From positions 1,714,838 to 1,778,837 of the forward strand of contig NZ_BBRA01000001.1 in NCBI RefSeq assembly GCF_000975035.1: a DNA stretch of 64,000 bases, in the 5' to 3' direction. Source of the stretch: Demequina flava. Lineage in GTDB: Bacteria; Actinomycetota; Actinomycetes; Actinomycetales; Demequinaceae. A program made the translations under genes and the position numbers. The notes beneath the pieces are model-generated. The model was not told the DNA's origin, did no database searches, and worked only from the letters and a program-made list of their open reading frames with translations. Shown here in pieces: positions 1-64,000 of the stretch (positions are counted from its first letter, which is position 1; the number at the start of each line of letters is the position of its first letter).

Positions 1-104
1 ACGACTGCATACCGCGGCTGGTCTCCCGCGAGGCGCTGTTGGGTGCTTACGAGATCGTCAAGGCCGCGCTGCCCAAGTACGTGCAGGCTGAGCTGGGTCT
101 CTAG
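1..104 (+). CDS. 3' end of an unidentified gene (partial)
   Basis: The reading frame open from base 3 ends at TAG 102-104 and codes for about 33 C-terminal residues ending in YVQAELGL. The rest lies outside the window and I cannot name the family. It converges on the LacI gene and both genes use the palindrome CTAG at 101-104 for their stop codons, so there is no intergenic terminator. Its position next to a sugar repressor suggests a sugar-metabolism gene, but that is only inference. Confidence 0.55.
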   Translation, partial: DCIPRLVSREALLGAYEIVKAALPKYVQAELGL

Positions 105-1123
105 GCGGTTGAAGCAGGCGGCGCGGTGGAGTCGCGCACGATGAGCTCTGTTGCCAACTCCAGTCGCTTGCTCGACAGAGGTTCGTTCCCGATCGACTGC
201 AGCAGAAGTCGCGCAGCAGTGGCACCGATCTCGTCGAACGGCTGCCGGACAGTTGTGAGGTGGGGGGCCGCGGAAATGGCCTGCATGCTGTCGTCGAATC
301 CCACAACGGATAGTTCCGAAGGAACACGAATGCCCTTGAGGTGCGCGATATCCAATACACCGAGCGCTTCAAGGTCATTGGACGCGAAGATCGCAGTTGG
401 GGCTTCAGGCATATCCAAGAGCTTGCGGCCCGCAACCTGGCCGTCCTCGAACAGGAAGTTTCCCGGCTGGTCATAGGTGCCGGGTACTTCGATGCCTGCC
501 TCCCGCAGCGCGTGGTAGTAACCGGCACGGCGCGCATCCGCGCACTCGCTCGCCCTTCCGCCAATGAACGCGATGCGTTCGTGGCCAAGGTCGATCAGGT
601 GCTTCGTCGCTGCGTATCCGCCAGTAAAACTGTTCACGCCCACTGACGGAATCCCGTCGGCCGGCGTGTTGACGGGGTCAATGACCACAAGTGGGATGTG
701 CGCGTCGCTGAGCGCCTCTTGCTGTTCCTTGTCAAGACGGGACGTGACCAGGATGACTCCAAGGTGGTCTGCGCTCACAAGCGCCTGGGACCATTCCCCC
801 TCGGACCGGCTGGGAGTGAGTTTTGTCACCACGTGAACGCCCGCATGCTGAGCGTGTTCGAGGACTCCGCGAAGGAGCGCGAGGTTGTTGGCGTTGTCGA
901 GTGCGTCAAAGGCAACCACGATGGTGCGTTGGGAAGAGGTTGCGGGTGCGGTGCGTGGGACGTAGTCGTGTTCACGCAAGATTGCGGAGATTCTCGCTCG
1001 AGTTTCGGGGCTGACGTCCGCGCGGCCCTTGACGACCTTCGACACGGTAGGCACCGAGACGCCCGCTTGGTCCGCAATGTCTTTGAGTGTCGGGCGGCGC
1101 TTCTCTGTGGCCTCTGACGTCAT
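101..1123 (-). CDS. LacI-family repressor of the xylo-oligosaccharide operon
   Basis: The N-terminus carries a LacI helix-turn-helix (TLKDIADQAGVSVPTVSKVV, about residues 12-31) followed by a periplasmic-binding-protein-like effector domain ending near VIVRDS; length 340 aa is normal for the family. The start at 1123 was chosen over an upstream in-frame one because an AGGGGG ribosome site sits 8 bases before it and because homologues begin just ahead of the helix-turn-helix. It is divergent from the ABC transporter/GH120 operon, with two AACGTT-centred operator candidates at 1164 and 1245 between them. It probably represses that operon until a xylose-containing sugar binds; the effector is inferred from neighbours. 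Confidence 0.9.
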   Translation of the reverse strand: MTSEATEKRRPTLKDIADQAGVSVPTVSKVVKGRADVSPETRARISAILREHDYVPRTAPATSSQRTIVVAFDALDNANNLALLRGVLEHAQHAGVHVVTKLTPSRSEGEWSQALVSADHLGVILVTSRLDKEQQEALSDAHIPLVVIDPVNTPADGIPSVGVNSFTGGYAATKHLIDLGHERIAFIGGRASECADARRAGYYHALREAGIEVPGTYDQPGNFLFEDGQVAGRKLLDMPEAPTAIFASNDLEALGVLDIAHLKGIRVPSELSVVGFDDSMQAISAAPHLTTVRQPFDEIGATAARLLLQSIGNEPLSSKRLELATELIVRDSTAPPASTA

Positions 1124-1162
1124 TGTGAATGCCCCCTTGCTCTCCCTTACGGAAGGTACTGG

Positions 1163-1170
1163 CAACGTTA
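1163..1170. promoter_or_regulatory. LacI-type operator candidate O1
   Basis: CAACGTTA, centred on the CG of AACGTT (1164-1169), lies just upstream of the repressor gene. The same core recurs at 1245-1250. LacI-family operators typically have a central CpG, so the pair is a plausible binding pair for the adjacent repressor. Confidence 0.45.
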
Positions 1171-1208
1171 CGAATCGGCCACGACCTTGTGGACTTCGCC
1201 CGCTGCGC

Positions 1209-1238
1209 TTGACAGGTTCTTGCTACACGTCGTACATT
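1209..1238 (+). promoter_or_regulatory. Sigma-70 promoter of the xylo-oligosaccharide operon
   Basis: TTGACA (1209-1214) and TACATT (1233-1238) are separated by 18 bases, a near-consensus housekeeping promoter. The predicted start falls at about 1245, inside the second operator, which fits direct repression. The leader to ATG 1327 is about 80 bases. Confidence 0.6.
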
Positions 1239-1243
1239 GCGAA

Positions 1244-1251
1244 CAACGTTG
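1244..1251. promoter_or_regulatory. LacI-type operator candidate O2 at the transcription start
   Basis: CAACGTTG is a perfect 8-bp palindrome placed immediately after the -10 box TACATT. A repressor here would block initiation. It shares the AACGTT core with O1 about 81 bases upstream, roughly eight helical turns, which would allow looping. Confidence 0.5.
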
Positions 1252-1326
1252 CGCAAACTTGCGAAGACTTTTCGAAAGATCGCTCGGCGTTCTAACTCGA
1301 GATCACGATGATGTGAGGAGCAGTAC

Positions 1327-2679
1327 ATGTTCATGAAGGGCAAACGAACCCTTGGCCTGGTGGCAGCAACGAGCGGACTCGCGCTGACGCTGGCAGCCTG
1401 CGGAAGCAGCGGCGACAGTGACGAGACTGACAGCAGCGCAACGGCTGGTGGCGGTAGCGAAGCCAGCGCTGGATCCGCGACCATCTGGGTCACAGCAGGC
1501 ACCGACTCAGTCCTTGAGGCGTCGATCGCTGACTGGAACTCCGCCGGCAACGGCGAACTCGAGATGCAGGTCTTCGAGAACGACCCCTACAAGCAGAAGC
1601 TCCGCACTGCGGTGAGCGCTGGCGAAGGACCCGCCATCTTCTCAGGTTGGGGCGGCGGCGGTCTGGCCGAATATGTCAACGAAGGCGCTGTCGAGTCGCT
1701 TCAAGCGGCACTTGACGCCGAGCCTGAGCTGCGTGACCGCATCTTCCCAGCCGTCCTATCTGGTGGCACCGTCGACGGCGAGATCTATGGTGTCCCCCTC
1801 AACGGCGTTCAGCCGGTGGTCTTCTACATCAACCAGCCGGTCCTGGATGACGCAGGCGTGGCTGTGCCCACGACGTGGGATGAACTCATGGCAGCCGTCC
1901 CCGTCCTACAGGAAGCGGGCGTCGCGCCGGTCTCCATCGGTGGCGCGAGCAAGTGGCCCTACCTGATGTGGATCGCGTACCTTACGGACCGCGTCGGCGG
2001 CCCCGAGGTCTTCGACGCTGTTGTCGCCGGTGAGCCTGACGCGTGGATGGACCCCGCGATCATCGAGGCCGCAAGCATGATTCAGGACCTCGTGGAAGCC
2101 GGCGGATTCGTCGACGGCTTCTCGGCAGTTGACGCGAACCAGGGCGCAGCCGAAGCGCTCGTTTACACCGGCAAGGCGGCTATGCAGCTGCAGGGCGCCT
2201 GGGCATATTCCGGCACCTACCTGACTGCCGCTGAAGACTTCGTGACTTCCGGTGACATGACCTGGTCGACCTTCCCTGCGGTTGAGGGAGGCGCAGGCGA
2301 TGCCTCCAACGTGACCGGCAACCTGTCGTCGTACTTCTCGATCACCGCTGACTCCACGGACGAGGAAAAGGCTACTGCGACTGACTGGCTGCTCCACGGT
2401 GTGATGTCGGATGATTACATCGATGACCTGATGGACACCGGGGCCGTTCCTCCGATCTCGGGCCTTGAGGACAAGCTCGCCGAGACTTCTGCGCCTGAGT
2501 GGAACGAGTTCGTCTACTCCAGCGCCGAGGACGCCGGCAACTTCCAGCTCTCGTGGGATCAGGCGCTCGACGCGGTCCAGGCAGACGCACTGCTCAACAA
2601 CCTTGAGAAGGTCTTCCTCCTGGAAATCACGCCTGAGGAGTTCGCTGCCAACCTCAATGAGGTGGCTCAGCAGGGATGA
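1327..2679 (+). CDS. Sugar ABC transporter substrate-binding lipoprotein (family 1)
   Basis: This is the extracellular sugar-binding component of a carbohydrate importer. Residues 1-25 form a lipoprotein signal peptide with lipobox LAAC (acylated Cys25), followed by a Gly/Ser/Asp-rich linker and a family-1 solute-binding fold (about 450 aa, normal). The ATG at 1327 follows GAGGAG at 1315-1320. It is the first gene behind a LacI-controlled promoter and overlaps the first permease by four bases (ATGA). No ATPase gene is in the operon, so a shared MsiK-type ATPase elsewhere probably powers it, as is usual for actinobacterial sugar importers. Xylo-oligosaccharides are the likely substrate because of the GH120 enzyme downstream. 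Confidence 0.9.
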   Translation: MFMKGKRTLGLVAATSGLALTLAACGSSGDSDETDSSATAGGGSEASAGSATIWVTAGTDSVLEASIADWNSAGNGELEMQVFENDPYKQKLRTAVSAGEGPAIFSGWGGGGLAEYVNEGAVESLQAALDAEPELRDRIFPAVLSGGTVDGEIYGVPLNGVQPVVFYINQPVLDDAGVAVPTTWDELMAAVPVLQEAGVAPVSIGGASKWPYLMWIAYLTDRVGGPEVFDAVVAGEPDAWMDPAIIEAASMIQDLVEAGGFVDGFSAVDANQGAAEALVYTGKAAMQLQGAWAYSGTYLTAAEDFVTSGDMTWSTFPAVEGGAGDASNVTGNLSSYFSITADSTDEEKATATDWLLHGVMSDDYIDDLMDTGAVPPISGLEDKLAETSAPEWNEFVYSSAEDAGNFQLSWDQALDAVQADALLNNLEKVFLLEITPEEFAANLNEVAQQG

Positions 2680-3584
2680 CAGTCCTCGCAACCCGGCGGG
2701 CCGCCGCGAAGAAGTACCGCGTCGGCCCGCCGGCCTCCCTGAGTGTTCCCGCACTGGTGATGTTCGGGTTCTTTGCCATCGTTCCGCTGTTCATTGCGCT
2801 GGGGCTGAGTTTCACAAAGTGGAACGGTCTCGGCACCCCGGAATGGGTCGGCCTCGACAACTGGGCGACGGTCGTCACGGACTCCTCGATCGCACACTCG
2901 ATCTGGCTGACCGTCGGCTTGATGGTGCTGTCGTGGATCATCCAGACCCCGATCTCCATGTTGTTGGGTGTGTTCCTCGCGGGACGTGAGCGCTATCGAG
3001 AGATCCTCGCGGTCATCTACTTTGTGCCGTTGCTTCTGTCGTCGGCCGCCATCGCGATTGCCTGGCGCAACCTCCTGGATCCCAACTTCGGGCTCTTCTC
3101 GAGTGGTGCGATTCCGTTCCTCGACCAGAACTGGTTGGGCGACCCCAACCTCGCCTTCATCACGGTGACTTTGATCATCGCGTGGCAGTTCATCCCGTTC
3201 CACACGTTGCTTTACCAAGGTGGAGCACGGCAGATCTCTCAGTCGATGTATGAGGCAGCTGCGCTGGACGGCGCTGGCCGCGTGCGCCAGTTCTTCTCGA
3301 TCACGGTTCCGCAGATGAAGTACACGATCGTGACCTCGTCGATGCTGATGTTGGTGGGTGCGCTCACGTACTTCGACGTCATCTGGATCTTGACTCAGGG
3401 TGGACCCGGCGACGCAACGCGCATCCTGCCGCTGGCGATGTACCAAACCGGATTCGTGGCCAACCAGATGGGCCTTGCCTCAGCCATCGCGGTCGTTCTT
3501 GCCGTCGTCGGCATGACCCTGTCACTGACCATTACACGATTGTCAGGCTTCTCCCGCATGGAGAGCCAGGCGGAAGGTGAGTGA
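2676..3584 (+). CDS. Sugar ABC transporter permease, MalF type
   Basis: The 302-aa protein has six predicted membrane segments and the EAA loop that docks the ATPase (YEAAALDGAGRVRQFFSITV, about residues 192-211). It is the first of two inner-membrane permeases of a binding-protein-dependent sugar importer. It overlaps the binding-protein stop codon (ATGA) and its own end overlaps the next permease, so the three are translationally coupled. Confidence 0.92.
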   Translation: MTVLATRRAAAKKYRVGPPASLSVPALVMFGFFAIVPLFIALGLSFTKWNGLGTPEWVGLDNWATVVTDSSIAHSIWLTVGLMVLSWIIQTPISMLLGVFLAGRERYREILAVIYFVPLLLSSAAIAIAWRNLLDPNFGLFSSGAIPFLDQNWLGDPNLAFITVTLIIAWQFIPFHTLLYQGGARQISQSMYEAAALDGAGRVRQFFSITVPQMKYTIVTSSMLMLVGALTYFDVIWILTQGGPGDATRILPLAMYQTGFVANQMGLASAIAVVLAVVGMTLSLTITRLSGFSRMESQAEGE

Positions 3585-4473
3585 CGGCATGGCCGACACC
3601 AAGACTCGGAAGTCTTCCTCCGTAAAGATCATTCGCAGCCAGCCGGCCCGGGTGACTCGCAAGAAGCCCAATGTGGCGGGCGGGATCCTGTCGTTTGTGT
3701 GGCTCGCGATCGTCGCGATCCCGTTGTACTGGCTCGTCTTGACAAGCTTCAGGACCCAGGCGACGTTCTTCACCGACAAGCCGTTGGCGTTTCCTTCTGA
3801 CCCCACGCTCGACAACTACGCGCTGGTGCTGGAGAACGACTTCTGGCGATACCTTGCCAACTCCGCGATCGTGACGGTCTTTGCAACAGCCCTGATTGTC
3901 GCGTGTGGGTTCCTGGCGGCATATGCGATCGCCCGCAACGGACAGGGAATCTCGAAGGCGACATTCAGCGTCCTGCTGCTGGGCCTCGCCATTCCGTTGC
4001 AGGCCACCATCATCCCGATCTACCTGTTGATCGTGGAGATGGGCCTGTACGACAGCCTCATCGCCATCATTTTGCCGTCCGCGGCGTTTGGATTGCCGAT
4101 TGCGGTGCTCATCCTCGTGAACTTCCTGCGCGATATCCCGCGCTCGCTGTTTGAGGCGGCGCGGATCGATGGCGCGAGTGAGTGGAAGGCCATGTTGTCA
4201 GTGGCACTTCCGTTGGCGCGTCCGGCGATCGTCACGGTAGCGATCTACAGCGGCCTGAACGTGTGGAACGGATTCCTGTTCCCCCTGATCTTGACGCAGA
4301 GCGAAGACAAGCGGGTCCTTCCGCTCGCGCTCACCACGTACCAGGGCCTGTTCACGATCAACGTTCCCGCGGTGGTTGCAGCGGTGGTGTTGTCGAGTCT
4401 CCCGGTGATCGCGCTGTACATCCTTGGTCGCCGCCAGCTGCTCGCAGGTATGACCGCCGGCTTCGGCAAGTAG
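3577..4473 (+). CDS. Sugar ABC transporter permease, MalG type
   Basis: Second permease of the importer, about 298 aa, with six membrane segments and the EAA motif FEAARIDGASEWKAMLSVAL in the second half, which contacts the ATPase. The listed start is GTG 3577, overlapping the upstream gene; ATG 3589 is an alternative preceded by AAGGTGA. MalG-type permeases end with a short basic tail like the LGRRQLLAGMTAGFGK seen here. It transports the sugar held by the binding protein at 1327. Confidence 0.92.
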   Translation: MSDGMADTKTRKSSSVKIIRSQPARVTRKKPNVAGGILSFVWLAIVAIPLYWLVLTSFRTQATFFTDKPLAFPSDPTLDNYALVLENDFWRYLANSAIVTVFATALIVACGFLAAYAIARNGQGISKATFSVLLLGLAIPLQATIIPIYLLIVEMGLYDSLIAIILPSAAFGLPIAVLILVNFLRDIPRSLFEAARIDGASEWKAMLSVALPLARPAIVTVAIYSGLNVWNGFLFPLILTQSEDKRVLPLALTTYQGLFTINVPAVVAAVVLSSLPVIALYILGRRQLLAGMTAGFGK

Positions 4474-4535
4474 CGGGTCTTAAGGCGACCTGACATCTTC
4501 TAATCATTGACCTTTTGAAAGGAGCCATGGAACTT

Positions 4536-6512
4536 ATGGCCACTGAACTGCACGTATCAAAGAGCGGGTCCGACCGTGCCGATGGCTCTGCGGACGCACC
4601 CTTCCTCACCATCAATCACGCCGCGGCGGTTGCGATGCCGGGGGACACCGTCATTGTTCACGAAGGTGTCTATCGCGAGTGGGTACGCCCCCAGCGTGCT
4701 GGGCTGAGTGAGACCCGGCGGATCACCTACACCGCTGCGCGCGGCGAGCGTGTCGCTATCAAGGGTTCCGAAGTGGTGACCGACTGGGAGCCCGTGGGAG
4801 AGGGGGCTTGGAAGGTATCGGTCCCCAATGCGCTCTTTGGCGAGTTCAACCCTTTCAACGAAGAGGTCATTGGAGACTGGGCCCTGTATCCGACTCAAGA
4901 CTCACCTCACCGTCATCTCGGCGATGTCTATGTCAACGGCGCGAGCCTCTACGAAGCGGATGTCCTGGACGATGTACTGCATCCGACGGCCCGCGACACG
5001 ACAGTGGACGGCTGGTCCGGAGTTGCGGTGACGCGGCCAGAGGCTGGTAGCACGGGTCGGTTCTGGTTCGCCGAGGTCGGTGACGACGAGACCGTAGTGT
5101 GGGCAAACTTTGGAGAAGTGGACCCAAACAGCGAACTCACCGAGATCAACGTTCGCCGCTCGGTCTTTTCACCCGTCGAGCACCACATGGATTACATCAC
5201 CGTCCGCGGATTTGAGCTCGCGCAGTCAGCGTCGCCTTGGGCGCCGCCTACGGCGGACCAGCCCGGCTTAATTGGGCCTAATTGGGCAAAGGGCTGGGTC
5301 ATCGAGGATAACGAGATTCACGATGCGAAGTGTGTCGGGATCTCGTTGGGGAAGGAAGGGTCCACTGGGCATCACTTCTTCACTGAGCGTGGCGACAAGC
5401 CCGGCTACCTCTACCAAATCGAGACGGTATTTCAGGCAATCCGGATTGGCTGGGACCGCGAGAGCATCGGTTCACACATCGTTCGCCGCAACCACATCTT
5501 CGACTGTGGGCAGGCCGGCGTCGTTGGGCATATGGGTTGCGCATTCTCGACGATCTCCGACAACCACATTGAACGGATTGCCCTCAAGCGAGAGTTCTTC
5601 GGTCACGAAATTGGCGGAATCAAGTTCCATGCTGCACTCGACACTGTGATCGAGCACAACCGCATCAACGACTGCACCTTGGGCGTATGGCTCGACTGGC
5701 AAACTCAGGGCACGCGGATGTCCCGCAACGTTCTGTACCGCAACACCCGCGATGTGTTCATTGAGGTCTCCCACGGTCCGCACCTCATCGACCACAACAT
5801 CTTTGGGTCCGCTGCTGCGCTCGAGGTTGTCAGCCAGGGTGGCGCTTACATCAATAACTTGATCGCCGGTGCCGTCCGACTGGAGCCCGTCATGGAGAGG
5901 CCCACGCCCTATCACGTGCCTCACAGCACCCAGGTGGCGGGCTTTGCTGCCATCACCGGTGGCGACGACCGCTTTATCGCGAACATCTTCCTCGCAGGAT
6001 CCCTAGAAGACGCCTACACGCCAGGCACGTCGCAGTTCGAACAGGCAAGCTTTGGAACGTCGGGTTACGACGCAATGGATCCGAGTTGGGAAGTGTTCAT
6101 GGCGGCAATCGACCTCGAAGCCAGCGACCATGAGCGCTACCACGGCATCGCGCGCCCGGTCCAAATCGAGCGCAACGTCTACGCAGCTCGCGCACAGGCC
6201 TATCGGCACGAGACAGATCCCATCGCTCTGGACGGCGACTCGATGCTCGGCTTTGCGATCGAGGAGAATGGAGACGAGGTTTACCTCAAGCTCGAGCTCC
6301 CCGCGGGCTTCGCGGCATCGCGGCAAGCTGTGATCTCGGGTCCTGACCTGCGTCCTGCCTACTACCCGTCGGCAGATTTCGAGAACCCTGATGGATCGAC
6401 CGTGGTTTTGGACACTGACCTGATCGGGACGCACAAGACTGGCGTCAACGACAATCCTGCGGGCCCCCTCGCCGGATTGACAGAAGGAGTTCAGCAACAC
6501 CGAATCTGGTAG
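4536..6512 (+). CDS. GH120 beta-xylosidase (XylC-like), intracellular
   Basis: The protein matches the GH120 family, a right-handed parallel beta-helix of which the Thermoanaerobacterium XylC beta-xylosidase is the type. Recognisable blocks are GDTVIVHEGVYREWV, FGEFNPFNEEVIGDW, SPWAPPTADQPGLIGPNW and RGGD/GGDDRF-type segments. The XylC catalytic pair is present: Asp387 in WLDWQTQGT (nucleophile) and Glu410 in VFIEVSHGP (acid/base), 23 residues apart as in XylC. There is no signal peptide, so it hydrolyses imported xylo-oligosaccharides in the cytoplasm to xylose. The start at 4536 (MATELHVSK) matches the family N-terminus; a GAAAGGAG site lies at 4517-4524, and ATG 4527 is an alternative. Confidence 0.92.
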   Translation: MATELHVSKSGSDRADGSADAPFLTINHAAAVAMPGDTVIVHEGVYREWVRPQRAGLSETRRITYTAARGERVAIKGSEVVTDWEPVGEGAWKVSVPNALFGEFNPFNEEVIGDWALYPTQDSPHRHLGDVYVNGASLYEADVLDDVLHPTARDTTVDGWSGVAVTRPEAGSTGRFWFAEVGDDETVVWANFGEVDPNSELTEINVRRSVFSPVEHHMDYITVRGFELAQSASPWAPPTADQPGLIGPNWAKGWVIEDNEIHDAKCVGISLGKEGSTGHHFFTERGDKPGYLYQIETVFQAIRIGWDRESIGSHIVRRNHIFDCGQAGVVGHMGCAFSTISDNHIERIALKREFFGHEIGGIKFHAALDTVIEHNRINDCTLGVWLDWQTQGTRMSRNVLYRNTRDVFIEVSHGPHLIDHNIFGSAAALEVVSQGGAYINNLIAGAVRLEPVMERPTPYHVPHSTQVAGFAAITGGDDRFIANIFLAGSLEDAYTPGTSQFEQASFGTSGYDAMDPSWEVFMAAIDLEASDHERYHGIARPVQIERNVYAARAQAYRHETDPIALDGDSMLGFAIEENGDEVYLKLELPAGFAASRQAVISGPDLRPAYYPSADFENPDGSTVVLDTDLIGTHKTGVNDNPAGPLAGLTEGVQQHRIW

Positions 6513-6628
6513 TGAGTTCAACAGTAGGACCGCGAAAACCCGGCGCCAGGCCGGTGGAGGAGACATGCGCGACAACCTCCCCGTCCTGGCCCGCGGTACT
6601 CGTGCCGCGCTTTGTATGAGGAGAAGTC
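6513..6628. other. 116-base gap between the GH120 and AGE genes
   Basis: It contains a weak GC-rich hairpin (CCGG...CCGG near 6540-6554) and the AGGAG ribosome site at 6620-6624 for the next gene. I see no terminator with a U-run, so the AGE gene is probably co-transcribed. Confidence 0.4.
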
Positions 6629-7876
6629 ATGACCCACGTTCCCGGTAGTCCTAGCTATCTTGCGTTGCAGCGCTCTGAACTCCTGAACTGGGTGCCGAAG
6701 GCACGCACCGAGCAGGGCTTCGGGTACCTGACCACTGATGGCAGCGTTGATGCAGATCGAGGCAGTGAACTGTGGATCACCTGCCGGATGACGCACGTCG
6801 CCGCGCTCGGGCTCTTGGCCGGCGAGCACGATCACCCCGGCGATGTGAGTCGGGACGCGCTCCTCGGCGCTGCAGCTCACGGCGTCGCATCGCTCAAGGG
6901 CGCATTTCACGACGACGCCCATGGCGGGTGGTTCGCCTCTGTCAACGACAGCGGTCCTGTTGTCACCACCAAGCAGGCATACGGGCACGCATTCGTCGTT
7001 CTGGCCGCAAGCTCAGCAACCGCGGCCGGCATCGAGGGGGCACAGAGCCTTCTCACAGACGCGCTCGCGGTCTCCGAGGCGCGGTTCTGGGATGAGGACC
7101 AGGGGCTGTCCCTCGAGGAATGGGACGCGCAGTGGTCGGTCCTGGACCCCTACCGCGGCGTCAACGCCAACATGCACACAGTGGAGGCGTACCTCGCCGC
7201 CGGTGACGTGACCGGCGACCACATCTGGCATGAACGTGCCGGCCGCATCGCAGCCCGCGTCGCGGACTGGGCTCGCGACAATCAGTGGCGCATCCCTGAG
7301 CACTTCGACGAGCAGTGGCGTCCGCTCCTGGAGCTCAACCGCGATCAGCCCGCGCACCCGTTCCGCCCCTACGGGGCAACGGTGGGGCACGGTCTGGAGT
7401 GGGCGCGCCTCTTGGTTGCGGTGTCGCTGACTTTGAGGGCCGATGCTCCAGAAGGTTTGCGCGATGCTGCAGTTGCGCTCTACGTGCGTGCCGTCGCGGA
7501 CGGTTGGGATGTCGACGGTGCTCTGGGCTTTGTGTACACCACCGATTGGGACGGCGTTCCCGTCGTGCGCGAGCGGATGCACTGGGTGCTCGCCGAAGCC
7601 ACGGCCACGGCGTCCGTGCTCCACGCGCTCACGGGCGACCCGGCCTATCGGGACGCCGAACGTGAGTGGTGGGCGTATGCCGACGCGCACCTCATCGACC
7701 ACGAGCGGGGCTCGTGGCATCACGAGCTCGACCCAGAAAACCGGCCCGCGGGCACTGTGTGGCCGGGCAAGCCAGACGTCTACCACGCCTACCAGGCAGT
7801 GGTCTTGCCAGAGCTTCCGACGGTGCCGTCTTTCGCCACCGCCTTGAAGCTCAAAGGTGGGCTCGGCTCACGCTGA
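6629..7876 (+). CDS. AGE-family sugar isomerase/epimerase (mannose isomerase/YihS-like)
   Basis: The 415-aa protein fits the N-acylglucosamine 2-epimerase superfamily, an (alpha/alpha)6 barrel. Signature segments are NANMHTVEAYLAAGD, YGATVGHGLEWARLL, RMHWVLAEATATASVL and WPGKPDVYHAYQAVVLP; the conserved histidines in these segments are the usual catalytic bases of mannose isomerase, YihS and cellobiose 2-epimerase. It acts in the cytoplasm on a free aldose or ketose. Its place after the GH120 gene suggests it isomerises a xylan-derived sugar or side-chain sugar, but the substrate cannot be read from sequence. An exact copy of GGCCGATGCT is at 7438-7447. Confidence 0.82.
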   Translation: MTHVPGSPSYLALQRSELLNWVPKARTEQGFGYLTTDGSVDADRGSELWITCRMTHVAALGLLAGEHDHPGDVSRDALLGAAAHGVASLKGAFHDDAHGGWFASVNDSGPVVTTKQAYGHAFVVLAASSATAAGIEGAQSLLTDALAVSEARFWDEDQGLSLEEWDAQWSVLDPYRGVNANMHTVEAYLAAGDVTGDHIWHERAGRIAARVADWARDNQWRIPEHFDEQWRPLLELNRDQPAHPFRPYGATVGHGLEWARLLVAVSLTLRADAPEGLRDAAVALYVRAVADGWDVDGALGFVYTTDWDGVPVVRERMHWVLAEATATASVLHALTGDPAYRDAEREWWAYADAHLIDHERGSWHHELDPENRPAGTVWPGKPDVYHAYQAVVLPELPTVPSFATALKLKGGLGSR

Positions 7877-7920
7877 CCCCAGCATCGGCTCGATGCGGCA
7901 CGCCCCACCTCACACGCCGA

Positions 7921-7926
7921 TAGACT
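7921..7926 (+). promoter_or_regulatory. -10 box for leaderless argS
   Basis: TAGACT begins exactly 12 bases before GTG 7933, placing transcription start on that codon. ATG 7930 is three bases earlier in frame. No Shine-Dalgarno precedes either. Confidence 0.5.
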
Positions 7927-7929
7927 GCC

Positions 7930-9609
7930 ATGGTGACTCCTGAGGAACTTGCCGCACAGATCCGCGCCGCTCTGCTTGAGGGCATCGACGACTCCGACTT
8001 CCAGCTGTCCCCGTTTGACGTGCCTGAGGACCTGCGCGTCGAGCGTCCGCGCCAGCGTGAGCACGGTGATTGGGCGACCAACATCGCGATGCAGCTCGCC
8101 AAGAAGGCCGGCACCAACCCGCGTGAGTTTGCCGACACCCTTGTCGAGCGCCTTGTCGACATCGACGGCATCGACTCGGCTGAGGTCGCCGGGCCTGGCT
8201 TCATTAACATTCGCCTGGCCAAGGGTGCTGCGGGTGAGCTTGCCCGCGGCATCGTCGACTACGGCGAGGACTACGGCCGCGGCGAGTCGCTGACGGGCAA
8301 GACCGTCAATATCGAGTTTGTCTCCGCCAACCCCACCGGCCCCATCCACCTCGGCGGCACCCGCTGGGCAGCGGTCGGAGACTCCCTGGCCCGCCTCATG
8401 GAGTTCCATGGCGCCAACGTGGTGCGTGAGTACTACTTCAACGACCACGGCTCGCAGATCGACAACTTCGCCGCCTCGCTGTACGCAGTCGTGGCGGGGG
8501 AGGACACCCCCGAGAACGGCTACGGCGGCCAGTACATCCAGGACATCGCGAACGAGGTCATGATCGAGGCGATGGAGAACGCGGACCCCGATCCGCTTGA
8601 GCTCCCGCGAGATGAGGCCATCGAATTCTTCCGTCTGCGTGGCGTGCGCCTGATGTTCAACGAGATCAAGGAATCGCTCGTCAACTTCGGCGTCGAGTTC
8701 GATGTCTTCTTCCACGAGGACGAGCTCCACAAGACCGGCAAGGTCGACCACGCGCTCAAGGAACTCAAGAAGTCCGGTGCGCTGTACGAGTCCGAGGGAG
8801 CCTGGTGGCTGCGTAGCACCGAGCACGGCGACGACAAGGACCGCGTCGTCATCAAGTCGGACGGAAACGCCGCGTACATCGCTGGCGACATCGCGTACAT
8901 TCGCGACAAGGCTGAGCGTGGCGCTGACCTCTGCATCTACCTGCTGGGCGCCGACCACCACGGCTACATCGCTCGCCTCAAGGCTGCCGCAGCGGCGCTG
9001 GGCTATGCGCCCGAGATCGTCGAGGTCATCATCGGCCAGATGGTGAACCTCGTGAAGGATGGCGCCCCAGTGCGCATGTCCAAGCGCGCCGGCAACGTCG
9101 TGACGATGGAGGACCTGGTGGACGCCGTCGGCGTTGACGCCGCCCGCTATTCACTCACCCGCTCCAGCGCAGACAGCACCATCGACATCGACCTCGACCT
9201 GCTGTCGTCGTCGACCAACGCGAACCCCGTGTTCTACGTCCAGTACGCGCACGCACGTGCCTCGTCGGTGGCGCGCAACGCCGCCGAGTACGGCATCAAC
9301 CGCGAGGACGGCTTCGACGCCAGCCTGCTCGAGCACGAGTGGGAAGCGAAGCTTCTTGGCGTGCTCGGCGAGTTCCCACGTGCCGTGACCCAGGCAGTCG
9401 AGTTCCGTGAGCAGCACCGCATCGCCCGCTACCTCGAAGAGCTGGCCGGCGTCTATCACGGCTGGTACGACCGCACGCGCGTGACGCCTCAGGGCGACGA
9501 GGAGATCACTGATCTTCACCGCACGCGCCTGTGGCTCAACGATGCCGTGCGCCAGGTCTTCCAGAACGGACTGGCCCTGCTCGGAGTCTCCGCGCCCGAG
9601 AGGATGTAA
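7930..9609 (+). CDS. argS: Arginyl-tRNA synthetase
   Basis: Class I aminoacyl-tRNA synthetase that charges tRNA-Arg with arginine using ATP. Length is 559 aa. The HIGH motif appears as HLGG in [14 protein letters not shown] (about residues 133-146), a variant common in actinobacterial ArgS, and the KMSKS loop as RMSKR near residue 382. An N-terminal Add-1 tRNA-binding domain and a C-terminal anticodon-binding DALR domain flank the core. The start may be GTG 7933 on a leaderless transcript, because the -10 box TAGACT is placed for it. lysA follows six bases after the stop. Confidence 0.96.
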
Positions 9610-9615
9610 CAACCC

Positions 9616-10956
9616 ATGACGACGACTCCCTGGTCCCAGACCGTGGAGCGTGGCTCCGACGGTGCCCTGTCAGTGGCAGGTATCGATGTGCGAGACCTCG
9701 CCGCCGAACACGGAACCCCGCTCTATGTGGTCGACGAGCTCGACTTCCGAGCCCGAGCATCGGCCTTCCGCGACCACTTCGGCGCAGCCTTCCAGCGCCA
9801 CGGCGCGCAGATGGACGTGTTCTACGCGTCTAAGGCGTTCCTGTCGTCGCAGGTCGCCGGCTGGATGCATGAGGACGGGCTGTCCATCGACGTGGCGAGC
9901 CTCGGGGAGCTCGAGGTCGCGCTGCGTGGCGGCATGCCCGCGGACCGCATCGGGCTGCACGGCAACAACAAGCAGATCGACGAGCTGACCCGGGCGCTCG
10001 AGGTGGGTGTGGGCCGCATCATCGTCGACTCCTTCACTGAGATCGACGTCATCAATGAGTTAGCGGAATCACTTGGAGTGCAGGCGCCGGTCCTGGTGCG
10101 CGTCACGACAGGTGTGCACGCGGGCGGTCACGAGTACATCGCGACCAGCCACGAGGACCAGAAGTTTGGGCTGTCACTGGCGACCGGCGCCGCGCTCGAA
10201 GCCCTGCACGCGTGCCACGACGCGCCTCACCTCAACTTGCTCGGCATCCATACCCACATCGGCAGCCAGATCCTGTCGATAGATGCCTTCCGCGAGTCCG
10301 CAGACCGCATGCTGAGGCTACGCGCCCAGTTCACTGAGGCCACCGGCGCGGACCTGCCAGAGGTTGACCTGGGCGGTGGCTACGCGATTGCGTACACGCC
10401 GGGTGCAGAGGCCTTGGATCCAGCCGATGCTGCGGTTGCCATTGCAGACGCCGTCGCCTCGGTTATGGGGGACCACGACGGCGACTGGCCCCACTTCTCG
10501 ATCGAGCCCGGTCGCGCGATTGCCGGCCCTGCTGGCATGTCGTTGTACTCCGTCGGAGTCGTCAAGCAGGTGTCCCTCGACGACGGCGGCACACGTCAGT
10601 ACGTCGCCGTTGACGGCGGCATGAGCGATAACCCGCGCACCATCATGTACGGCGCTGAGTACTCCGCAGCGATTGCTTCGCGTGAGTCGGCGGCGCCGGC
10701 CGCGCTGTCGCGCGTGGTGGGTAAGCACTGCGAGTCCGGCGACATCATCGTCCGCGACGTGGAGCTCCCGGGAGACATCGCGCGCGGCGACTTGCTGGCT
10801 GTTCCCGCGACCGGAGCGTACGGCCGCTCGATGGCCTCGAACTACAACAACGCCCTACGTCCCGCGGTGGTGGCGGTCAAGGACGGACAGTCGCGACTCC
10901 TCGTGCGTCGCGACACCATCGCCGACCTTCTCGACTGGGACGTCGCCTCCCATTAG
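9616..10956 (+). CDS. lysA: Diaminopimelate decarboxylase
   Basis: Catalyses the last step of lysine synthesis, decarboxylation of meso-diaminopimelate, with pyridoxal phosphate. The PLP lysine is Lys73 in FYASKAF; GIHTHIGSQ, the glycine loop DLGGGYAI and the GKHCESGD active-site block are all present. Length 446 aa is typical. It follows argS by six bases, the usual actinobacterial argS-lysA pairing. A hairpin at 10962 closes the transcript. An exact 10-mer copy lies at 9756-9765. Confidence 0.97.
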   Translation: MTTTPWSQTVERGSDGALSVAGIDVRDLAAEHGTPLYVVDELDFRARASAFRDHFGAAFQRHGAQMDVFYASKAFLSSQVAGWMHEDGLSIDVASLGELEVALRGGMPADRIGLHGNNKQIDELTRALEVGVGRIIVDSFTEIDVINELAESLGVQAPVLVRVTTGVHAGGHEYIATSHEDQKFGLSLATGAALEALHACHDAPHLNLLGIHTHIGSQILSIDAFRESADRMLRLRAQFTEATGADLPEVDLGGGYAIAYTPGAEALDPADAAVAIADAVASVMGDHDGDWPHFSIEPGRAIAGPAGMSLYSVGVVKQVSLDDGGTRQYVAVDGGMSDNPRTIMYGAEYSAAIASRESAAPAALSRVVGKHCESGDIIVRDVELPGDIARGDLLAVPATGAYGRSMASNYNNALRPAVVAVKDGQSRLLVRRDTIADLLDWDVASH

Positions 10957-10961
10957 CGGTG

Positions 10962-10984
10962 CGAGTCGCCGTCTCGGCGGCTCG
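10962..10984 (+). terminator. Hairpin after lysA
   Basis: CGAGTCGCCG (10962-10971) pairs with CGGCGGCTCG (10975-10984) with one T-G wobble and a 3-base loop. There is no U-run, as is common for high-GC terminators. Confidence 0.5.
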
Positions 10985-11064
10985 GAACAATGTGACCCTT
11001 CCCTCTGTTGACGTGACTGACACGCACAGGCGGTTTGACCGCCGTCGAGGGAAGGAGACATCTC

Positions 11065-11280
11065 ATGTCACACACCGAAGACAAGCAAACGCGTGAAGGC
11101 ACCGACGCGCTTAAGGAAATTGCCGAGGAGGTCGTGGCCGAACGCGAGAGCGGCCGCACGGTAACCGTGCCAGACGATGACACCCCAGCCGACGACGCTG
11201 AGACGCGCGAGGACCACGTTGAGGATGATCCCCGGTTTGTGGGGCTCACCACGCCAGCGGACAACTCCCGCCGCGACTGA
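11065..11280 (+). CDS. Small acidic protein, paralogue 1
   Basis: A 71-aa hydrophilic, strongly acidic protein of unknown function. ATG 11065 follows GAAGGAGA with a normal spacing. Its N-terminal half, REGTDALKEIAEEVVAERES, matches the next gene (EGTEALKHLADEIEAERSS), so the two are tandem duplicates with divergent acidic, probably disordered C-terminal tails. No known domain, signal peptide or membrane segment is visible. High charge and small size could mean a stress or nucleoid-type accessory protein, but nothing in the sequence shows this. Confidence 0.7.
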   Translation: MSHTEDKQTREGTDALKEIAEEVVAERESGRTVTVPDDDTPADDAETREDHVEDDPRFVGLTTPADNSRRD

Positions 11281-11321
11281 CCCCAAGTTCCTGAGAACTA
11301 TCTGAGGGAGCCTCCCGCGTT

Positions 11322-11356
11322 CCACTAGTACGGGCGCTTCCGGCGCTCGCCAGTGG
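11322..11356 (+). promoter_or_regulatory. Hairpin just upstream of the second acidic gene
   Basis: CCACT (11322-11326) pairs with AGTGG (11352-11356) and encloses GGGCGC/GCGCTC (11332-11337/11343-11348). Its base abuts the GAAGGAGA ribosome site of the next gene, so it may end the first transcript or affect ribosome access. Confidence 0.4.
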
Positions 11357-11368
11357 AAGGAGACCACC

Positions 11369-11602
11369 ATGTCAGAGACTCACCACGAAGGAACCGAGGC
11401 CCTCAAGCATCTCGCGGACGAGATCGAGGCCGAGCGCAGTTCAGGCGAGCACACTCCGTTCGATGCCCAGGACGAAAGCGACAAACTCGAGACCGACGAG
11501 GACCGGGACGTCCTCGAGCAGGACGAGGTCGACTCAGATGATCCGCACCGCCCCGACGGTGGCGACTCTGGCTCGGTCCCGCCGCTCGCGGTAGGACACT
11601 GA
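11369..11602 (+). CDS. Small acidic protein, paralogue 2
   Basis: A 77-aa acidic protein, tandem paralogue of the gene at 11065. The shared block is EGTEALKHLADEIEAERSSG; the tail is rich in Asp and Glu (DESDKLETDEDRDVLEQDE). Both genes use a GAAGGAGA ribosome site about seven bases before the ATG. Function unknown. A strong bidirectional hairpin at 11633 separates it from the convergent phosphatase gene. Confidence 0.7.
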   Translation: MSETHHEGTEALKHLADEIEAERSSGEHTPFDAQDESDKLETDEDRDVLEQDEVDSDDPHRPDGGDSGSVPPLAVGH

Positions 11603-11632
11603 TCCCTCGTCACACATAGTTGTACCGGGCCA

Positions 11633-11676
11633 AGGCGTCCGGACTAGGTACACCCCTCAGCACCTAGTCCGGGCGC
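11633..11676. terminator. Bidirectional terminator hairpin
   Basis: A 16-bp stem, GGCGTCCGGACTAGGT against ACCTAGTCCGGGCGCC with one wobble and a 12-base loop, lies between the convergent acidic-protein and phosphatase genes. Confidence 0.75.
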
Positions 11677-11695
11677 CGTTCCCATGTCTGGGTGC

Positions 11696-12250
11696 TTAAC
11701 GGTCCGCGAGCCCAGCCCACTCGGTCAGGACATCGATGTCGTCTACGATCTCGTCCATGACGCGGTCGAACGTCTCCTGATCGTGTCCCCAGGGGTCATC
11801 GAGGCTGCGAAGGGGAGCAGGCTGCTCAAGCCGCGCGTGATCGAGCGTTGCTGCCATCGCCTCAAGCCGAGCCTCGGGCGTGGCCCCAACCGGAGCATCG
11901 GCCCGGCCCGCCAATTCCACCGCTTCCTTGAGGCCAAATACGTGAGGCGCCCGCTCTCCCCACTCTTGCTCGATCCAGCCCGCATGTTGCTGCGTCGCGA
12001 CGAGGACGAGGTCGGCACGCGACAGGATTCCGTAGTCCAACTGCGTGGGCCGGTGCCGCGGGATGGTGAGGCCGTGGCGTACTGCTGCGGCGCGGATGGG
12101 TTGAGGGGCGTCAAGCCCGATCTCGGCGTAGATGCCGGCGCTATTCACCTCCGCAGCCACGCCCCACCGGTCGCGTGCGTAGTAGTGCATCGCGGGGGAG
12201 CGGCAGATGTTGCCGGTGCAGACCATTGTGACTCGCGCTTGAGAACTCAT
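11696..12250 (-). CDS. Low-molecular-weight protein-tyrosine phosphatase
   Basis: The phosphate-binding loop CTGNICRS (Cys11 nucleophile, Arg17) sits at the N-terminus and the general-acid loop DDPWG near the C-terminus, the arrangement of LMW-PTPases; length 184 aa is normal. It probably dephosphorylates tyrosine residues in cytoplasmic or cell-envelope regulators. Arsenate reductases share the fold but the DPWG acid loop favours a phosphatase. It is a single gene between a terminator and the DUF817 gene. An exact 10-mer copy at 11894-11903 is read as Ala-Asp-Ala. Confidence 0.88.
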   Translation of the reverse strand: MSSQARVTMVCTGNICRSPAMHYYARDRWGVAAEVNSAGIYAEIGLDAPQPIRAAAVRHGLTIPRHRPTQLDYGILSRADLVLVATQQHAGWIEQEWGERAPHVFGLKEAVELAGRADAPVGATPEARLEAMAATLDHARLEQPAPLRSLDDPWGHDQETFDRVMDEIVDDIDVLTEWAGLADR

Positions 12251-12297
12251 ATCCCCACGACCCTAGAACATTGGGGCGGGCCCGTGCCAGGGCCGGG

Positions 12298-13158
12298 TCA
12301 GGGTGTCCGGGTCACGCTTGCGTGGTCGCCGGGGTGGCCGTAGAGGCGCCCCTCGTATTGCTTGAGGGTGGCGATGATGACGAAGCTGAGCGTCACCAGC
12401 AGCGCCCACGAGCCGAGTTTGCCCATGTGGACTGCCTGCCAGAAGGACTCTTGGTCCGGGTATTGCCACGCGCCCAGGAAGGTCCCCATGTTTTCCGCGA
12501 TCCACAGGAAGAACGCGATCAGCACGAACGCGAGCGCCAGCGGCATGCGCAGTCGCAGATCTTTCACCGTGTAGTGGACCCAGGTGCGCCACATGACCGC
12601 GACAAAGAGCGCGGCGATGATCCACCGGAGGTCCCAGACCCAGTGGTGCATAAAGAAGTTGAGGTAGGCGGCAACCGCCAGAATCGTCAGCGGCACCGCG
12701 CGGTAACCAGTGACGCGCAGGTCAAAGCGCCGCCACGCCTGGCAGATGTACGAGCCCACCGCGGCATACATGAAGCCCGAGTACAGGGGCACGCCCGCGA
12801 TCATCAGTGTGCCCTCGTCCGGATATGTCCACGATCCTGCCTGAACCTTGAAAATCTCCATGATCAAACCGAGGAGGTGGAACAGCAGCACCACGCCGAC
12901 CTCGCGCAGCGTCTCCATCCCGGTCGCCCACATGACAACGGTGATGGCGATCCCGGCGATCAGTAGGGCGTCGTAGCGCGGGATGGGTAGCTCGACATAG
13001 TCCGTGACCGCCATGGCAATAAACAGTCCGATTGCGAAGGTCAGCGAGATGAGATTGGTGATCGCGAAGGCCCACAGCAGCGACCAGATCCTGCGAAAGC
13101 GAGCCCACAGCGTGGAGGGGGCCGATGCCGTGGTCGGGTTGGTCGTCACAGGTGTCAC
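12298..13158 (-). CDS. DUF817 membrane protein
   Basis: About 286 aa with roughly eight hydrophobic segments. The central block GSWTYPDEGTLMIAGVPLYSGFMYAAVGSY and the following CQAWRRFDLRVTGYR are characteristic of DUF817 (YoaT-like) integral membrane proteins, whose function is unknown. The start is uncertain: GTG 13158 and GTG 13149 are both in frame and neither has a ribosome site. A much longer open frame continues upstream but is antisense to hom and has the composition of a shadow. Confidence 0.7.
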   Translation of the reverse strand: MTPVTTNPTTASAPSTLWARFRRIWSLLWAFAITNLISLTFAIGLFIAMAVTDYVELPIPRYDALLIAGIAITVVMWATGMETLREVGVVLLFHLLGLIMEIFKVQAGSWTYPDEGTLMIAGVPLYSGFMYAAVGSYICQAWRRFDLRVTGYRAVPLTILAVAAYLNFFMHHWVWDLRWIIAALFVAVMWRTWVHYTVKDLRLRMPLALAFVLIAFFLWIAENMGTFLGAWQYPDQESFWQAVHMGKLGSWALLVTLSFVIIATLKQYEGRLYGHPGDHASVTRTP

Positions 13159-13203
13159 TGTCGCATGAAGGAGGGCCGATGCTGTGAAGGCTAGGGCTCC
13201 GAT

Positions 13204-13209
13204 AGAGTA
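13204..13209 (+). promoter_or_regulatory. -10 box for leaderless hom
   Basis: TAGAGT starts exactly 12 bases before GTG 13216 and no ribosome site is present, so the threonine operon mRNA probably begins at the start codon. An exact 10-mer copy (13174-13183) lies about 30 bases upstream. Confidence 0.55.
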
Positions 13210-13215
13210 AGCGCC

Positions 13216-14502
13216 GTGTCCAGCCCCAACAGCCCCGTGAAAATCGCCATCCTCGGATGTGGGACCGTCGGCACCCAAGTGGTCCGGCTCCTCACCGAGC
13301 AGCAGACCGACCTCAGCGCCCGCGTAGGCGCCGATGTCGAGATCGCTGGCGTGTATGTCCGCGACACCTCTGTCACTCGAGACGCCGTGGTCCCCACGGA
13401 TGCGCTCACGAGTGACTCTGAGGCGCTCATCGACTCCGCCGATGTCGTGGTCGAACTCATGGGTGGGCTGGAGCCCGCGCGCAGCATGATTCTGCGCGCC
13501 CTCACCGCGGGCAAGGCCGTGGTGACGGCGAACAAGGCGCTGCTCGCGACGCACGGCGCTGAACTGTACGAAGCCGCCGATGCCGCGGGCACCGACCTCT
13601 ACTTCGAGGCCGCCGTCGCGGGAGCGATCCCACTGGTGCGCCCCGTGCGTGAGTCGCTCGCCGGCGACACTGTCACGCGCATTCTGGGCATCGTGAACGG
13701 CACCACCAACTATGTGCTCGACGAGATGACGACCAAGGGCCTCGACTACAGCGAGGTTGTCGCCGAGGCGCAGCGTCTGGGTTACGCCGAGGCGGACCCC
13801 ACCGCAGACGTGGGCGGCCACGACGCCGCAGCAAAGGCAGCCATCCTGGCTTCTCTCGCGTTCCACCAGCGCGTGGCGATGGACGATGTCTACTGCGAGG
13901 GCATCACCGAGATCACCGCGGACGACATCGCGGCAGCAGCGGAGACGAACCACGTCATCAAGCTGCTGGCGATCGCGGAGCAGACCGAGTCCGGTGTGTC
14001 TGTCCGTGTTTACCCGGCGCTGCTTCCCAACACCCACCCCCTTGCCTCCGTGCGCGGTGCGTTCAATGCCGTGTTCGTCGAGGCCGAGGCCGCCGGTGAA
14101 CTCATGTTCTACGGCCAGGGTGCCGGTGGGGCTCCCACAGCATCGGCCGTCTTGGGAGACATCGTCTCTGTCGCCCGTCACGTCGCCGGCGGAGGCCGCG
14201 GCCCCCGCGAGTCGAATTACGCGAGCCGCGACCTGCTGCCTATCGACGGTGCGCACACGCGCTACGCGGTGCGCATGAGCGTCTTTGACCAGCCTGGCGT
14301 ACTGTCCCGGGTGGCAGAGGTTTTCGCTAGCCACGGCGTGGGCATCGGCTCTGTCCTGCAGGTCCCGGACGCCGAGCGCGCCTCACTCATCATCTCGACG
14401 CACCGCGCTCAGGAGTCTGCGCTGCGTGCCACGGTTGACGAGGTCCGCGACATGGACGCTGTCGGAGAAGTGCTGTCTGTCCTGAGGATTGAGGGAGAGT
14501 AA
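13216..14502 (+). CDS. hom: Homoserine dehydrogenase
   Basis: Reduces aspartate semialdehyde to homoserine, the branch point to threonine and methionine. The NAD(P)-binding GCGTVG motif is at about residues 13-18, the catalytic core contains [11 protein letters not shown], and an ACT domain ([20 protein letters not shown]) at the C-terminus gives threonine feedback control. Length 428 aa is typical. GTG 13216 has no ribosome site and lies 12 bases after a -10 box. The stop overlaps the thrC start (TAATG), so translation is coupled. Confidence 0.97.
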
Positions 14503-15560
14503 TGGCTCACGTGTGGCGCGGCATTGTTCGCGAATACCTGGACCGCTTGCCGTTCGATGAGGGCGACCGCATCGTCTCGCTGGGAGAGGGCGGCACTCCG
14601 CTCGTCCACGCCGCCTCGATCTCCGAGGAGGTGGGCGCGAACGTCTACGTCAAGTACGAGGGCATGAACCCCACGGGTTCCTTCAAGGACCGCGGCATGA
14701 CCTCGGCCATCACGCAGGTCGTCAAGGACGGCGACCACACGGTCGTATGCGCCTCGACCGGCAATACGTCGGCCTCCGCGGCCGCCTATGCCGCCCACGC
14801 GGGCCTCAACTGCGTCGTCATGATTCCCGAGGGCAAGATCGCGGCCGGCAAGATGGCGCAGGCAATCGTGCACGGCGCCAAGCTGGTCCAGGTCGACGGC
14901 AACTTCGACGAGTGCCTCGACATTGTGCGCACGCTGTCGGAGGACTACCCGGTCGCGCTCGTGAACTCGGTGAACCCGTACCGCCTCCAGGGACAAAAGA
15001 CTGCGGCGTTCGAGATCGTCGACCAGCTTGGCGACGCTCCCGACATTCACATGCTTCCCGTCGGCAACGCCGGCAACATCTCCGCGTACTGGATGGGCTT
15101 CCAGGAGTACGCGGAGGCGGGCATCGCCACGCGCACTCCGCGCATTTGGGGTGTGCAGGCCGAGGGCGCCGCGCCGTTCGTGCACGGCGGCCCCATCAAG
15201 GACCCCGAGACCGTCGCAACCGCGATCCGCATCGGCAAGCCAGCCTCGTGGGACAAGGCCATCGCCGCTCGCGATGAGTCCGGCGGCTGGATCCGCGCCG
15301 TCTCCGACGCGCAGATCCTCAATGCCCAGGCGCGTTTGGCCGCCGACGTCGGCGTCTTTGTTGAGCCGGCCTCAGCCGCGCCCATTGCGGGACTGCTCGC
15401 AGCATCGGCCCTCGGAGAAGTACCCCAAGGCGCCACGATTACCTGCACCGTCACCGGTAACGGGCTGAAGGACACCGCCACGGCCCTCGCGGGTCGCGAT
15501 GTCAACCCTGAGGTCATCCCCGTGGACGTCGCAGCGGCAGCGAAGGCATTGGGTCTGTAA
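14502..15560 (+). CDS. thrC: Threonine synthase
   Basis: PLP enzyme converting O-phosphohomoserine to threonine. Lys62 in GSFKDRGM is the PLP lysine; the [14 protein letters not shown] phosphate/substrate loop and VGNAGN cofactor-phosphate loop are clear. Length 352 aa matches the short actinobacterial class. It overlaps hom by one base and is followed by thrB after two bases. An exact 10-mer copy is at 15401-15410. Confidence 0.97.
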
Positions 15561-15562
15561 CC

Positions 15563-16489
15563 ATGCGTCTAGGCGCTGACCATGTGATGGTGACCGTTCC
15601 CGCGACTGCGGGAAACATCGGTCCGGGTTTCGATTCGTTGGGTCTGGCCCTGGGGCTGGTCGACGAGATCGAGGTGCGAGCCGTCGCGTCAGCCGACGTC
15701 ACGTTGTCGATCGAGGGCGAGGGTGCGGAGACGCTTCCCCGCGATGAGTCGCACCTGGTGGTGCGCGCGCTACGTGCCGCGCTCGACCACGTCGGCGCCT
15801 CGCAGACCGGCCTAGAAATTCGTGCGAACAACCGGATCCCCCACGGCCGCGGTCTCGGTTCCTCGGCAGCCGCGGTCGTGGCAGGAATCTCCGCAGCCCG
15901 TGGCCTGATCGCTGAACCCGAGGCGCTGTCGCCAGAGGTCGCTCTCGAGATCGCCACCGGCTTTGAAGGCCACCCCGACAACGCCGCCCCCGCCATCTGG
16001 GGTGGGACGACGGTCGCGTGGATGGACGGCGCGTTGCCTCACGCCGTCACCCTGCAGACGGCAGCAGACCTCGAAACCGCGGTGCTGGTGCCTGGATCCG
16101 TCTTGCCCACCAAGCAGGCGCGGTCGGTGCTGCCCGCTCAGGTTCCGCACAAGGACGCGGCATTCAACGTGGGCCGGGCAGCGCTCCTGGTGAGTGCTCT
16201 TGCCGGTCACAACGACCAGCTCTTTGCTGCCACCGAGGACCGCCTGCACCAGAACTACCGAGCCGACGTCATGCCCGCCGCTATGGAGATGCTGTCGCAT
16301 CTTCGCGAACAGGGCCTGGCTACCGTTGTCTCGGGAGCCGGGCCCTCTGTCTTGGTGCTGGGGCGCGATCTCGCAGCGGCCGGACTCGGTGACGGAATGC
16401 CCCAGTGGGCACGCGGAATCGGCGGCGAAAACTGGCGCATCGTGCACTCAGTCAAGCCGGTTCCCGGTGCGACGACACGTCGTGTGTGA
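15563..16489 (+). CDS. thrB: Homoserine kinase
   Basis: GHMP-family kinase that phosphorylates homoserine with ATP to give the ThrC substrate. The ATP-binding motif PHGRGLGSSAAAVVAG is at about residues 93-108, and the N-terminal VPATAGNIGPGFDSLGLAL and the C-terminal SGAGPSVLVL motifs are present. Length 308 aa is typical. It is the last gene of hom-thrC-thrB. In many actinobacteria rho follows directly; here about 16.7 kb intervene. Confidence 0.97.
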   Translation: MRLGADHVMVTVPATAGNIGPGFDSLGLALGLVDEIEVRAVASADVTLSIEGEGAETLPRDESHLVVRALRAALDHVGASQTGLEIRANNRIPHGRGLGSSAAAVVAGISAARGLIAEPEALSPEVALEIATGFEGHPDNAAPAIWGGTTVAWMDGALPHAVTLQTAADLETAVLVPGSVLPTKQARSVLPAQVPHKDAAFNVGRAALLVSALAGHNDQLFAATEDRLHQNYRADVMPAAMEMLSHLREQGLATVVSGAGPSVLVLGRDLAAAGLGDGMPQWARGIGGENWRIVHSVKPVPGATTRRV

Positions 16490-16581
16490 CGACTCCATCA
16501 CATTCCAGCAAACAGCCCTGGTGCGGCCCTAGAACGCGGCTATCATTGGGCCCAAGCTCGCATCGAGGCGAAGGGACGCGC

Positions 16582-17271
16582 ATGAGCAGGCTTTGCTTGA
16601 TTGTCCGTGGCGGTTGGCCAGGACATGATCCGGTGGCTTCCACCGAGAAGTTCATACCCGTGCTGGAAAACTTGGGATTCAGTCTTGACATTGAGGACAC
16701 CCCTGAGGTGTATGCCGACGCCTCCGCGATGGCGCGCTACGACCTCATCGTGCAGTCCGTCACCATGGGATCCGCGACCGTCGATGAAGTTGCCGGCCTG
16801 CGCGCAGCCGTTGCTGCCGGAGCAGGTTTGACCGGATGGCACGGCGGCCTCATTGACTCGTATCGCAACTCTGCCGAGTACTTGCACCTCACCGGCGCCC
16901 AGTTCGCCGCACACCCGCCCGCAGGCGTGGACCGTGGGCGTACCGACGTTGAGCCGTACCGGAGCTACACCGTCACCCCCACGGCGGAGGGTGCTCAGCA
17001 CCCCATCACGTCCGGGATGGAAGCCTTTGACATCACGACGGAGCACTACTGGGTCCTGACCGACCCCCACAACCGCGTCCTCCTGACCTCGGTGCTCAGC
17101 CCCGATGCCGAGGATGAGTGGGACGAGCCCGTCACCATGCCCGTGGCATGGACGCGCCAGTGGGGCAAGGGCCGCATCTTCGCCACGACCTTGGGGCACA
17201 CGCTTGACGTGCTCGACCGGCCGGACGTTCACGGTCTCATCGAGCGTGGATTGGACTGGGCTGCTCGGTGA
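16582..17271 (+). CDS. ThuA-like domain protein
   Basis: The 229-aa protein matches the ThuA (trehalose utilisation) fold, a class I glutamine-amidotransferase-like sandwich: LCLIVRGGWPGHDP at the start, GLTGWHGGLIDSYRNS in the middle, HPITSGMEAFDITTEHYW and RIFATTLGHTLDVLD at the end. Such proteins are associated with carbohydrate catabolism but their reaction is poorly defined. ATG 16582 follows GAAGGGA; a -10-like TATCAT lies about 40 bases upstream. It overlaps the GNAT gene (GTGA), so the two are coupled. Confidence 0.85.
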   Translation: MSRLCLIVRGGWPGHDPVASTEKFIPVLENLGFSLDIEDTPEVYADASAMARYDLIVQSVTMGSATVDEVAGLRAAVAAGAGLTGWHGGLIDSYRNSAEYLHLTGAQFAAHPPAGVDRGRTDVEPYRSYTVTPTAEGAQHPITSGMEAFDITTEHYWVLTDPHNRVLLTSVLSPDAEDEWDEPVTMPVAWTRQWGKGRIFATTLGHTLDVLDRPDVHGLIERGLDWAAR

Positions 17272-17861
17272 CGATTCGTCACGCGACTGCAGATGACCGT
17301 GACGCAATTGCGCGGATCTGCCTGCTGACAGGCGCCGCAGGTTCCGACGCCACTGGCGTCTATGGGGACGATGCCGCACTTGCCGATGTCTATGCGCTCC
17401 CGTATCTCGATGGTCCGGGCGGCTTCGCCTTGGTGTGGGACGAGGGCGCCGGAGCGGTGGGTTACTGCCTGGGGACGTCGGATACGGACGCGTTCCAGGA
17501 ATGGTTTAGTGCGACCTGGTGGCCCAGCGTCGCCGACTCCCACCCGCTGCGCACCGAAGCCGACGAGACGTTGCTGCGCGCAGCGACTGATGCCGAGCGC
17601 ATGACGACGCCGCTGACGGAGGACTATCCCGCTCACCTTCACATTGACCTGCTGCCCCAGGCGCAAGGCCGCGGGGCCGGTCGCCAACTGATCGAGGCCG
17701 CGGTAGAGCTCCTGCGTGACCGCGGCAGCGCGGGCGTGCACCTGGGGGTCGACCCCGCGAACGAAGGCGCGCTGGCGTTCTATCCGCGTGTGGGCTTCTC
17801 CGCGGTTCCCGATGCCCCGGGTGTGATGTTCGCACGGGCCATCCCAGCATCGGCCGGCTAA
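17268..17861 (+). CDS. GNAT-fold acetyltransferase-like protein
   Basis: A 197-aa GCN5-related protein. The acetyl-CoA motif A appears as LLPQAQGRGAGRQLIEAA, followed by GVHLGVDPANEGALAFYPRVGF. The N-terminal half (YALPYLDGPGGFALVWDE, VGYCLGTSDTDAFQEWF, WWP) resembles the acetyltransferase-like domain fused to O-GlcNAcase in other organisms and to stand-alone bacterial homologues. GTG 17268 overlaps the ThuA stop codon. Pairing with ThuA suggests a role in modified-sugar metabolism; this is inference. The last codons contain an exact 10-mer copy (17846-17855). Confidence 0.85.
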   Translation: MTIRHATADDRDAIARICLLTGAAGSDATGVYGDDAALADVYALPYLDGPGGFALVWDEGAGAVGYCLGTSDTDAFQEWFSATWWPSVADSHPLRTEADETLLRAATDAERMTTPLTEDYPAHLHIDLLPQAQGRGAGRQLIEAAVELLRDRGSAGVHLGVDPANEGALAFYPRVGFSAVPDAPGVMFARAIPASAG

Positions 17862-17983
17862 AGAGGTCTTCACTGTCAGCGGATACGTCCGCCAATGTCA
17901 GCCCTGGGTATTAGTGTGAAACGGTCGGGCGGCCAAAGCGGCCCGCGTGCGCCGTGAGGCGCCCCAGAGGTGTGAGGAGACCC

Positions 17984-19768
17984 ATGACCGCGTTGGCGGA
18001 TCACGAGCAAAGCACGGCCCGCGAGCCCCGCGAAGGAACGCTGTGGGGGCTTCTCGTCGCATCGATGAAGCCGTACTGGCAGCCGCTGCTCGGCGTCGTG
18101 TTGTTTCAGCTGGGCTCGTCCATAGCGAACCTCTACCTGCCGAGCCTGAACGCCGACATCATCGATAACGGCGTCGCCACGGGGGACATCGATCACATCT
18201 GGAGTGTGGGCGGCATCATGCTGCTGCTGTCCTTTGTACAGATCGCTTGCGCCATCGCTGCCGTGTACTTCGGTGCGAAGGTTGCCATGGCCGTGGGCCG
18301 TGACCTGCGTGGGCAGATCTTCGCGCGAGTAGGAACGTACTCCGAGGCCGAGGTGCAGCGCTTTGGTGCCCCCAGCCTGATCACCCGCTCCACGAACGAC
18401 GTGCAGCAGGTGCAAATGCTCGTGCTGATGAGTTGCACGCTGCTCGTGACAGCACCATTCATGGCCATTGGTGGCGTCTTCATGGCGCTGCACCAAGACG
18501 TGGCGCTCGCGGGAATTCTCGCGATCGCAATCCCCGTCCTGCTCATCGCGGTGATCCTCATCATTTGGCGCATGGTGCCGCACTTCCAGCGCATGCAGAA
18601 GCGCATCGACGTCATCAACCGGGTCATGCGCGAACAGCTCACGGGTATTCGGGTGGTGCGTGCCTTTGTGCGCGAGCCGCAGGAGCGCGACCGCTTTGCC
18701 GATGCCAACGCCGCGGTAACCGAGTCCGCCTACAAGGCCGGGCGCCTGATGGCCGCCATGTTCCCGATCGTCATGCTCGTGATGAACATCTCGTCGGTAG
18801 CCGTGCTGTGGTTTGGCGCCGAGCGCGTGGAGAACGGTCAGATGGAGGTTGGTGCGCTGACCGCATTCCTGACCTACATCATTCAGATTCTCATGGCCGT
18901 GATGATGGCGACGTTCCTGTTCGTCCTGGTACCGCGCGCGGCGGTGTCCGCAGACCGCATCAGCGAGGTGCTCGATACGGAGACGTCCGTGCACGAGTCG
19001 GAGGAGCCAGCGAGCACGCGCGTCACTGCAGGCACGGTCGAGTTCGACGATGTGAGCTTCGCTTATCCGGGCGCCGAGGAGCCCGTGCTCAAGCACATTT
19101 CCTTCACTGCCACGCCAGGCACCACGACCGCGATCATTGGCTCGACAGGCGCGGGCAAGTCCACGCTGGTGGGGCTGGTACCGCGGTTGTATGACGCGAC
19201 GAGCGGCGCCGTAAAGGTCGATGGCGTCGATGTGCGTGAGACCGCAATGGAGCCGCTGTGGGCGCGCATGGGCTTGGTGCCGCAGCGTCCCTATCTGTTC
19301 TCAGGGACCGTGGCCTCGAACCTGCGCTACGGCGCCGAGGACGCGACCGAGGAAGAGCTGTGGGAAGCGCTTCGCGTGGCACAAGGTGACGACTTCGTCG
19401 CGGCTATGCCGGACGGCCTCGACAGCCCTATCGCACAAGGCGGAACCACCGTCTCTGGTGGTCAGCGCCAACGCCTGTCGATCGCTCGCGCGCTGGTGCG
19501 CAAGCCGCAGGTGCTCCTGTTCGACGACTCCTTCAGCGCGCTCGACACGGCTACCGATGCGCGTCTGCGCGCGGCGCTCGGCGAGGCTGCAACTGATGCG
19601 ACGGTGATCGTGGTCGCCCAACGTGTCTCAAGCATTGTGGAGGCAGACCAAATCCTCGTGCTCGAGGACGGCGAGATCATCGCTCGCGGAACGCACGACG
19701 AGCTCCTGAAGACGTCGGAGACGTACCAAGAGATTGTCAGTACCCAGCTACGGGTGGAGGAGGCGTGA
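17984..19768 (+). CDS. Heterodimeric ABC exporter, subunit with degenerate Walker B
   Basis: Type IV ABC exporter half-transporter of 594 aa: six membrane segments (about residues 20-320), then an ATPase with Walker A GSTGAGKST, signature VSGGQRQR, and Walker B VLLFDDS. The usual catalytic Glu after Walker B is Asp here, so its own Walker site is the non-canonical one. ATG 17984 follows GAGGAG. It overlaps the partner at 19768 by one base. Family precedents are TmrA- and BmrC-type multidrug or peptide/lipid exporters; the substrate is unknown. Confidence 0.93.
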   Translation: MTALADHEQSTAREPREGTLWGLLVASMKPYWQPLLGVVLFQLGSSIANLYLPSLNADIIDNGVATGDIDHIWSVGGIMLLLSFVQIACAIAAVYFGAKVAMAVGRDLRGQIFARVGTYSEAEVQRFGAPSLITRSTNDVQQVQMLVLMSCTLLVTAPFMAIGGVFMALHQDVALAGILAIAIPVLLIAVILIIWRMVPHFQRMQKRIDVINRVMREQLTGIRVVRAFVREPQERDRFADANAAVTESAYKAGRLMAAMFPIVMLVMNISSVAVLWFGAERVENGQMEVGALTAFLTYIIQILMAVMMATFLFVLVPRAAVSADRISEVLDTETSVHESEEPASTRVTAGTVEFDDVSFAYPGAEEPVLKHISFTATPGTTTAIIGSTGAGKSTLVGLVPRLYDATSGAVKVDGVDVRETAMEPLWARMGLVPQRPYLFSGTVASNLRYGAEDATEEELWEALRVAQGDDFVAAMPDGLDSPIAQGGTTVSGGQRQRLSIARALVRKPQVLLFDDSFSALDTATDARLRAALGEAATDATVIVVAQRVSSIVEADQILVLEDGEIIARGTHDELLKTSETYQEIVSTQLRVEEA

Positions 19769-21768
19769 TGAGCGAGCAGAAGACGTCCTCGACCGCCACC
19801 GCGCCACGGCCTCGCCCCGGCGGCGGTCCGGGCCACGGCCCCGCGGCTGCCATGCCTGCAGAGAAGGCGATGAACTTTGGGCCATCGCTCAAGCGGCTCT
19901 TCGGCCAGCTTGCCCCGGACCGGTGGTGGGTCTACCTCGTCATCGCGCTAGGAGCCGCGTCGGTCGCGCTGTCGGTCATCGGCCCCAAGATTCTCGGAAA
20001 CGCCACGACCGTCATCTTCGAAGGGTTCGTGACCGGAACAGGAATCGACTTCGGGGAGCTCCACCGCACCTTGTGGATGGTCGTCGTCATCTACGTCTTC
20101 TCAGGCATCCTTGCGCTCGCGCAAGGCTGGATCCTCAACGCTGTGACGCAGCGCACGGTCTACCGTCTCCGCCAGCGAGTGGAAGAGAAGGTGCACCGCT
20201 TGCCGCTCAGCTACTTCGACCGGCACACACGCGGCGAACTGCTCAGCCGCGTCACCAACGACATCGATAACGTCTCGCAGACCCTTCAGCAGACGCTGAG
20301 CCAGCTCTTCACCTCCGTGCTCACGGTGATCGGTGTGCTGGTGATGATGGTGTGGATCTCGCCGCTGCTCGCGTTGATCGCGGTGGTGTCGATTCCGCTC
20401 ACGCTCCTGATCGTCGCGCAGGTCGCCAAGCGGTCCCAGGTGAAGTTCGTGGCGCAGTGGAAGCACACGGGCGAACTCAACGGCCAGATCGAAGAGACCT
20501 ACACCGGCCACTCACTGGTCAAGGTGTTTGGTCGTCAGGCCAAGACTCAAAGCGAGTTCGACGCCAAGAACGAGGAGCTCTACCAAGCGAGCTTTGGCGC
20601 ACAATTCATCTCCGGCATCATCATGCCCGCGGCGATGTTCGTGGGAAACCTGGTCTACGTCGCGGTCGCGGTCGTCGGTGGGGTCATGGTCGCCGGGGGG
20701 TCGCTCCCCATCGGAGATGTGCAGGCCTTCATCCAGTACTCGCGTCAGTTCCAGCAGCCGCTGAGCCAGTTGGGCTCAATGTTCAACCTGCTGCAGTCGG
20801 GAGTCGCAAGCGCGGAACGCGTCTTCGAGTTCGTCGACGCGGACGACCAGAGCGAGGACCACGAGCCAGCGGAGACTCCCGAGCACTTCCAGGGCCGGCT
20901 TCAGTTTGAGGACGTGCGCTTCTCCTATGAGGAAGACAAGCCGCTCATCACGGGGTTGTCGCTCACGGCGGAGCCCGGCAAGACTGTCGCGATCGTTGGC
21001 CCTACCGGTGCGGGCAAGACCACGTTGGTCAACCTCATCATGCGCTTCTATGAACTCGATGGCGGTCGCATCACCCTCGACGGAACCAACATTGCGCACA
21101 TGACGCGTGACGATCTGCGCTCGCGCACCGGCATGGTGCTCCAGGACGCGTGGCTGTTCGGCGGGACCATCCGCGACAACATCGCCTACGGCCGTCCCGA
21201 CGCGACCGAAGAGGAGATCCTCGACGCAGCGCGGGCCGCCTACGTTGACCGCTTTGTGCACTCGCTGCCAGACGGCTACGACACGGTCATTGATGACGAC
21301 GCCACGAACGTCTCGGTAGGTGAGCGACAGCTGATCACCATTGCGCGCGCCTTCGTCGCCCGTCCCAGTGTCCTCATCCTCGACGAGGCTACGAGTTCTG
21401 TCGACACCCGTACAGAGCTGCTTGTCCAGCACGCGATGGAGGACCTTCGCAAGGACCGCACCAGCTTTGTGATTGCGCACCGACTGTCCACGATTCGTGA
21501 CGCCGACCTGATCCTGGTGATGGAACACGGAGACATCGTCGAGCAGGGCACTCACGAACAACTGGTCGCCGCCAAGGGTGCGTACGCGCACCTGTACGAG
21601 GCGCAGTTCGCGGCCCCGATCGACGAGGTCGAGGAACCGCCAGCTTCAACGGGTGCCGTGCCCGCAATGACGGCCGATGCCGCAATGGGCGGTGTGGGCG
21701 CAATGCCGATGGAGGGCACTACCGAGAGCGAAGACGAGCCACCGTTCGAAGGGGAGCCGCGCAGCTGA
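19768..21768 (+). CDS. Heterodimeric ABC exporter, subunit with catalytic Glu
   Basis: Partner half-transporter of 666 aa. A Pro/Gly-rich N-terminal tail (about 30 aa) precedes six membrane segments and an ATPase with Walker A GPTGAGKTT and Walker B VLILDEATSSVD, retaining the catalytic Glu. Its signature is VSVGERQ rather than LSGGQ. Combined with the partner, one composite ATP site is canonical and one degenerate, as in TmrAB. The C-terminal 50 residues are acidic and Met/Ala-rich. ATG 19768 overlaps the upstream stop (TGATG) behind GGAGGAG. Confidence 0.93.
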   Translation: MSEQKTSSTATAPRPRPGGGPGHGPAAAMPAEKAMNFGPSLKRLFGQLAPDRWWVYLVIALGAASVALSVIGPKILGNATTVIFEGFVTGTGIDFGELHRTLWMVVVIYVFSGILALAQGWILNAVTQRTVYRLRQRVEEKVHRLPLSYFDRHTRGELLSRVTNDIDNVSQTLQQTLSQLFTSVLTVIGVLVMMVWISPLLALIAVVSIPLTLLIVAQVAKRSQVKFVAQWKHTGELNGQIEETYTGHSLVKVFGRQAKTQSEFDAKNEELYQASFGAQFISGIIMPAAMFVGNLVYVAVAVVGGVMVAGGSLPIGDVQAFIQYSRQFQQPLSQLGSMFNLLQSGVASAERVFEFVDADDQSEDHEPAETPEHFQGRLQFEDVRFSYEEDKPLITGLSLTAEPGKTVAIVGPTGAGKTTLVNLIMRFYELDGGRITLDGTNIAHMTRDDLRSRTGMVLQDAWLFGGTIRDNIAYGRPDATEEEILDAARAAYVDRFVHSLPDGYDTVIDDDATNVSVGERQLITIARAFVARPSVLILDEATSSVDTRTELLVQHAMEDLRKDRTSFVIAHRLSTIRDADLILVMEHGDIVEQGTHEQLVAAKGAYAHLYEAQFAAPIDEVEEPPASTGAVPAMTADAAMGGVGAMPMEGTTESEDEPPFEGEPRS

Positions 21769-21895
21769 CGAGTCCGTAGACAACGGGGTCGGGCGTGGAT
21801 TGCGCCTTCTTGCTCGACCCGGGGCTCAAGGACGCTTCAATGGATCCTCTTGCGAAGCTTGGGAAGCTTCCGACTCGTAGCCCGTCGTAGACGCG

Positions 21896-21938
21896 ACGAA
21901 GGCCCCCGATCCAAGGACAAGAGAGCGGGGGCCTTCGT
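21896..21938. terminator. Bidirectional terminator
   Basis: ACGAAGGCCCCCG (21896-21908) pairs perfectly with CGGGGGCCTTCGT (21926-21938) over a 17-base loop, between the convergent ABC exporter and sugar permease genes. Confidence 0.8.
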
Positions 21939-21953
21939 ACGCTGGTTGCCGGG

Positions 21954-23003
21954 CTACGGCGAACTAGATGAGCCCTCGCGGTTCGCGAAGCGCTGCTGGA
22001 GCATCACGGCGACCACGATGATGACGCCCTTGGCCACGAGCTGGACCGACGTCGACAGGTTGTTCTGCGTGAAGACGTTGGTGAGGGTAGCGAACAGCAG
22101 CACACCGAGCACGGTGCCGCCGATCGTTCCGCGTCCACCGATCAGCAGGGTTCCACCGACCACGACCGCGGCGATCGCATCCAGCTCGTAGAGCAGGCCG
22201 TGCGTCGACGTTCCGGCAGTGGTGCGCGACAGCATCATCGTGGCGGCGATTCCGGCACACGCACCCGCGATCATGTACAGGTACACGGTGTGGCGACGGA
22301 CGTTCACACCGGCGAGACGAGCAGCCGTGGCGTTTCCACCGATGGCAACCGTGCGGCGACCGAAGGTGGTGCGGTTCAGCAGGAACCAGCCGGCCAGCGC
22401 TACGAGGACAAAGATCCACACGACCCACGAAACCCCGAGGAAGTCGCTGCGGAAGAAGTCCAAGAAGCCGTCGTTGGTGACGATCTGCGTCTGGCGCTGG
22501 GAGATGAGCTCTGCGAGTCCGCGGGCTGCCACCAGCATCGCCAGGGTGGCCATGAAGGCCACCACCTTGCCGTACGCGATGATGAAGCCGTTGGTCAGCC
22601 CCGCCAGGACACCGACGGCGATGGCCACAAACACCATCAACGGCCAGAATCCCTCTGCTGCGGTTTGGATAGCACCGACCGAGGCAACAACCGAGGACAG
22701 GCCCAGAACCGAACCGACGGACAGGTCGATGCCGCCGGCCGTGATGACGAAGGTGACACCAATCGACAGCACGCCGATGATCGACGCGAGGCGCGCGATC
22801 ACCAGGAAGTTGTCGTAGTTCATGAAGTTCTCGCCCGCAGTGGCGGCACCGATGACGATAAGAACCGCAAGGGCGATGATCAGGCCGATGTTGCGGCCGG
22901 CTGAAGAGTGCAGCATCCGCTTCATTGTGCTCTGCTGGGCTCCATCGCCCGTGGGTTGCTCAGCGGTCACCGGGGACGCTGGGGTGGTGGTCTGCTCGCT
23001 CAC
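21954..23003 (-). CDS. Ribose-type sugar ABC transporter permease
   Basis: RbsC-family permease of 349 aa with eight to ten membrane segments. Diagnostic blocks are TAGGIDLSVGSVLGLSS, TFGRRTVAIGGNATAARLAGVNV and GRGTIGGTVLGVLLF. The N-terminal 30 residues are hydrophilic. GTG 23003 overlaps the ATPase stop (GTGA). With the ATPase at 23000 and the divergent binding protein at 24839 it forms a complete monosaccharide-type importer. Confidence 0.93.
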   Translation of the reverse strand: MSEQTTTPASPVTAEQPTGDGAQQSTMKRMLHSSAGRNIGLIIALAVLIVIGAATAGENFMNYDNFLVIARLASIIGVLSIGVTFVITAGGIDLSVGSVLGLSSVVASVGAIQTAAEGFWPLMVFVAIAVGVLAGLTNGFIIAYGKVVAFMATLAMLVAARGLAELISQRQTQIVTNDGFLDFFRSDFLGVSWVVWIFVLVALAGWFLLNRTTFGRRTVAIGGNATAARLAGVNVRRHTVYLYMIAGACAGIAATMMLSRTTAGTSTHGLLYELDAIAAVVVGGTLLIGGRGTIGGTVLGVLLFATLTNVFTQNNLSTSVQLVAKGVIIVVAVMLQQRFANREGSSSSP

Positions 23004-24520
23004 GCGGCACTTCCCTTCATGACGAGGTCGAGCACACCGTGCTCGTCGATCTCGGAGGTGGGTCTTTCATCAAGGACACGGCCATCGGCCAAAACAAGAA
23101 CGCGGTCAGCAAGGCCGAGCACCTCGTCGATCTCCGAGGAGACGACAAGAATTGCGGTGCCGGCTTCAGCCAACTTGCGAATGAGTGCGTAAATCTCGAC
23201 GCGGGCGCCCACGTCCACACCGCGGGTGGGCTCGTCGAGCAGCAATACGTTGGTGCCGTGGATGAGCCAGCGCGCCAGCATGATCTTCTGCTGATTACCG
23301 CCTGACAGCGTGCGGGTGATGCGGTTGGGCTCTGCGGGACGCAGTTCCAGGTCGATCATCTGCTGCGCAGTGGCCTCACGCTCGGCGGCTTCATCGAGGA
23401 GGGGGCCCTTGGCGAAACGCGCGAACGTCGACAGGGTGGCGTTGCGATAGATCGGCTCTTCGAGGAGCAGCCCTTGGCTCTTGCGCTCTTCAGGCGCCAG
23501 ACCCATGTCTGCGTTGACGGCTTGCTTCACGGAGCCGGGGCGCAAGACGGCACCGTTAACGCGCACCTTGCCATGCGTTGACTTGCGGTGACCCGCGATC
23601 GTTTCCATGATCTCGGAGCGTCCGGAGCCGACGAGGCCGGCGATGCCGACCACCTCGCCTGCACGGATGTTGAGCGAGACGTCTGAAAACTTGCCCGCCA
23701 GCGCGAGGTCTTCGACCTCGAGCACCACGGGAGCGTCGGCTGCGATGCCCGGACGCTCGGGGAACACGTTCTCTACGTCACGGCCGGTCATCAGGGAGAT
23801 GAGTTCGCGCGTGGGCGTCTCGGACACTGCGAGGTTCGATGCGACCGACTTGCCGTCCTTGAGCACGGTGATGCGGTCGCCGATGCGTTCGATCTCCTCG
23901 AGGCGGTGCGAGATGTAGATGACTGCGATGCCCTGCCGAGTGAGTTCCTCAACCACGCGGAAGAGGTTGTCGACCTCTTCGGTATCCAGCACGGCTGACG
24001 GCTCATCCATAATCATCAGCTGAATGTCGTGCGACAGCGCGCGGGCCATCGACACAATCTGCTGATTGGCGGGGGAGAGGGTTCCCACCTCGCGGGTGGG
24101 TGACAGCTGGGGGTGACCCAGCCTCTCCATCAACGCGCGCGTGGTCTTGTTCGCCTCGCGTCGGTTGAGGATGCCGCCCGTCGCCTTCTCGTGGCCGAGG
24201 AAGATGTTCTCCGCGATCGACAGGCCGTCGACAACGTCGAGCTCCTGATACATCGTGGCGATGCCCAACTCGAGCGCTGCAACGGGATTGTCAATAGTGA
24301 CCTTCTTGCCATTCCAACGAATATCGCCTTCGTCGGGCTGATGTGCCCCTGAGAGGGTCTTAATAAGAGTGGACTTGCCAGCACCGTTCTGCCCTAGAAC
24401 GCAGTGCACCTCCCCCGGGCGTACGTCGAGAGTGACACCCTGCAGCGCACGGGTGCTTCCAAATGTCTTGATGAGGCCCCGGACCTCTAGAAGTGACTCG
24501 GGGTGGTCGTCTTTGATCAC
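23000..24520 (-). CDS. Ribose-type sugar ABC transporter ATPase (double domain)
   Basis: RbsA/MglA-type protein of 506 aa with two ATPase domains. Domain 1 has Walker A GQNGAGKST and signature LSPANQQ; domain 2 has the degenerate Walker A GLVGSGRSE usual in this family, signature LSGGNQQK and Walker B VLLLDEPTRGVD. GTG 24520 was chosen over an upstream in-frame start because a -10 box, TATGTT, lies exactly 12 bases before it and the family begins just there (SLLEVRGLIKTFG). It couples ATP hydrolysis to sugar import. Confidence 0.94.
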   Translation of the reverse strand: MIKDDHPESLLEVRGLIKTFGSTRALQGVTLDVRPGEVHCVLGQNGAGKSTLIKTLSGAHQPDEGDIRWNGKKVTIDNPVAALELGIATMYQELDVVDGLSIAENIFLGHEKATGGILNRREANKTTRALMERLGHPQLSPTREVGTLSPANQQIVSMARALSHDIQLMIMDEPSAVLDTEEVDNLFRVVEELTRQGIAVIYISHRLEEIERIGDRITVLKDGKSVASNLAVSETPTRELISLMTGRDVENVFPERPGIAADAPVVLEVEDLALAGKFSDVSLNIRAGEVVGIAGLVGSGRSEIMETIAGHRKSTHGKVRVNGAVLRPGSVKQAVNADMGLAPEERKSQGLLLEEPIYRNATLSTFARFAKGPLLDEAAEREATAQQMIDLELRPAEPNRITRTLSGGNQQKIMLARWLIHGTNVLLLDEPTRGVDVGARVEIYALIRKLAEAGTAILVVSSEIDEVLGLADRVLVLADGRVLDERPTSEIDEHGVLDLVMKGSAA

Positions 24521-24526
24521 GTAGCG

Positions 24527-24532
24527 AACATA
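24527..24532 (-). promoter_or_regulatory. -10 box for leaderless sugar ATPase gene
   Basis: On the minus strand TATGTT begins at 24532, 12 bases before GTG 24520; no ribosome site is present. Confidence 0.5.
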
Positions 24533-24838
24533 ACACGTCCCCCATATGTCGCCGCAAGGCGTATCTGAGTGAATCTGAGAGTCGCGAGGCACGTAGGGGA
24601 GCCCGTGAAATAAGGGTTTACCTCCCCGTTTGCGCCCCGTTCCCAGGCCGGACCAGTATCGGCCGTTGCCAAACTGTTATGACGATTAACGAACAAAAGT
24701 TGCCCGAGAGTTGCGGAATGGTGTTAGCGTGACGCTTGTCAGTGTGGACATCACGAGACCCTGTGAGAGCGATCTTCGGGGCCCTGAGTGAGCCGCATCG
24801 CTGGCAAAGACGACAGTGATCCACATCAGGAGGAAGCC

Positions 24839-25921
24839 ATGAACGCACCCCGCTCCACACGCAGGAGGATGCTCGCAGCTGGTACGGCGGCCATCGCCAC
24901 CGTAGCCCTGCTCACCGCCTGCAGCTCCGACAGCGACGACAGCTCGGAGGAGAGCACCGACAGCACCACCACCGAGGCCATGGAAGACGACACCGACTCG
25001 GGAGACTCCGGCGCCGTCGAGTCCGGCGAGACCGTTGTCATCGGCTTCTCGGGCCCCGCAGCCGACCACGGCTGGTTGGGTGCCATTAACTCGGCCGCTA
25101 TCGCAGAGGCTGAGTCCTACGACGACGTCGACCTGCGCGTTGCTGAGGGAACCAACGACGCTGCACTGCAGATCAGCCAGGTGGAGACGTTCGTCAACGA
25201 CGGCGTCGACGTCATCGTGCTGCTGCCTACCGATGGTGCCGCACTGACCGAGGCTGCTCTTGGCGCCATGGAGGCGGGCGTGCCCGTCATCAACGTGGAC
25301 CGCGAGTTCTCCTCGACCGACGCAGCCCGCGTCACCGTCCTGGGCGACAACTACGGCATGGGCGTGTCCGCCGGTCGTTACATCTGCGAGAACGTCGACG
25401 ACCCGTCGTCGGCCATCGTTGGTGAGATCGCCGGTATCGACTCGCTCCCGCTCACGCAGGACCGTACCGAGGGCTTCAACCACGCGCTCGAAGAGTGCGG
25501 CATCACCGTTGCAGCTCGCGTCGCCGCGGACTTCACCATTGCAGGTGGCCAGGAAGTGACGGCCCAGCTGCTGTCGGCGAACCCCGAGTTCGACGCCATC
25601 TGGAACCACGATGACGACCAGGGCATTGGCGTCCTGGCAGCCATCGATGAGGCTGGCCGCGACGAGTTCTTCATGGTTGGCGGCGCTGGTTCGCTGAACG
25701 CTATGGAGGACATCCAGGCAGGTGACACCGTCCTCCAGGCGACCGTCATTTACCCCTCGACCCAGGCTGCGGACGGCATCTCGCTCGCCCGCCTGCTCGC
25801 ACAGGGTGGCGACATGGAGAGCCTCGTTTCGCCCGGAATCCCCACCCGCGTGGTGCTGGACGCTCCGGTCGTGACGGCTGACAACGTCGACCAGTACATC
25901 GAGTACGGCTTCGAGTCCTAA
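24839..25921 (+). CDS. Ribose-type sugar-binding lipoprotein
   Basis: Periplasmic-binding-protein-like (family 4/RbsB) lipoprotein of 360 aa. The signal peptide ends in lipobox LLTAC, followed by an acidic Ser/Asp/Thr linker of about 40 residues and the fold starting at VIGFSGPAADHGWLGAIN. VNVDREF and WNHDDDQGIG are typical sugar-pocket segments. ATG 24839 follows AGGAGGAAG. It is divergent from the ATPase/permease genes and leads the dehydrogenase/isomerase operon; a hairpin at 25930 probably reduces read-through so that the binding protein is made in excess. Confidence 0.92.
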   Translation: MNAPRSTRRRMLAAGTAAIATVALLTACSSDSDDSSEESTDSTTTEAMEDDTDSGDSGAVESGETVVIGFSGPAADHGWLGAINSAAIAEAESYDDVDLRVAEGTNDAALQISQVETFVNDGVDVIVLLPTDGAALTEAALGAMEAGVPVINVDREFSSTDAARVTVLGDNYGMGVSAGRYICENVDDPSSAIVGEIAGIDSLPLTQDRTEGFNHALEECGITVAARVAADFTIAGGQEVTAQLLSANPEFDAIWNHDDDQGIGVLAAIDEAGRDEFFMVGGAGSLNAMEDIQAGDTVLQATVIYPSTQAADGISLARLLAQGGDMESLVSPGIPTRVVLDAPVVTADNVDQYIEYGFES

Positions 25922-25929
25922 GAAGCGGT

Positions 25930-25964
25930 AAGGCCGGGGCGCGTGCAAGCGCGCCCCGGCCCTT
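25930..25964 (+). terminator. Attenuating hairpin after the binding-protein gene
   Basis: AAGGCCGGGGCGCG pairs with CGCGCCCCGGCCCTT with one bulge and a 6-base loop. It lies nine bases after the stop codon inside an apparent operon, the usual arrangement for binding-protein genes. Confidence 0.65.
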
Positions 25965-25975
25965 CCGGTAGCGAC

Positions 25976-25987
25976 AGATTCGAATCT
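25976..25987. promoter_or_regulatory. 12-bp perfect palindrome, operator candidate
   Basis: AGATTCGAATCT sits between the hairpin and the dehydrogenase gene. It is a perfect palindrome and unusually AT-rich for this genome, so it could bind a regulator such as the ROK protein at 28380. Confidence 0.3.
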
Positions 25988-26006
25988 CGACGAAAGAGTG
26001 CTCAGC

Positions 26007-27179
26007 ATGACGACAACAGCACGCGTGGCGATGATCGGCAACGGCTTCATGGGGGCAACGCACTCCCAGGGCTGGCGCGTAGCGCCGCGCTTTTTTGACC
26101 TCCCCCTCCAGCCCGAAATGGCTGTCATGGTGGGACGCAACCCCGACAAGAACGCTCAGCTCGCCGACAAGTGGGGCTGGGCTGAAGCAAGCGAAGACTT
26201 TGAAGCCACGATCAATCGCGACGACATCGACATCGTCGACATCGTGACCCCCGGCGATTTGCACTGCGACATGGCCATCGCGGCTCTCGAAGCAGGCAAG
26301 CACGTCCTGTGCGAAAAGCCACTAGCCAACACCGTTGACGAGGCCCGCCGCATGGCAGCCGCCGCAGCAACTGCTGCAGACAAGGGTGTCTACGCGATGG
26401 TGGGCTTCACCTACCGCCGTGTCCCCGCCGCAACGTTCGCGCGTGACCTCGTCGCCCGCGGAGCTGTCGGCACCATCCGTCAGGTTCGCGCGCAGTACCT
26501 TCAGGACTGGCTCTCCGACCCTCAGGCACCGCTCACGTGGCGCCTGGACAAGTCAAAGGCCGGCTCCGGCTCGCTGGGCGACATCGGTGCACACGCCGTT
26601 GACCTCGCGCAGTACATCACCGGTCACTCCCTGACCGACGTCTCCGGCGTCATGGAGACGTTCGTTAAAGAACGTCCCACGATGGGCGAGGGGCAGGGCC
26701 TTTCCGGCTCCGCTGGTGAGGGCACTGGACCCGTGACCGTTGACGACTTTGCCGCTTTCACTGGCCGCTTCGACTCCGGAGCTTTGGGACTGTTCGAGGC
26801 CACGCGCTTCGCGACCGGTCGCAAGAACATGCTCCAGGTCGAGGTTTCCGGCGACAAGGGATCGATCTTGTTCAACCTCGAGGACATGAACGCCGTGCAG
26901 TACTACGACGCGACTGCGCCTTCGAACGAGCAGGGTTTCCGCCGCATCTACGTCACCGAGGCGGACCACCCCTACATGGCTGCGTGGTGGCCCCCCGGCC
27001 ACATGATCGGCTACGAGCACGGCTTCGCTCACCAGGCAAAGGACCTCGTCGAGGCCATTGCGTCAGGTCAGCAGCCGCGCCCGTCGTTCGAGGACGGCTA
27101 CCAGGTCCAGCGTGTACTCGACGCAGTCGAGCGCTCCGCAGGAGCTGGCAGCGCCTGGACGCCGACGGCCGCCAACTAA
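26007..27179 (+). CDS. Gfo/Idh/MocA-family sugar dehydrogenase
   Basis: NAD(P)-dependent oxidoreductase of 390 aa. The Rossmann motif GNGFMG is at residues 10-15, the family signature HVLCEKPLANT near residue 100, and the catalytic-region motif GSGSLGDIGAHAVDLAQY contains the conserved Asp and His. It resembles the subgroup acting on cyclic sugars and glycosides (YLQDW, TWRLDKSKAGSGSLGD), which includes levoglucosan and 3-keto-glycoside dehydrogenases, but substrate assignment is not possible. ATG 26007 is used; GTG 25998 is in frame upstream. The neighbours are a TIM-barrel isomerase and a ribose-type importer. Confidence 0.88.
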   Translation: MTTTARVAMIGNGFMGATHSQGWRVAPRFFDLPLQPEMAVMVGRNPDKNAQLADKWGWAEASEDFEATINRDDIDIVDIVTPGDLHCDMAIAALEAGKHVLCEKPLANTVDEARRMAAAAATAADKGVYAMVGFTYRRVPAATFARDLVARGAVGTIRQVRAQYLQDWLSDPQAPLTWRLDKSKAGSGSLGDIGAHAVDLAQYITGHSLTDVSGVMETFVKERPTMGEGQGLSGSAGEGTGPVTVDDFAAFTGRFDSGALGLFEATRFATGRKNMLQVEVSGDKGSILFNLEDMNAVQYYDATAPSNEQGFRRIYVTEADHPYMAAWWPPGHMIGYEHGFAHQAKDLVEAIASGQQPRPSFEDGYQVQRVLDAVERSAGAGSAWTPTAAN

Positions 27180-27219
27180 CAATTCGTCCCCACAAACGCG
27201 ACTTACGAGAGGAAACGCA

Positions 27220-28221
27220 ATGGCGCGACAGATTTCCCTATTCACCGGCCAGTGGGCCGACCTGCCCTTGGAGGAAGTGGCCTCACTCGCCTCCGGCTGG
27301 GGCTATGACGGCCTCGAGCTGGCCTGCTGGGGCGACCACCTCGACGTCACCCGCTGGGACGACGCCGAGTACGTCCAGGGCCGCCTCGACCTGATGGCCA
27401 AGCACGGCCTCAGCATCGTGGCGATCTCTAACCACCTCACCGGGCAGGCGGTGTGCGATGACCCCATCGACCGCCGTCACCAGGAGATCCTGGCGCCTGA
27501 GGTGTGGGGCGACGGTGACCCCGAAGGCGTGCGCCAGCGCGCTGCCGAGGTCATCAAGGACACCGCACGCATGGCATCCAAGTTGGGTGTCAAGACCGTG
27601 GTGGGCTTCACCGGCTCCTCCATCTGGAAGACCCTCGCGATGTTCCCGCCCGTTCCGGACGACATGATCGAGGCTGGCTACCAGGACTTCGCTGACCGCT
27701 GGAACCCGATCATGGACGTCTTCGAGGAAGTGGGAGTGCGCTTCGCACTCGAGGTCCACCCCTCGGAGATCGCCTACGACTACTGGACCGCTAAGCGCAC
27801 GCTTGAGGCCATTGGTCACCGCGAGTCCTTCGGCCTCAACTGGGACCCCAGCCACATGGTGTGGCAGGACCTGGACCCGGTGAGCTTCCTGTGGGACTTC
27901 CAGGACCGGATCTACCACGTGCACTGCAAGGACACCAAGAAGCGTCTCAACGGCCGCAACGGTCGCTTGGGCTCGCACCTTGCCTGGGCAGACCCGCGTC
28001 GTGGCTGGGACTTCATCTCCACCGGCCACGGCGATGTGCCGTGGGAGGACGCCTTCCGCATGCTGAACGCCATTCAGTACGACGGACCGCTCTCCGTTGA
28101 GTGGGAGGACGCCGGAATGGATCGACTCGTCGGTGCACCCGAGGGTCTCGAATTCGTGCGTCGACTCGCATTCGACGCGCCAGATGCGGCATTCGACTCC
28201 GCTTTCAGTTCCAAGGACTGA
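27220..28221 (+). CDS. TIM-barrel sugar isomerase/epimerase (AP endonuclease 2 fold)
   Basis: A 333-aa protein of the xylose-isomerase-like TIM-barrel superfamily. Metal ligands expected in this fold are visible: Glu in FALEVHPSE, Asp in GLNWDPSHM, His in HVHCKD and Glu in LSVEWEDAG. ATG 27220 follows GAGAGGAAAC. With the Gfo/Idh dehydrogenase 40 bases upstream it probably processes an oxidised (keto) sugar brought in by the adjacent importer; families with this pairing act on inositol, levoglucosan or 3-keto-glycosides. The gene ends in a hairpin made from two copies of the dispersed 10-mer. Confidence 0.87.
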   Translation: MARQISLFTGQWADLPLEEVASLASGWGYDGLELACWGDHLDVTRWDDAEYVQGRLDLMAKHGLSIVAISNHLTGQAVCDDPIDRRHQEILAPEVWGDGDPEGVRQRAAEVIKDTARMASKLGVKTVVGFTGSSIWKTLAMFPPVPDDMIEAGYQDFADRWNPIMDVFEEVGVRFALEVHPSEIAYDYWTAKRTLEAIGHRESFGLNWDPSHMVWQDLDPVSFLWDFQDRIYHVHCKDTKKRLNGRNGRLGSHLAWADPRRGWDFISTGHGDVPWEDAFRMLNAIQYDGPLSVEWEDAGMDRLVGAPEGLEFVRRLAFDAPDAAFDSAFSSKD

Positions 28222-28231
28222 ACGCCGCAAC

Positions 28232-28282
28232 CACAGCATCGGCCCGTTCCCCCTCACCCCTGGGGAGCGGGCCGATGCTGTG
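28232..28282. terminator. Bidirectional terminator built from two inverted 10-mer copies
   Basis: CACAGCATCGGCCCG (28232-28246) and CGGGCCGATGCTGTG (28268-28282) are perfect 15-bp complements. An inner TCCCC/GGGGA extends the stem to about 21 bp across one wobble, with a 9-base loop. It separates the convergent isomerase and ROK genes. Confidence 0.85.
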
Positions 28283-28379
28283 TCTGGGGTCCGTACGCCC
28301 GCATCCAGGCGTGTGGTTGCGCTCTGAGGAGCGGCAGTGAGCGTCTGGGGCGCCGTGCGAGCGTGGCGTTGACGCGGGG

Positions 28380-29573
28380 CTAGAGCGCGACGTCGCGGAT
28401 GAGCGCTTCGACGCTGTCGACGGACAGCGCGTGCTGGATGGCCATTGAGCAGGCTCCAGCAACAGCGGCCTTGTCGCCGCCGCGGGTCTTGACGATCTGC
28501 AGGCTGCCGGTCGCCAGGGGAGTGGAGCGCGTGTAGATCACTTCGCGCGCTCCCGCAAGGAGGTGATCGCCAGCTGCCGCGATGGGGCCGCCCAGGACAA
28601 TGACCGCTGGATTGGTCAGGCTGACCGCGGTGGTGAGGACCTGGCCGATGAGGCGGCCGGCCTCGCGCACTTCCCGGACTGCTTGGATGTTGCCGCCCAG
28701 GACTGCGGCAATGACGTCCTGCGGTGTGTCCACGTCGACGCCGGCCTCGCGCAGGTGTGCGGCGATCGCTGGGCCGGCAGCAACGGCTTCAAGGCAGCCG
28801 ACCGAGCCGCAGCGGCATTGCACATCTTCTTTGCCGGGCACAAAGACGTGGCCGATGTCTCCGGCGATGCCCTGTGCGCCGCGGTGGACGCGGCCCCCGG
28901 TGAAGAGGCCTGCGCCAATTCCAGTGGAGACCTTCACGAACAACATGTCGTCGACGTCGGGCCAGTGCTCATTGCGCTCACCCATGGCCATGACGTTGAC
29001 GTCGTTGTCCACAAGTGCGGGGACACCGAATGCTTCAGTCAGGCAGCCGGGCACGTCGAAGCGGTCCCAGCCAGGCATGATCGGCGGGTCGACGGGACGG
29101 CCTGTGGCGTGTTCGACGGGACCGGGGAGGCCCACGCCAATCGCGCGCAGGAAGGTGTCGCTCGTGTGCTCCTTGACCATTGCAGTTCCGGCCTCGATGA
29201 CCCATCCGAGGACGGCCTCGGGGCCGTCGGCCACGGGGAGCGACTCCCAGGTGTCGACCAGGAGTTCGCCGCGCAGGTCGGAAATGCCGATGTGCGCGTG
29301 TGTGGCGCCAATGTCGACGCCAAGCACTCCGTGACGGGTGCCGTCAAAAGCAAACTGACGTGAGGGCCTGCCACCTGTCGACGCGGCGTGAGCCACGGAC
29401 TGGATGAGCCCAGCAGTGAGCAGCGCGTCAACACGCGCGGCAACAGTTGACCGGGCCAGACCGGTCAAAGTGGCCAGTTCCGAGCGGGTTCGCGGCTTGC
29501 CGTCGCGCAGGATCTGGAAGATCTCCGACTGGGCGGAGCCCGACAAGGTCTCCTGTCCCCGGGGATCAATCAT
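28380..29573 (-). CDS. ROK-family transcriptional regulator (NagC/XylR type)
   Basis: A 397-aa protein: an N-terminal winged helix (IFQILRDGKPRTRSELATLT, residues 18-37) followed by a ROK sugar-kinase-like domain with VLGVDIGATHAHIGISDL and the zinc-binding CRCGSVGCLE. It probably binds a sugar and represses the adjacent importer/dehydrogenase operon, with which it converges. ATG 29573 has no ribosome site but lies 12 bases after a -10 box (TAGCAT, minus strand 29585-29580), suggesting a leaderless mRNA. The kinase-like fold is probably used for sensing. Confidence 0.92.
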   Translation of the reverse strand: MIDPRGQETLSGSAQSEIFQILRDGKPRTRSELATLTGLARSTVAARVDALLTAGLIQSVAHAASTGGRPSRQFAFDGTRHGVLGVDIGATHAHIGISDLRGELLVDTWESLPVADGPEAVLGWVIEAGTAMVKEHTSDTFLRAIGVGLPGPVEHATGRPVDPPIMPGWDRFDVPGCLTEAFGVPALVDNDVNVMAMGERNEHWPDVDDMLFVKVSTGIGAGLFTGGRVHRGAQGIAGDIGHVFVPGKEDVQCRCGSVGCLEAVAAGPAIAAHLREAGVDVDTPQDVIAAVLGGNIQAVREVREAGRLIGQVLTTAVSLTNPAVIVLGGPIAAAGDHLLAGAREVIYTRSTPLATGSLQIVKTRGGDKAAVAGACSMAIQHALSVDSVEALIRDVAL

Positions 29574-29579
29574 GCGTTG

Positions 29580-29585
29580 ATGCTA
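29580..29585 (-). promoter_or_regulatory. -10 box for leaderless ROK gene
   Basis: Minus-strand TAGCAT begins at 29585, exactly 12 bases before ATG 29573. Confidence 0.5.
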
Positions 29586-29661
29586 CCGGAAAAGGCGCTT
29601 AAGGGCCCACATCTCGAACGACTTTTGCTCGGTCGTCGGCAAAAGTGATTCCGTGACGGGA

Positions 29662-30128
29662 CTAGTCGAATGAGGGTGGCTCGTGATTTCGATCCTGAGT
29701 CTTACCGCGGTGACGTGGGCGGCGCAGGGAGCGCTCGCGCTCGCGCCGCTCAGTCTCGCGCTTCTTTTTGAGCTGATGCGCCGCGCGGCGGGGCTGCGGA
29801 ATGGTGACGTGGAACAGAGGCCCCATCAGGCGCACCCCGAGCGTCACCGCGATCGCGGCCACCACGACCCACCACTCGGGAAGGTATGCGTCGGTCACCG
29901 TGTAGGTAAATGCGCCCGCAAGACCCGCGACGGCGTTGGGTGGACCGACGTACATGATGGAAGACGGGCGGCCTAGGAGCACGTCCGCAGTGATCACGCC
30001 GCCGCCAAGGTGAAGACCCCGACAAGGTCGGTGTGCTCGTCTTCACCGGCAGGGATCGTGCCGACAAGGGCGCCGACGAAAACCGCGACCAGGTTGATCG
30101 CGAGCGGTACCGCTAGTCCCTCGGGCAT
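29662..30128 (-). pseudogene. Frameshifted small membrane protein resembling TRIC/UPF0126 (YicG-like)
   Basis: Two overlapping frames look like one gene. The first (start ATG 30128) gives INLVAVFVGALVGTIP...DLVGVFTLAAA and stops at TGA 29994-29996. The second continues, one base shifted, with GGGVITADVLLGRPSSIMYV and two to three more membrane segments, then a basic tail. DLxGVFxLA followed by GGGxxxxDVLLGxP is the hallmark of TRIC/UPF0126 cation-channel proteins. Restoring one G in the GGCGGCGGC stretch (to TTGGGCGGC) joins the frames. It may be a one-base deletion, sequencing error or frameshifting. The usual Arg before Asp (GGGxxRD) is Ala here. Confidence 0.55.
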
Positions 30129-30154
30129 GCGCCCCAGCCTCAAGAAAAACGGTA

Positions 30155-30197
30155 GGTGAGGGCCGATGTTGGGGTGACCCGGGCATCGGCCCTCACC
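30155..30197 (-). terminator. Terminator hairpin from two near-copies of the 10-mer
   Basis: GGTGAGGGCCGATG (30155-30168) and CATCGGCCCTCACC (30184-30197) are perfect 14-bp complements around a 15-base loop. Each arm holds a one-mismatch copy of GGCCGATGCT. It lies just after the SHOCT gene stop. Confidence 0.75.
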
Positions 30198-30201
30198 GTG
30201 G

Positions 30202-30558
30202 TCAACCGAGCAACTTCGCCTTGGCTGCCGAGAACTCTGCATCCGAGAGAATGCCGGCTGCCTTCATGTCGGCGAGCTTGCCGAGCTGTGCCATGAGGTC
30301 GTCGCCACCACCGGCGGCGGGGGGTGCTGCCGGTGCGGGAGCGGCGGCCTGCTGGGCCTGGATCTGCGCGAGTTGCTGCTCATGCGCCTGAATCTGAGCC
30401 TGGCGCTGCTGCTCTTCGTACTGCGCCTGCTGCTGTGACTGTGCGCGGCCGGACTGGCGACGCGCCACGTTGCCCGAGACGGCGGTGGCCGTGCCCGAGA
30501 TGACGGCGGTGCGTGCCATCGTGCCGATCAGTCCTGGACGTCCTACGCGACGTGGCAT
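30202..30558 (-). CDS. SHOCT-domain protein
   Basis: A 118-aa protein: a Gly/Arg/Ala-rich N-terminus, a Gln-rich helical middle (QQQAQYEEQQRQAQIQAHEQ), an Ala/Pro linker and a C-terminal SHOCT domain (LGKLADMKAAGILSDAEFSA). SHOCT domains are short helical modules found in many bacterial membrane-associated or stress proteins; the role is unknown. It starts one base after the stop of the upstream gene, so the two form an operon; this pairing with a DUF6325-like gene recurs in actinobacteria. Confidence 0.8.
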   Translation of the reverse strand: MPRRVGRPGLIGTMARTAVISGTATAVSGNVARRQSGRAQSQQQAQYEEQQRQAQIQAHEQQLAQIQAQQAAAPAPAAPPAAGGGDDLMAQLGKLADMKAAGILSDAEFSAAKAKLLG

Positions 30559-30559
30559 G

Positions 30560-31003
30560 TCAGTTCTCCTCGCTCTCGAGTGCCGCGATCTCCTCGAGCA
30601 CTTCCTGCACCACCGGTCCGGGAACGCGGATGGTGTCGATCAGTTCGCCGCCCGCGGCACCGATGGCGTCGCGCAAAGGCTTCATCCACGTGTGCTCGAA
30701 GACCAGCATTGCCGCTGCACCGCCGACGGGGAGCTCTGCGGCGAGTTCTTCCACGTCCTCTTCGGACACGAGGCCCTCGACGCGGTCGAGGACGTCCGCC
30801 AAGCGGGAAGCCTCGTTGTCCTCGCCAACCTGGTCCAGTTCCACGTACTCGACGCCGTCTTCGCTGTCGCGGCGTACGAAGACTCCGTCAATGATGGAGA
30901 TCGTGCCGGCCTCGACCAGCGTGTTCAACTGCGAGACGATCTCGCCATTGAACTTGCCGTTCTCAAAGCCGATCACCGCGATCTCGATGGGTCCCAATGT
31001 CAT
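30560..31003 (-). CDS. DUF6325/DUF1269-like conserved protein
   Basis: A 147-aa acidic protein beginning MTLGPIEIAVIGFENGKFNGE with alternating strands and helices typical of a ferredoxin-like alpha/beta fold, and AAAMLVFEHTWMKPLRDAI in the second half, as in DUF6325/DUF1269 proteins. ATG 31003 was chosen over GTG 31012 because an AGAGGA ribosome site lies 10 bases before it. It is co-transcribed with the SHOCT gene. Function unknown; the families are often linked to membrane stress. Confidence 0.75.
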   Translation of the reverse strand: MTLGPIEIAVIGFENGKFNGEIVSQLNTLVEAGTISIIDGVFVRRDSEDGVEYVELDQVGEDNEASRLADVLDRVEGLVSEEDVEELAAELPVGGAAAMLVFEHTWMKPLRDAIGAAGGELIDTIRVPGPVVQEVLEEIAALESEEN

Positions 31004-31012
31004 GGGCCACAC

Positions 31013-31275
31013 GTCCTCTCGTCGTTGCGCGCGAGGCCAGCGGTGGCCCCGTCACTTCGAAGGCTATTGCTCGCCTGTGACAGCGGCAAACGCACACTCG
31101 GACGGCGTCGACATTTCAGCCCGAACGTGAATGCGAGGTTTCCGCAGGATCGGGGACGATGCCGGCGCCAGGCTGGCCGAATCACCAGGTCGTTGGCCTG
31201 TGCCGAAGAGCTCACGGGGCCGCGCTTTTCAGCAATTCCCGCCGTCAGGCAGGGCGTGAGCCCGCAGGAGGAAAC
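31013..31275. other. Divergent intergenic region
   Basis: About 260 bases between the DUF6325-like gene and the MFS gene. It should carry both promoters, but I see no convincing -35/-10 pair. A weak inverted repeat, GTCAC...GTGAC, spans about 31051-31081. GGAGGA at 31267-31272 is the ribosome site of the MFS gene. Confidence 0.4.
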
Positions 31276-32935
31276 GTGACTGACACTGCATCGGCGGTGA
31301 AAGAGAAGTTCACGGCCAAGCAATGGTTGATGCTGCTCGGCTGTGGCGTTGGGTTCGCGATCACTGGCTCAGACCCGGCGATCTTCTCCGCGAGTATCTC
31401 GGATATCCGTAGCGACCTCGAGTTCAGCGGATCTCGGACTTCCTTCATTGCATCCCTCATGACTCTCATGCTCGCCGCCACAATCCTGGGCGCAGGCGTG
31501 CTCGGCGACATCATGGGCAAGAAGCGGATGTTCATCATCGGTGCGCTGGTCACAGCAGTCGGTAAGGTCGGCGTGGCGCTTGCGCCGGACTTCGCGATGC
31601 TGGTGATTGCCCGGACGGTCGTGGGTGTGGGGGTTCGCCTTCCTGCTCGGCCTGTCACTCACAATCGTCAACTTATCGTTTCCACCCGAGCAGCGCCCCC
31701 GCGGCATCGGCATGTACTTGGCAGTGTCCTTCGCCTCGTGTGCGCCTATGCCCGCGATCGCTGGATTGGCGTCGACCTGGGCAGGATGGCGCATCGGCTT
31801 CCTGGTCTTCGCAGGTTTTGCCCTGTTGACCGCGTTCATGGCGTGGCGCTTCTTCGACACCATCCCCAAGGCGGCCGGGCGTCGTCTCGATGTACCCGGC
31901 ATTCTCATCGCGGCCATCACGCTCGTCGGGCTTGTCTTCGGCTTCTCGAAGCTTCAGGACGGCATCAACGCTGGTTCGCTGATTCCGCTTGGCCTTGGAG
32001 TTGTGGGCGCGATCGTCTTCATTGCTGTGGAACGTCGCGTCGAGCAGCCCGCTCTGGACCTTTGCCTGTTCACGCGTAAGCCTTTCAACGCCGGTGTGGT
32101 CGGCGGCGCTGTCTTCAACTTCTTCAATGGCGGCTTCACGCTGTTGGTGTCGTACTACCTGGTGGTGGTTGAGGGACGCTCCGCAGCGATTGTCGGGCTG
32201 TTGTTCATCCCGGCGGCGGTCCTGCAGGCATTCGCCGCCAACTGGGCTGGTCGGTCGACCGTGATTCGCGGCAGCCGCAAGACGATGATGATCGGCCTCA
32301 GCGTGCTGACGCTCACCGCGCTGATCTTTGCGGCCCTGCAGGTGGATTCGCCGCTGTGCATGGTCGTGGTTGCCTTCATCACACTGTCCGTGGGTAACGC
32401 GTTGTCGCAAACGCCTGAGGCAAACCTCATGATGGGTTTTGCTCCCCGGGAACTCGGTGGGTCGATCGCGGGCGTGAAGTCCGGCCTGGGCCAGACGTTC
32501 TACTCGCTTGGTCCCGTGGTGTTCACCCTGGTGGGCACGCTGTTCCTGCGTGGGCTCGCCAGCGATGACCTCGAGGCCTCGGGATACACCGCAGACGAGG
32601 TGAAGGATGCCCTCGAAGCGTCACAAAACACCTCGTCGTCGCCGTCCGCACGTGGCTCGTTGGTTCTCGACCCCGACCAGGCCGCTGTGGTGACCGAAGC
32701 AATCAGGGAACCGTTCGCGCAAGCGCTCCAACTCACCAGCTTGGTGATGGTGCTGGTGCCAGTCGTGGCGCTGATTCTTGTGCACTGGCTCCTGCCCAAG
32801 CGCCTCCCCGGCGTCGACGAGCCGCTGGACGCCGAGGACCCCAAGGCATCCCAGGGTGACGACGTGCACGCAGACACTGCTTTGGCCGACGGCCCTGACA
32901 CTGCTTCCGCGCCTGAGGATTCACGCGGTTTATAG
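31276..32935 (+). pseudogene. MFS transporter (14-helix DHA2-like) broken by a frameshift
   Basis: The first part, from GTG 31276, encodes MFS helices 1-4 (WLMLLGCGVGFAITGSD, LGDIMGKKRM motif A, ARTVVGVG). At 31629-31633 a run of five G shifts the frame; the continuation FAFLLGLSLTIVNLSFPPEQ, with ten more helices and a 60-residue acidic tail, is read one base later to 32935. Removing one G gives one continuous protein of about 550 aa with normal DHA2 topology. Without correction, translation ends at 32079 in junk sequence. It may be a recent inactivation, a phase-variable G tract or a sequencing error. Confidence 0.8.
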
Positions 32936-32953
32936 GGCTAGGACCCCCCGTGC

Positions 32954-32997
32954 GCCGGGGGCACAGCGCGTGTTGGCCGGGGGCACAGCGCGTGTTG
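32954..32997. repeat. 22-bp tandem duplication upstream of rho
   Basis: Two identical, adjacent 22-bp units starting GCCGGGGGCACAGCGCG lie at 32954-32975 and 32976-32997, between the MFS gene and rho. They may be a regulatory duplication or simple slippage. Confidence 0.8.
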
Positions 32998-33135
32998 AGG
33001 GCCGTTCGATTGCGGTGGTAGGGTGGTCTTGCTTCCCCCGGTCGGCATCAGGGCCCCGGCGGATAGCAATCCCTAGGCTCTCAGGCGTCCGCGGACGATG
33101 GCGTACGCGCATACCCCGGCGCCTTTGACGGGATT

Positions 33136-33172
33136 CTCGCACTCGATCAAGAGCCACCCTGGCTCGTGCGAG
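33136..33172 (+). promoter_or_regulatory. Structured rho leader hairpin
   Basis: Outer arms CTCGCAC (33136-33142) and GTGCGAG (33166-33172) and inner arms GAGCCA/TGGCTC (33151-33156/33160-33165) form a two-part stem with an 8-base one-sided bulge. It ends one or two bases before the GGAAGGA ribosome site of rho, a position suited to control of rho translation or autoregulation. Confidence 0.5.
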
Positions 33173-33184
33173 GGAAGGATCAGC

Positions 33185-35167
33185 GTGACCGACACCACCG
33201 CGGCCGCAGCAGACAACAGCGCGGCTCTCAGCGCCATGAAACTGCCGCAACTCCAGGCTCTCGCGTCCGAATTGGGCGTCTCGGGCGTGAAGAAGATGCG
33301 CAAGGGCGACCTTATTCAGGCTATTCAGAATGGCGGTGTTGCGCCTGCAAAGGCTGCACCCGCCTCCAACAACAAGGGCGACGCACCTGCAAAGGAAGCG
33401 CCCGCAAAGGACAAGCAGCCTGCCGACGCAGGTTCGAGCGACGCCCCGGCGGCACAGGCTGACAAGCCTGCTCGCCAGAACACGCGCGCTTCGAAGTCCG
33501 ACGCACCTGCCAACGATGCCCCGGCCGGGGATGCTGCTCAGCAGGGCGGCGCTCGCAAGGGCGGAAACTCTCAGCAAGGCGGCAACGCACAGCAGGGCGG
33601 GAAGAACGGCGACAACGGCGCCGGAGGCGACCGCTCTGACCGTGCCCGTCGTGCGGCTGAAGCAGTTCAGCTCGCCAGCGGCGGCAAGGACGGCGACAGC
33701 GCGGGCGACAAGTCCGACGGCGGCAAGAGCGACCAGCAGCGCGGCGACCGCAAGAACGCGGACCAGCAGCGTGGCGATAAGGGCGGCGACCAGCAGCGCT
33801 CTCAGAACAACGACCGCGGCGAGGGCAACAACAACGACCGCAACCGCAACAACAACGACCGCAATAACAACGATGACGATGACCGTGGTGGTCGTCGCCG
33901 CCGTGGCCGTGGCCGTGGGCGCGGACGCAACCGCGACGAGCGCGGAGACAACAGCAACAACAACGCCGGCGGCGGACGCCAGGACGAGGACGAGGTTCGC
34001 GAGGACGAGGAGCTCTCTCCCGTCGGCGGCATCGTCGATGTCCTCGACAACTACGCCTTCATCCGCACCACCGGCTACCTCGCCGGCAAGACTGATGTCT
34101 ACGTGTCGATGAACCAGGTCCGCAAGTACGGTCTGCGCAAGGGTGACGCTGTCACCGGTGCCGTCCGTCCTCCGCGTCCGGGTGAGCGTGGCCAGCGTCA
34201 GAAGTTCAACGCGCTTGCCCGCATCGACACCGTCAACGGTGTCACTCCTGAAGAGGCGCGCAGCCGCAAGGAGTTCTCCGACCTCACGCCTCTGTACCCG
34301 CAGGAGCGCCTCCACCTGGAGACTGAGCCCCGTCACATCACCAACCGGGTCATCGACATTGTCGCCCCGATCGGTAAGGGGCAGCGCGGCCTGATTGTCT
34401 CGCCTCCCAAGGCCGGTAAGACTCTCGTGATGCAGTCGATCGCCAACGCGATCAGCGCGAACAACCCTGAGGTTCACCTCATGGTCGTGCTCGTGGACGA
34501 GCGTCCCGAGGAAGTGACGGACTTCCAGCGTTCGGTCAAGGGTGAGGTCATCGCCTCGACTTTCGACCGTCCCGCAGGCGACCACACGCAGGTAGCCGAG
34601 CTCGCCATTGAGCGCGCCAAGCGTCTCGTGGAACTGGGTCAGGACGTTGTGGTGCTGCTCGACGGCATCACCCGCCTGGGCCGTGCTTATAACCTTGCTG
34701 CCCCAGCATCGGGCCGTATCCTCTCCGGTGGTGTGGACTCCGCAGCGCTGTACCCGCCCAAGAAGTTCTTTGGTGCCGCACGCAACATCGAGCACGGTGG
34801 CTCGCTCACCATTCTCGCGACCGCGCTTGTGGACACCGGCTCCAAGATGGACGAGGTCATCTTCGAGGAGTTCAAGGGCACCGGCAACATGGAGCTGCGC
34901 CTGTCGCGTCAGCTCGCAGACCGCCGCATCTTCCCTGCAGTCGACGTCAACTCGTCCGGTACGCGCCGCGAGGAAATCCTCGTCACCAACGAAGAACTCA
35001 AGGTCATGTGGAAGCTTCGCCGCGTGCTGTCCGCGCTTGAGCCCGTCGCTGCGACCGAGCTGCTCCTGGGCAAGCTCAAGGAGAACAAGACCAACGCCGA
35101 GTTCCTCATGCAGGTGATGAAGACCACGCCTGGTAAGGACGACGACAACGAGCTGACCAGCAAGTAG
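33185..35167 (+). CDS. rho: Transcription termination factor Rho with long disordered insert
   Basis: Hexameric RNA helicase that ends transcription at C-rich sites. The N-terminal Rho helix bundle ([17 protein letters not shown]) is followed by an insert of about 220 residues (45-265) rich in Gly, Asp, Asn, Gln and Arg, including [18 protein letters not shown] and [15 protein letters not shown]. The RNA-binding cold-shock domain begins near residue 275 ([14 protein letters not shown]), and the Walker A loop SPPKAGKT is near residue 405. Length 660 aa fits actinobacterial Rho. GTG 33185 follows AAGGA. A near-copy of the 10-mer is at 34705. Most high-GC actinobacterial terminators lack U-runs, so Rho is likely important here. 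Confidence 0.97.
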
Positions 35168-35184
35168 TCGCTCGCTTCACGGCA

Positions 35185-35232
35185 CGCAGGAGCCCCGGGA
35201 CCATCGCAAGGTGGGACCGGGGCTTTCCTGCG
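35185..35232 (+). terminator. Terminator after rho
   Basis: CGCAGGAGCCCCGG (35185-35198) pairs with CCGGGGCTTTCCTGCG (35217-35232) with a two-base bulge. Confidence 0.7.
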
Positions 35233-35249
35233 TTCCGGGCTCGCACTGC

Positions 35250-35281
35250 CGTCCGCGCCCGTCCGCGCCCGCCCGCGCCCC
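35250..35281. repeat. Short GC-rich tandem repeat
   Basis: Three imperfect copies of an 11-base unit of the form CCGTCCGCGCC lie in tandem just after the rho terminator, within otherwise gene-free, very GC-rich DNA that extends to about 35358. Confidence 0.5.
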
Positions 35282-35358
35282 TGGTGCGCACCCCCCGGGT
35301 GCCCTCGCCCCACCCGTGCTTCCGCCTCCTCGCCCGCGCGCCGCGCCCCCGATGCGCG

Positions 35359-35413
35359 CTGGCAGGGCCTGAGTGCCCAAATACGGCCGTTTTGGGCATT
35401 CAGGACCTGCCAG
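35359..35413. repeat. Palindromic element A flanking the DUF559 gene
   Basis: Two 23-base arms (35359-35381 and 35391-35413) pair with one mismatch and one wobble. The core is TGAGTGCCCAAA...TTTTGGGCATT. Element B at 36406-36457 has the same core and the same CGACCTGCCAG-like end; right arms match at 20 of 25 bases, in the same orientation. The DUF559 gene stop codon lies inside A. Confidence 0.7.
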
Positions 35414-36443
35414 GAGGCGAGAACCGGCCCGCAACAGTCTTGAGCACCCGTTCGCGGCACCACTCCGGTCGGTTCACGACGTCGCGCCACCCGAAGCCCA
35501 ACACGGCGTACCCGGCGGCGGTCAGATTGGTGCGGCGCTCGCGATCTGCATCACGCGCGGCTCGTGTCGAGTGATAGCGATCGCCATCCAACTCGACTGC
35601 GACCATGGCCCTGCGATGCAGCATGTCGGGTCTCAACCGGCGCGTGGGCAACGTGACGGATGCCTGCCATTCAAACTCGCGGAAGCGTGCATCGGCGAAG
35701 GTCTCGTGCTTCGCGCGCACCTCAAGGGGAGACGTAGCGCCCTCCCCAAACCAAGCCAGAATGCGGCCGAGGTCTCGCCTCCCGCTCACCCGCGGCGTCC
35801 GCTCGAGCTCGCCGTGCAGTTGCTTCCAGGTACACACGCGGGTCCAGAGCGCCTCCCAGAGAATGGGGCGACGAGCCGCAGGCGCCGCATACCTCCACGC
35901 ATCGAGGAGCGCACGCGCGGGCGCCACACATCGCACGCCGCACGGTGCGGTCGCGAGTGTGACTCGGCCTGTCTGACGCACGCGAACCCAATTCGGTGCA
36001 GTGAGCCGGTGACCGTCGGGGACGACGAGGTCGTACGTTGTGGGCGGGGGCAGACTCGGCGCGTGGAGATGCAGCGCCGCAACACCCGTGACGTAGCCGC
36101 GCGGTTGCCACAGGGTTAGCGCTTCGCCCAAGACGACAGGATCGGTCGCGTGCGTGGTCCCGCAGTACACGCCGGTGAGCAGTCGTGTCACGGTCTCGGC
36201 TCTGATCCCCGCATCGAGTTGCCGCCGCGACCAGTGACGAAGGAGCTCCTCCCGCGTAAAGGAGTGGGCGTTGGCCGCGACGAAGTCCGGGAGCGAGCCA
36301 GAGACCGGTGTGAGGTCGGTGAGTATTCGCACCTCGCCAGCCAACCGCAGCCGGACCCGCGATACTGGGTCCCGTGCCAATCTGTGGATGAGGCGCGTGC
36401 TCTGAGCAGGTGTTGAGTGCCCAAAAGGGCTTGTTTTGGGCAC
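35400..36443 (-). CDS. AbiEi-like / DUF559 endonuclease-fold protein
   Basis: Open frame of 347 aa. Residues about 45-100 (SFTREELLRHWSRRQLDAGI, VTRLLTGVYCG, GYVTGVAALHLH) resemble the AbiEi-type antitoxin winged helix; the C-terminus (RPDMLHRRAMVAVELDGDRYHSTRAARDADRERR, LGFGWRDVV) has the DUF559/Vsr-like PD-(D/E)XK fold with an E-x-D pair. Such proteins are common in actinobacteria and are thought to be defence- or toxin/antitoxin-related. The listed GTG 36443 lies within palindrome B and the stop within palindrome A; a later start such as GTG in GEVRILTDL is possible. Codon use looks more GC/Arg-rich than its neighbours. Confidence 0.72.
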   Translation of the reverse strand: MPKTSPFGHSTPAQSTRLIHRLARDPVSRVRLRLAGEVRILTDLTPVSGSLPDFVAANAHSFTREELLRHWSRRQLDAGIRAETVTRLLTGVYCGTTHATDPVVLGEALTLWQPRGYVTGVAALHLHAPSLPPPTTYDLVVPDGHRLTAPNWVRVRQTGRVTLATAPCGVRCVAPARALLDAWRYAAPAARRPILWEALWTRVCTWKQLHGELERTPRVSGRRDLGRILAWFGEGATSPLEVRAKHETFADARFREFEWQASVTLPTRRLRPDMLHRRAMVAVELDGDRYHSTRAARDADRERRTNLTAAGYAVLGFGWRDVVNRPEWCRERVLKTVAGRFSPPGRS

Positions 36444-36457
36444 TAGCGACCTGCCAG
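36406..36457. repeat. Palindromic element B flanking the DUF559 gene
   Basis: GCAGGT-GTTG-AGTGCCCAAAA (36406-36426) faces TTTTGGGCACT-AGCG-ACCTGC (36434-36454): paired ends and core with a 4x4 internal loop and a 7-base apical loop. It is a direct repeat of element A, about 1 kb away. Confidence 0.7.
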
Positions 36458-36668
36458 CGCGCAGGGGAGAGGTTGCGTAGGCCGTAGGCGCGCAGGGGAG
36501 GGGCGGCGGAGGGCCGATGCTGCGGGCACCCCGGAGCGGCGAACCGGCAGGTAGTCACGGCGACAGTTGGTAGGCCCTTGACGACCGTGGCACAATAGAA
36601 CGCTGGCCGTCCGGTTCACCGACCACGAAATCCGTGCAAGGACCCGGAGGCACCTCTAAAGGGAGATC

Positions 36669-36878
36669 ATGAAGAAGGACATCCACCCCGAGTACGTGGC
36701 CACCACTGTCACGTGCACCTGCGGTAACACGTTCGAGACCAACTCGACGGTCAAGAGCGGCGCTGTTCACGTCGAGGTCTGCTCGGCTTGCCACCCGTTC
36801 TACACGGGCAAGCAGAAGATCATGGACACCGGTGGTCGCGTCGCGCGCTTCGAAAAGCGCTACGGCAACAAGAAGTAA
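36669..36878 (+). CDS. rpmE: Ribosomal protein L31 (zinc-binding type)
   Basis: A 69-aa large-subunit protein. The four zinc-ligand positions are Cys16/Cys18 (TCTCGN) and Cys38/Cys41 (CSACH), so this is the zinc-containing form rather than the zinc-free YkgM type. The sequence [16 protein letters not shown] and [20 protein letters not shown] is diagnostic. ATG follows GGGAG. In most actinobacteria it lies between rho and prfA, as here apart from the DUF559 cassette. The 225-base upstream gap holds an exact 10-mer copy (36512) and a TTGACG-type -35 candidate at 36578. Confidence 0.97.
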
Positions 36879-36902
36879 CGCCGGAAATACACGTACGACG
36901 AC

Positions 36903-37988
36903 GTGGCCGAAGCCTTCGCAGCTGTCCAGCCTCTGCTGGACGAGTATTCCGACATCGAGCGCCAGCTCGCCGACCCCGCAGTCCACGCTGACACGGGACG
37001 TTCGCGCACGCTGGGCCGTCGGTTCGCGGAGCTCGGTCGCGTCGTCGCCGCACATCGTGCCTGGGCCGCGGCCCACGACGATCTCGAAGCGGCTCAGGAG
37101 ATGGCTGAGGCCGATCCCGACTTCGCCGACGAGATCCCCGCGCTCCAGAAGGTGGCCGACGAGGCCACAGAGGAACTTCGACAGATCCTCATTCCCCGCG
37201 ACCCTGACGACGCCCGCGACGTGATCATGGAGATCAAGTCCGGCGAGGGCGGCGAGGAATCCGCGCTATTCGCTGGCGACTTGCTCAAGATGTACCTCAA
37301 GTACGCGGAATCCAAGGGCTGGAAGGCAGAGATTCTCGAAGCCACCGAGACGGACATGGGCGGCTTTAAGGACATCTCCGTCGCCATGAAGTACAAGGGC
37401 AACCCTGAGCCGGAAGACGGCGTTTGGGCGCACCTGAAGTACGAGGGCGGCGTGCACCGCGTCCAGCGCGTGCCTGCCACTGAGTCGCAGGGCCGCATCC
37501 ACACGTCAGCCGCGGGCGTGCTCGTGTACCCCGAGGCGGAGACCGTCGAGGACGTCGAGCTGGACATGAACGAGGTCCGCGTCGACGTTTACCGTTCATC
37601 GGGGCCTGGCGGACAATCGGTCAACACGACGGACTCGGCCGTGCGCCTGACGCACATCCCCACGGGCATCGTGGTGAGTTGCCAGAACGAGAAGAGCCAG
37701 CTCCAGAACAAGGAGTCGGCGATGCGCATTCTGCGTGCCCGCCTGCTCGCGGCGCAGAAGGAAGCCGCGGAGGCAGAGGCCCAGGACATGCGCAAGTCTC
37801 AGGTGCGCACCGTGGACCGTTCCGAGCGCATCCGTACCTACAACTACCCCGAGAACCGGATCGCGGATCACCGCACCGGTTACAAGGCCTACAACCTGGA
37901 CCACGTCCTGGCGGGAGATCTTCAGCCCGTCGTGCAGTCGGCGATTGACGCTGACGAGGCTGCGCGACTGGCCGCGCACGAGGACTAG
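36903..37988 (+). CDS. prfA: Peptide chain release factor 1
   Basis: Reads UAA and UAG stop codons and releases the finished protein. The GGQ motif occurs in [14 protein letters not shown], and the codon-recognition tripeptide PAT in [15 protein letters not shown] identifies RF1 rather than RF2. Length 361 aa is normal; the start is GTG 36903. It is followed after two bases by its modifying enzyme prmC. Confidence 0.97.
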
Positions 37989-37990
37989 AG

Positions 37991-38890
37991 GTGCCTACCG
38001 TTGGCGCGCGCCTGCGCGAAATCTCGCAACGCCTTGGGGCTGCCGGAGTTCCGTCTCCCCAGGCCGATGCCGTGGCACTGATGGCGCATACGTTCGGCTG
38101 GGAGCCGGGAGACGTGCGTACCGCGGCCGCCCGCGACGATGTGTGGCCAGAGGATGACCCCCTGGACTTGGACCGCCTTGAGGCGCGTGTCACCAGGCGT
38201 GAAGCGCGCGAGCCGCTCCAACACATTCTCGGCACCGCATACTTCCGCGACCTGACCTTGCAGGTGGGCTCGGGCGTTTTCGTGCCTCGACCGGAAACTG
38301 AAACCGTCGCCCAGCACGCGATTGATGCGGCGCGGGCAGCCAAGCCTGGCCGCGACGGCTTCGTGCGCGTCATCGATCTTTGCGCGGGTTCTGGCGCGAT
38401 TGGGCTGTCGGTTGCGGCAGAGGTTACCCACGCCAAGGTGACCCTCGTCGAGGCATCCGAGGCCGCGACGGTGTATCTACGCCTCAACGCCCGTATGCAG
38501 CCGGCAGAGGTGCGCGAGCGTGTGAGCATCCAGATGGCCGACGCCCGCCGCTGCCTGCACCTCTTCGAACGCTGCGCAGACGTGGTCGTCACCAACCCTC
38601 CGTACATCCCGCCGGACGCCGTGCCGCGCGACCCTGAGGTCCGCGACTATGACCCGCCTGAGGCGCTCTTTGGCCTGGGAGAGGACGGCTTGGACGTCCC
38701 ACGTGCGATCGTCGACGAGGCGGCCCGCCTGTTGGCCGTGGGCGGTGTGCTGATCATGGAGCACGCCGATGTTCAGGGCGAGGCTCTCCGCGACTACGCC
38801 GACCGTTCAGAGTTCTGGACCGGACCGCGCACCGAGCAAGACCTGACCGGTCGCGACCGTTGCCTCATCGTCACACGCGACGGGGTCTGA
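37991..38890 (+). CDS. prmC: Release factor glutamine methyltransferase
   Basis: Methylates the Gln of the GGQ loop in release factors using S-adenosylmethionine. It has the N-terminal helical domain (about residues 1-90), VFVPRPETE, the SAM motif DLCAGSGAIGLSVA and the catalytic NPPYIPPDAVP. Length 299 aa. It begins two bases after prfA with a GTG. The promoter hexamer of the next gene overlaps its stop codon. Confidence 0.95.
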   Translation: MPTVGARLREISQRLGAAGVPSPQADAVALMAHTFGWEPGDVRTAAARDDVWPEDDPLDLDRLEARVTRREAREPLQHILGTAYFRDLTLQVGSGVFVPRPETETVAQHAIDAARAAKPGRDGFVRVIDLCAGSGAIGLSVAAEVTHAKVTLVEASEAATVYLRLNARMQPAEVRERVSIQMADARRCLHLFERCADVVVTNPPYIPPDAVPRDPEVRDYDPPEALFGLGEDGLDVPRAIVDEAARLLAVGGVLIMEHADVQGEALRDYADRSEFWTGPRTEQDLTGRDRCLIVTRDGV

Positions 38891-38896
38891 CAGACT
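38891..38896 (+). promoter_or_regulatory. -10 box for leaderless tsaC-like gene
   Basis: CAGACT starts right after the prmC stop codon and exactly 12 bases before GTG 38903. It gives the downstream genes a promoter separate from the prfA operon. Confidence 0.4.
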
Positions 38897-38902
38897 AGCC
38901 CT

Positions 38903-39568
38903 GTGATTCTTGCCTGCTCTGACCCCGCTACATGGGGTCCCAGTCTCGACGCCGCTGTCGACGCCGTCAGCCGTGGCGCAGTCATTGTTTTGCCCACAGA
39001 CACCGTTTACGGCGTTGGCGCCGATGCTTTTAGGGCCGATGCTGTGGCGGCAGTTCTCGCGGCGAAGGGCCGCGGGCGGCAGATGCCGCCGCCAGTGTTG
39101 ATTCCTGACATCCGTACGGTTGCCGGCCTTGGCATGGATGTACCCGCGACGGCCACTGCGCTCATGGAAGAGCTGTGGCCGGGGGCACTGACCGTCATCG
39201 TGCACGCTCAGCCTTCCCTCGCGTGGGACCTCGGTGACACGCATGGCACGGTGGCGTTGCGCATGCCCGACCACCCCGCTGCGCTGGCTCTGCTGAAGCG
39301 CACGGGTCCGCTCGCTGTCACGAGCGCCAACAAGACCGGACAGCCTGCGGCGACCACAGCATCGGCGGCCCAAGAGCAGTTGGGCGAGTCCGTGGCGGTG
39401 TACCTCGATGGGGGAGATAGCCCCTTGGGAACCGCTTCGACCATCGTGGACGCGACCGACCCCGCTGGTTTGCGCGTGGTGCGCGATGGGGGAGTGAGTC
39501 GTGATCGCTTGGTTGAGATCGTAGGCGCTGAGGCCTTCGCTCCCGAGGCTCAGGAGACCGACGGGTGA
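38903..39568 (+). CDS. Threonylcarbamoyl-AMP synthase (TsaC/Sua5/YrdC)
   Basis: Makes threonylcarbamoyl-AMP from threonine, bicarbonate and ATP for the t6A37 modification of tRNA. YrdC-fold markers are VIVLPTDTVYGVGADAF, the KGRGRQMPPPVLI segment (where K-R-P-x-P is usual, here degenerate), PGALTVIVHA and GPLAVTSANKTGQPA. It is 221 aa, a TsaC-length protein without the Sua5 C-terminal domain. GTG 38903 may be leaderless. It carries one exact 10-mer copy (39034) and two near-copies (39019, 39358). Confidence 0.93.
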   Translation: MILACSDPATWGPSLDAAVDAVSRGAVIVLPTDTVYGVGADAFRADAVAAVLAAKGRGRQMPPPVLIPDIRTVAGLGMDVPATATALMEELWPGALTVIVHAQPSLAWDLGDTHGTVALRMPDHPAALALLKRTGPLAVTSANKTGQPAATTASAAQEQLGESVAVYLDGGDSPLGTASTIVDATDPAGLRVVRDGGVSRDRLVEIVGAEAFAPEAQETDG

Positions 39569-40791
39569 AGGTCTACCTCACCCTGCTGGTGATCGCGGCG
39601 CTGGTGACATACGCCGCGACCCCGGCGATGAGGCACTTCGCATTCCGGGTTGGAGCTGTGACGGCCGTGCGCGAGCGGGACGTTCACCGCAAGCCCACGG
39701 CGAGGCTGGGCGGTATTGCCATCTTCTTGGGACTCGCGGCCGGGATCGCGATCGCAGCAAACATTCCGTTCCTATCACCGGTGTTCGAGTCCAGTCCTGC
39801 GGCCTGGGGAGTGCTCGCTGGCGCGGCAATGGTGTGCGCGCTCGGCATGGCCGATGACATCTGGGACCTGGACTGGATGGCCAAGCTAGCAGGGCAGATA
39901 CTTGCGGCCTTGGTCATGGCGTGGTCTGGCGTGCAGCTGGTCACCGTCCCGATTGCGGGGCTGACGATCGGAAGTTCTTATCTGTCCCTGGCCGCGACCG
40001 TCATTGTGGTGGTCGTCGCGATGAACGCGGTGAACTTTGTCGATGGTCTTGATGGTCTTGCCGCAGGGCTGATTGCAATCGGCGGCGCCGCGTTCCTGAC
40101 ATACACGTATGTGCTGGCGCGCGAGGCATCGCCTGGGGATTACTCGTCACTGGCGTCGGTGATTCTCGCGGTCCTGGTCGGTGCGTGCTTGGGATTTCTG
40201 CCGCACAACATGCATCCGGCCCGCATCTTCATGGGCGACTCGGGATCGATGGTGCTCGGCCTTACCATTGCTGGTGCCGCGATCATCGTGACGGGGCAGA
40301 TCGACCCTTCCGTTGTCTCGCAGCGCGTCTCAGTCCCCGCTTTCATCCCCATTGTGTTGCCGCTCATGGTGGTGGCGATCCCTCTGCTCGACATGACCCT
40401 GGCCGTCGTGCGCCGCACTCTCAAGGGCAAGAGCCCCTTTATGCCCGATGCCCACCATCTGCACCACGTGTTGCTGAGAGCAGGGCATTCACATCGCTGG
40501 GCAGTCTTCGTTCTGTATCTGTGGACCGCACTGTTGTCGTTCGGCACGGTGTCTCTGGTCTTTCTCCCGCTGGCATGGTCGTTGTTCCTCATGGGCGGCG
40601 GGCTCATCTTTGTGCTGTTCTTCACCTTCTCTCCTGCCGTGAGGCGGCGCTTCTCGGGGTACTATCGTGCGGCCGGTCGCAGTGCAAAACCACTTCAACG
40701 TCTCACCCCTGAGGGGCATGCGCGAGACGACGCCGGGGTGGAGGACGAACCGGTCGACGTCACGACCCCAACGCCCAGGAGCAGTGAATGA
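39565..40791 (+). CDS. Undecaprenyl-phosphate sugar-1-phosphate transferase (WecA/TagO/MraY family)
   Basis: A polytopic membrane enzyme of 408 aa that moves a GlcNAc- or similar sugar-1-phosphate onto undecaprenyl phosphate, starting cell-wall polymer synthesis. The family motifs are MADDIWDLDW (Asp pair), NFVDGLDGLAAG, FMGDSGSM and the His-rich DAHHLHHVLLRAGHS. About eleven membrane segments; the last 50 residues are hydrophilic. GTG 39565 overlaps the tsaC stop (GTGA). Its place just before the atp operon is usual in actinobacteria. Confidence 0.92.
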   Translation: MKVYLTLLVIAALVTYAATPAMRHFAFRVGAVTAVRERDVHRKPTARLGGIAIFLGLAAGIAIAANIPFLSPVFESSPAAWGVLAGAAMVCALGMADDIWDLDWMAKLAGQILAALVMAWSGVQLVTVPIAGLTIGSSYLSLAATVIVVVVAMNAVNFVDGLDGLAAGLIAIGGAAFLTYTYVLAREASPGDYSSLASVILAVLVGACLGFLPHNMHPARIFMGDSGSMVLGLTIAGAAIIVTGQIDPSVVSQRVSVPAFIPIVLPLMVVAIPLLDMTLAVVRRTLKGKSPFMPDAHHLHHVLLRAGHSHRWAVFVLYLWTALLSFGTVSLVFLPLAWSLFLMGGGLIFVLFFTFSPAVRRRFSGYYRAAGRSAKPLQRLTPEGHARDDAGVEDEPVDVTTPTPRSSE

Positions 40792-41198
40792 CCGAGGAAT
40801 CCCGCACCTACCGCCGCGCTCTGCGGTTCACGGTGATCGGCATCATCGCCCTCGCGATTATCGCTGTTCCCGTCGGTCTCATCGTTGGTGGCGGCTCGGG
40901 CCTTGTCGCTGCGGAGGTCGGCGTCGCAATTGCCGCGCTTGCCGGTCTCACGACGCAGGGCGCCATGGTTCTCGCTCACGATAAGCCCGCGCACATGCTC
41001 GGTGCCTACGTGGGCGGATCCTTCTTGGCAAAAATGCTCATCATCATCGTCGCCTTGCTTGTTTTGCAGGGCATCGAGGGCTTCCACAAGGGCCTGTTCG
41101 CAGGCTTCATGCTTGTAGGAGTCCTTGGAACCCTTGCAATCGACTTCTGGGTGATCCGCAAAGCGCGCATCCCTTACGTCGAAGGCGGTTCGAACTAG
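40788..41198 (+). CDS. AtpI-like membrane protein
   Basis: A 136-aa protein with four membrane segments, located directly before atpB where AtpI occurs in actinobacteria. AtpI-type proteins help assemble the c-ring; sequence similarity is too weak to name the gene with certainty. ATG 40788 overlaps the upstream stop (ATGA). A 22-base near-palindrome follows at 41208. Confidence 0.75.
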   Translation: MTEESRTYRRALRFTVIGIIALAIIAVPVGLIVGGGSGLVAAEVGVAIAALAGLTTQGAMVLAHDKPAHMLGAYVGGSFLAKMLIIIVALLVLQGIEGFHKGLFAGFMLVGVLGTLAIDFWVIRKARIPYVEGGSN

Positions 41199-41207
41199 TC
41201 CCTCAGA

Positions 41208-41229
41208 TGCGTTAGGATTCCTACGCATC
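41208..41229 (+). promoter_or_regulatory. Near-palindrome between atpI-like gene and atpB
   Basis: ATGCGTTAGGA and TCCTACGCAT are complementary except for one extra T. With only a one-base centre it looks more like an operator than a terminator; it lies about 60 bases before atpB. Confidence 0.35.
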
Positions 41230-41290
41230 ACGGTCCCCGGCGTGCACGGCACATTCCGCCCGCGCGTGCTACAACACCAGGAGAATCTCT

Positions 41291-43019
<1,729 letters not shown>

Positions 43020-43024
43020 CGCCA

Positions 43025-43837
43025 ATGCGCGGAACCAGTAAGGCCTCGCACGACGCAGTGTTGCGGGGATTCGACCCCGTAGCCACCGCGGCCGGCGAGG
43101 ACGGGATCACGATCGCACAGCACCTCTTCATGGTGGTGGATGCGCTCGACACGTCGGGCTCGCTGCGTCGGGCCATGACCGACCCCGCCCGTCCGGGCAC
43201 GGACAAGGCTTCACTGGTCGCGCAGCTGTTCGGCTCGCTCGATCAGCGTGCAGTGGACACCGTTAAGGAGTTCGCGGAGGCACGTTGGTCGGAGGAGCAG
43301 GACCTCGCTGAGTCCATTGAGGACGCTGGCGAGATGGCGCTGTTTGCCTACTCGGATAATGCAGGCACGCTGCAGCGCGTCGAAGACGAGCTGTTCCGTG
43401 TTGAGCGCATTCTTGAGGGAAACCGCGACCTATTGACGGCGATGAGCAATCGCTCGGCAACCAAGGACCAGCGCCTTGGCCTGCTCGAGGACACCCTCGG
43501 TGGCAAGTTGCACCCCACGACAGCAGCTCTTCTTGAGCGAGTCGTTGGAGTGCCGCGTGCACGTCGCCTGGTGCCAGCGATCAAATTGCTCCTAGAGCAG
43601 GCGGCTCAGCGCCGCGGGCGCACAGTCGCATCCGTGACGGCAGCTACCGAACTCTCGGCAGCGCAGCGTGAGCGGCTCGCCTCCATCCTGGCCAAGGCCT
43701 ACGGCCGCGAGATCCAGATCAACGTCGCTGTGGACCCCGAGGTCCTGGGCGGCATCCGAGTTCAGGTCGGCTCTGAAGTGGTGGACGGCACCATCTTCAA
43801 CAAGCTCGACGACGCACGACGACGACTCGTCGGCTAG
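43025..43837 (+). CDS. atpH: ATP synthase subunit delta
   Basis: Connects the peripheral stalk to the F1 head. At 270 aa it is longer than the E. coli type (177 aa), as in other actinobacteria, with N-terminal extra sequence before the conserved C-terminal part (GGIRVQVGSEVVDGTIFNKL). It follows atpF by five bases. Confidence 0.93.
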   Translation: MRGTSKASHDAVLRGFDPVATAAGEDGITIAQHLFMVVDALDTSGSLRRAMTDPARPGTDKASLVAQLFGSLDQRAVDTVKEFAEARWSEEQDLAESIEDAGEMALFAYSDNAGTLQRVEDELFRVERILEGNRDLLTAMSNRSATKDQRLGLLEDTLGGKLHPTTAALLERVVGVPRARRLVPAIKLLLEQAAQRRGRTVASVTAATELSAAQRERLASILAKAYGREIQINVAVDPEVLGGIRVQVGSEVVDGTIFNKLDDARRRLVG

Positions 43838-43879
43838 CACAGACGACCGCCGCATACGCGGCAGTGACAGGAGAGAAAC

Positions 43880-45514
<1,635 letters not shown>

Positions 45515-45520
45515 GCACTG

Positions 45521-46414
45521 ATGGGTGGACAGCAGCGCGTTTACCGGCAGCGGATCCGGTCAACGCAGTCGCTTAAGAAGATCTTCCGTGCGATGGAGCT
45601 GATTGCAGCTTCGCGCATCGGTAAGGCTCGCGACCGCGTGACCGCCGCTGGGCCGTACTCGCACGCCATCACACGTGCCATTAGTGCCGTCGCGACGCAC
45701 TCCAAGGTGGACCACCCGCTCACCTCGGAGCGCACCGACACCGACCGCGTGGCCGTACTTGTCATCACCGCTGACCGCGGTATGGCGGGTGCGTACTCGG
45801 CCAACGTGCTTCGCGAGACTGAGCGTCTCACCGAGCGTCTGACCAAGCGTGGAAAGACCGTGGTGCCTTACGGACTCGGTCGCCGCGCCGTCGGATACTT
45901 CAAGTTCCGCAAGCGTGAGTTGGGCGGCGAGTGGACCGGTGAGTCCGACTCTCCAACCTTCGACACGGCCAAGGAAGTCGCGAACGAGTTGTACCGCGCC
46001 TTCCGCGCACCCGTCGAAGAAGGCGGCGTGTCGGAACTGCGGATCGTCTACACGCACTTCAGCTCCATGGTGTCGCAGGAACCTCGCGTCATCCGCCTGC
46101 TTCCCCTCGCAGTTGTTGAGGGAGTTGCTGAGCCCGGCGATGATGTTGAACCGCTGTACGAGTTCGAGCCCGGTGCCGAGGAAGTTCTCGACGCTTTGCT
46201 CCCTCGCTACATCGAGTCCCGCATCAACGCCTGCATGCTGCAAGCAGCAGCCTCCGAGCTGGCCAACCGCCAGCGCGCGATGAACACGGCAGTCAGCAAC
46301 GCCGAGGACATCATTCGTCAGTACACCCGGCTCGCCAACTCGGCGCGCCAGGCCGAGATCACACAGGAAATCAGCGAGATTGTCTCGGGCGCCGACGCGC
46401 TCGGGGCCTCGTGA
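45521..46414 (+). CDS. atpG: ATP synthase subunit gamma
   Basis: Central rotor shaft, 297 aa. The N-terminal coiled coil ([20 protein letters not shown]) and C-terminal coiled coil ([39 protein letters not shown]) are characteristic. It lies six bases after atpA. Confidence 0.96.
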
Positions 46415-47929
<1,515 letters not shown>

Positions 47930-47931
47930 CC

Positions 47932-48198
47932 ATGGCCGACGCTCTAACTGTCGACATCGTCGCCCCGGACCACACAGTGTGGTCCGGGACGGCGAGCCGC
48001 GTGATTGCTCCCTCGGTTGAGGGCGAGATTGGTTTGCTCGCGAACCACGAGCCCGTCCTGTCGATCTTGAAGGCCGGGACCGTCAAGGTCACGAGCGAGT
48101 CCGGTCGCCAGGAGTTTCCTGTGACCGGCGGCTTCGTCTCCTTCGACCACAACACCATCACGATCGTTGCGGACTCCGTCGTCACCGACGAGGACTAG
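47932..48198 (+). CDS. atpC: ATP synthase subunit epsilon
   Basis: An 88-aa F1 subunit that consists of the N-terminal beta-sandwich only (LTVDIVAPDHTVWSG, GEIGLLANHEPVL). The inhibitory C-terminal helical hairpin of longer epsilon subunits is missing, as in several actinobacteria. ATG 47932 follows atpD by two bases. Confidence 0.95.
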   Translation: MADALTVDIVAPDHTVWSGTASRVIAPSVEGEIGLLANHEPVLSILKAGTVKVTSESGRQEFPVTGGFVSFDHNTITIVADSVVTDED

Positions 48199-48201
48199 TT
48201 C

Positions 48202-48897
48202 GTGCGCGTCGTCATTGCGCGCTGCGCCGCCCGGTATTCCGGGCGGCTCAGCGCGCATTTGCCGTTGGCGACCAGGGCGATCATGCTCAAGGCCGACGGC
48301 TCAGTGTTGCTTCACTCCGATGGCGGCTCATACAAGCCGCTGAACTGGATGAGCCCCCCGTGCACCACGCGCGATGCCGAACCTTCACAAGCCCAGGTCG
48401 AGGCTGGCGTCACTCAGGTCTGGACCGTCCAGCACGACAAGACCGATGATCGCCTCGAGATTGAGATCTACGAGGTGCTCGCCGACACGGAGCACGACCT
48501 CGGCGTTGACCCGGGGCTGATCAAGGACGGCGTCGAGGCTCACCTGCAGGAACTGCTTGCAGAGCAGATTGCGATTTTGGGGGAGGGGCACACCCTCGTC
48601 CGGCGCGAATACATGACGGCCATTGGGCCCGTCGACATTCTCGCCAAGTCTCCCGCGGGCGGATCAGTCGCCGTCGAGATCAAGCGTCGCGGCGAGATCG
48701 ATGGCGTCGAGCAGCTGACCCGCTACCTCGAGCTCATGAACCGCGACCCGCTGCTCAGTCCCGTCGAGGGCGTCTTTGCGGCCCAAGAGATCAAGCCTCA
48801 GGCGCGCGTGCTAGCGCAGGACCGGGGCATTCGGTGCGTTCTTCTCGACTATGACGCCATGCGCGGCGCAGAGGACCCCAGCACGCGACTCTTCTGA
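48202..48897 (+). CDS. nucS: Mismatch-specific endonuclease NucS (EndoMS)
   Basis: Cuts both strands at mismatches and replaces MutS/MutL mismatch repair in many actinobacteria. The 231-aa protein has the N-terminal dimerisation domain ([15 protein letters not shown]) and a C-terminal RecB-like nuclease with GPVDILAK (Asp) and [20 protein letters not shown] (E-x-K) active-site blocks. GTG 48202 follows atpC after three bases. The C-terminal beta-clamp-binding tail appears as DPSTRLF. The position directly after atpC is conserved in many relatives. Confidence 0.95.
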
Positions 48898-48915
48898 CCA
48901 AGCGGTAGAAAAAGC

Positions 48916-48927
48916 CGAAACGTTTCG
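48916..48927. promoter_or_regulatory. Operator palindrome upstream of the beta-glucosidase gene
   Basis: CGAAACGTTTCG is a perfect 12-bp palindrome with the central CG of LacI-family operators. It ends three bases before the -10 box TACACT, so a bound repressor would block the promoter. The core AACGTT is shared with the operators near 1164 and 1245. Confidence 0.6.
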
Positions 48928-48929
48928 TT

Positions 48930-48935
48930 TACACT
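48930..48935 (+). promoter_or_regulatory. -10 box for leaderless beta-glucosidase gene
   Basis: TACACT starts exactly 12 bases before ATG 48942 and there is no ribosome site. Confidence 0.55.
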
Positions 48936-48941
48936 GGTGGC

Positions 48942-50402
48942 ATGACAAAGAAGCCATCTACCTTCCCCGAGGATTTCCTGTTCGGCGCGGCCACCGCGTC
49001 CTACCAGATCGAAGGCGGCGCCCACGAAGGCGGCCGCGGCACCTCAATCTGGGACACCTTCTGCGCCACTCCTGGCATGGTCACCAATGGCGACAACGGC
49101 GACGTTGCGTGCGACCACTTCCACCGCTGGGAGGAAGACGTCGACATGATGGTCGAGATGGGCCTGCAGGCCTACCGCTTCTCGATCGCGTGGCCCCGCG
49201 TGCAGCCGACCGGCACCGGCGAGTTCAACGAAGAGGGCATCGCTTTCTACCGCAACCTCATCGCGCGCCTGAAAAAGGAAGGCATCAAGCCCCTCATCAC
49301 GCTCTACCACTGGGACCTCCCGCAGGAACTCCAGGACAAGGGCGGCTGGGTGAACCGCGAGATCGTGGACGACTTCGTGACCTACGCGGTCCGCATGTAC
49401 GAGGAGTTCGCCGACGACGTCGACATGTGGGTCACCTTCAACGAGCCCTGGGTTGCGTCCTTCGTCGGCTACGGCGCAGGAGCCCACGCACCCGGCCACA
49501 CGGACCCCGTCGAGGCGTTGACCGCGGCACACCACCTGAACCTGGCCCACGCCCGTGCGTACCGCGCCATGAAGGCCATCAACGACGCGCCGCAGATTGG
49601 GTACGTCAACAACTGCCACACCCCCCGCCCCTGGGACCCTTCTAATCCCAAGGACCTCGCAGCATCGGCCCACATCGATGCCCTGGCCAACACCATGTTC
49701 CACCAGCCGTTTATTCAGGGCGGCTACCCCGAGGTGCTGCGTCCCAACACGGCGCAGCTGACGGACTGGGGCTTCGTGCACGATGGCGACGAGGACGAGA
49801 TGAAGGGCGCCGTGGACTGGTTTGGTGTCAACTACTACGCCTCGCACCTGGTGCGCCACAACCCGAACAAGGGCAAGGCTGAGTCTGACGTCGCCACGCT
49901 CGCGGACGGCCACAAGGCCGGAGCGGGAACGGCCTGGCCGGGCGACGAAGAGATCGAGTTCATGCCTCCGGTGGGCGAGCTCACCGCGATGGGGTGGAAC
50001 GTCGACCCCTCCGCGCTGACCGCGCACATTCTGAAGATTCACCGCGAGACCGGCAAGCCCATCTACGTCACCGAGAACGGCTCCGCCTGGGACGACGTCG
50101 TGGACGAGGACGGACGCGTGCGCGACATCAACCGCACCCGCTACGCCCACGGTCACATTGGCGCCGTGCTCGATGCGATCCACGAGGGCGCGGACGTCCG
50201 CGGCTACATGGCGTGGTCCCTCATGGACAACTTTGAATGGGCCCAGGGCTACAACAAGCGCTTCGGCATTGTGCGAGTCGACTACGACACCCTTGAGCGC
50301 CGCTGGAAGGACTCGGCCTACTGGTACGTCGAGTTGCTGCGCCGTCGTTCGCTGCCTCCCGTCGACGCCGACCTCGCGCCGACCCCTCCGCGTACCTTCT
50401 AG
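48942..50402 (+). CDS. GH1 beta-glucosidase
   Basis: Cytoplasmic glycosidase of 486 aa that splits cellobiose and other beta-glucosides. The GH1 signature FLFGAATASYQIEGG is at the N-terminus; acid/base Glu168 lies in TFNEPW and nucleophile Glu378 in YVTENGSAW, the normal pair. There is no signal peptide. It is a single gene with its own palindromic operator and leaderless promoter and a U-run terminator at 50419. An exact 10-mer copy is at 49661-49670. Confidence 0.95.
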   Translation: MTKKPSTFPEDFLFGAATASYQIEGGAHEGGRGTSIWDTFCATPGMVTNGDNGDVACDHFHRWEEDVDMMVEMGLQAYRFSIAWPRVQPTGTGEFNEEGIAFYRNLIARLKKEGIKPLITLYHWDLPQELQDKGGWVNREIVDDFVTYAVRMYEEFADDVDMWVTFNEPWVASFVGYGAGAHAPGHTDPVEALTAAHHLNLAHARAYRAMKAINDAPQIGYVNNCHTPRPWDPSNPKDLAASAHIDALANTMFHQPFIQGGYPEVLRPNTAQLTDWGFVHDGDEDEMKGAVDWFGVNYYASHLVRHNPNKGKAESDVATLADGHKAGAGTAWPGDEEIEFMPPVGELTAMGWNVDPSALTAHILKIHRETGKPIYVTENGSAWDDVVDEDGRVRDINRTRYAHGHIGAVLDAIHEGADVRGYMAWSLMDNFEWAQGYNKRFGIVRVDYDTLERRWKDSAYWYVELLRRRSLPPVDADLAPTPPRTF

Positions 50403-50418
50403 CGCCGATACGGCACTG

Positions 50419-50456
50419 AAAGGCGTCGGTCTCCACGCGGAGGCCGGCGCCTTTTT
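50419..50456 (+). terminator. Rho-independent terminator of the beta-glucosidase gene
   Basis: A 16-bp stem with two wobbles, AAAGGCGTCGGTCTCC against GGAGGCCGGCGCCTTT, a 4-base ACGC loop and a run of T after the stem. Confidence 0.88.
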
Positions 50457-50488
50457 GTGCACTGGCTGACGCACGTAGACTCTCAGGT

Positions 50489-50797
50489 ATGCCGAAGTCC
50501 CGCCGATCGCGCAAGCGCCCGTACGGCCAGCCGCATGAGGAGTTGGACGTCGAGCGACTGGCAGGATCGGTGGGCGGGCGTCGGGAAACCGGGCCCGGTG
50601 GCGAGGAATTCATCGTCGCCGTGCCGCGTCCCAGCGAGAAGACGTACATCTGCCCGGGATGCCACCAGGAGATTGCCCCGTTCGCGGCGCACCTGGTCGC
50701 CTGGGCCGCTGACGGCCTGTTTGGGGCCGATGCTGCGGCCAGGGATCGCCGGCACTGGCACACCCGTTGTTGGAACACCTTTGGGAGGACTGCGTGA
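50489..50797 (+). CDS. Small zinc-ribbon-like actinobacterial protein
   Basis: A 102-aa basic protein. The N-terminus is Arg/Lys-rich (PKSRRSRKRPYG); the C-terminal half has candidate metal ligands in YICPGCHQEIAPFAAHLVAW and RRHWHTRCW. The family is conserved but uncharacterised; nucleic-acid binding is a guess from the basic tail and the Cys/His cluster. A -10-like TAGACT lies 13 bases before ATG 50489. Its stop overlaps the next gene's GTG (GTGA). An exact 10-mer copy is at 50725. Confidence 0.8.
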   Translation: MPKSRRSRKRPYGQPHEELDVERLAGSVGGRRETGPGGEEFIVAVPRPSEKTYICPGCHQEIAPFAAHLVAWAADGLFGADAAARDRRHWHTRCWNTFGRTA

Positions 50798-51522
50798 GCG
50801 ACGCGACAAGCGGAGACGAGATTCGGTCGATGACGGTGCTGCCCGCACTGCGCGAGGAGATCGTGCTGCGCACCGACGATGGGCTTGAACTCGTGGGCGA
50901 GCTCGCTCTGCCCGAGGGACGGCCCGCGAAGGCCACCTTGATCACCCTGCACCCGCTGCCGACGCACGGCGGCTTCATGGACTCTCACATCTACCGCAAG
51001 GCGGCGTGGCGACTCCCGGAGCTCGCGGACGTCGCGGTGCTGCGCTTCAACACCCGGGGCACGTCGTCGCCACGCGGCACCAGTGACGGGCAGTTTGAGG
51101 AGGGAATTGGGGAGGCAGCCGATGTTCGGGCCGCCGTGGACTTCGCCGTCGCCCGCGGATTGCCGAACCGCTGGATTGTGGGTTGGTCGTTCGGCACCGA
51201 GTTGGCGCTCAAGTACGGCGCACCGCTCGACGTCGAGGGAGCCATCTTGCTGTCGCCTCCGCTTCATCGCGCGGACGAGGACGACATGCGCACCTGGGCC
51301 GACAGCGGCAAACCGGTGACCGCCCTGGTCCCCGAACTCGACGATTTCCTGCAACCGGATGAGGCCCGCGAGCGCTTCACTCCACTCACCCAACTCGATC
51401 TTGTTGCCGTTGACGGCGCGAAACACCTGTGGGTTGGGGAGAAGTACGTCAGACTGGTGCTGGACCGGATCGTCGAGCAGGTTGCTCCCGACCGCGCTCC
51501 GTTGCCCACGCACGTCCCGTAG
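50794..51522 (+). CDS. Alpha/beta hydrolase (dienelactone-hydrolase-like)
   Basis: A 242-aa alpha/beta-fold hydrolase. The oxyanion-side segment is LHPLPTHGGFMDSHIYR, the nucleophile elbow is VGWSFGTE (Ser), and the late His is in DGAKHLW. The fold is that of CocE/dienelactone-like esterases; the substrate is unknown. GTG 50794 overlaps the upstream stop, so it is coupled to the zinc-ribbon-like gene. A second, different hydrolase gene follows. Confidence 0.85.
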   Translation: MSDATSGDEIRSMTVLPALREEIVLRTDDGLELVGELALPEGRPAKATLITLHPLPTHGGFMDSHIYRKAAWRLPELADVAVLRFNTRGTSSPRGTSDGQFEEGIGEAADVRAAVDFAVARGLPNRWIVGWSFGTELALKYGAPLDVEGAILLSPPLHRADEDDMRTWADSGKPVTALVPELDDFLQPDEARERFTPLTQLDLVAVDGAKHLWVGEKYVRLVLDRIVEQVAPDRAPLPTHVP

Positions 51523-51542
51523 GTTCCGCAAGGAGGCGCCCC

Positions 51543-52280
51543 ATGTCCGCCCCAATAGTCTTCCTCAACGCTTTCCCTGTCGACCGCGCGCAGTGGGAGG
51601 GTCTCCTGGCCGTCCTCGGCCCCGATGTCCGCGGTGACGTGATTACGTTCGACATGCCGGGCATCGGCCAGATGCCGCTCACGGACGAAGACCCCAGCCT
51701 GGAACTCATTGCCGATGCGGCAGTCCTAGCGATGCGCGAAGCGACCGGTGAGGACGCCGCGATCTGGGTGGGCTGTTCCATGGGTGGCTACGTAGCCATG
51801 GCCGTGGCCGAGCGTCACCCCGATGCCGTGGCCGGGCTTGGCCTGATCGCCACAAAGTCGGTGGCGGACACGGAAGAGGGCAAGGCCAAGCGGCTCAGCA
51901 TCGCTGACGCTCACACGGGCGCTCCCGGCGCAACGGACCCGCGCGCCATGGCCGAGCCACTGGTAGGCCTGGAAGGTCCTCAGCGCGAGGAGCTCGTTGA
52001 CTGGGTCAGCGCGAACATTGCGCGCCATGGCGGCGACGGCATCGCTTGGGGGCAGCGCGCGATGGCGGACCGGCCCGACCGCACCGAGGTCCTGCGCAAT
52101 GTCGACGGACCTGCGGTCGTGATCGCGGGAGAAAACGACGGCATCGTGGCGCGTGCAGACATCGACACCATGGCTGAGGCCCTCGGCGTGACGCCTATCG
52201 TGATCGAGGGAGTCGGACACCTGGCTGGTCTGGAAGCACCGGAGGCCGTCGCAGAGGCCCTCGCGCCACTGCTGCGTTAA
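51543..52280 (+). CDS. Alpha/beta hydrolase
   Basis: A 245-aa hydrolase starting SAPIVFLNAFPVDRAQWEGL, with nucleophile elbow GCSMGGY (Ser), Asp in AGENDGIV and His in EGVGHLAGLE. It resembles small carboxylesterases or 3-oxoadipate enol-lactonase-like enzymes; substrate unknown. ATG 51543 follows AAGGAGG. It is probably in one operon with the preceding hydrolase (20-base gap). Confidence 0.88.
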   Translation: MSAPIVFLNAFPVDRAQWEGLLAVLGPDVRGDVITFDMPGIGQMPLTDEDPSLELIADAAVLAMREATGEDAAIWVGCSMGGYVAMAVAERHPDAVAGLGLIATKSVADTEEGKAKRLSIADAHTGAPGATDPRAMAEPLVGLEGPQREELVDWVSANIARHGGDGIAWGQRAMADRPDRTEVLRNVDGPAVVIAGENDGIVARADIDTMAEALGVTPIVIEGVGHLAGLEAPEAVAEALAPLLR

Positions 52281-52298
52281 GACCTTACGGGCGGGCCG

Positions 52299-52712
52299 TC
52301 ACTGCTGGCCCCACGTGGTGCCGCCAGCAAGCCGCTTGGCCAAAGCATCGGCCATAGGCATTGACTCGCCGTCGCGACCGCCCTTGCCCACTTCCAGCGG
52401 CGGGGGAGAAGGCTCGAGCGTCACTCCGCTGAACCGACCCTTGAGCGACTTCGGAGCGCTCAGGATGTAGAACTTGCCATCGGTGCCGACCCCAATGGCG
52501 CGATCACGCTTGAGGTACCAGCCGCGCACATTGGTGCGATAGCGGGTCTTCCCGTCGTATGAGCGCGCCGACAGGTCGGTAGGCTCGATTCCCGCTGCGT
52601 TGGCGTCGTCGACAAACTGAGCGACGAGGGCCTCCGCCTGCCTGGATTGTGCGGCCTGAGCGCGTTCGAGCGCCTCCGCCCTGCGCACCCTGGCGTCGCT
52701 CGACTCGGACAT
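52299..52712 (-). CDS. Conserved hypothetical actinobacterial protein
   Basis: A 137-aa protein with an Ala/Arg/Glu-rich helical N-terminus (ARVRRAEALERAQAAQSRQA) and a globular middle (RYRTNVRGWYLKRDRAIGVGTDGKFYIL). No known function. It begins 12 bases after the stop of the large coiled-coil gene and is probably co-transcribed with it. An exact 10-mer copy (52344) is read as Ala-Asp-Ala. Confidence 0.75.
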   Translation of the reverse strand: MSESSDARVRRAEALERAQAAQSRQAEALVAQFVDDANAAGIEPTDLSARSYDGKTRYRTNVRGWYLKRDRAIGVGTDGKFYILSAPKSLKGRFSGVTLEPSPPPLEVGKGGRDGESMPMADALAKRLAGGTTWGQQ

Positions 52713-52724
52713 CAGCGGAGCCGA

Positions 52725-55415
52725 TTAGTTCGTCGAACTTGCGGGTTCTTCGGCATCCGCTTCCGCGGCCTCGTGCTCATCCTTCAACGCGGTTGCCTTC
52801 GCCAGGCCAGCGACGGGATCCGCGCTCAGTAGACCGCGCAGGTCGTCGAGGTATGAGGTGATCGACTCGCGCTGACGGTTGAGCTCGTCCACCTCCTGCT
52901 GGGCGTTGGTGCGCTCGCGCTCGGCGTCGGAGACGGCCTCGGAGATGATGGCCTCTGCGTGCTCGCGCGACTCCGACACAATCTCGTCGGCGTTGGTGCG
53001 GGCGTTGCTGAGCAGCGTCTGCGAGTGGACCTCGGCGTCGCGGCGGACGGCATCGGCACGCTCGAGGGCATCGGACAGGCGCTCCTCGGCCTCATCGGCA
53101 CGCACGCGCGCATCCTCGACCATTGCGGCCGTTTCCGCCTTGGCTTCTTCGTGACGTGCCGTGAGCTCCTGCTCGGCCGCCTCGCGACGCTGCGCGATCT
53201 CGATCTGCAGGTCCTCGCGAGAGCGGCGTGCCTCCTCGTGGGCGGCCTCCGCGTCCTGGTGACCCTCTGCGCGTGCCTTGTCGGCGTCGCGCTGCGCAGT
53301 GGTGACGATGTGGTTCGCCTCTTGGCGTGCGGCTGCGACGCGCTCTTCCGCGTCATCGGTCGCAACCTGCGCGGTCTTGGCCGCATCACGGTCCGCGCCT
53401 TCGCGAGTCGACACCGCGTAGGCATCAGCTTCACGGCGTGCGGTCTCGGAGTACGTATCGGCATCGCCGCGGGTCGTGGCGTCGTAGTCGTCGGCCTCCA
53501 GACGGGCCTGTGCGGCGTCGTCGTCGGCTGCAGTACGAGTCGCGGAAGCGTAGTTGTCGGCGTCCTTGCGGGCGGCCTGGTCGTAGAGGTCCGCGTCCTT
53601 ACGCACCTGGCGCGAGGCGGTCTCTGCTGCTTCCTTGGTGGCAACCGCGTAGTCGTCGGCATCCTTGCGCGTGGTCGCCGAGTACTCGTCAGCGTCCGCC
53701 TGGGTGGCTGCCTTGTAGTCGTCAGCCTCCGCACGCGTTGCCTCGGAGTACGCGTCTGCCTGCTCGCGCGTCGTCGTTTCGTATCCGTCAGCCTCCGCGA
53801 TGGTGACACGGCGGTACTCGTCGGCCTCGGAGCGCTGCGCCTCGTCGTAAGCGTCGGCTTCCTGGCGGACCTCGTCGGCGTCGGCATCGGCCTGGGCGCG
53901 AGTCTCGCTGCCGTAGGTGTCGGCGGCGGTCCTGGTTTGGTCGGAGTACGTGTCGGCGTCCGCACGCGTCTCCGTGGCGTACTGGTCCGCCTCGCCCTGC
54001 GTCGCTGCCTTGTAGTCGTCGGCTTCGGACCGCGTCGCGGCCGAGTAGTCATCAGCGTCGGAGCGGGTATGTGCCGCGTACTCGTCTGCAGCCACCTGAG
54101 TCGTGGTCTTGTACTCGTCCGCCTCGTTCTGGGTGGCGTTGCGGTAGTCGTCGGCCTCGGTGCGCGTGGCCTGGTCGTACTCATCGGCCGATGCTCGGGT
54201 CGCGGTGTCGTACTCGTCCGCAGCGGAGCGGGTGGTGCGGTCATAGTCGTCAGCTTCACGCTCGACCTGGGCGCGGTGCTCTGCAGCGGCGGCATGGGCC
54301 GCAGCAAGCGCTGCGTCGCCCTCGTTGCGCAGGCGCGTCGCGTACTCGTCGGCGCCAGCCTCGGTTGTCGCCTTGTAGTTATCGGCCTCGGAGCGCGTTT
54401 CGTGCGCGTAGTCCTCGGCGTCGGCGCGGGCAGCCTCGTCGTACTCGTCGGTGTCAGCTCGCAGCGAGTCAACCTCGCGCTGTGCCTCTGCACGGAGGTC
54501 GCGGACCTCGGCATCGGCTTCGCGGCGGGCAACTTCAATGTCGCGATGTGACTGAGTCAGGAACTGCTGCGCCTCGTTCCGCATGTTCGCTGCGTCGGAA
54601 TCGGCGGAGATGCGAATGTCTGAGGCCTCGGCATCAGCCGCCGCACGCGCGTCCTGAGCCTCACCGTGCAGGCGCTTGGCTTCGAGCCGCGCCTCCTCGA
54701 GGGCCTTCTCTGCGTCCTCACGCAGGCTCGCCGACTCATCCTTGGCGGCGACAATCGCGGCCTCAGCCTCGGCCCGAGCCGCTTCAACGGCCTCGGTCGC
54801 TTCGCGCTGGGCGTTTACGCGTAGTTCTGTGGTCTCACGCTCGGCGGTTGCGCGCAGGGTGTGGACCTCGCGGTCGGCCCCGGCCTTGAGTTCGGCGATT
54901 TCGGAGTCGATGCCGGCCTTGACGCGCTCGGCGTCGCGGCGCGCGCGCTCGACGGTCTCGGCCGCCTGGCGCTCCGCGGCCTCGCGGGTGCCGCCTGCCT
55001 CCGACTCTGCAGCGGTGCGAATCTCTTCTGCCTCGCGACGGCTCTGAGCGAGAATCTCGGCCACTTCGTTGTCCGCACGTGCCCGGAGCTGCTGCGCTGC
55101 CACGTTGGCACGAGCGACAGTGTCCTGCGCGTGGGTATTGGCGCGCTGGACAACGTCAGAGGACTGCTCCTCGGCGGAACGCAGAAGTTGCTCGACGCGG
55201 GCACCCAGCCCCTTGTAGGTAGGCTGCTCCGCCTCGCGGAGTGACTTCTGGGCGTCCTCGAGCGCGCCGCGCGTGGACGCGGACTCTTGCTGCGCCTGCT
55301 GAGCGGCTTCCCGTGCCTCCTTGAGGGAGTCCTCAAGTCGCGCCACGTGTGCGGCAACCGCTTCACGGTCGTAGCCGCGCATCGCGACGGGGAAAGCCAA
55401 GTTCTCTTCCGGCAT
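52725..55415 (-). CDS. Large coiled-coil protein with 33 hendecad repeats (Scy/DivIVA-like)
   Basis: An 896-aa, Ala/Glu/Asp/Arg-rich protein without signal peptide or membrane segment. The N-terminus (LAFPVAMRGYDREAVAAHVARLEDS) resembles the membrane-binding start of DivIVA-type proteins. Residues 110-318 form an ordinary coiled coil. Residues 319-681 are 33 unbroken 11-residue repeats with consensus R-x-x-A-D-x-Y-x-x-x-T (e.g. RSEADDYKAAT), coded by 33-base units at about 53373-54461. Residues 682-850 return to coiled coil. Hendecad coiled coils and the DivIVA-like head recall Streptomyces Scy/FilP polar cytoskeletal proteins, so a structural role at the cell pole or wall is likely. AGGAG precedes ATG 55415. 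Confidence 0.9.
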   Translation of the reverse strand: MPEENLAFPVAMRGYDREAVAAHVARLEDSLKEAREAAQQAQQESASTRGALEDAQKSLREAEQPTYKGLGARVEQLLRSAEEQSSDVVQRANTHAQDTVARANVAAQQLRARADNEVAEILAQSRREAEEIRTAAESEAGGTREAAERQAAETVERARRDAERVKAGIDSEIAELKAGADREVHTLRATAERETTELRVNAQREATEAVEAARAEAEAAIVAAKDESASLREDAEKALEEARLEAKRLHGEAQDARAAADAEASDIRISADSDAANMRNEAQQFLTQSHRDIEVARREADAEVRDLRAEAQREVDSLRADTDEYDEAARADAEDYAHETRSEADNYKATTEAGADEYATRLRNEGDAALAAAHAAAAEHRAQVEREADDYDRTTRSAADEYDTATRASADEYDQATRTEADDYRNATQNEADEYKTTTQVAADEYAAHTRSDADDYSAATRSEADDYKAATQGEADQYATETRADADTYSDQTRTAADTYGSETRAQADADADEVRQEADAYDEAQRSEADEYRRVTIAEADGYETTTREQADAYSEATRAEADDYKAATQADADEYSATTRKDADDYAVATKEAAETASRQVRKDADLYDQAARKDADNYASATRTAADDDAAQARLEADDYDATTRGDADTYSETARREADAYAVSTREGADRDAAKTAQVATDDAEERVAAARQEANHIVTTAQRDADKARAEGHQDAEAAHEEARRSREDLQIEIAQRREAAEQELTARHEEAKAETAAMVEDARVRADEAEERLSDALERADAVRRDAEVHSQTLLSNARTNADEIVSESREHAEAIISEAVSDAERERTNAQQEVDELNRQRESITSYLDDLRGLLSADPVAGLAKATALKDEHEAAEADAEEPASSTN
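53373..54461 (-). repeat. 33 tandem 33-base units in the coiled-coil gene
   Basis: The units code for the uninterrupted 11-residue repeats R-x-x-A-D-x-Y-x-x-x-T. Units differ at many positions, so the array is old or selected at protein level rather than recently amplified. One unit contains an exact 10-mer copy (54185). Confidence 0.9.
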
Positions 55416-55558
55416 CTCATCTCCTCTATACGCGGTAGGGGTGAATACGCGCGTAGTCGACCTCCAGAGTAGTGGCCCGAAACGTGACCGACAAAGTGGT
55501 GAAGTGGGCCAAACGCCAGAAGTCTCCTAAAGTGAAGACAGAACCCAAGGAGGAACGA

Positions 55559-56509
55559 GTGACTTTAAGGACGGCTGCCCTCGCAGCAGGAGTACTGGGA
55601 GTGCTTCTGCTGATCGCGGGCCTGATTGCCGACGCGCAGCGGCCACCGCGTGATGTGCTGGCTACTGCCGATGTCGACACGCCTGTCGTGGTCTACTCGC
55701 CAGCAATGGTCGAGTTCGCCGCTCAGTCGCGGCTGGGAGTCACCGGCGAGGGCGACATCGTCGCTCTCACGGCACGCCCAGCGGACGCCGACGCGTGGCT
55801 GGCTGAGCACGAGGCCACGGAGGTCACAGGACTTCCCCAGTGGGAGACACTGTCGACCACCGCGTACGAAGCGGTTGAGCCGGAACCGACCGCGAGCCCT
55901 TCGGCATCGCCGTCTGCCTCGGCGAGCGCCTCTGAAGAGCCCAGCCCATCGCCGTCACCGTCTGGTGATGACGAGGCGGCTGAGGACGCGGAGCCTGTCG
56001 ATATTTTGGCTGAGACCTCTGCGGACCACTGGCGCGAGCAGTGGAACGGTGTTGACCGTGTGGCCGTCTCCGCCGCAGATGTTCCTGTCGGAGAGACGCT
56101 GATTATCGCCAGTCGCGACGGCTCGCCGTTGACGCAGACCGACATGCGCCTGTCGCGTGAGGTCAACGACGGCTGGATCACGCCGCTGATTTGGTGGGGT
56201 GCCGGCCTTACCCTCGTTGGTCTGATCGCCCTGATCTTCCGTTTCATCGACACGCGCCCGGTCCAGGCAAAGCTCGAGGCGCGGCGCGCTTCGCGTGGGG
56301 CCGATGCTGACGAGACCAGCGAGCCTGGCTCCCGTCGCGCTCGCCGTGAGAACGGCGAACTCTTGCCCGACGCATCGCTTGATGAAGAGCCGGCGTCGCC
56401 GAGCTCTGCGACGTCGACCGAATCCGCTAAGTCGACCGATTCCGCCGCATCGGCGGAGACCCCACCATCACCAGAACGGTCCCCCGAGGACGAAGGAGGC
56501 CGCTCATGA
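55559..56509 (+). CDS. Two-helix membrane protein with Ser/Pro/Glu-rich linker
   Basis: A 316-aa protein of unknown function. One membrane helix near the N-terminus (LAAGVLGVLLLIAGLIAD), an extracytoplasmic domain of about 190 residues containing a Pro/Ser/Ala linker (PSASPSASASASEEPSPSPS), a second helix (LIWWGAGLTLVGLIALIFRF) and an acidic/Ser-rich cytoplasmic tail. GTG 55559 was chosen because AAGGAGGAA lies just before it; a GTG 29 codons upstream is also in frame. It overlaps the lipoprotein gene by four bases. The pair may act in the envelope. Confidence 0.8.
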   Translation: MTLRTAALAAGVLGVLLLIAGLIADAQRPPRDVLATADVDTPVVVYSPAMVEFAAQSRLGVTGEGDIVALTARPADADAWLAEHEATEVTGLPQWETLSTTAYEAVEPEPTASPSASPSASASASEEPSPSPSPSGDDEAAEDAEPVDILAETSADHWREQWNGVDRVAVSAADVPVGETLIIASRDGSPLTQTDMRLSREVNDGWITPLIWWGAGLTLVGLIALIFRFIDTRPVQAKLEARRASRGADADETSEPGSRRARRENGELLPDASLDEEPASPSSATSTESAKSTDSAASAETPPSPERSPEDEGGRS

Positions 56510-57489
56510 ACGCACGTTTCGTTGCCGGGGTAACCGGCGCATCGGCCCTACTTCTGCTCACCGGTTGTGTCGCGGAGGTTCCTGCCCCCGTCACGGAGAA
56601 CCCGGAACTGCCGCTCAAGGCCGCTGTGCTGGAACCGCAGTCGGATCGCATCGCTGAGGAAACTCACGCCGAGCTTGAGGCGGCGGACAGCGAGGACGAC
56701 GCTGAGCTGCTCACCGATCGCGTGGGCGGACCAGCAGTGACAATCCGCGACGCGCAATACACGCTTGAGGACGATGGTGACGGGCCGTCGCCCGACGACT
56801 TGCCGCAAGCGACCCAGGCCGTCTACACGGTGGGCGCGGAGGGCTGGCCACGCACCATGGCCGCCGTGACCGAACCCGCAGGCGAAGACTCCACGCCCGT
56901 TGTCATGATGTGGGTGCAAGAGAGCATCGACGATGACTATCAGTTGCGACAGTGGTCACACATGATTCCCGGTGCCGCCATCCCCGCGATGAACGGCACG
57001 ACTGAGGGCGCACAGCAACTCACGGTCAGCGCCGAGGGCCTGCAGATGACTCCCGAGGAAGCGATTGACAACTACCTCGAGTTGCTGCGCGAGGGAACGG
57101 ACTCGGAGTTCGAGGAGACCTTTGCCCCCGACTCCTACCGTGATCAACTCTTCGCAGCTCGCGAGACGCTCACCGATGCGGCCTCTGAAGCCGACGGTGA
57201 GTACGAGGACTCGATCGAGGGCGACCTCGACAACACCTTCGTCATGAGCACTGCCGAAGGCGGCGCGCTGGTCTTCACGCCACTGACCGTCGAGTCGTCC
57301 TTCTCGGTCGACGACGGCATCGTGGAGATCTCCGACGCCCAGCAGTCGCTCGTGGATGGCGATATCGAAGAGGTGGCCGTGTACGACTACCTGGATACCC
57401 TCGTGATGTACATCCCGGCTGCGGACTCTGAGGACCAGCCCGCGGTCGTGGCTGCTGACCACAACCTCATCAGCATCTCTGCTGGCTGA
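56506..57489 (+). CDS. Lipoprotein of unknown function
   Basis: A 327-aa secreted lipoprotein: signal peptide ending in LLTGC (Cys22), then a strongly acidic mature part (LEAADSEDDAELL, DDDYQLRQWSH). No enzymatic motif is visible. ATG 56506 overlaps the upstream membrane-protein stop (ATGA), suggesting the two products work together at the cell surface. A near-copy of the 10-mer is in the signal-peptide codons (56538). Confidence 0.82.
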   Translation: MNARFVAGVTGASALLLLTGCVAEVPAPVTENPELPLKAAVLEPQSDRIAEETHAELEAADSEDDAELLTDRVGGPAVTIRDAQYTLEDDGDGPSPDDLPQATQAVYTVGAEGWPRTMAAVTEPAGEDSTPVVMMWVQESIDDDYQLRQWSHMIPGAAIPAMNGTTEGAQQLTVSAEGLQMTPEEAIDNYLELLREGTDSEFEETFAPDSYRDQLFAARETLTDAASEADGEYEDSIEGDLDNTFVMSTAEGGALVFTPLTVESSFSVDDGIVEISDAQQSLVDGDIEEVAVYDYLDTLVMYIPAADSEDQPAVVAADHNLISISAG

Positions 57490-57516
57490 CCCCGAACCCC
57501 CGATTTTCGAGGAACG

Positions 57517-58464
57517 ATGACTGCACAGAACCCTGAGGTGCCCCTGCGCGGCGCGCCTGACCTTTCCCAACTCGCAGCGGCCGCGAAGGCTGCCCAGGAG
57601 CCCGCCCCAACTGAGGGTGCGGCCCCAACTGCCGGAGCATCGGCCGTCTCCGTGGTGGAGGTGACTGACGCCAACCTCAACGACTTGGCACAGACCTCCT
57701 CCGAGGTCCCGATCGTCATCGTGTTCCTGTCGTCGGCCTCGCCGGCGTCCAAGGAACTTGTTGACCGCATGCGCGGGCTGCTTGCTCGCTACGACGGTCG
57801 ACTGCTCCTGGGTCAGTGCGACATCGACAAGAACGGTCAGATCGCTCAGGCGCTGCAGATCAGCGCCGTGCCTACGACGTTGGCCCTCATCGCAGCACGT
57901 CCCGCGCCGCTGTTCCAGGGCGCTCCCGACGACGAGCAGATCACCGGCGTGCTTGACCAGGTGCTCGAGATCGCGGCTCAGAACGGCGTGACTGGTCGGG
58001 CCGCGACTTCCGACAATGCCGAGCCCGAGGCGGAGCCGGAGCCAGAGCCGCTGCCTCCGCTGCACCAGGAGGCCTACGACGCCATCGAACGCGAGGACTA
58101 TGCGGCCGCGATCGACGCGTATGAGCGCGCTTTGAAGGAAAACCCCAAGGACGCCGACGCGAAGGCGGGTCGCTCACAGGTGGCCCTCATGGAGCGCACC
58201 AAGGATGCCGACCTGGCCGCGGTGCGCAAGGCCGCTGCGGATGCGCCTGGCGACCTCGACGCTCAGATGGCCGTGGCAGACATGGACATCCTTGGTGGTC
58301 AGGTTGAGGATGCCTTTGTGCGCCTCATTGATGCTGTGAAGACGGCGCCGAGCGAGGACCGCGAGAAGATTCGTGTGCGCCTTGTCGAGCTGTTCGACGT
58401 TGTGGGCGTCGCTGATCCCCGCGTGGCTGAGGCGCGTCGCGCGCTCTCCACAGCCCTCTTCTAA
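57517..58464 (+). CDS. Thioredoxin-fold/TPR protein (YbbN-like co-chaperone)
   Basis: A 315-aa cytoplasmic protein: a Pro/Ala-rich N-terminus, a thioredoxin fold (about residues 45-150; VIVFLSSASPASKELVDRM, QISAVPTTLALI) and C-terminal TPR helices (LHQEAYDAIEREDYAAAIDAY onward). The CxxC pair is replaced by SPAS, so it cannot do thiol exchange. YbbN/CnoX proteins with this layout act as chaperone holdases or co-chaperones. An exact 10-mer copy is at 57636. Confidence 0.9.
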   Translation: MTAQNPEVPLRGAPDLSQLAAAAKAAQEPAPTEGAAPTAGASAVSVVEVTDANLNDLAQTSSEVPIVIVFLSSASPASKELVDRMRGLLARYDGRLLLGQCDIDKNGQIAQALQISAVPTTLALIAARPAPLFQGAPDDEQITGVLDQVLEIAAQNGVTGRAATSDNAEPEAEPEPEPLPPLHQEAYDAIEREDYAAAIDAYERALKENPKDADAKAGRSQVALMERTKDADLAAVRKAAADAPGDLDAQMAVADMDILGGQVEDAFVRLIDAVKTAPSEDREKIRVRLVELFDVVGVADPRVAEARRALSTALF

Positions 58465-58477
58465 ACCCAAGCACGAG

Positions 58478-58522
58478 AAAGAGCCCGCCGGCGATCCGTA
58501 GAGATCGCCGCCGGGCTCTTTT
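58478..58522. terminator. Bidirectional terminator between ybbN-like gene and glgB
   Basis: A 19-bp stem with one mismatch, beginning AAAGAGCCCG and ending CGGGCTCTTT, a 6-base loop and a T-rich tail. A-run and T-run on either side fit use in both directions. Confidence 0.88.
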
Positions 58523-58539
58523 CTTTTGTGCTGAGAGGA

Positions 58540-60711
58540 CTAGTCGCGGTGGGGGCGGAAGAAGACCGCACCGAGCGGGGGCAGGCGCACGATTGCCGAC
58601 TGCTCCCAGTCGCCGACGCGTCGCGCCTGCGACTCGACCTGGCCCAGGTTGCCCACTCCAGATCCGCCGTACAGCTCCGAGTCGGTGTTGAGAATCTCGT
58701 CCCAGACGCCGCCCGAGGGCAGCCCTAGCCGGTAGTTCTCGTGGGGAACTCCCGCGAAGTTGATCGCAACGGCCACAGGCTCGCCGCGCGAGTCCCACCG
58801 CAGGAACGTGAGGACGTTGCGGTCAGAGTCGTCCGCGTCGATCCACGTGAAGCCCTGCGGGTCGGAATCGCGCTCCCACAAGGCGGGCACGTCGAGGTAC
58901 ATCGCGTTGAGGTCCCGTACGAGGTCCTTGAGGCCCGCGTGCAGTGGGTCATCGAGGTGCCACCAGTCCAGGGAACGTCCCTCGGACCACTCCGCCTCCT
59001 GGCCAATCTCGCAGCCCATGAACAGCAACTGCTTGCCAGGATGCGCCCACTGGTACGCCAGCAGCGACCGGAGGCCGGCCACCTTTTGCCAGTGGTCGCC
59101 GGGCATGCGGTCCATGAGCGAGCCCTTGCCGTGCACCACCTCGTCGTGACTGAGGGGCAGCATGAACTGCTCGGAGAAGGCATACATCAGGGAGAACGTT
59201 GCGCTGTGGTGGTGGTAAGACCGGTTGATGGTCTCCTCGCCCAAGTACCGCAGGGTGTCGTTCATCCAGCCCATGTTCCACTTGAGGCCAAAGCCCAGAC
59301 CGCCCGCTGACGTGGGCTGGGTGACGCCCGGCCACGCTGTGGACTCCTCGGCGATCATGACAATGCCAGGGTTGGTGCGGTACGCCGTGGCGTTGGCCTC
59401 TTGGAGGAAGGCGATGGCGTCGAGGTTTTCGCGGCCACCGTGCACGTTGGGACGCCACTGACCTGCCTGGCGCGAATAGTCGAGGTAGAGCATCGAGGCC
59501 ACGGCGTCGACGCGCAGTCCGTCAATGTGGAACTCATCGAGCCAGTACACGGCGTTCGCCACGAGGAAGTTGCGGACCTCGGGGCGGCCAAAGTCAAAGA
59601 TGTACGTGCCCCAGTCGGGCTGTTCACCTCGCAGTGGGTCCGGGTGCTCGTACAGCGGCGTGCCATCGAAGCGGCCAAGCGCCCACTCGTCCTTGGGGAA
59701 GTGGCCCGGAACCCAGTCCAGAATCACACCGATGCCGGCTTGGTGGAGCGTGTCGATGAGATGGCGGAGCTCGTCGGGTGTGCCGAAGCGCGCCGTGGGG
59801 GAGTAGTAGCCGGAGACTTGGTATCCCCAGGAACCGCCGAACGGGTGTTCCATGACAGGCATGAACTCCACGTGCGTGAAGTTCATCTCCTTGACGTAGT
59901 TGACCAACTCCGTGGCCATGTCGCGGTACCCGAGCCCTTGCTTCCAGGACCCAAGGTGGATTTCGTAGACGCTCATGGGCGCGCGGTGCGCTTCGGTTTG
60001 GGCACGCCGAGTGATCCAGCGGTCGTCATTCCAGGAGTACGTGGAATTGGTGACGACGGATGCGGTCTGTGGCGGGACCTCCGCGCGGCGAGCCATGGGG
60101 TCGGCCTTCTGCCGCCACGTGCCGTCCTTGCCGAGGATCTCAAACTTGTAGCGCGTGCCATCGCCGATGTCGGGGACAAACAGCTCCCAGACACCGGAGG
60201 CGCCCAGCGAGCGCATTGCGTGGCCGGAACCTTGCCAGTGATTGAAGTCACCGACCAGGCGGATTGCGCGGGCGTTGGGGGCCCATACCGCGAACGATGT
60301 TCCGGTGACATCGCCCAAGACAGAGGCGTACGTCTGCACATTGGCACCAAGCACGGCCCACAGGCGCTCGTGGCGACCCTCGCGGATCAGATGGAGGTCC
60401 AGTTCACCCAGGCTCGGCATGAAGCGGTAGGGGTCGTCTTGCCTCGCCTCCTCGCCGTCATAGGTGACGAGAACGCGGTAGTCGGGAGCGGTTTCACCGG
60501 GGATGTCAGCGCGCCAGACGCCTTCATGCTCGTGCTCCGCAGCGAACGTGCCGTCCAGGGTCTCGATCCGCACGCTCGTTGCGAGCGGCCGGAGCACCCG
60601 GATGGTCTGTCCATCGACACCGGCGTGCGGTCCCAGGACGGCGTGTGGCTCGTGATGGGTTCCTGCCGCGATCTCGGCAAGCACTCCCGGATCGAAGTCC
60701 TTGGCTGCCAT
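58540..60711 (-). CDS. glgB: 1,4-alpha-glucan branching enzyme
   Basis: GH13_9 enzyme that makes alpha-1,6 branches in glycogen. The 723-aa protein has N-terminal CBM48-type beta-sandwich domains and the catalytic barrel with nucleophile Asp402 ([11 protein letters not shown]), Glu455 (MIAEES) and [11 protein letters not shown]; the Asp-Glu spacing of 53 equals that of E. coli GlgB. It is 44 bases downstream of glgE, and in GlgE organisms GlgB branches the maltose-built chains. Confidence 0.97.
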
Positions 60712-60755
60712 GCGCTACCGCCTCTCGATTGGTGTGTGGGGGTGCTGAGTGTGAG

Positions 60756-62753
60756 TCATGGAATCCGCACCTGCGCGACGTGCGCCATAGTGTCTGCGGG
60801 ATCCAACTTCACGTAAAACTCCTTGCCCCAGGTAAAGGTCTGTTCGGTGAGTGCGTCATCCACGACCATACGGGCATCGTCGGTCAGGTCGATCGACTCC
60901 ATGTCGAGGCGAATGATTGCGTCGTGTACCTCGTGGGGCGCGAAGCTGACAACCACGAGCACGGTGTCCGCCTTGCCCGTCGGTGATTCCTCGGCAGGCA
61001 CGTGTCTCGAGTAGGCCAGGATCTGCGGGTTTGACGAAGTGTGCACCGTGAGTCCGCGCAGGCGGCGTAGTGACACGTGACGCTTGCGGGCGGCATTGAC
61101 CTTGGTGATCACGTCCTTGACGCCGAGTGCCTCTGCCCGCGACCAGTCGCGTTGCTTGAACTCGTACTTCTCGTTGTCGATCTGCTCTTCTACGCCTGGC
61201 CGCGGAACGTTCTCCACGAGTTCGTAGCCGGTGTAGATCCCGTATGACGGGGCTCCCGTACCTGCGAGGACGGCACGGGCTTGATAGAGCGGCGCGCCCC
61301 CGGCCTGCATGTCCGGCGTGAGGATGTCGTGCGTGGTGGGCCAGAAGTTGGGGCGCATGTAGTAGCTGGATTCGCCCGAGACCTCCTCGAGGTACTCACC
61401 CATTTCCTCTGCGGTGGGGCGCCATGTGAAGTACGTGTAGGACTGGTGGAAGCCGATGCGCGCGAGAGTGTGCATCATGGCGGGCCTGGTGAAGGCTTCC
61501 GACAAGAAGATGACCTCGGGATGGGTCCGGGCGACGTCCGCGAGCAGTCGCTCCCAGAACGTCAACGGTTTGGTGTGGGGATTGTCAACGCGGAACAGCG
61601 TGACGCCCGCATCGATCCACACCTGGACAACTTCGCGTACGGCTTGGTAGACACCTTCGGGGTCGTTGTCGAAGTTCAGCGGATAGATGTCCTGATACTT
61701 CTTGGGAGGGTTCTCGGCGTAAGCGATCGTGCCATCGAGGCGCGTCGTGAACCACTCTGGGTGCTCAGTGACCCACGGGTGGTCTGGCGAGCACTGCAGC
61801 GCGAGATCAAGCGCCACCTCGAGCCCGTTGTCAGCTGCAGCCTTCACGAACGACTTGAACTGCCGCATCGTCCCAAGTTCCGGGTGGATCGCGTCGTGGC
61901 CGCCCTCCGCGGCGCCGATGGCATACGGGCTTCCGGGGTCGGTGGGCTCGGCCTGAAGCGAGTTGTTGCGGCCCTTGCGGTGGGTGAGGCCGATGGGGTG
62001 GATCGGCGTGAGGTACACGACGTCGAAGCCCATCTCGGCGATCGCTGGCAGGCGCTTCGCGGCGGTTGTGAACGTGCCCGTCTTCCACTCGCCGGTGCGC
62101 TTGCTGAGCTTGGCGCCCTCCGACCTGGGGAAGATCTCGTACCAGGCGCTGACCAGGGCCTTTTCTCGCTGGACCAGCAGGGGATACTCGCGTGAGGGGG
62201 TGACCCACTCACGCAATGGACGCTCCGTGAGTTCTTCCTTGACGTCGTCGCTGATCGCAGGCGCGAGGCGTCGCTCGGGCGGAAGCTTGACGTTCTTGAG
62301 GGCCGCGACAGCCGCATTCAGGAGGTCCTTGCGTGCGGCCTTGCGGCGCACAGCGAGGGCGCGCGTCAGGACGTCGACGCCTTCGTCCAGCATGAGTTGC
62401 ACATCCACGCCGGCGGCGACCTTCAGCTCGGCGGCATGTGCCCACGTGGCGTACGGGTCAGACCACGCCTCGACCCTGAAGGTGTGCATGCCTTCGAGGT
62501 ACGGGATGTAGGTGGTTTCGTATTGCGCGTTGCCGAAGTCCTTGAGGGGCATCGGGACGCTGTCGCGCTTGCCGTCGGGGCGTGTCACGACGACTGTGGC
62601 GCCCTCGGAATCGTGTCCTTCGCGAAAGATCGTGGCCCAAATGGGCACCGCTTCACCGACTACGGCGCGGGCAGCCCAGCGTCCCTCTTCGAGGGAGGGC
62701 CCCACGCCCACCACTGGAATGCGTCCGACCGACAATTCTCCTGGGAAGGCCAT
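60756..62753 (-). CDS. glgE: Alpha-1,4-glucan:maltose-1-phosphate maltosyltransferase
   Basis: GH13_3 enzyme that extends alpha-glucan two glucose units at a time from maltose-1-phosphate. The 665-aa sequence has nucleophile Asp390 (FRVDNPHTKPL) and acid/base Glu419 (FLSEAFTRP), matching Asp394/Glu423 of the Streptomyces enzyme in spacing. VYLTPIHPIGLTHRKGRNN and CSPDHPWVTEHPEWF are diagnostic. ATG 62753 has no ribosome site but follows a -10 box by 12 bases. The glgE-glgB pair shows use of the trehalose/maltose-1-phosphate route; treS and mak are not in the window. Confidence 0.97.
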   Translation of the reverse strand: MAFPGELSVGRIPVVGVGPSLEEGRWAARAVVGEAVPIWATIFREGHDSEGATVVVTRPDGKRDSVPMPLKDFGNAQYETTYIPYLEGMHTFRVEAWSDPYATWAHAAELKVAAGVDVQLMLDEGVDVLTRALAVRRKAARKDLLNAAVAALKNVKLPPERRLAPAISDDVKEELTERPLREWVTPSREYPLLVQREKALVSAWYEIFPRSEGAKLSKRTGEWKTGTFTTAAKRLPAIAEMGFDVVYLTPIHPIGLTHRKGRNNSLQAEPTDPGSPYAIGAAEGGHDAIHPELGTMRQFKSFVKAAADNGLEVALDLALQCSPDHPWVTEHPEWFTTRLDGTIAYAENPPKKYQDIYPLNFDNDPEGVYQAVREVVQVWIDAGVTLFRVDNPHTKPLTFWERLLADVARTHPEVIFLSEAFTRPAMMHTLARIGFHQSYTYFTWRPTAEEMGEYLEEVSGESSYYMRPNFWPTTHDILTPDMQAGGAPLYQARAVLAGTGAPSYGIYTGYELVENVPRPGVEEQIDNEKYEFKQRDWSRAEALGVKDVITKVNAARKRHVSLRRLRGLTVHTSSNPQILAYSRHVPAEESPTGKADTVLVVVSFAPHEVHDAIIRLDMESIDLTDDARMVVDDALTEQTFTWGKEFYVKLDPADTMAHVAQVRIP

Positions 62754-62759
62754 ACGTCG

Positions 62760-62765
62760 AACCTA
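62760..62765 (-). promoter_or_regulatory. -10 box for leaderless glgE
   Basis: Minus-strand TAGGTT begins at 62765, exactly 12 bases before ATG 62753. Confidence 0.5.
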
Positions 62766-62893
62766 CAGTGAACAGCGCTCGCTGTGTAGCCGCGACTCGG
62801 GTCAATTACGCGCTCGCGGCAGGTAAATGCCGTGTTCCGCGTCCGCGGTGAGGGTGGAGACGGGCCAATGCTGGGTGAGGGTCGAGCGCAGAG

Positions 62894-63904
62894 CTATGCG
62901 CTGGCGCGGACCACCAGCGAGGCGGGCAGAGTGACCGAGTCCGCTTCACGGCCAGAAGATGCAGCGAGCACCAGTTCCACCATCGCGGCGGAGATGTCGT
63001 CGAAGGGCTGGTGCATAGTCGTCATGGGCGGTTCGAAGTTGGCGGCGAGCCCGGAGTCATCGAACCCGACTACCGCTACATCCTCGGGCACGCGCTTGCC
63101 CCGTTCTCGCAACTCCACAATGGCACCTGCCGCCATCCGGTCGGAGGCAGCGAACACGGCGTCGACGTCAGGTGCGCGATCGAGCAAGCGCGCCATGGCC
63201 TCCCGCCCAGATTCGCGCGAGAAGTCGCCCGCCTCTTCTAGGTCTGGGTCGTGGAGCTTTCCCAGGGCGTCGCGGTAACCGACGCGGCGGAATCGTCCAC
63301 CGGGCGTGTCCTCGGGACCCGTGATGTGCGCGATTCGAGTGCGGCCCAGGGACCTCAAGTGTTCCGTGGCGATACGCGCGGAGCCCACTTCATCAACGGA
63401 AACCGTCGGGACCTGGTCTTCGTGTCCGAGGGGGATGCCGCAGGCCACCGTCGGCACGCCGGTCTCGATGAGGGTGTCGATGAGCGGGTCTGCCTCGTGA
63501 GACGAGATAAGCAGCACGCCATCGACGTGCCCTGCTCCCACGAACTGAGCCACGTTGGCGCGCTCTGCTTCACTGCCGGCCACCAGCAGCACGAGCGTCT
63601 TGCCCTTCTTCGCAAGCGCTTCCGCGGCTCCGCGCAACAGGATCGCGAACGTGGGGTCCGCAACCAGCAAGTGTTGCGGCTCGGTGAGGAGGAAAGCGAT
63701 CGAGTCCGCGCGGCCGGTGGCGAGCGAGCGGGCGTGGTGATTGGCGTGGTAGCCCGTGGCCTGCATTGCGGCCTCGACCTTCTCGCGCGCATCGGGCGAA
63801 ACCCAGTGGCCGCCGTTCAGTACGCGCGAGACCGTGCCGCGGGAGACTCCTGCGGTCGCCGCGACGTCGCGGATGGTCGGTTTGCGTTTCGCGGGGCTGG
63901 TCAC
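62894..63904 (-). CDS. LacI-family transcriptional regulator
   Basis: A repressor of about 336 aa. The helix-turn-helix and hinge region is TIRDVAATAGVSRGTVSRVL, followed by a sugar-sensing domain (SIAFLLTEPQHL, VPTVSVDEVGSARIATEHL, AVFAASDRMAAGAI, VAVVGFDDSGLAANFEPPMT). The start is uncertain: GTG 63904 and GTG 63910 are both close behind a TAGAGT -10-like hexamer (63918-63913); an upstream in-frame start would add an odd 21 residues. It sits upstream of glgE and may regulate a neighbouring sugar operon outside the window. The downstream gap to glgE (62754-62893) holds a near-copy of the 10-mer. Confidence 0.9.
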   Translation of the reverse strand: MTSPAKRKPTIRDVAATAGVSRGTVSRVLNGGHWVSPDAREKVEAAMQATGYHANHHARSLATGRADSIAFLLTEPQHLLVADPTFAILLRGAAEALAKKGKTLVLLVAGSEAERANVAQFVGAGHVDGVLLISSHEADPLIDTLIETGVPTVACGIPLGHEDQVPTVSVDEVGSARIATEHLRSLGRTRIAHITGPEDTPGGRFRRVGYRDALGKLHDPDLEEAGDFSRESGREAMARLLDRAPDVDAVFAASDRMAAGAIVELRERGKRVPEDVAVVGFDDSGLAANFEPPMTTMHQPFDDISAAMVELVLAASSGREADSVTLPASLVVRASA

Positions 63905-63941
63905 GGTCACAGACTCTATCGCCGCGCGTGAAGGGAAGAGT

Positions 63942-63983
63942 CGATGCTTGGGTGGGGTCCGCTCAGACCTCACCCAAGCATCG
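63942..63983. terminator. Strong hairpin containing a 10-mer copy at the window end
   Basis: An 18-bp stem with one wobble (63942-63959 with 63966-63983) and a 6-base loop. The right arm overlaps the exact copy AGCATCGGCC at 63977-63986. It lies upstream of the LacI gene and probably terminates a gene beyond the window. Confidence 0.7.
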
Positions 63984-64000
63984 GCCCTGTTAACGAGACA

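Follow-up and report, generated by a model that had tools for sequence, protein, structure and literature searches.

A short, genome-wide word as the probable core of a DNA uptake sequence in Demequina

The 10-base word GGCCGATGCT probably forms the core of a Demequina DNA uptake sequence which, judging from its genomic copies, would be read as about AGGGCCGATGCTGKGGT. Our data establish the word and its enrichment, an extended motif around it, the absence of replication polarity, dialects that follow the tree of the species and the genes of the machinery. No earlier report of such a Demequina word was found in the literature searched, and a search on the literal word gave, by title, no uptake paper among the matches listed.

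RESULTS

Enrichment in the window and the genome

The window, that is, the whole 64-kb stretch of DNA analyzed, holds 18 exact copies of the word, 8 on the plus strand and 10 on the minus strand, the first beginning at 7438 and the last ending at 63986 (Table 1), while the mean of 100 dinucleotide shuffles gives an expectation of 0.23 (largest 2). With up to one mismatch allowed, there are 37 sites (19 with one mismatch plus the 18 exact), of which 8.35 are expected. A preliminary description of this DNA had reported the same 18 copies with the same strand split, at least 14 one-mismatch copies and a prediction of about 0.3, and our recount confirms the observation.

Across the whole 2.55 Mb genome the word, which is non-palindromic, occurs 736 times (356 and 380 by strand), compared with 15 for a reversed-letter control. 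In an 862 kb sample, 255 copies were observed versus 6.2 expected under an order-3 Markov model, and 180 genic copies versus 5.0 after synonymous-codon shuffling (sd 2.2; maximum 13 in 100 shuffles); of the 243,162 coding 10-mers, none that has 15 or more copies ranks above the word against this shuffle. The preliminary description had proposed weighing the genome-wide count against a codon-preserving shuffle, and the counts are nowhere near that expectation. The word is also 2.7 times denser between genes than within them in the same sample (0.656 versus 0.241 per kb; p 1.6e-11). Most of its single-base variants at positions 1 to 9 are near background, and the 75 intergenic copies share a longer motif, about AGGGCCGATGCTGKGGT, with a graded flank; because it is seen in intergenic copies, this extended motif is not a codon effect. 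Copies inside unrelated genes have only some 17 bases in common.

Table 1. Exact copies of the word, and the stretch around its inverted pair, in the 64-kb window
Feature	Position	Strand	Context
GGCCGATGCT exact	7438..7447	+	sense in gene 6629-7876 (epimerase/isomerase-like)
GGCCGATGCT exact	9756..9765	-	antisense in lysA 9616-10956
GGCCGATGCT exact	11894..11903	-	sense in gene 11696-12226 - (LMWPc phosphatase)
GGCCGATGCT exact	13174..13183	+	intergenic, before hom; extended motif AGGGCCGATGCTGTG
GGCCGATGCT exact	14139..14148	-	antisense in hom 13216-14502
GGCCGATGCT exact	15401..15410	-	antisense in thrC-like gene 14502-15560
GGCCGATGCT exact	17846..17855	-	antisense in GNAT gene 17268-17861
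GGCCGATGCT exact	28235..28244	-	left arm of inverted pair; the genes on either side converge (27220-28221 + and 28380-29573 -)
GGCCGATGCT exact	28270..28279	+	right arm of inverted pair, between the same convergent genes
Inverted-pair stretch	28222..28300	+	predicted fold: long hairpin, -53.9 kcal/mol, z -6.73
GGCCGATGCT exact	36512..36521	+	intergenic (in-house gene calls)
GGCCGATGCT exact	39034..39043	+	sense in Sua5_yciO_yrdC gene 38903-39568
GGCCGATGCT exact	49661..49670	-	antisense in glycoside hydrolase family 1 gene 48942-50402
GGCCGATGCT exact	50725..50734	+	intergenic
GGCCGATGCT exact	52344..52353	-	sense in gene 52299-52712 - (no Pfam hit)
GGCCGATGCT exact	54186..54195	+	antisense in gene 52725-55415 - (weak Scy-like coiled-coil match)
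GGCCGATGCT exact	56299..56308	+	sense in gene 55472-56509 (no Pfam hit)
GGCCGATGCT exact	57636..57645	-	antisense in TPR gene 57517-58464
GGCCGATGCT exact	63977..63986	-	intergenic

Position, frame and strand

By the calls of a simple in-house gene caller, 12 of the 18 window copies are genic and 6 intergenic. All 12 genic copies keep the frame giving Ala-Asp-Ala or Ala-Ser-Ala, as had been described for every copy within genes, but in the 862 kb sample the rule is a strong preference (164 of 180 genic copies). The host genes named earlier (lysA, hom, thrC, tsaC-like and beta-glucosidase) were confirmed: the gene after hom encodes a PALP-family enzyme, which fits thrC, and the last two match Sua5_yciO_yrdC and Glyco_hydro_1, respectively.

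Replication direction was approximated by the GC skew of each sequence piece in the 862 kb sample, and on this measure polarity is absent, with 132 copies on whichever strand of the piece is richer in G versus 123 on the opposite one (p 0.62); together with the even genome-wide split, this bears out the lack of strand bias first noted in the window. A use of the word in terminators had also been suggested. Pairs less than 70 bp apart number 6 versus 5.3 expected in the sample, and a general terminator role is rejected on this ground, although the inverted pair at 28235 and 28270 does form a strong predicted hairpin.

Copies per 10 kb are Poisson-like (mean 5.02, variance 4.97), with at most one copy in 6 of 93 bins versus 3.7 expected. 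Three word-poor bins were scanned, two of which carry genes of mobile-element type and one ordinary genes. The best codon-adapted genes hold the fewest copies (2.2 versus 5.4 per 10 kb). Depletion of the word in mobile or foreign DNA is not evident from these Poisson-like bins, and the codon score trend runs in the opposite direction.

Dialects in sister species

Related words in sister Demequina species share the core CGAYGC, and reach at most 1118 (GGCCGATGCC), 1203 (GGCCGATGCG), 1809 (GGACGATGCB) and 809 (GSCCGACGCTG) copies in a single genome. Since genomes that are not enriched still carry 80 to 130 copies of GGCCGATGCC, the reversed-letter control understates the coding background, and the genus median was therefore taken as the comparison, with a threshold of 5 times this median for one of five patterns. 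By this measure 34 of 44 genomes are enriched at least 5-fold, 6 lie between 3- and 5-fold and 4 fall below. On a tree of 27 rows built from pilB, aroE, mltG and pilC, the dialects change 7 times (minimum in 300 shuffles, 11); with thin and mixed dialect labels removed, 20 rows are left, on which the dialects change 5 times and never fewer than 9 times after shuffling. Individual sites turn over: compared with a sister genome (G036), the core is kept at 17 of 41 sites, versus 15% for random 9-mers, and 24 of 41 sites are not shared. In another genome (G001) the word is absent from the 160 kb examined, despite the presence of comEC and a pilus.

Outside the family, the degenerate pattern GSMCGATGCB occurs at up to 390 per Mb (G268), near the lowest value (431) among the 21 enriched Demequina genomes sampled. 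No similar word stood out in Cellulomonas (28 loci), Actinotalea (5) or Sanguibacter (3), in a low-power comparison of about 21 kb per genome around the pilus locus.

Pilus and competence genes

The genes that the preliminary description had proposed to look for, comEA, comEC and those of a type IV pilus, are all present in the genome. Pfam matches place PilB, PilT, PilC, PilD and PilM in one pilus locus, PilA and two further prepilins were identified by N_methyl, and comEA (HHH_3, SLBB) adjoins comEC. Of the 44 genomes, 43 have comEC, with fragmented matches in G009, G026 and G060. The pilT_fam cut-off is exceeded in all 47 family genomes, but each also carries another PilT-like gene, at about 430 bits, that passes it; the higher-scoring copy (at least 476 bits) is found in 44 of the 47, and the copies in G005, G029 and G060 are broken or partial.

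Outside the pilus locus, an orphan prepilin above the N_methyl cut-off is encoded in all six genomes checked, where its gene adjoins metE or sits one gene away. The protein is acidic, with two cysteines in its C-terminal half, and we consider it a candidate reader of the word. Charge was rejected as a pointer to the receptor, as the pilins and ComEA are all acidic. Among the minor pilins encoded at the pilus locus, two divergent types can be told apart (20 loci plus that of the genome itself), and the division between them does not match that into dialects T, C and F; the pilus-locus pilins may therefore not be the readers, and the minor ones were set aside as candidates.

DISCUSSION

The preliminary description had left open whether the word marks self-DNA for natural transformation or binds an unknown genome-wide factor. 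We find the former better supported: uptake fits the dialects, the turnover of positions, the lack of polarity, the intergenic excess and the presence of a pilus with comEA-comEC, while the suggested terminator use turned out weak. Counting against uptake are the Poisson-like spread of copies, their scarcity in the best codon-adapted genes, the uniformly acidic pilins and ComEA, the minor-pilin types that do not track dialect, the word-free 160 kb of G001, the fragmented comEC matches and the density of the degenerate pattern in G268. We infer from these observations both a preference of uptake for the word and the pilin that may read it. In the mechanism that we propose, a type IV pilus pilin at the cell surface would bind the word on free DNA, PilT would retract the pilus, and ComEA would hold the DNA while ComEC transports a single strand inward, to be followed by recombination. 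Copies would build up over time, wherever coding constraint allows, because DNA carrying the word would be taken up more often, and slow change of the reader would shift the favored word and so give rise to dialects.

Among other explanations, a cytoplasmic protein that organizes or maintains the chromosome might use the word as its binding site, which would then have no part in uptake. Such a site could likewise drift into dialects, and a roughly Poisson density across the genome, both within and between genes, would suit it. Known chromosome-organization sites are mostly palindromic, polar or clustered, however, and this word is none of these; moreover, the unshared sites between sister genomes fit accumulation driven by uptake better than a fixed architectural role, so that we regard this explanation as unlikely. 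A site recognized by a DNA modification or repair system and enriched because mutation is biased, a proposal made for the cyanobacterial HIP1, would also be genome-wide and without polarity. We nevertheless judge it very improbable, since the word is a non-palindrome with at least 10 informative bases and a graded flank, and biased mutation does not obviously predict single-base variants that mostly stay near background.

A word read in recombination or chromosome segregation could be short, non-palindromic and over-represented, as this one is, but Chi and KOPS words favor one replication strand, and such a bias is lacking here, with GC skew as the stand-in; this already disfavored explanation seems more improbable still. 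Least credible, to the point of being negligible, are codon or dipeptide usage and copies of a repeat element. The frame pair shared by most genic copies would suit the former, which the synonymous-codon shuffle and the higher intergenic density reject, while a repeat element is rejected because only the extended motif is common to copies, inside unrelated genes, and positions differ between species.

Beyond an uptake sequence as such, our results lead us to speculate, as a tentative possibility somewhat short of probable, that Demequina has an independently evolved Gram-positive code for uptake of self-DNA, with at least five dialects, which might be read by the orphan pilin near metE rather than by the pilus-locus pilins and might keep Demequina species apart by acting as a mating barrier. 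To our knowledge, the only uptake sequences whose role is proven are those of the Neisseriaceae and the Pasteurellaceae, two Gram-negative families. If the uptake reading is true, self-recognition would have evolved again, in a Gram-positive phylum; the word would provide a fresh test of accumulation by uptake bias alone, its dialects would be a testable species barrier in a genus that is environmental and harmless, and there would be reason to seek natural transformation in Demequina.

A recent paper states that uptake shows no sequence preference in most competent organisms (PMC12040237). Micrococcus luteus, which is naturally competent, is similar in having a comEA-comEC operon in an actinobacterium, and the terms "uptake sequence" and "uptake signal" are absent from the available text of the paper concerned (PMC8467076). 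In contrast to the pilB/pilT/pilC/pilM locus of Demequina, M. luteus is described in the accessible portions as having Tad/Flp pili (PMC6370729, PMC8467076). The uptake signal sequence (USS) of the Pasteurellaceae is likewise spread over the genome, differs in version from species to species and prefers certain frames in genes, as far as the excerpts of PMC2346458 and PMC12616744 go, but it has other letters and belongs to another phylum; its receptor is itself only predicted, as ComN/PpdA, in the latter excerpt (PMC12616744).

The DUS of the Neisseriaceae, given as GCCGTCTGAA in the available part of PMC6370729, resembles the Demequina word as a short, non-palindromic word present on both strands in hundreds to thousands of copies. 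Both show a conserved core, dialects that follow the tree, a type IV pilus and machinery of the ComEA/ComEC type; for the DUS, the excerpt of PMC3630211 describes the core as invariant and the dialects as following the family tree. The letters are unrelated, with a core of CTG in the DUS versus CGAYGC in Demequina, and descent is not indicated: neither a shared word nor a CTG core in the known position was found, and the Demequina words keep CGAYGC. Demequina also differs in being a Gram-positive, high-GC host with a density below that of N. meningitidis (about 1900 copies), and the Neisseriaceae have a known receptor, ComP, and a proven function, whereas for the Demequina word the function is predicted and the receptor a candidate. 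The comparison suggests that the Demequina word would work like a DUS while not being of the DUS family by descent.

Abundance, form and placement of the word

The ten-letter word GGCCGATGCT is real, genome-wide, in excess of what codon use explains, and without polarity. Our recount agreed with the 18 exact copies that the preliminary description had reported for the window (8 forward, 10 reverse; 0.23 expected), and 37 sites lie within one mismatch of the word against 8.35 expected. The excess extends to the whole Demequina flava genome (2,546,965 bases, three contigs), which holds 736 copies, 356 forward and 380 reverse, versus 15 of the reversed-letter control. For statistics we used a sample of 862 kb in 41 pieces, the window included, amounting to 34% of the genome. 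This sample contains 255 copies against 6.2 expected from an order-3 Markov model, and in its first 464 kb no 10-mer ranks above the word when scored with an order-5 model (136 versus 9.4). Genes were called in the sample by a simple script of our own (762 genes, 86.7% coding); 75 copies are intergenic, at 0.656 per kb, and 180 are genic, at 0.241 per kb (p = 1.6e-11). Shuffling synonymous codons within genes left a mean of 5.0 copies (sd 2.2, maximum 13 in 100 runs) in place of these 180, and among the 243,162 distinct coding 10-mers the word ranks first in this comparison of words with at least 15 copies. Across 725 genes, GGCCGATGC is scarcest in the best codon-adapted ones, at 2.2 per 10 kb versus 5.4 in the weakest fifth.

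The absence of strand bias claimed earlier also holds, with 132 copies in the sample assigned to the G-rich strand and 123 to its complement (p = 0.62), replication strand being assigned by the sign of GC skew in each piece. Copies per 10 kb resemble a Poisson distribution (mean 2.96, variance 2.76, 85 bins). Two other claims fared less well. One frame pair does hold 164 of the 180 genic copies, but the frame is not always the same, contrary to what had been stated; and the proposed use in terminators is not general, since close pairs of copies are not in excess in the sample (6 observed versus 5.3 expected), despite one strong hairpin (Table). Two word-poor bins were noted in passing. One, 10 kb from which GGCCGATGC is absent, has a weak Rep_1 match below cut-off and genes without Pfam hits, and is possibly an integrated plasmid; the other, where a phage-type integrase has an AAA_25 protein and a gene for glutamine synthetase beside it, is likely an integrative element.

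Single-letter changes at positions 1 to 9 mostly bring counts in the 862 kb sample near background, the highest ratios being 5.2 (T at 9) and 3.9 (A at 1). Position 10 also tolerates C (130 versus 9.3) and G (54 versus 11.7), both enriched. These C and G forms, GGCCGATGCC and GGCCGATGCG, number 351 and 146 in the genome, so that the T, C and G forms together make 1233 copies, one per 2.07 kb. Flanking preferences in the 75 intergenic copies are A or C at position -1, G at position 0 (0.84) and at positions 11 to 14 (0.60-0.69), and T at position 15 (0.47), giving an extended motif of approximately AGGGCCGATGCTGKGGT.

Features of interest in the D. flava genome (C2 and C3, contigs; L-numbers, coded stretches; bare positions, window coordinates)
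Feature	Location	Strand	Remarks
Inverted pair of word copies, hairpin	28235/28270		Between convergent genes; -53.9 kcal/mol, z -6.73
Possible integrated plasmid	L113:1-9000 (C3:900001-909000)		
Likely integrative element	L026:12773-13909 (C2 about 372773-373909)	-	
Pilus locus	L105		PilB, PilT, PilC, PilD, PilM, by Pfam
Pilus-locus prepilins	L105		One major and two more, by N_methyl
Large protein without Pfam hit	L105		Taken as PilX-like
Two proteins	L105		Assignment as PilN and PilO from position only
comEA			HHH_3 and SLBB domains; adjoins comEC
Second PilT-like ATPase	C3:1684824-1685843	+	Near 430 bits; counterparts across family genomes
Orphan prepilin	L252:1186-1590 (C3 about 1215465-1215869)	-	Counterparts L253, L254, L255, L256, L257

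Dialects within and beyond the genus

Within the family (47 genomes, 44 of them from the genus), the exact word is abundant in few (307, 291, 244, 238 and 221 copies after D. flava itself), and de novo counts over 40-160 kb per species found other words in its place. Whole-genome counts reach 1118 (G064), 1097, 1081, 907 and 651 for GGCCGATGCC, and 1203 (G034), 1056, 1005, 864, 862 and 667 for GGCCGATGCG; 16 genomes carry 885-1809 copies of GGACGATGCB, and GSCCGACGCTG reaches 809 (G009), 191, 137 and 79. The core common to these dialects is CGAYGC. When each genome was labelled by whichever pattern stood highest relative to that pattern's genus median, 34 of 44 reached at least five times that median (T 6, C 5, G 5, GGACGATGCB 14, GSCCGACGCTG 4), six lay between three and five times, and four fell below three (G001, G007, G012, G017); C forms are also plentiful in five of the six T genomes. 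G001 is the sole genome in which no uptake-like word was seen in the stretches searched (L079-L081, L221, L225-L228), where the palindrome ATCGCGAT is in excess (62 versus 21.2). In G003 (stretches L088-L090), TCAAGCCATT and TTGATTCGTAC recur locally, confined to one stretch, possibly as a repeat array.

Neither 22 genomes from other families nor three genomes from two other genera of the same family show enrichment of the exact word. A scan of 297 genomes of the order for GSMCGATGCB found 1120-2490 copies in 21 of the 23 Demequina genomes included (G003 486, G001 628). One other family, f20 (G268, G190, G248 and others), stands well clear of most others at 270-390 per Mb, its maximum (G268) comparing with 431 in the lowest of the 21; f20 could be a second lineage with a word, or could reflect plain codon use.

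A tree of PilB, AroE, MltG and PilC (32 rows, made by a quick method, with a long-branch warning for G018, Cell1 and G009) groups the dialects, all GGACGATGCB rows falling together and likewise all GGCCGATGCG rows. The 27 labelled rows need 7 dialect changes, versus at least 11 in 300 shuffles; once five mixed rows of the T dialect and two rows with thin labels are left out, 20 rows need 5, versus at least 9. Because D. flava is placed among C-dialect species, its T form probably arose recently. Against its tree sister G036 (79 kb alignable, 77.5% identity), sites are retained above chance yet gained and lost, since the nine-letter core is kept at 17 of 41 GGCCGATGCN sites, compared with 15% for random 9-mers (p = 4e-5), while 24 of 41 are not shared. 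At the T sites of D. flava the core is kept in 6 of 18, and in all six the last letter in G036 differs from T.

Pilus and competence genes, and a candidate reader

A comEA-comEC pair and a pilB/pilT/pilC/pilD/pilM locus, which the preliminary description had proposed as a check on an uptake role, are both present. Of 44 genus genomes 43 have comEC, the exception, G005, being an assembly 85% complete; pilT_fam scores above cut-off in all 47 family genomes, aided by the second PilT-like gene, the better-scoring copy being present in 44.

Two strongly diverged types of minor pilins and of PilN/PilO occur at the pilus locus across this one genus (L105 and L205-L224; 8 own-like and 12 other among 20 loci), as if these genes had been exchanged as a cassette. 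The two pilin types cut across dialects, which argues against the pilus-locus pilins as dialect readers. Outside the pilus locus, one prepilin above the N_methyl cut-off occurs in each of six genomes of different dialects, adjoining metE in four of the genomes and standing one gene off in the other two (metE being identified by Pfam in G023 and by eye elsewhere). These orphan prepilins (134-174 aa from a mechanical start) share a conserved C-terminal part that carries two cysteines and resemble PilA, their nearest solved relatives by sequence aligning mostly over the N-terminal helix; all six are acidic, contrary to what might be expected of a DNA binder. The orphan prepilin near metE may be put forward as a candidate reader of the word and no more.

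In the open-access literature searched, outside which most subscription papers and preprints lie, our search turned up neither an uptake sequence described from Actinobacteria nor an account of natural transformation in Demequina. One paper alone there contains both the genus name and the term natural transformation, each a single time. The word evolves as dialects in a genus equipped with pilus and competence genes and most probably works like a DNA uptake sequence.
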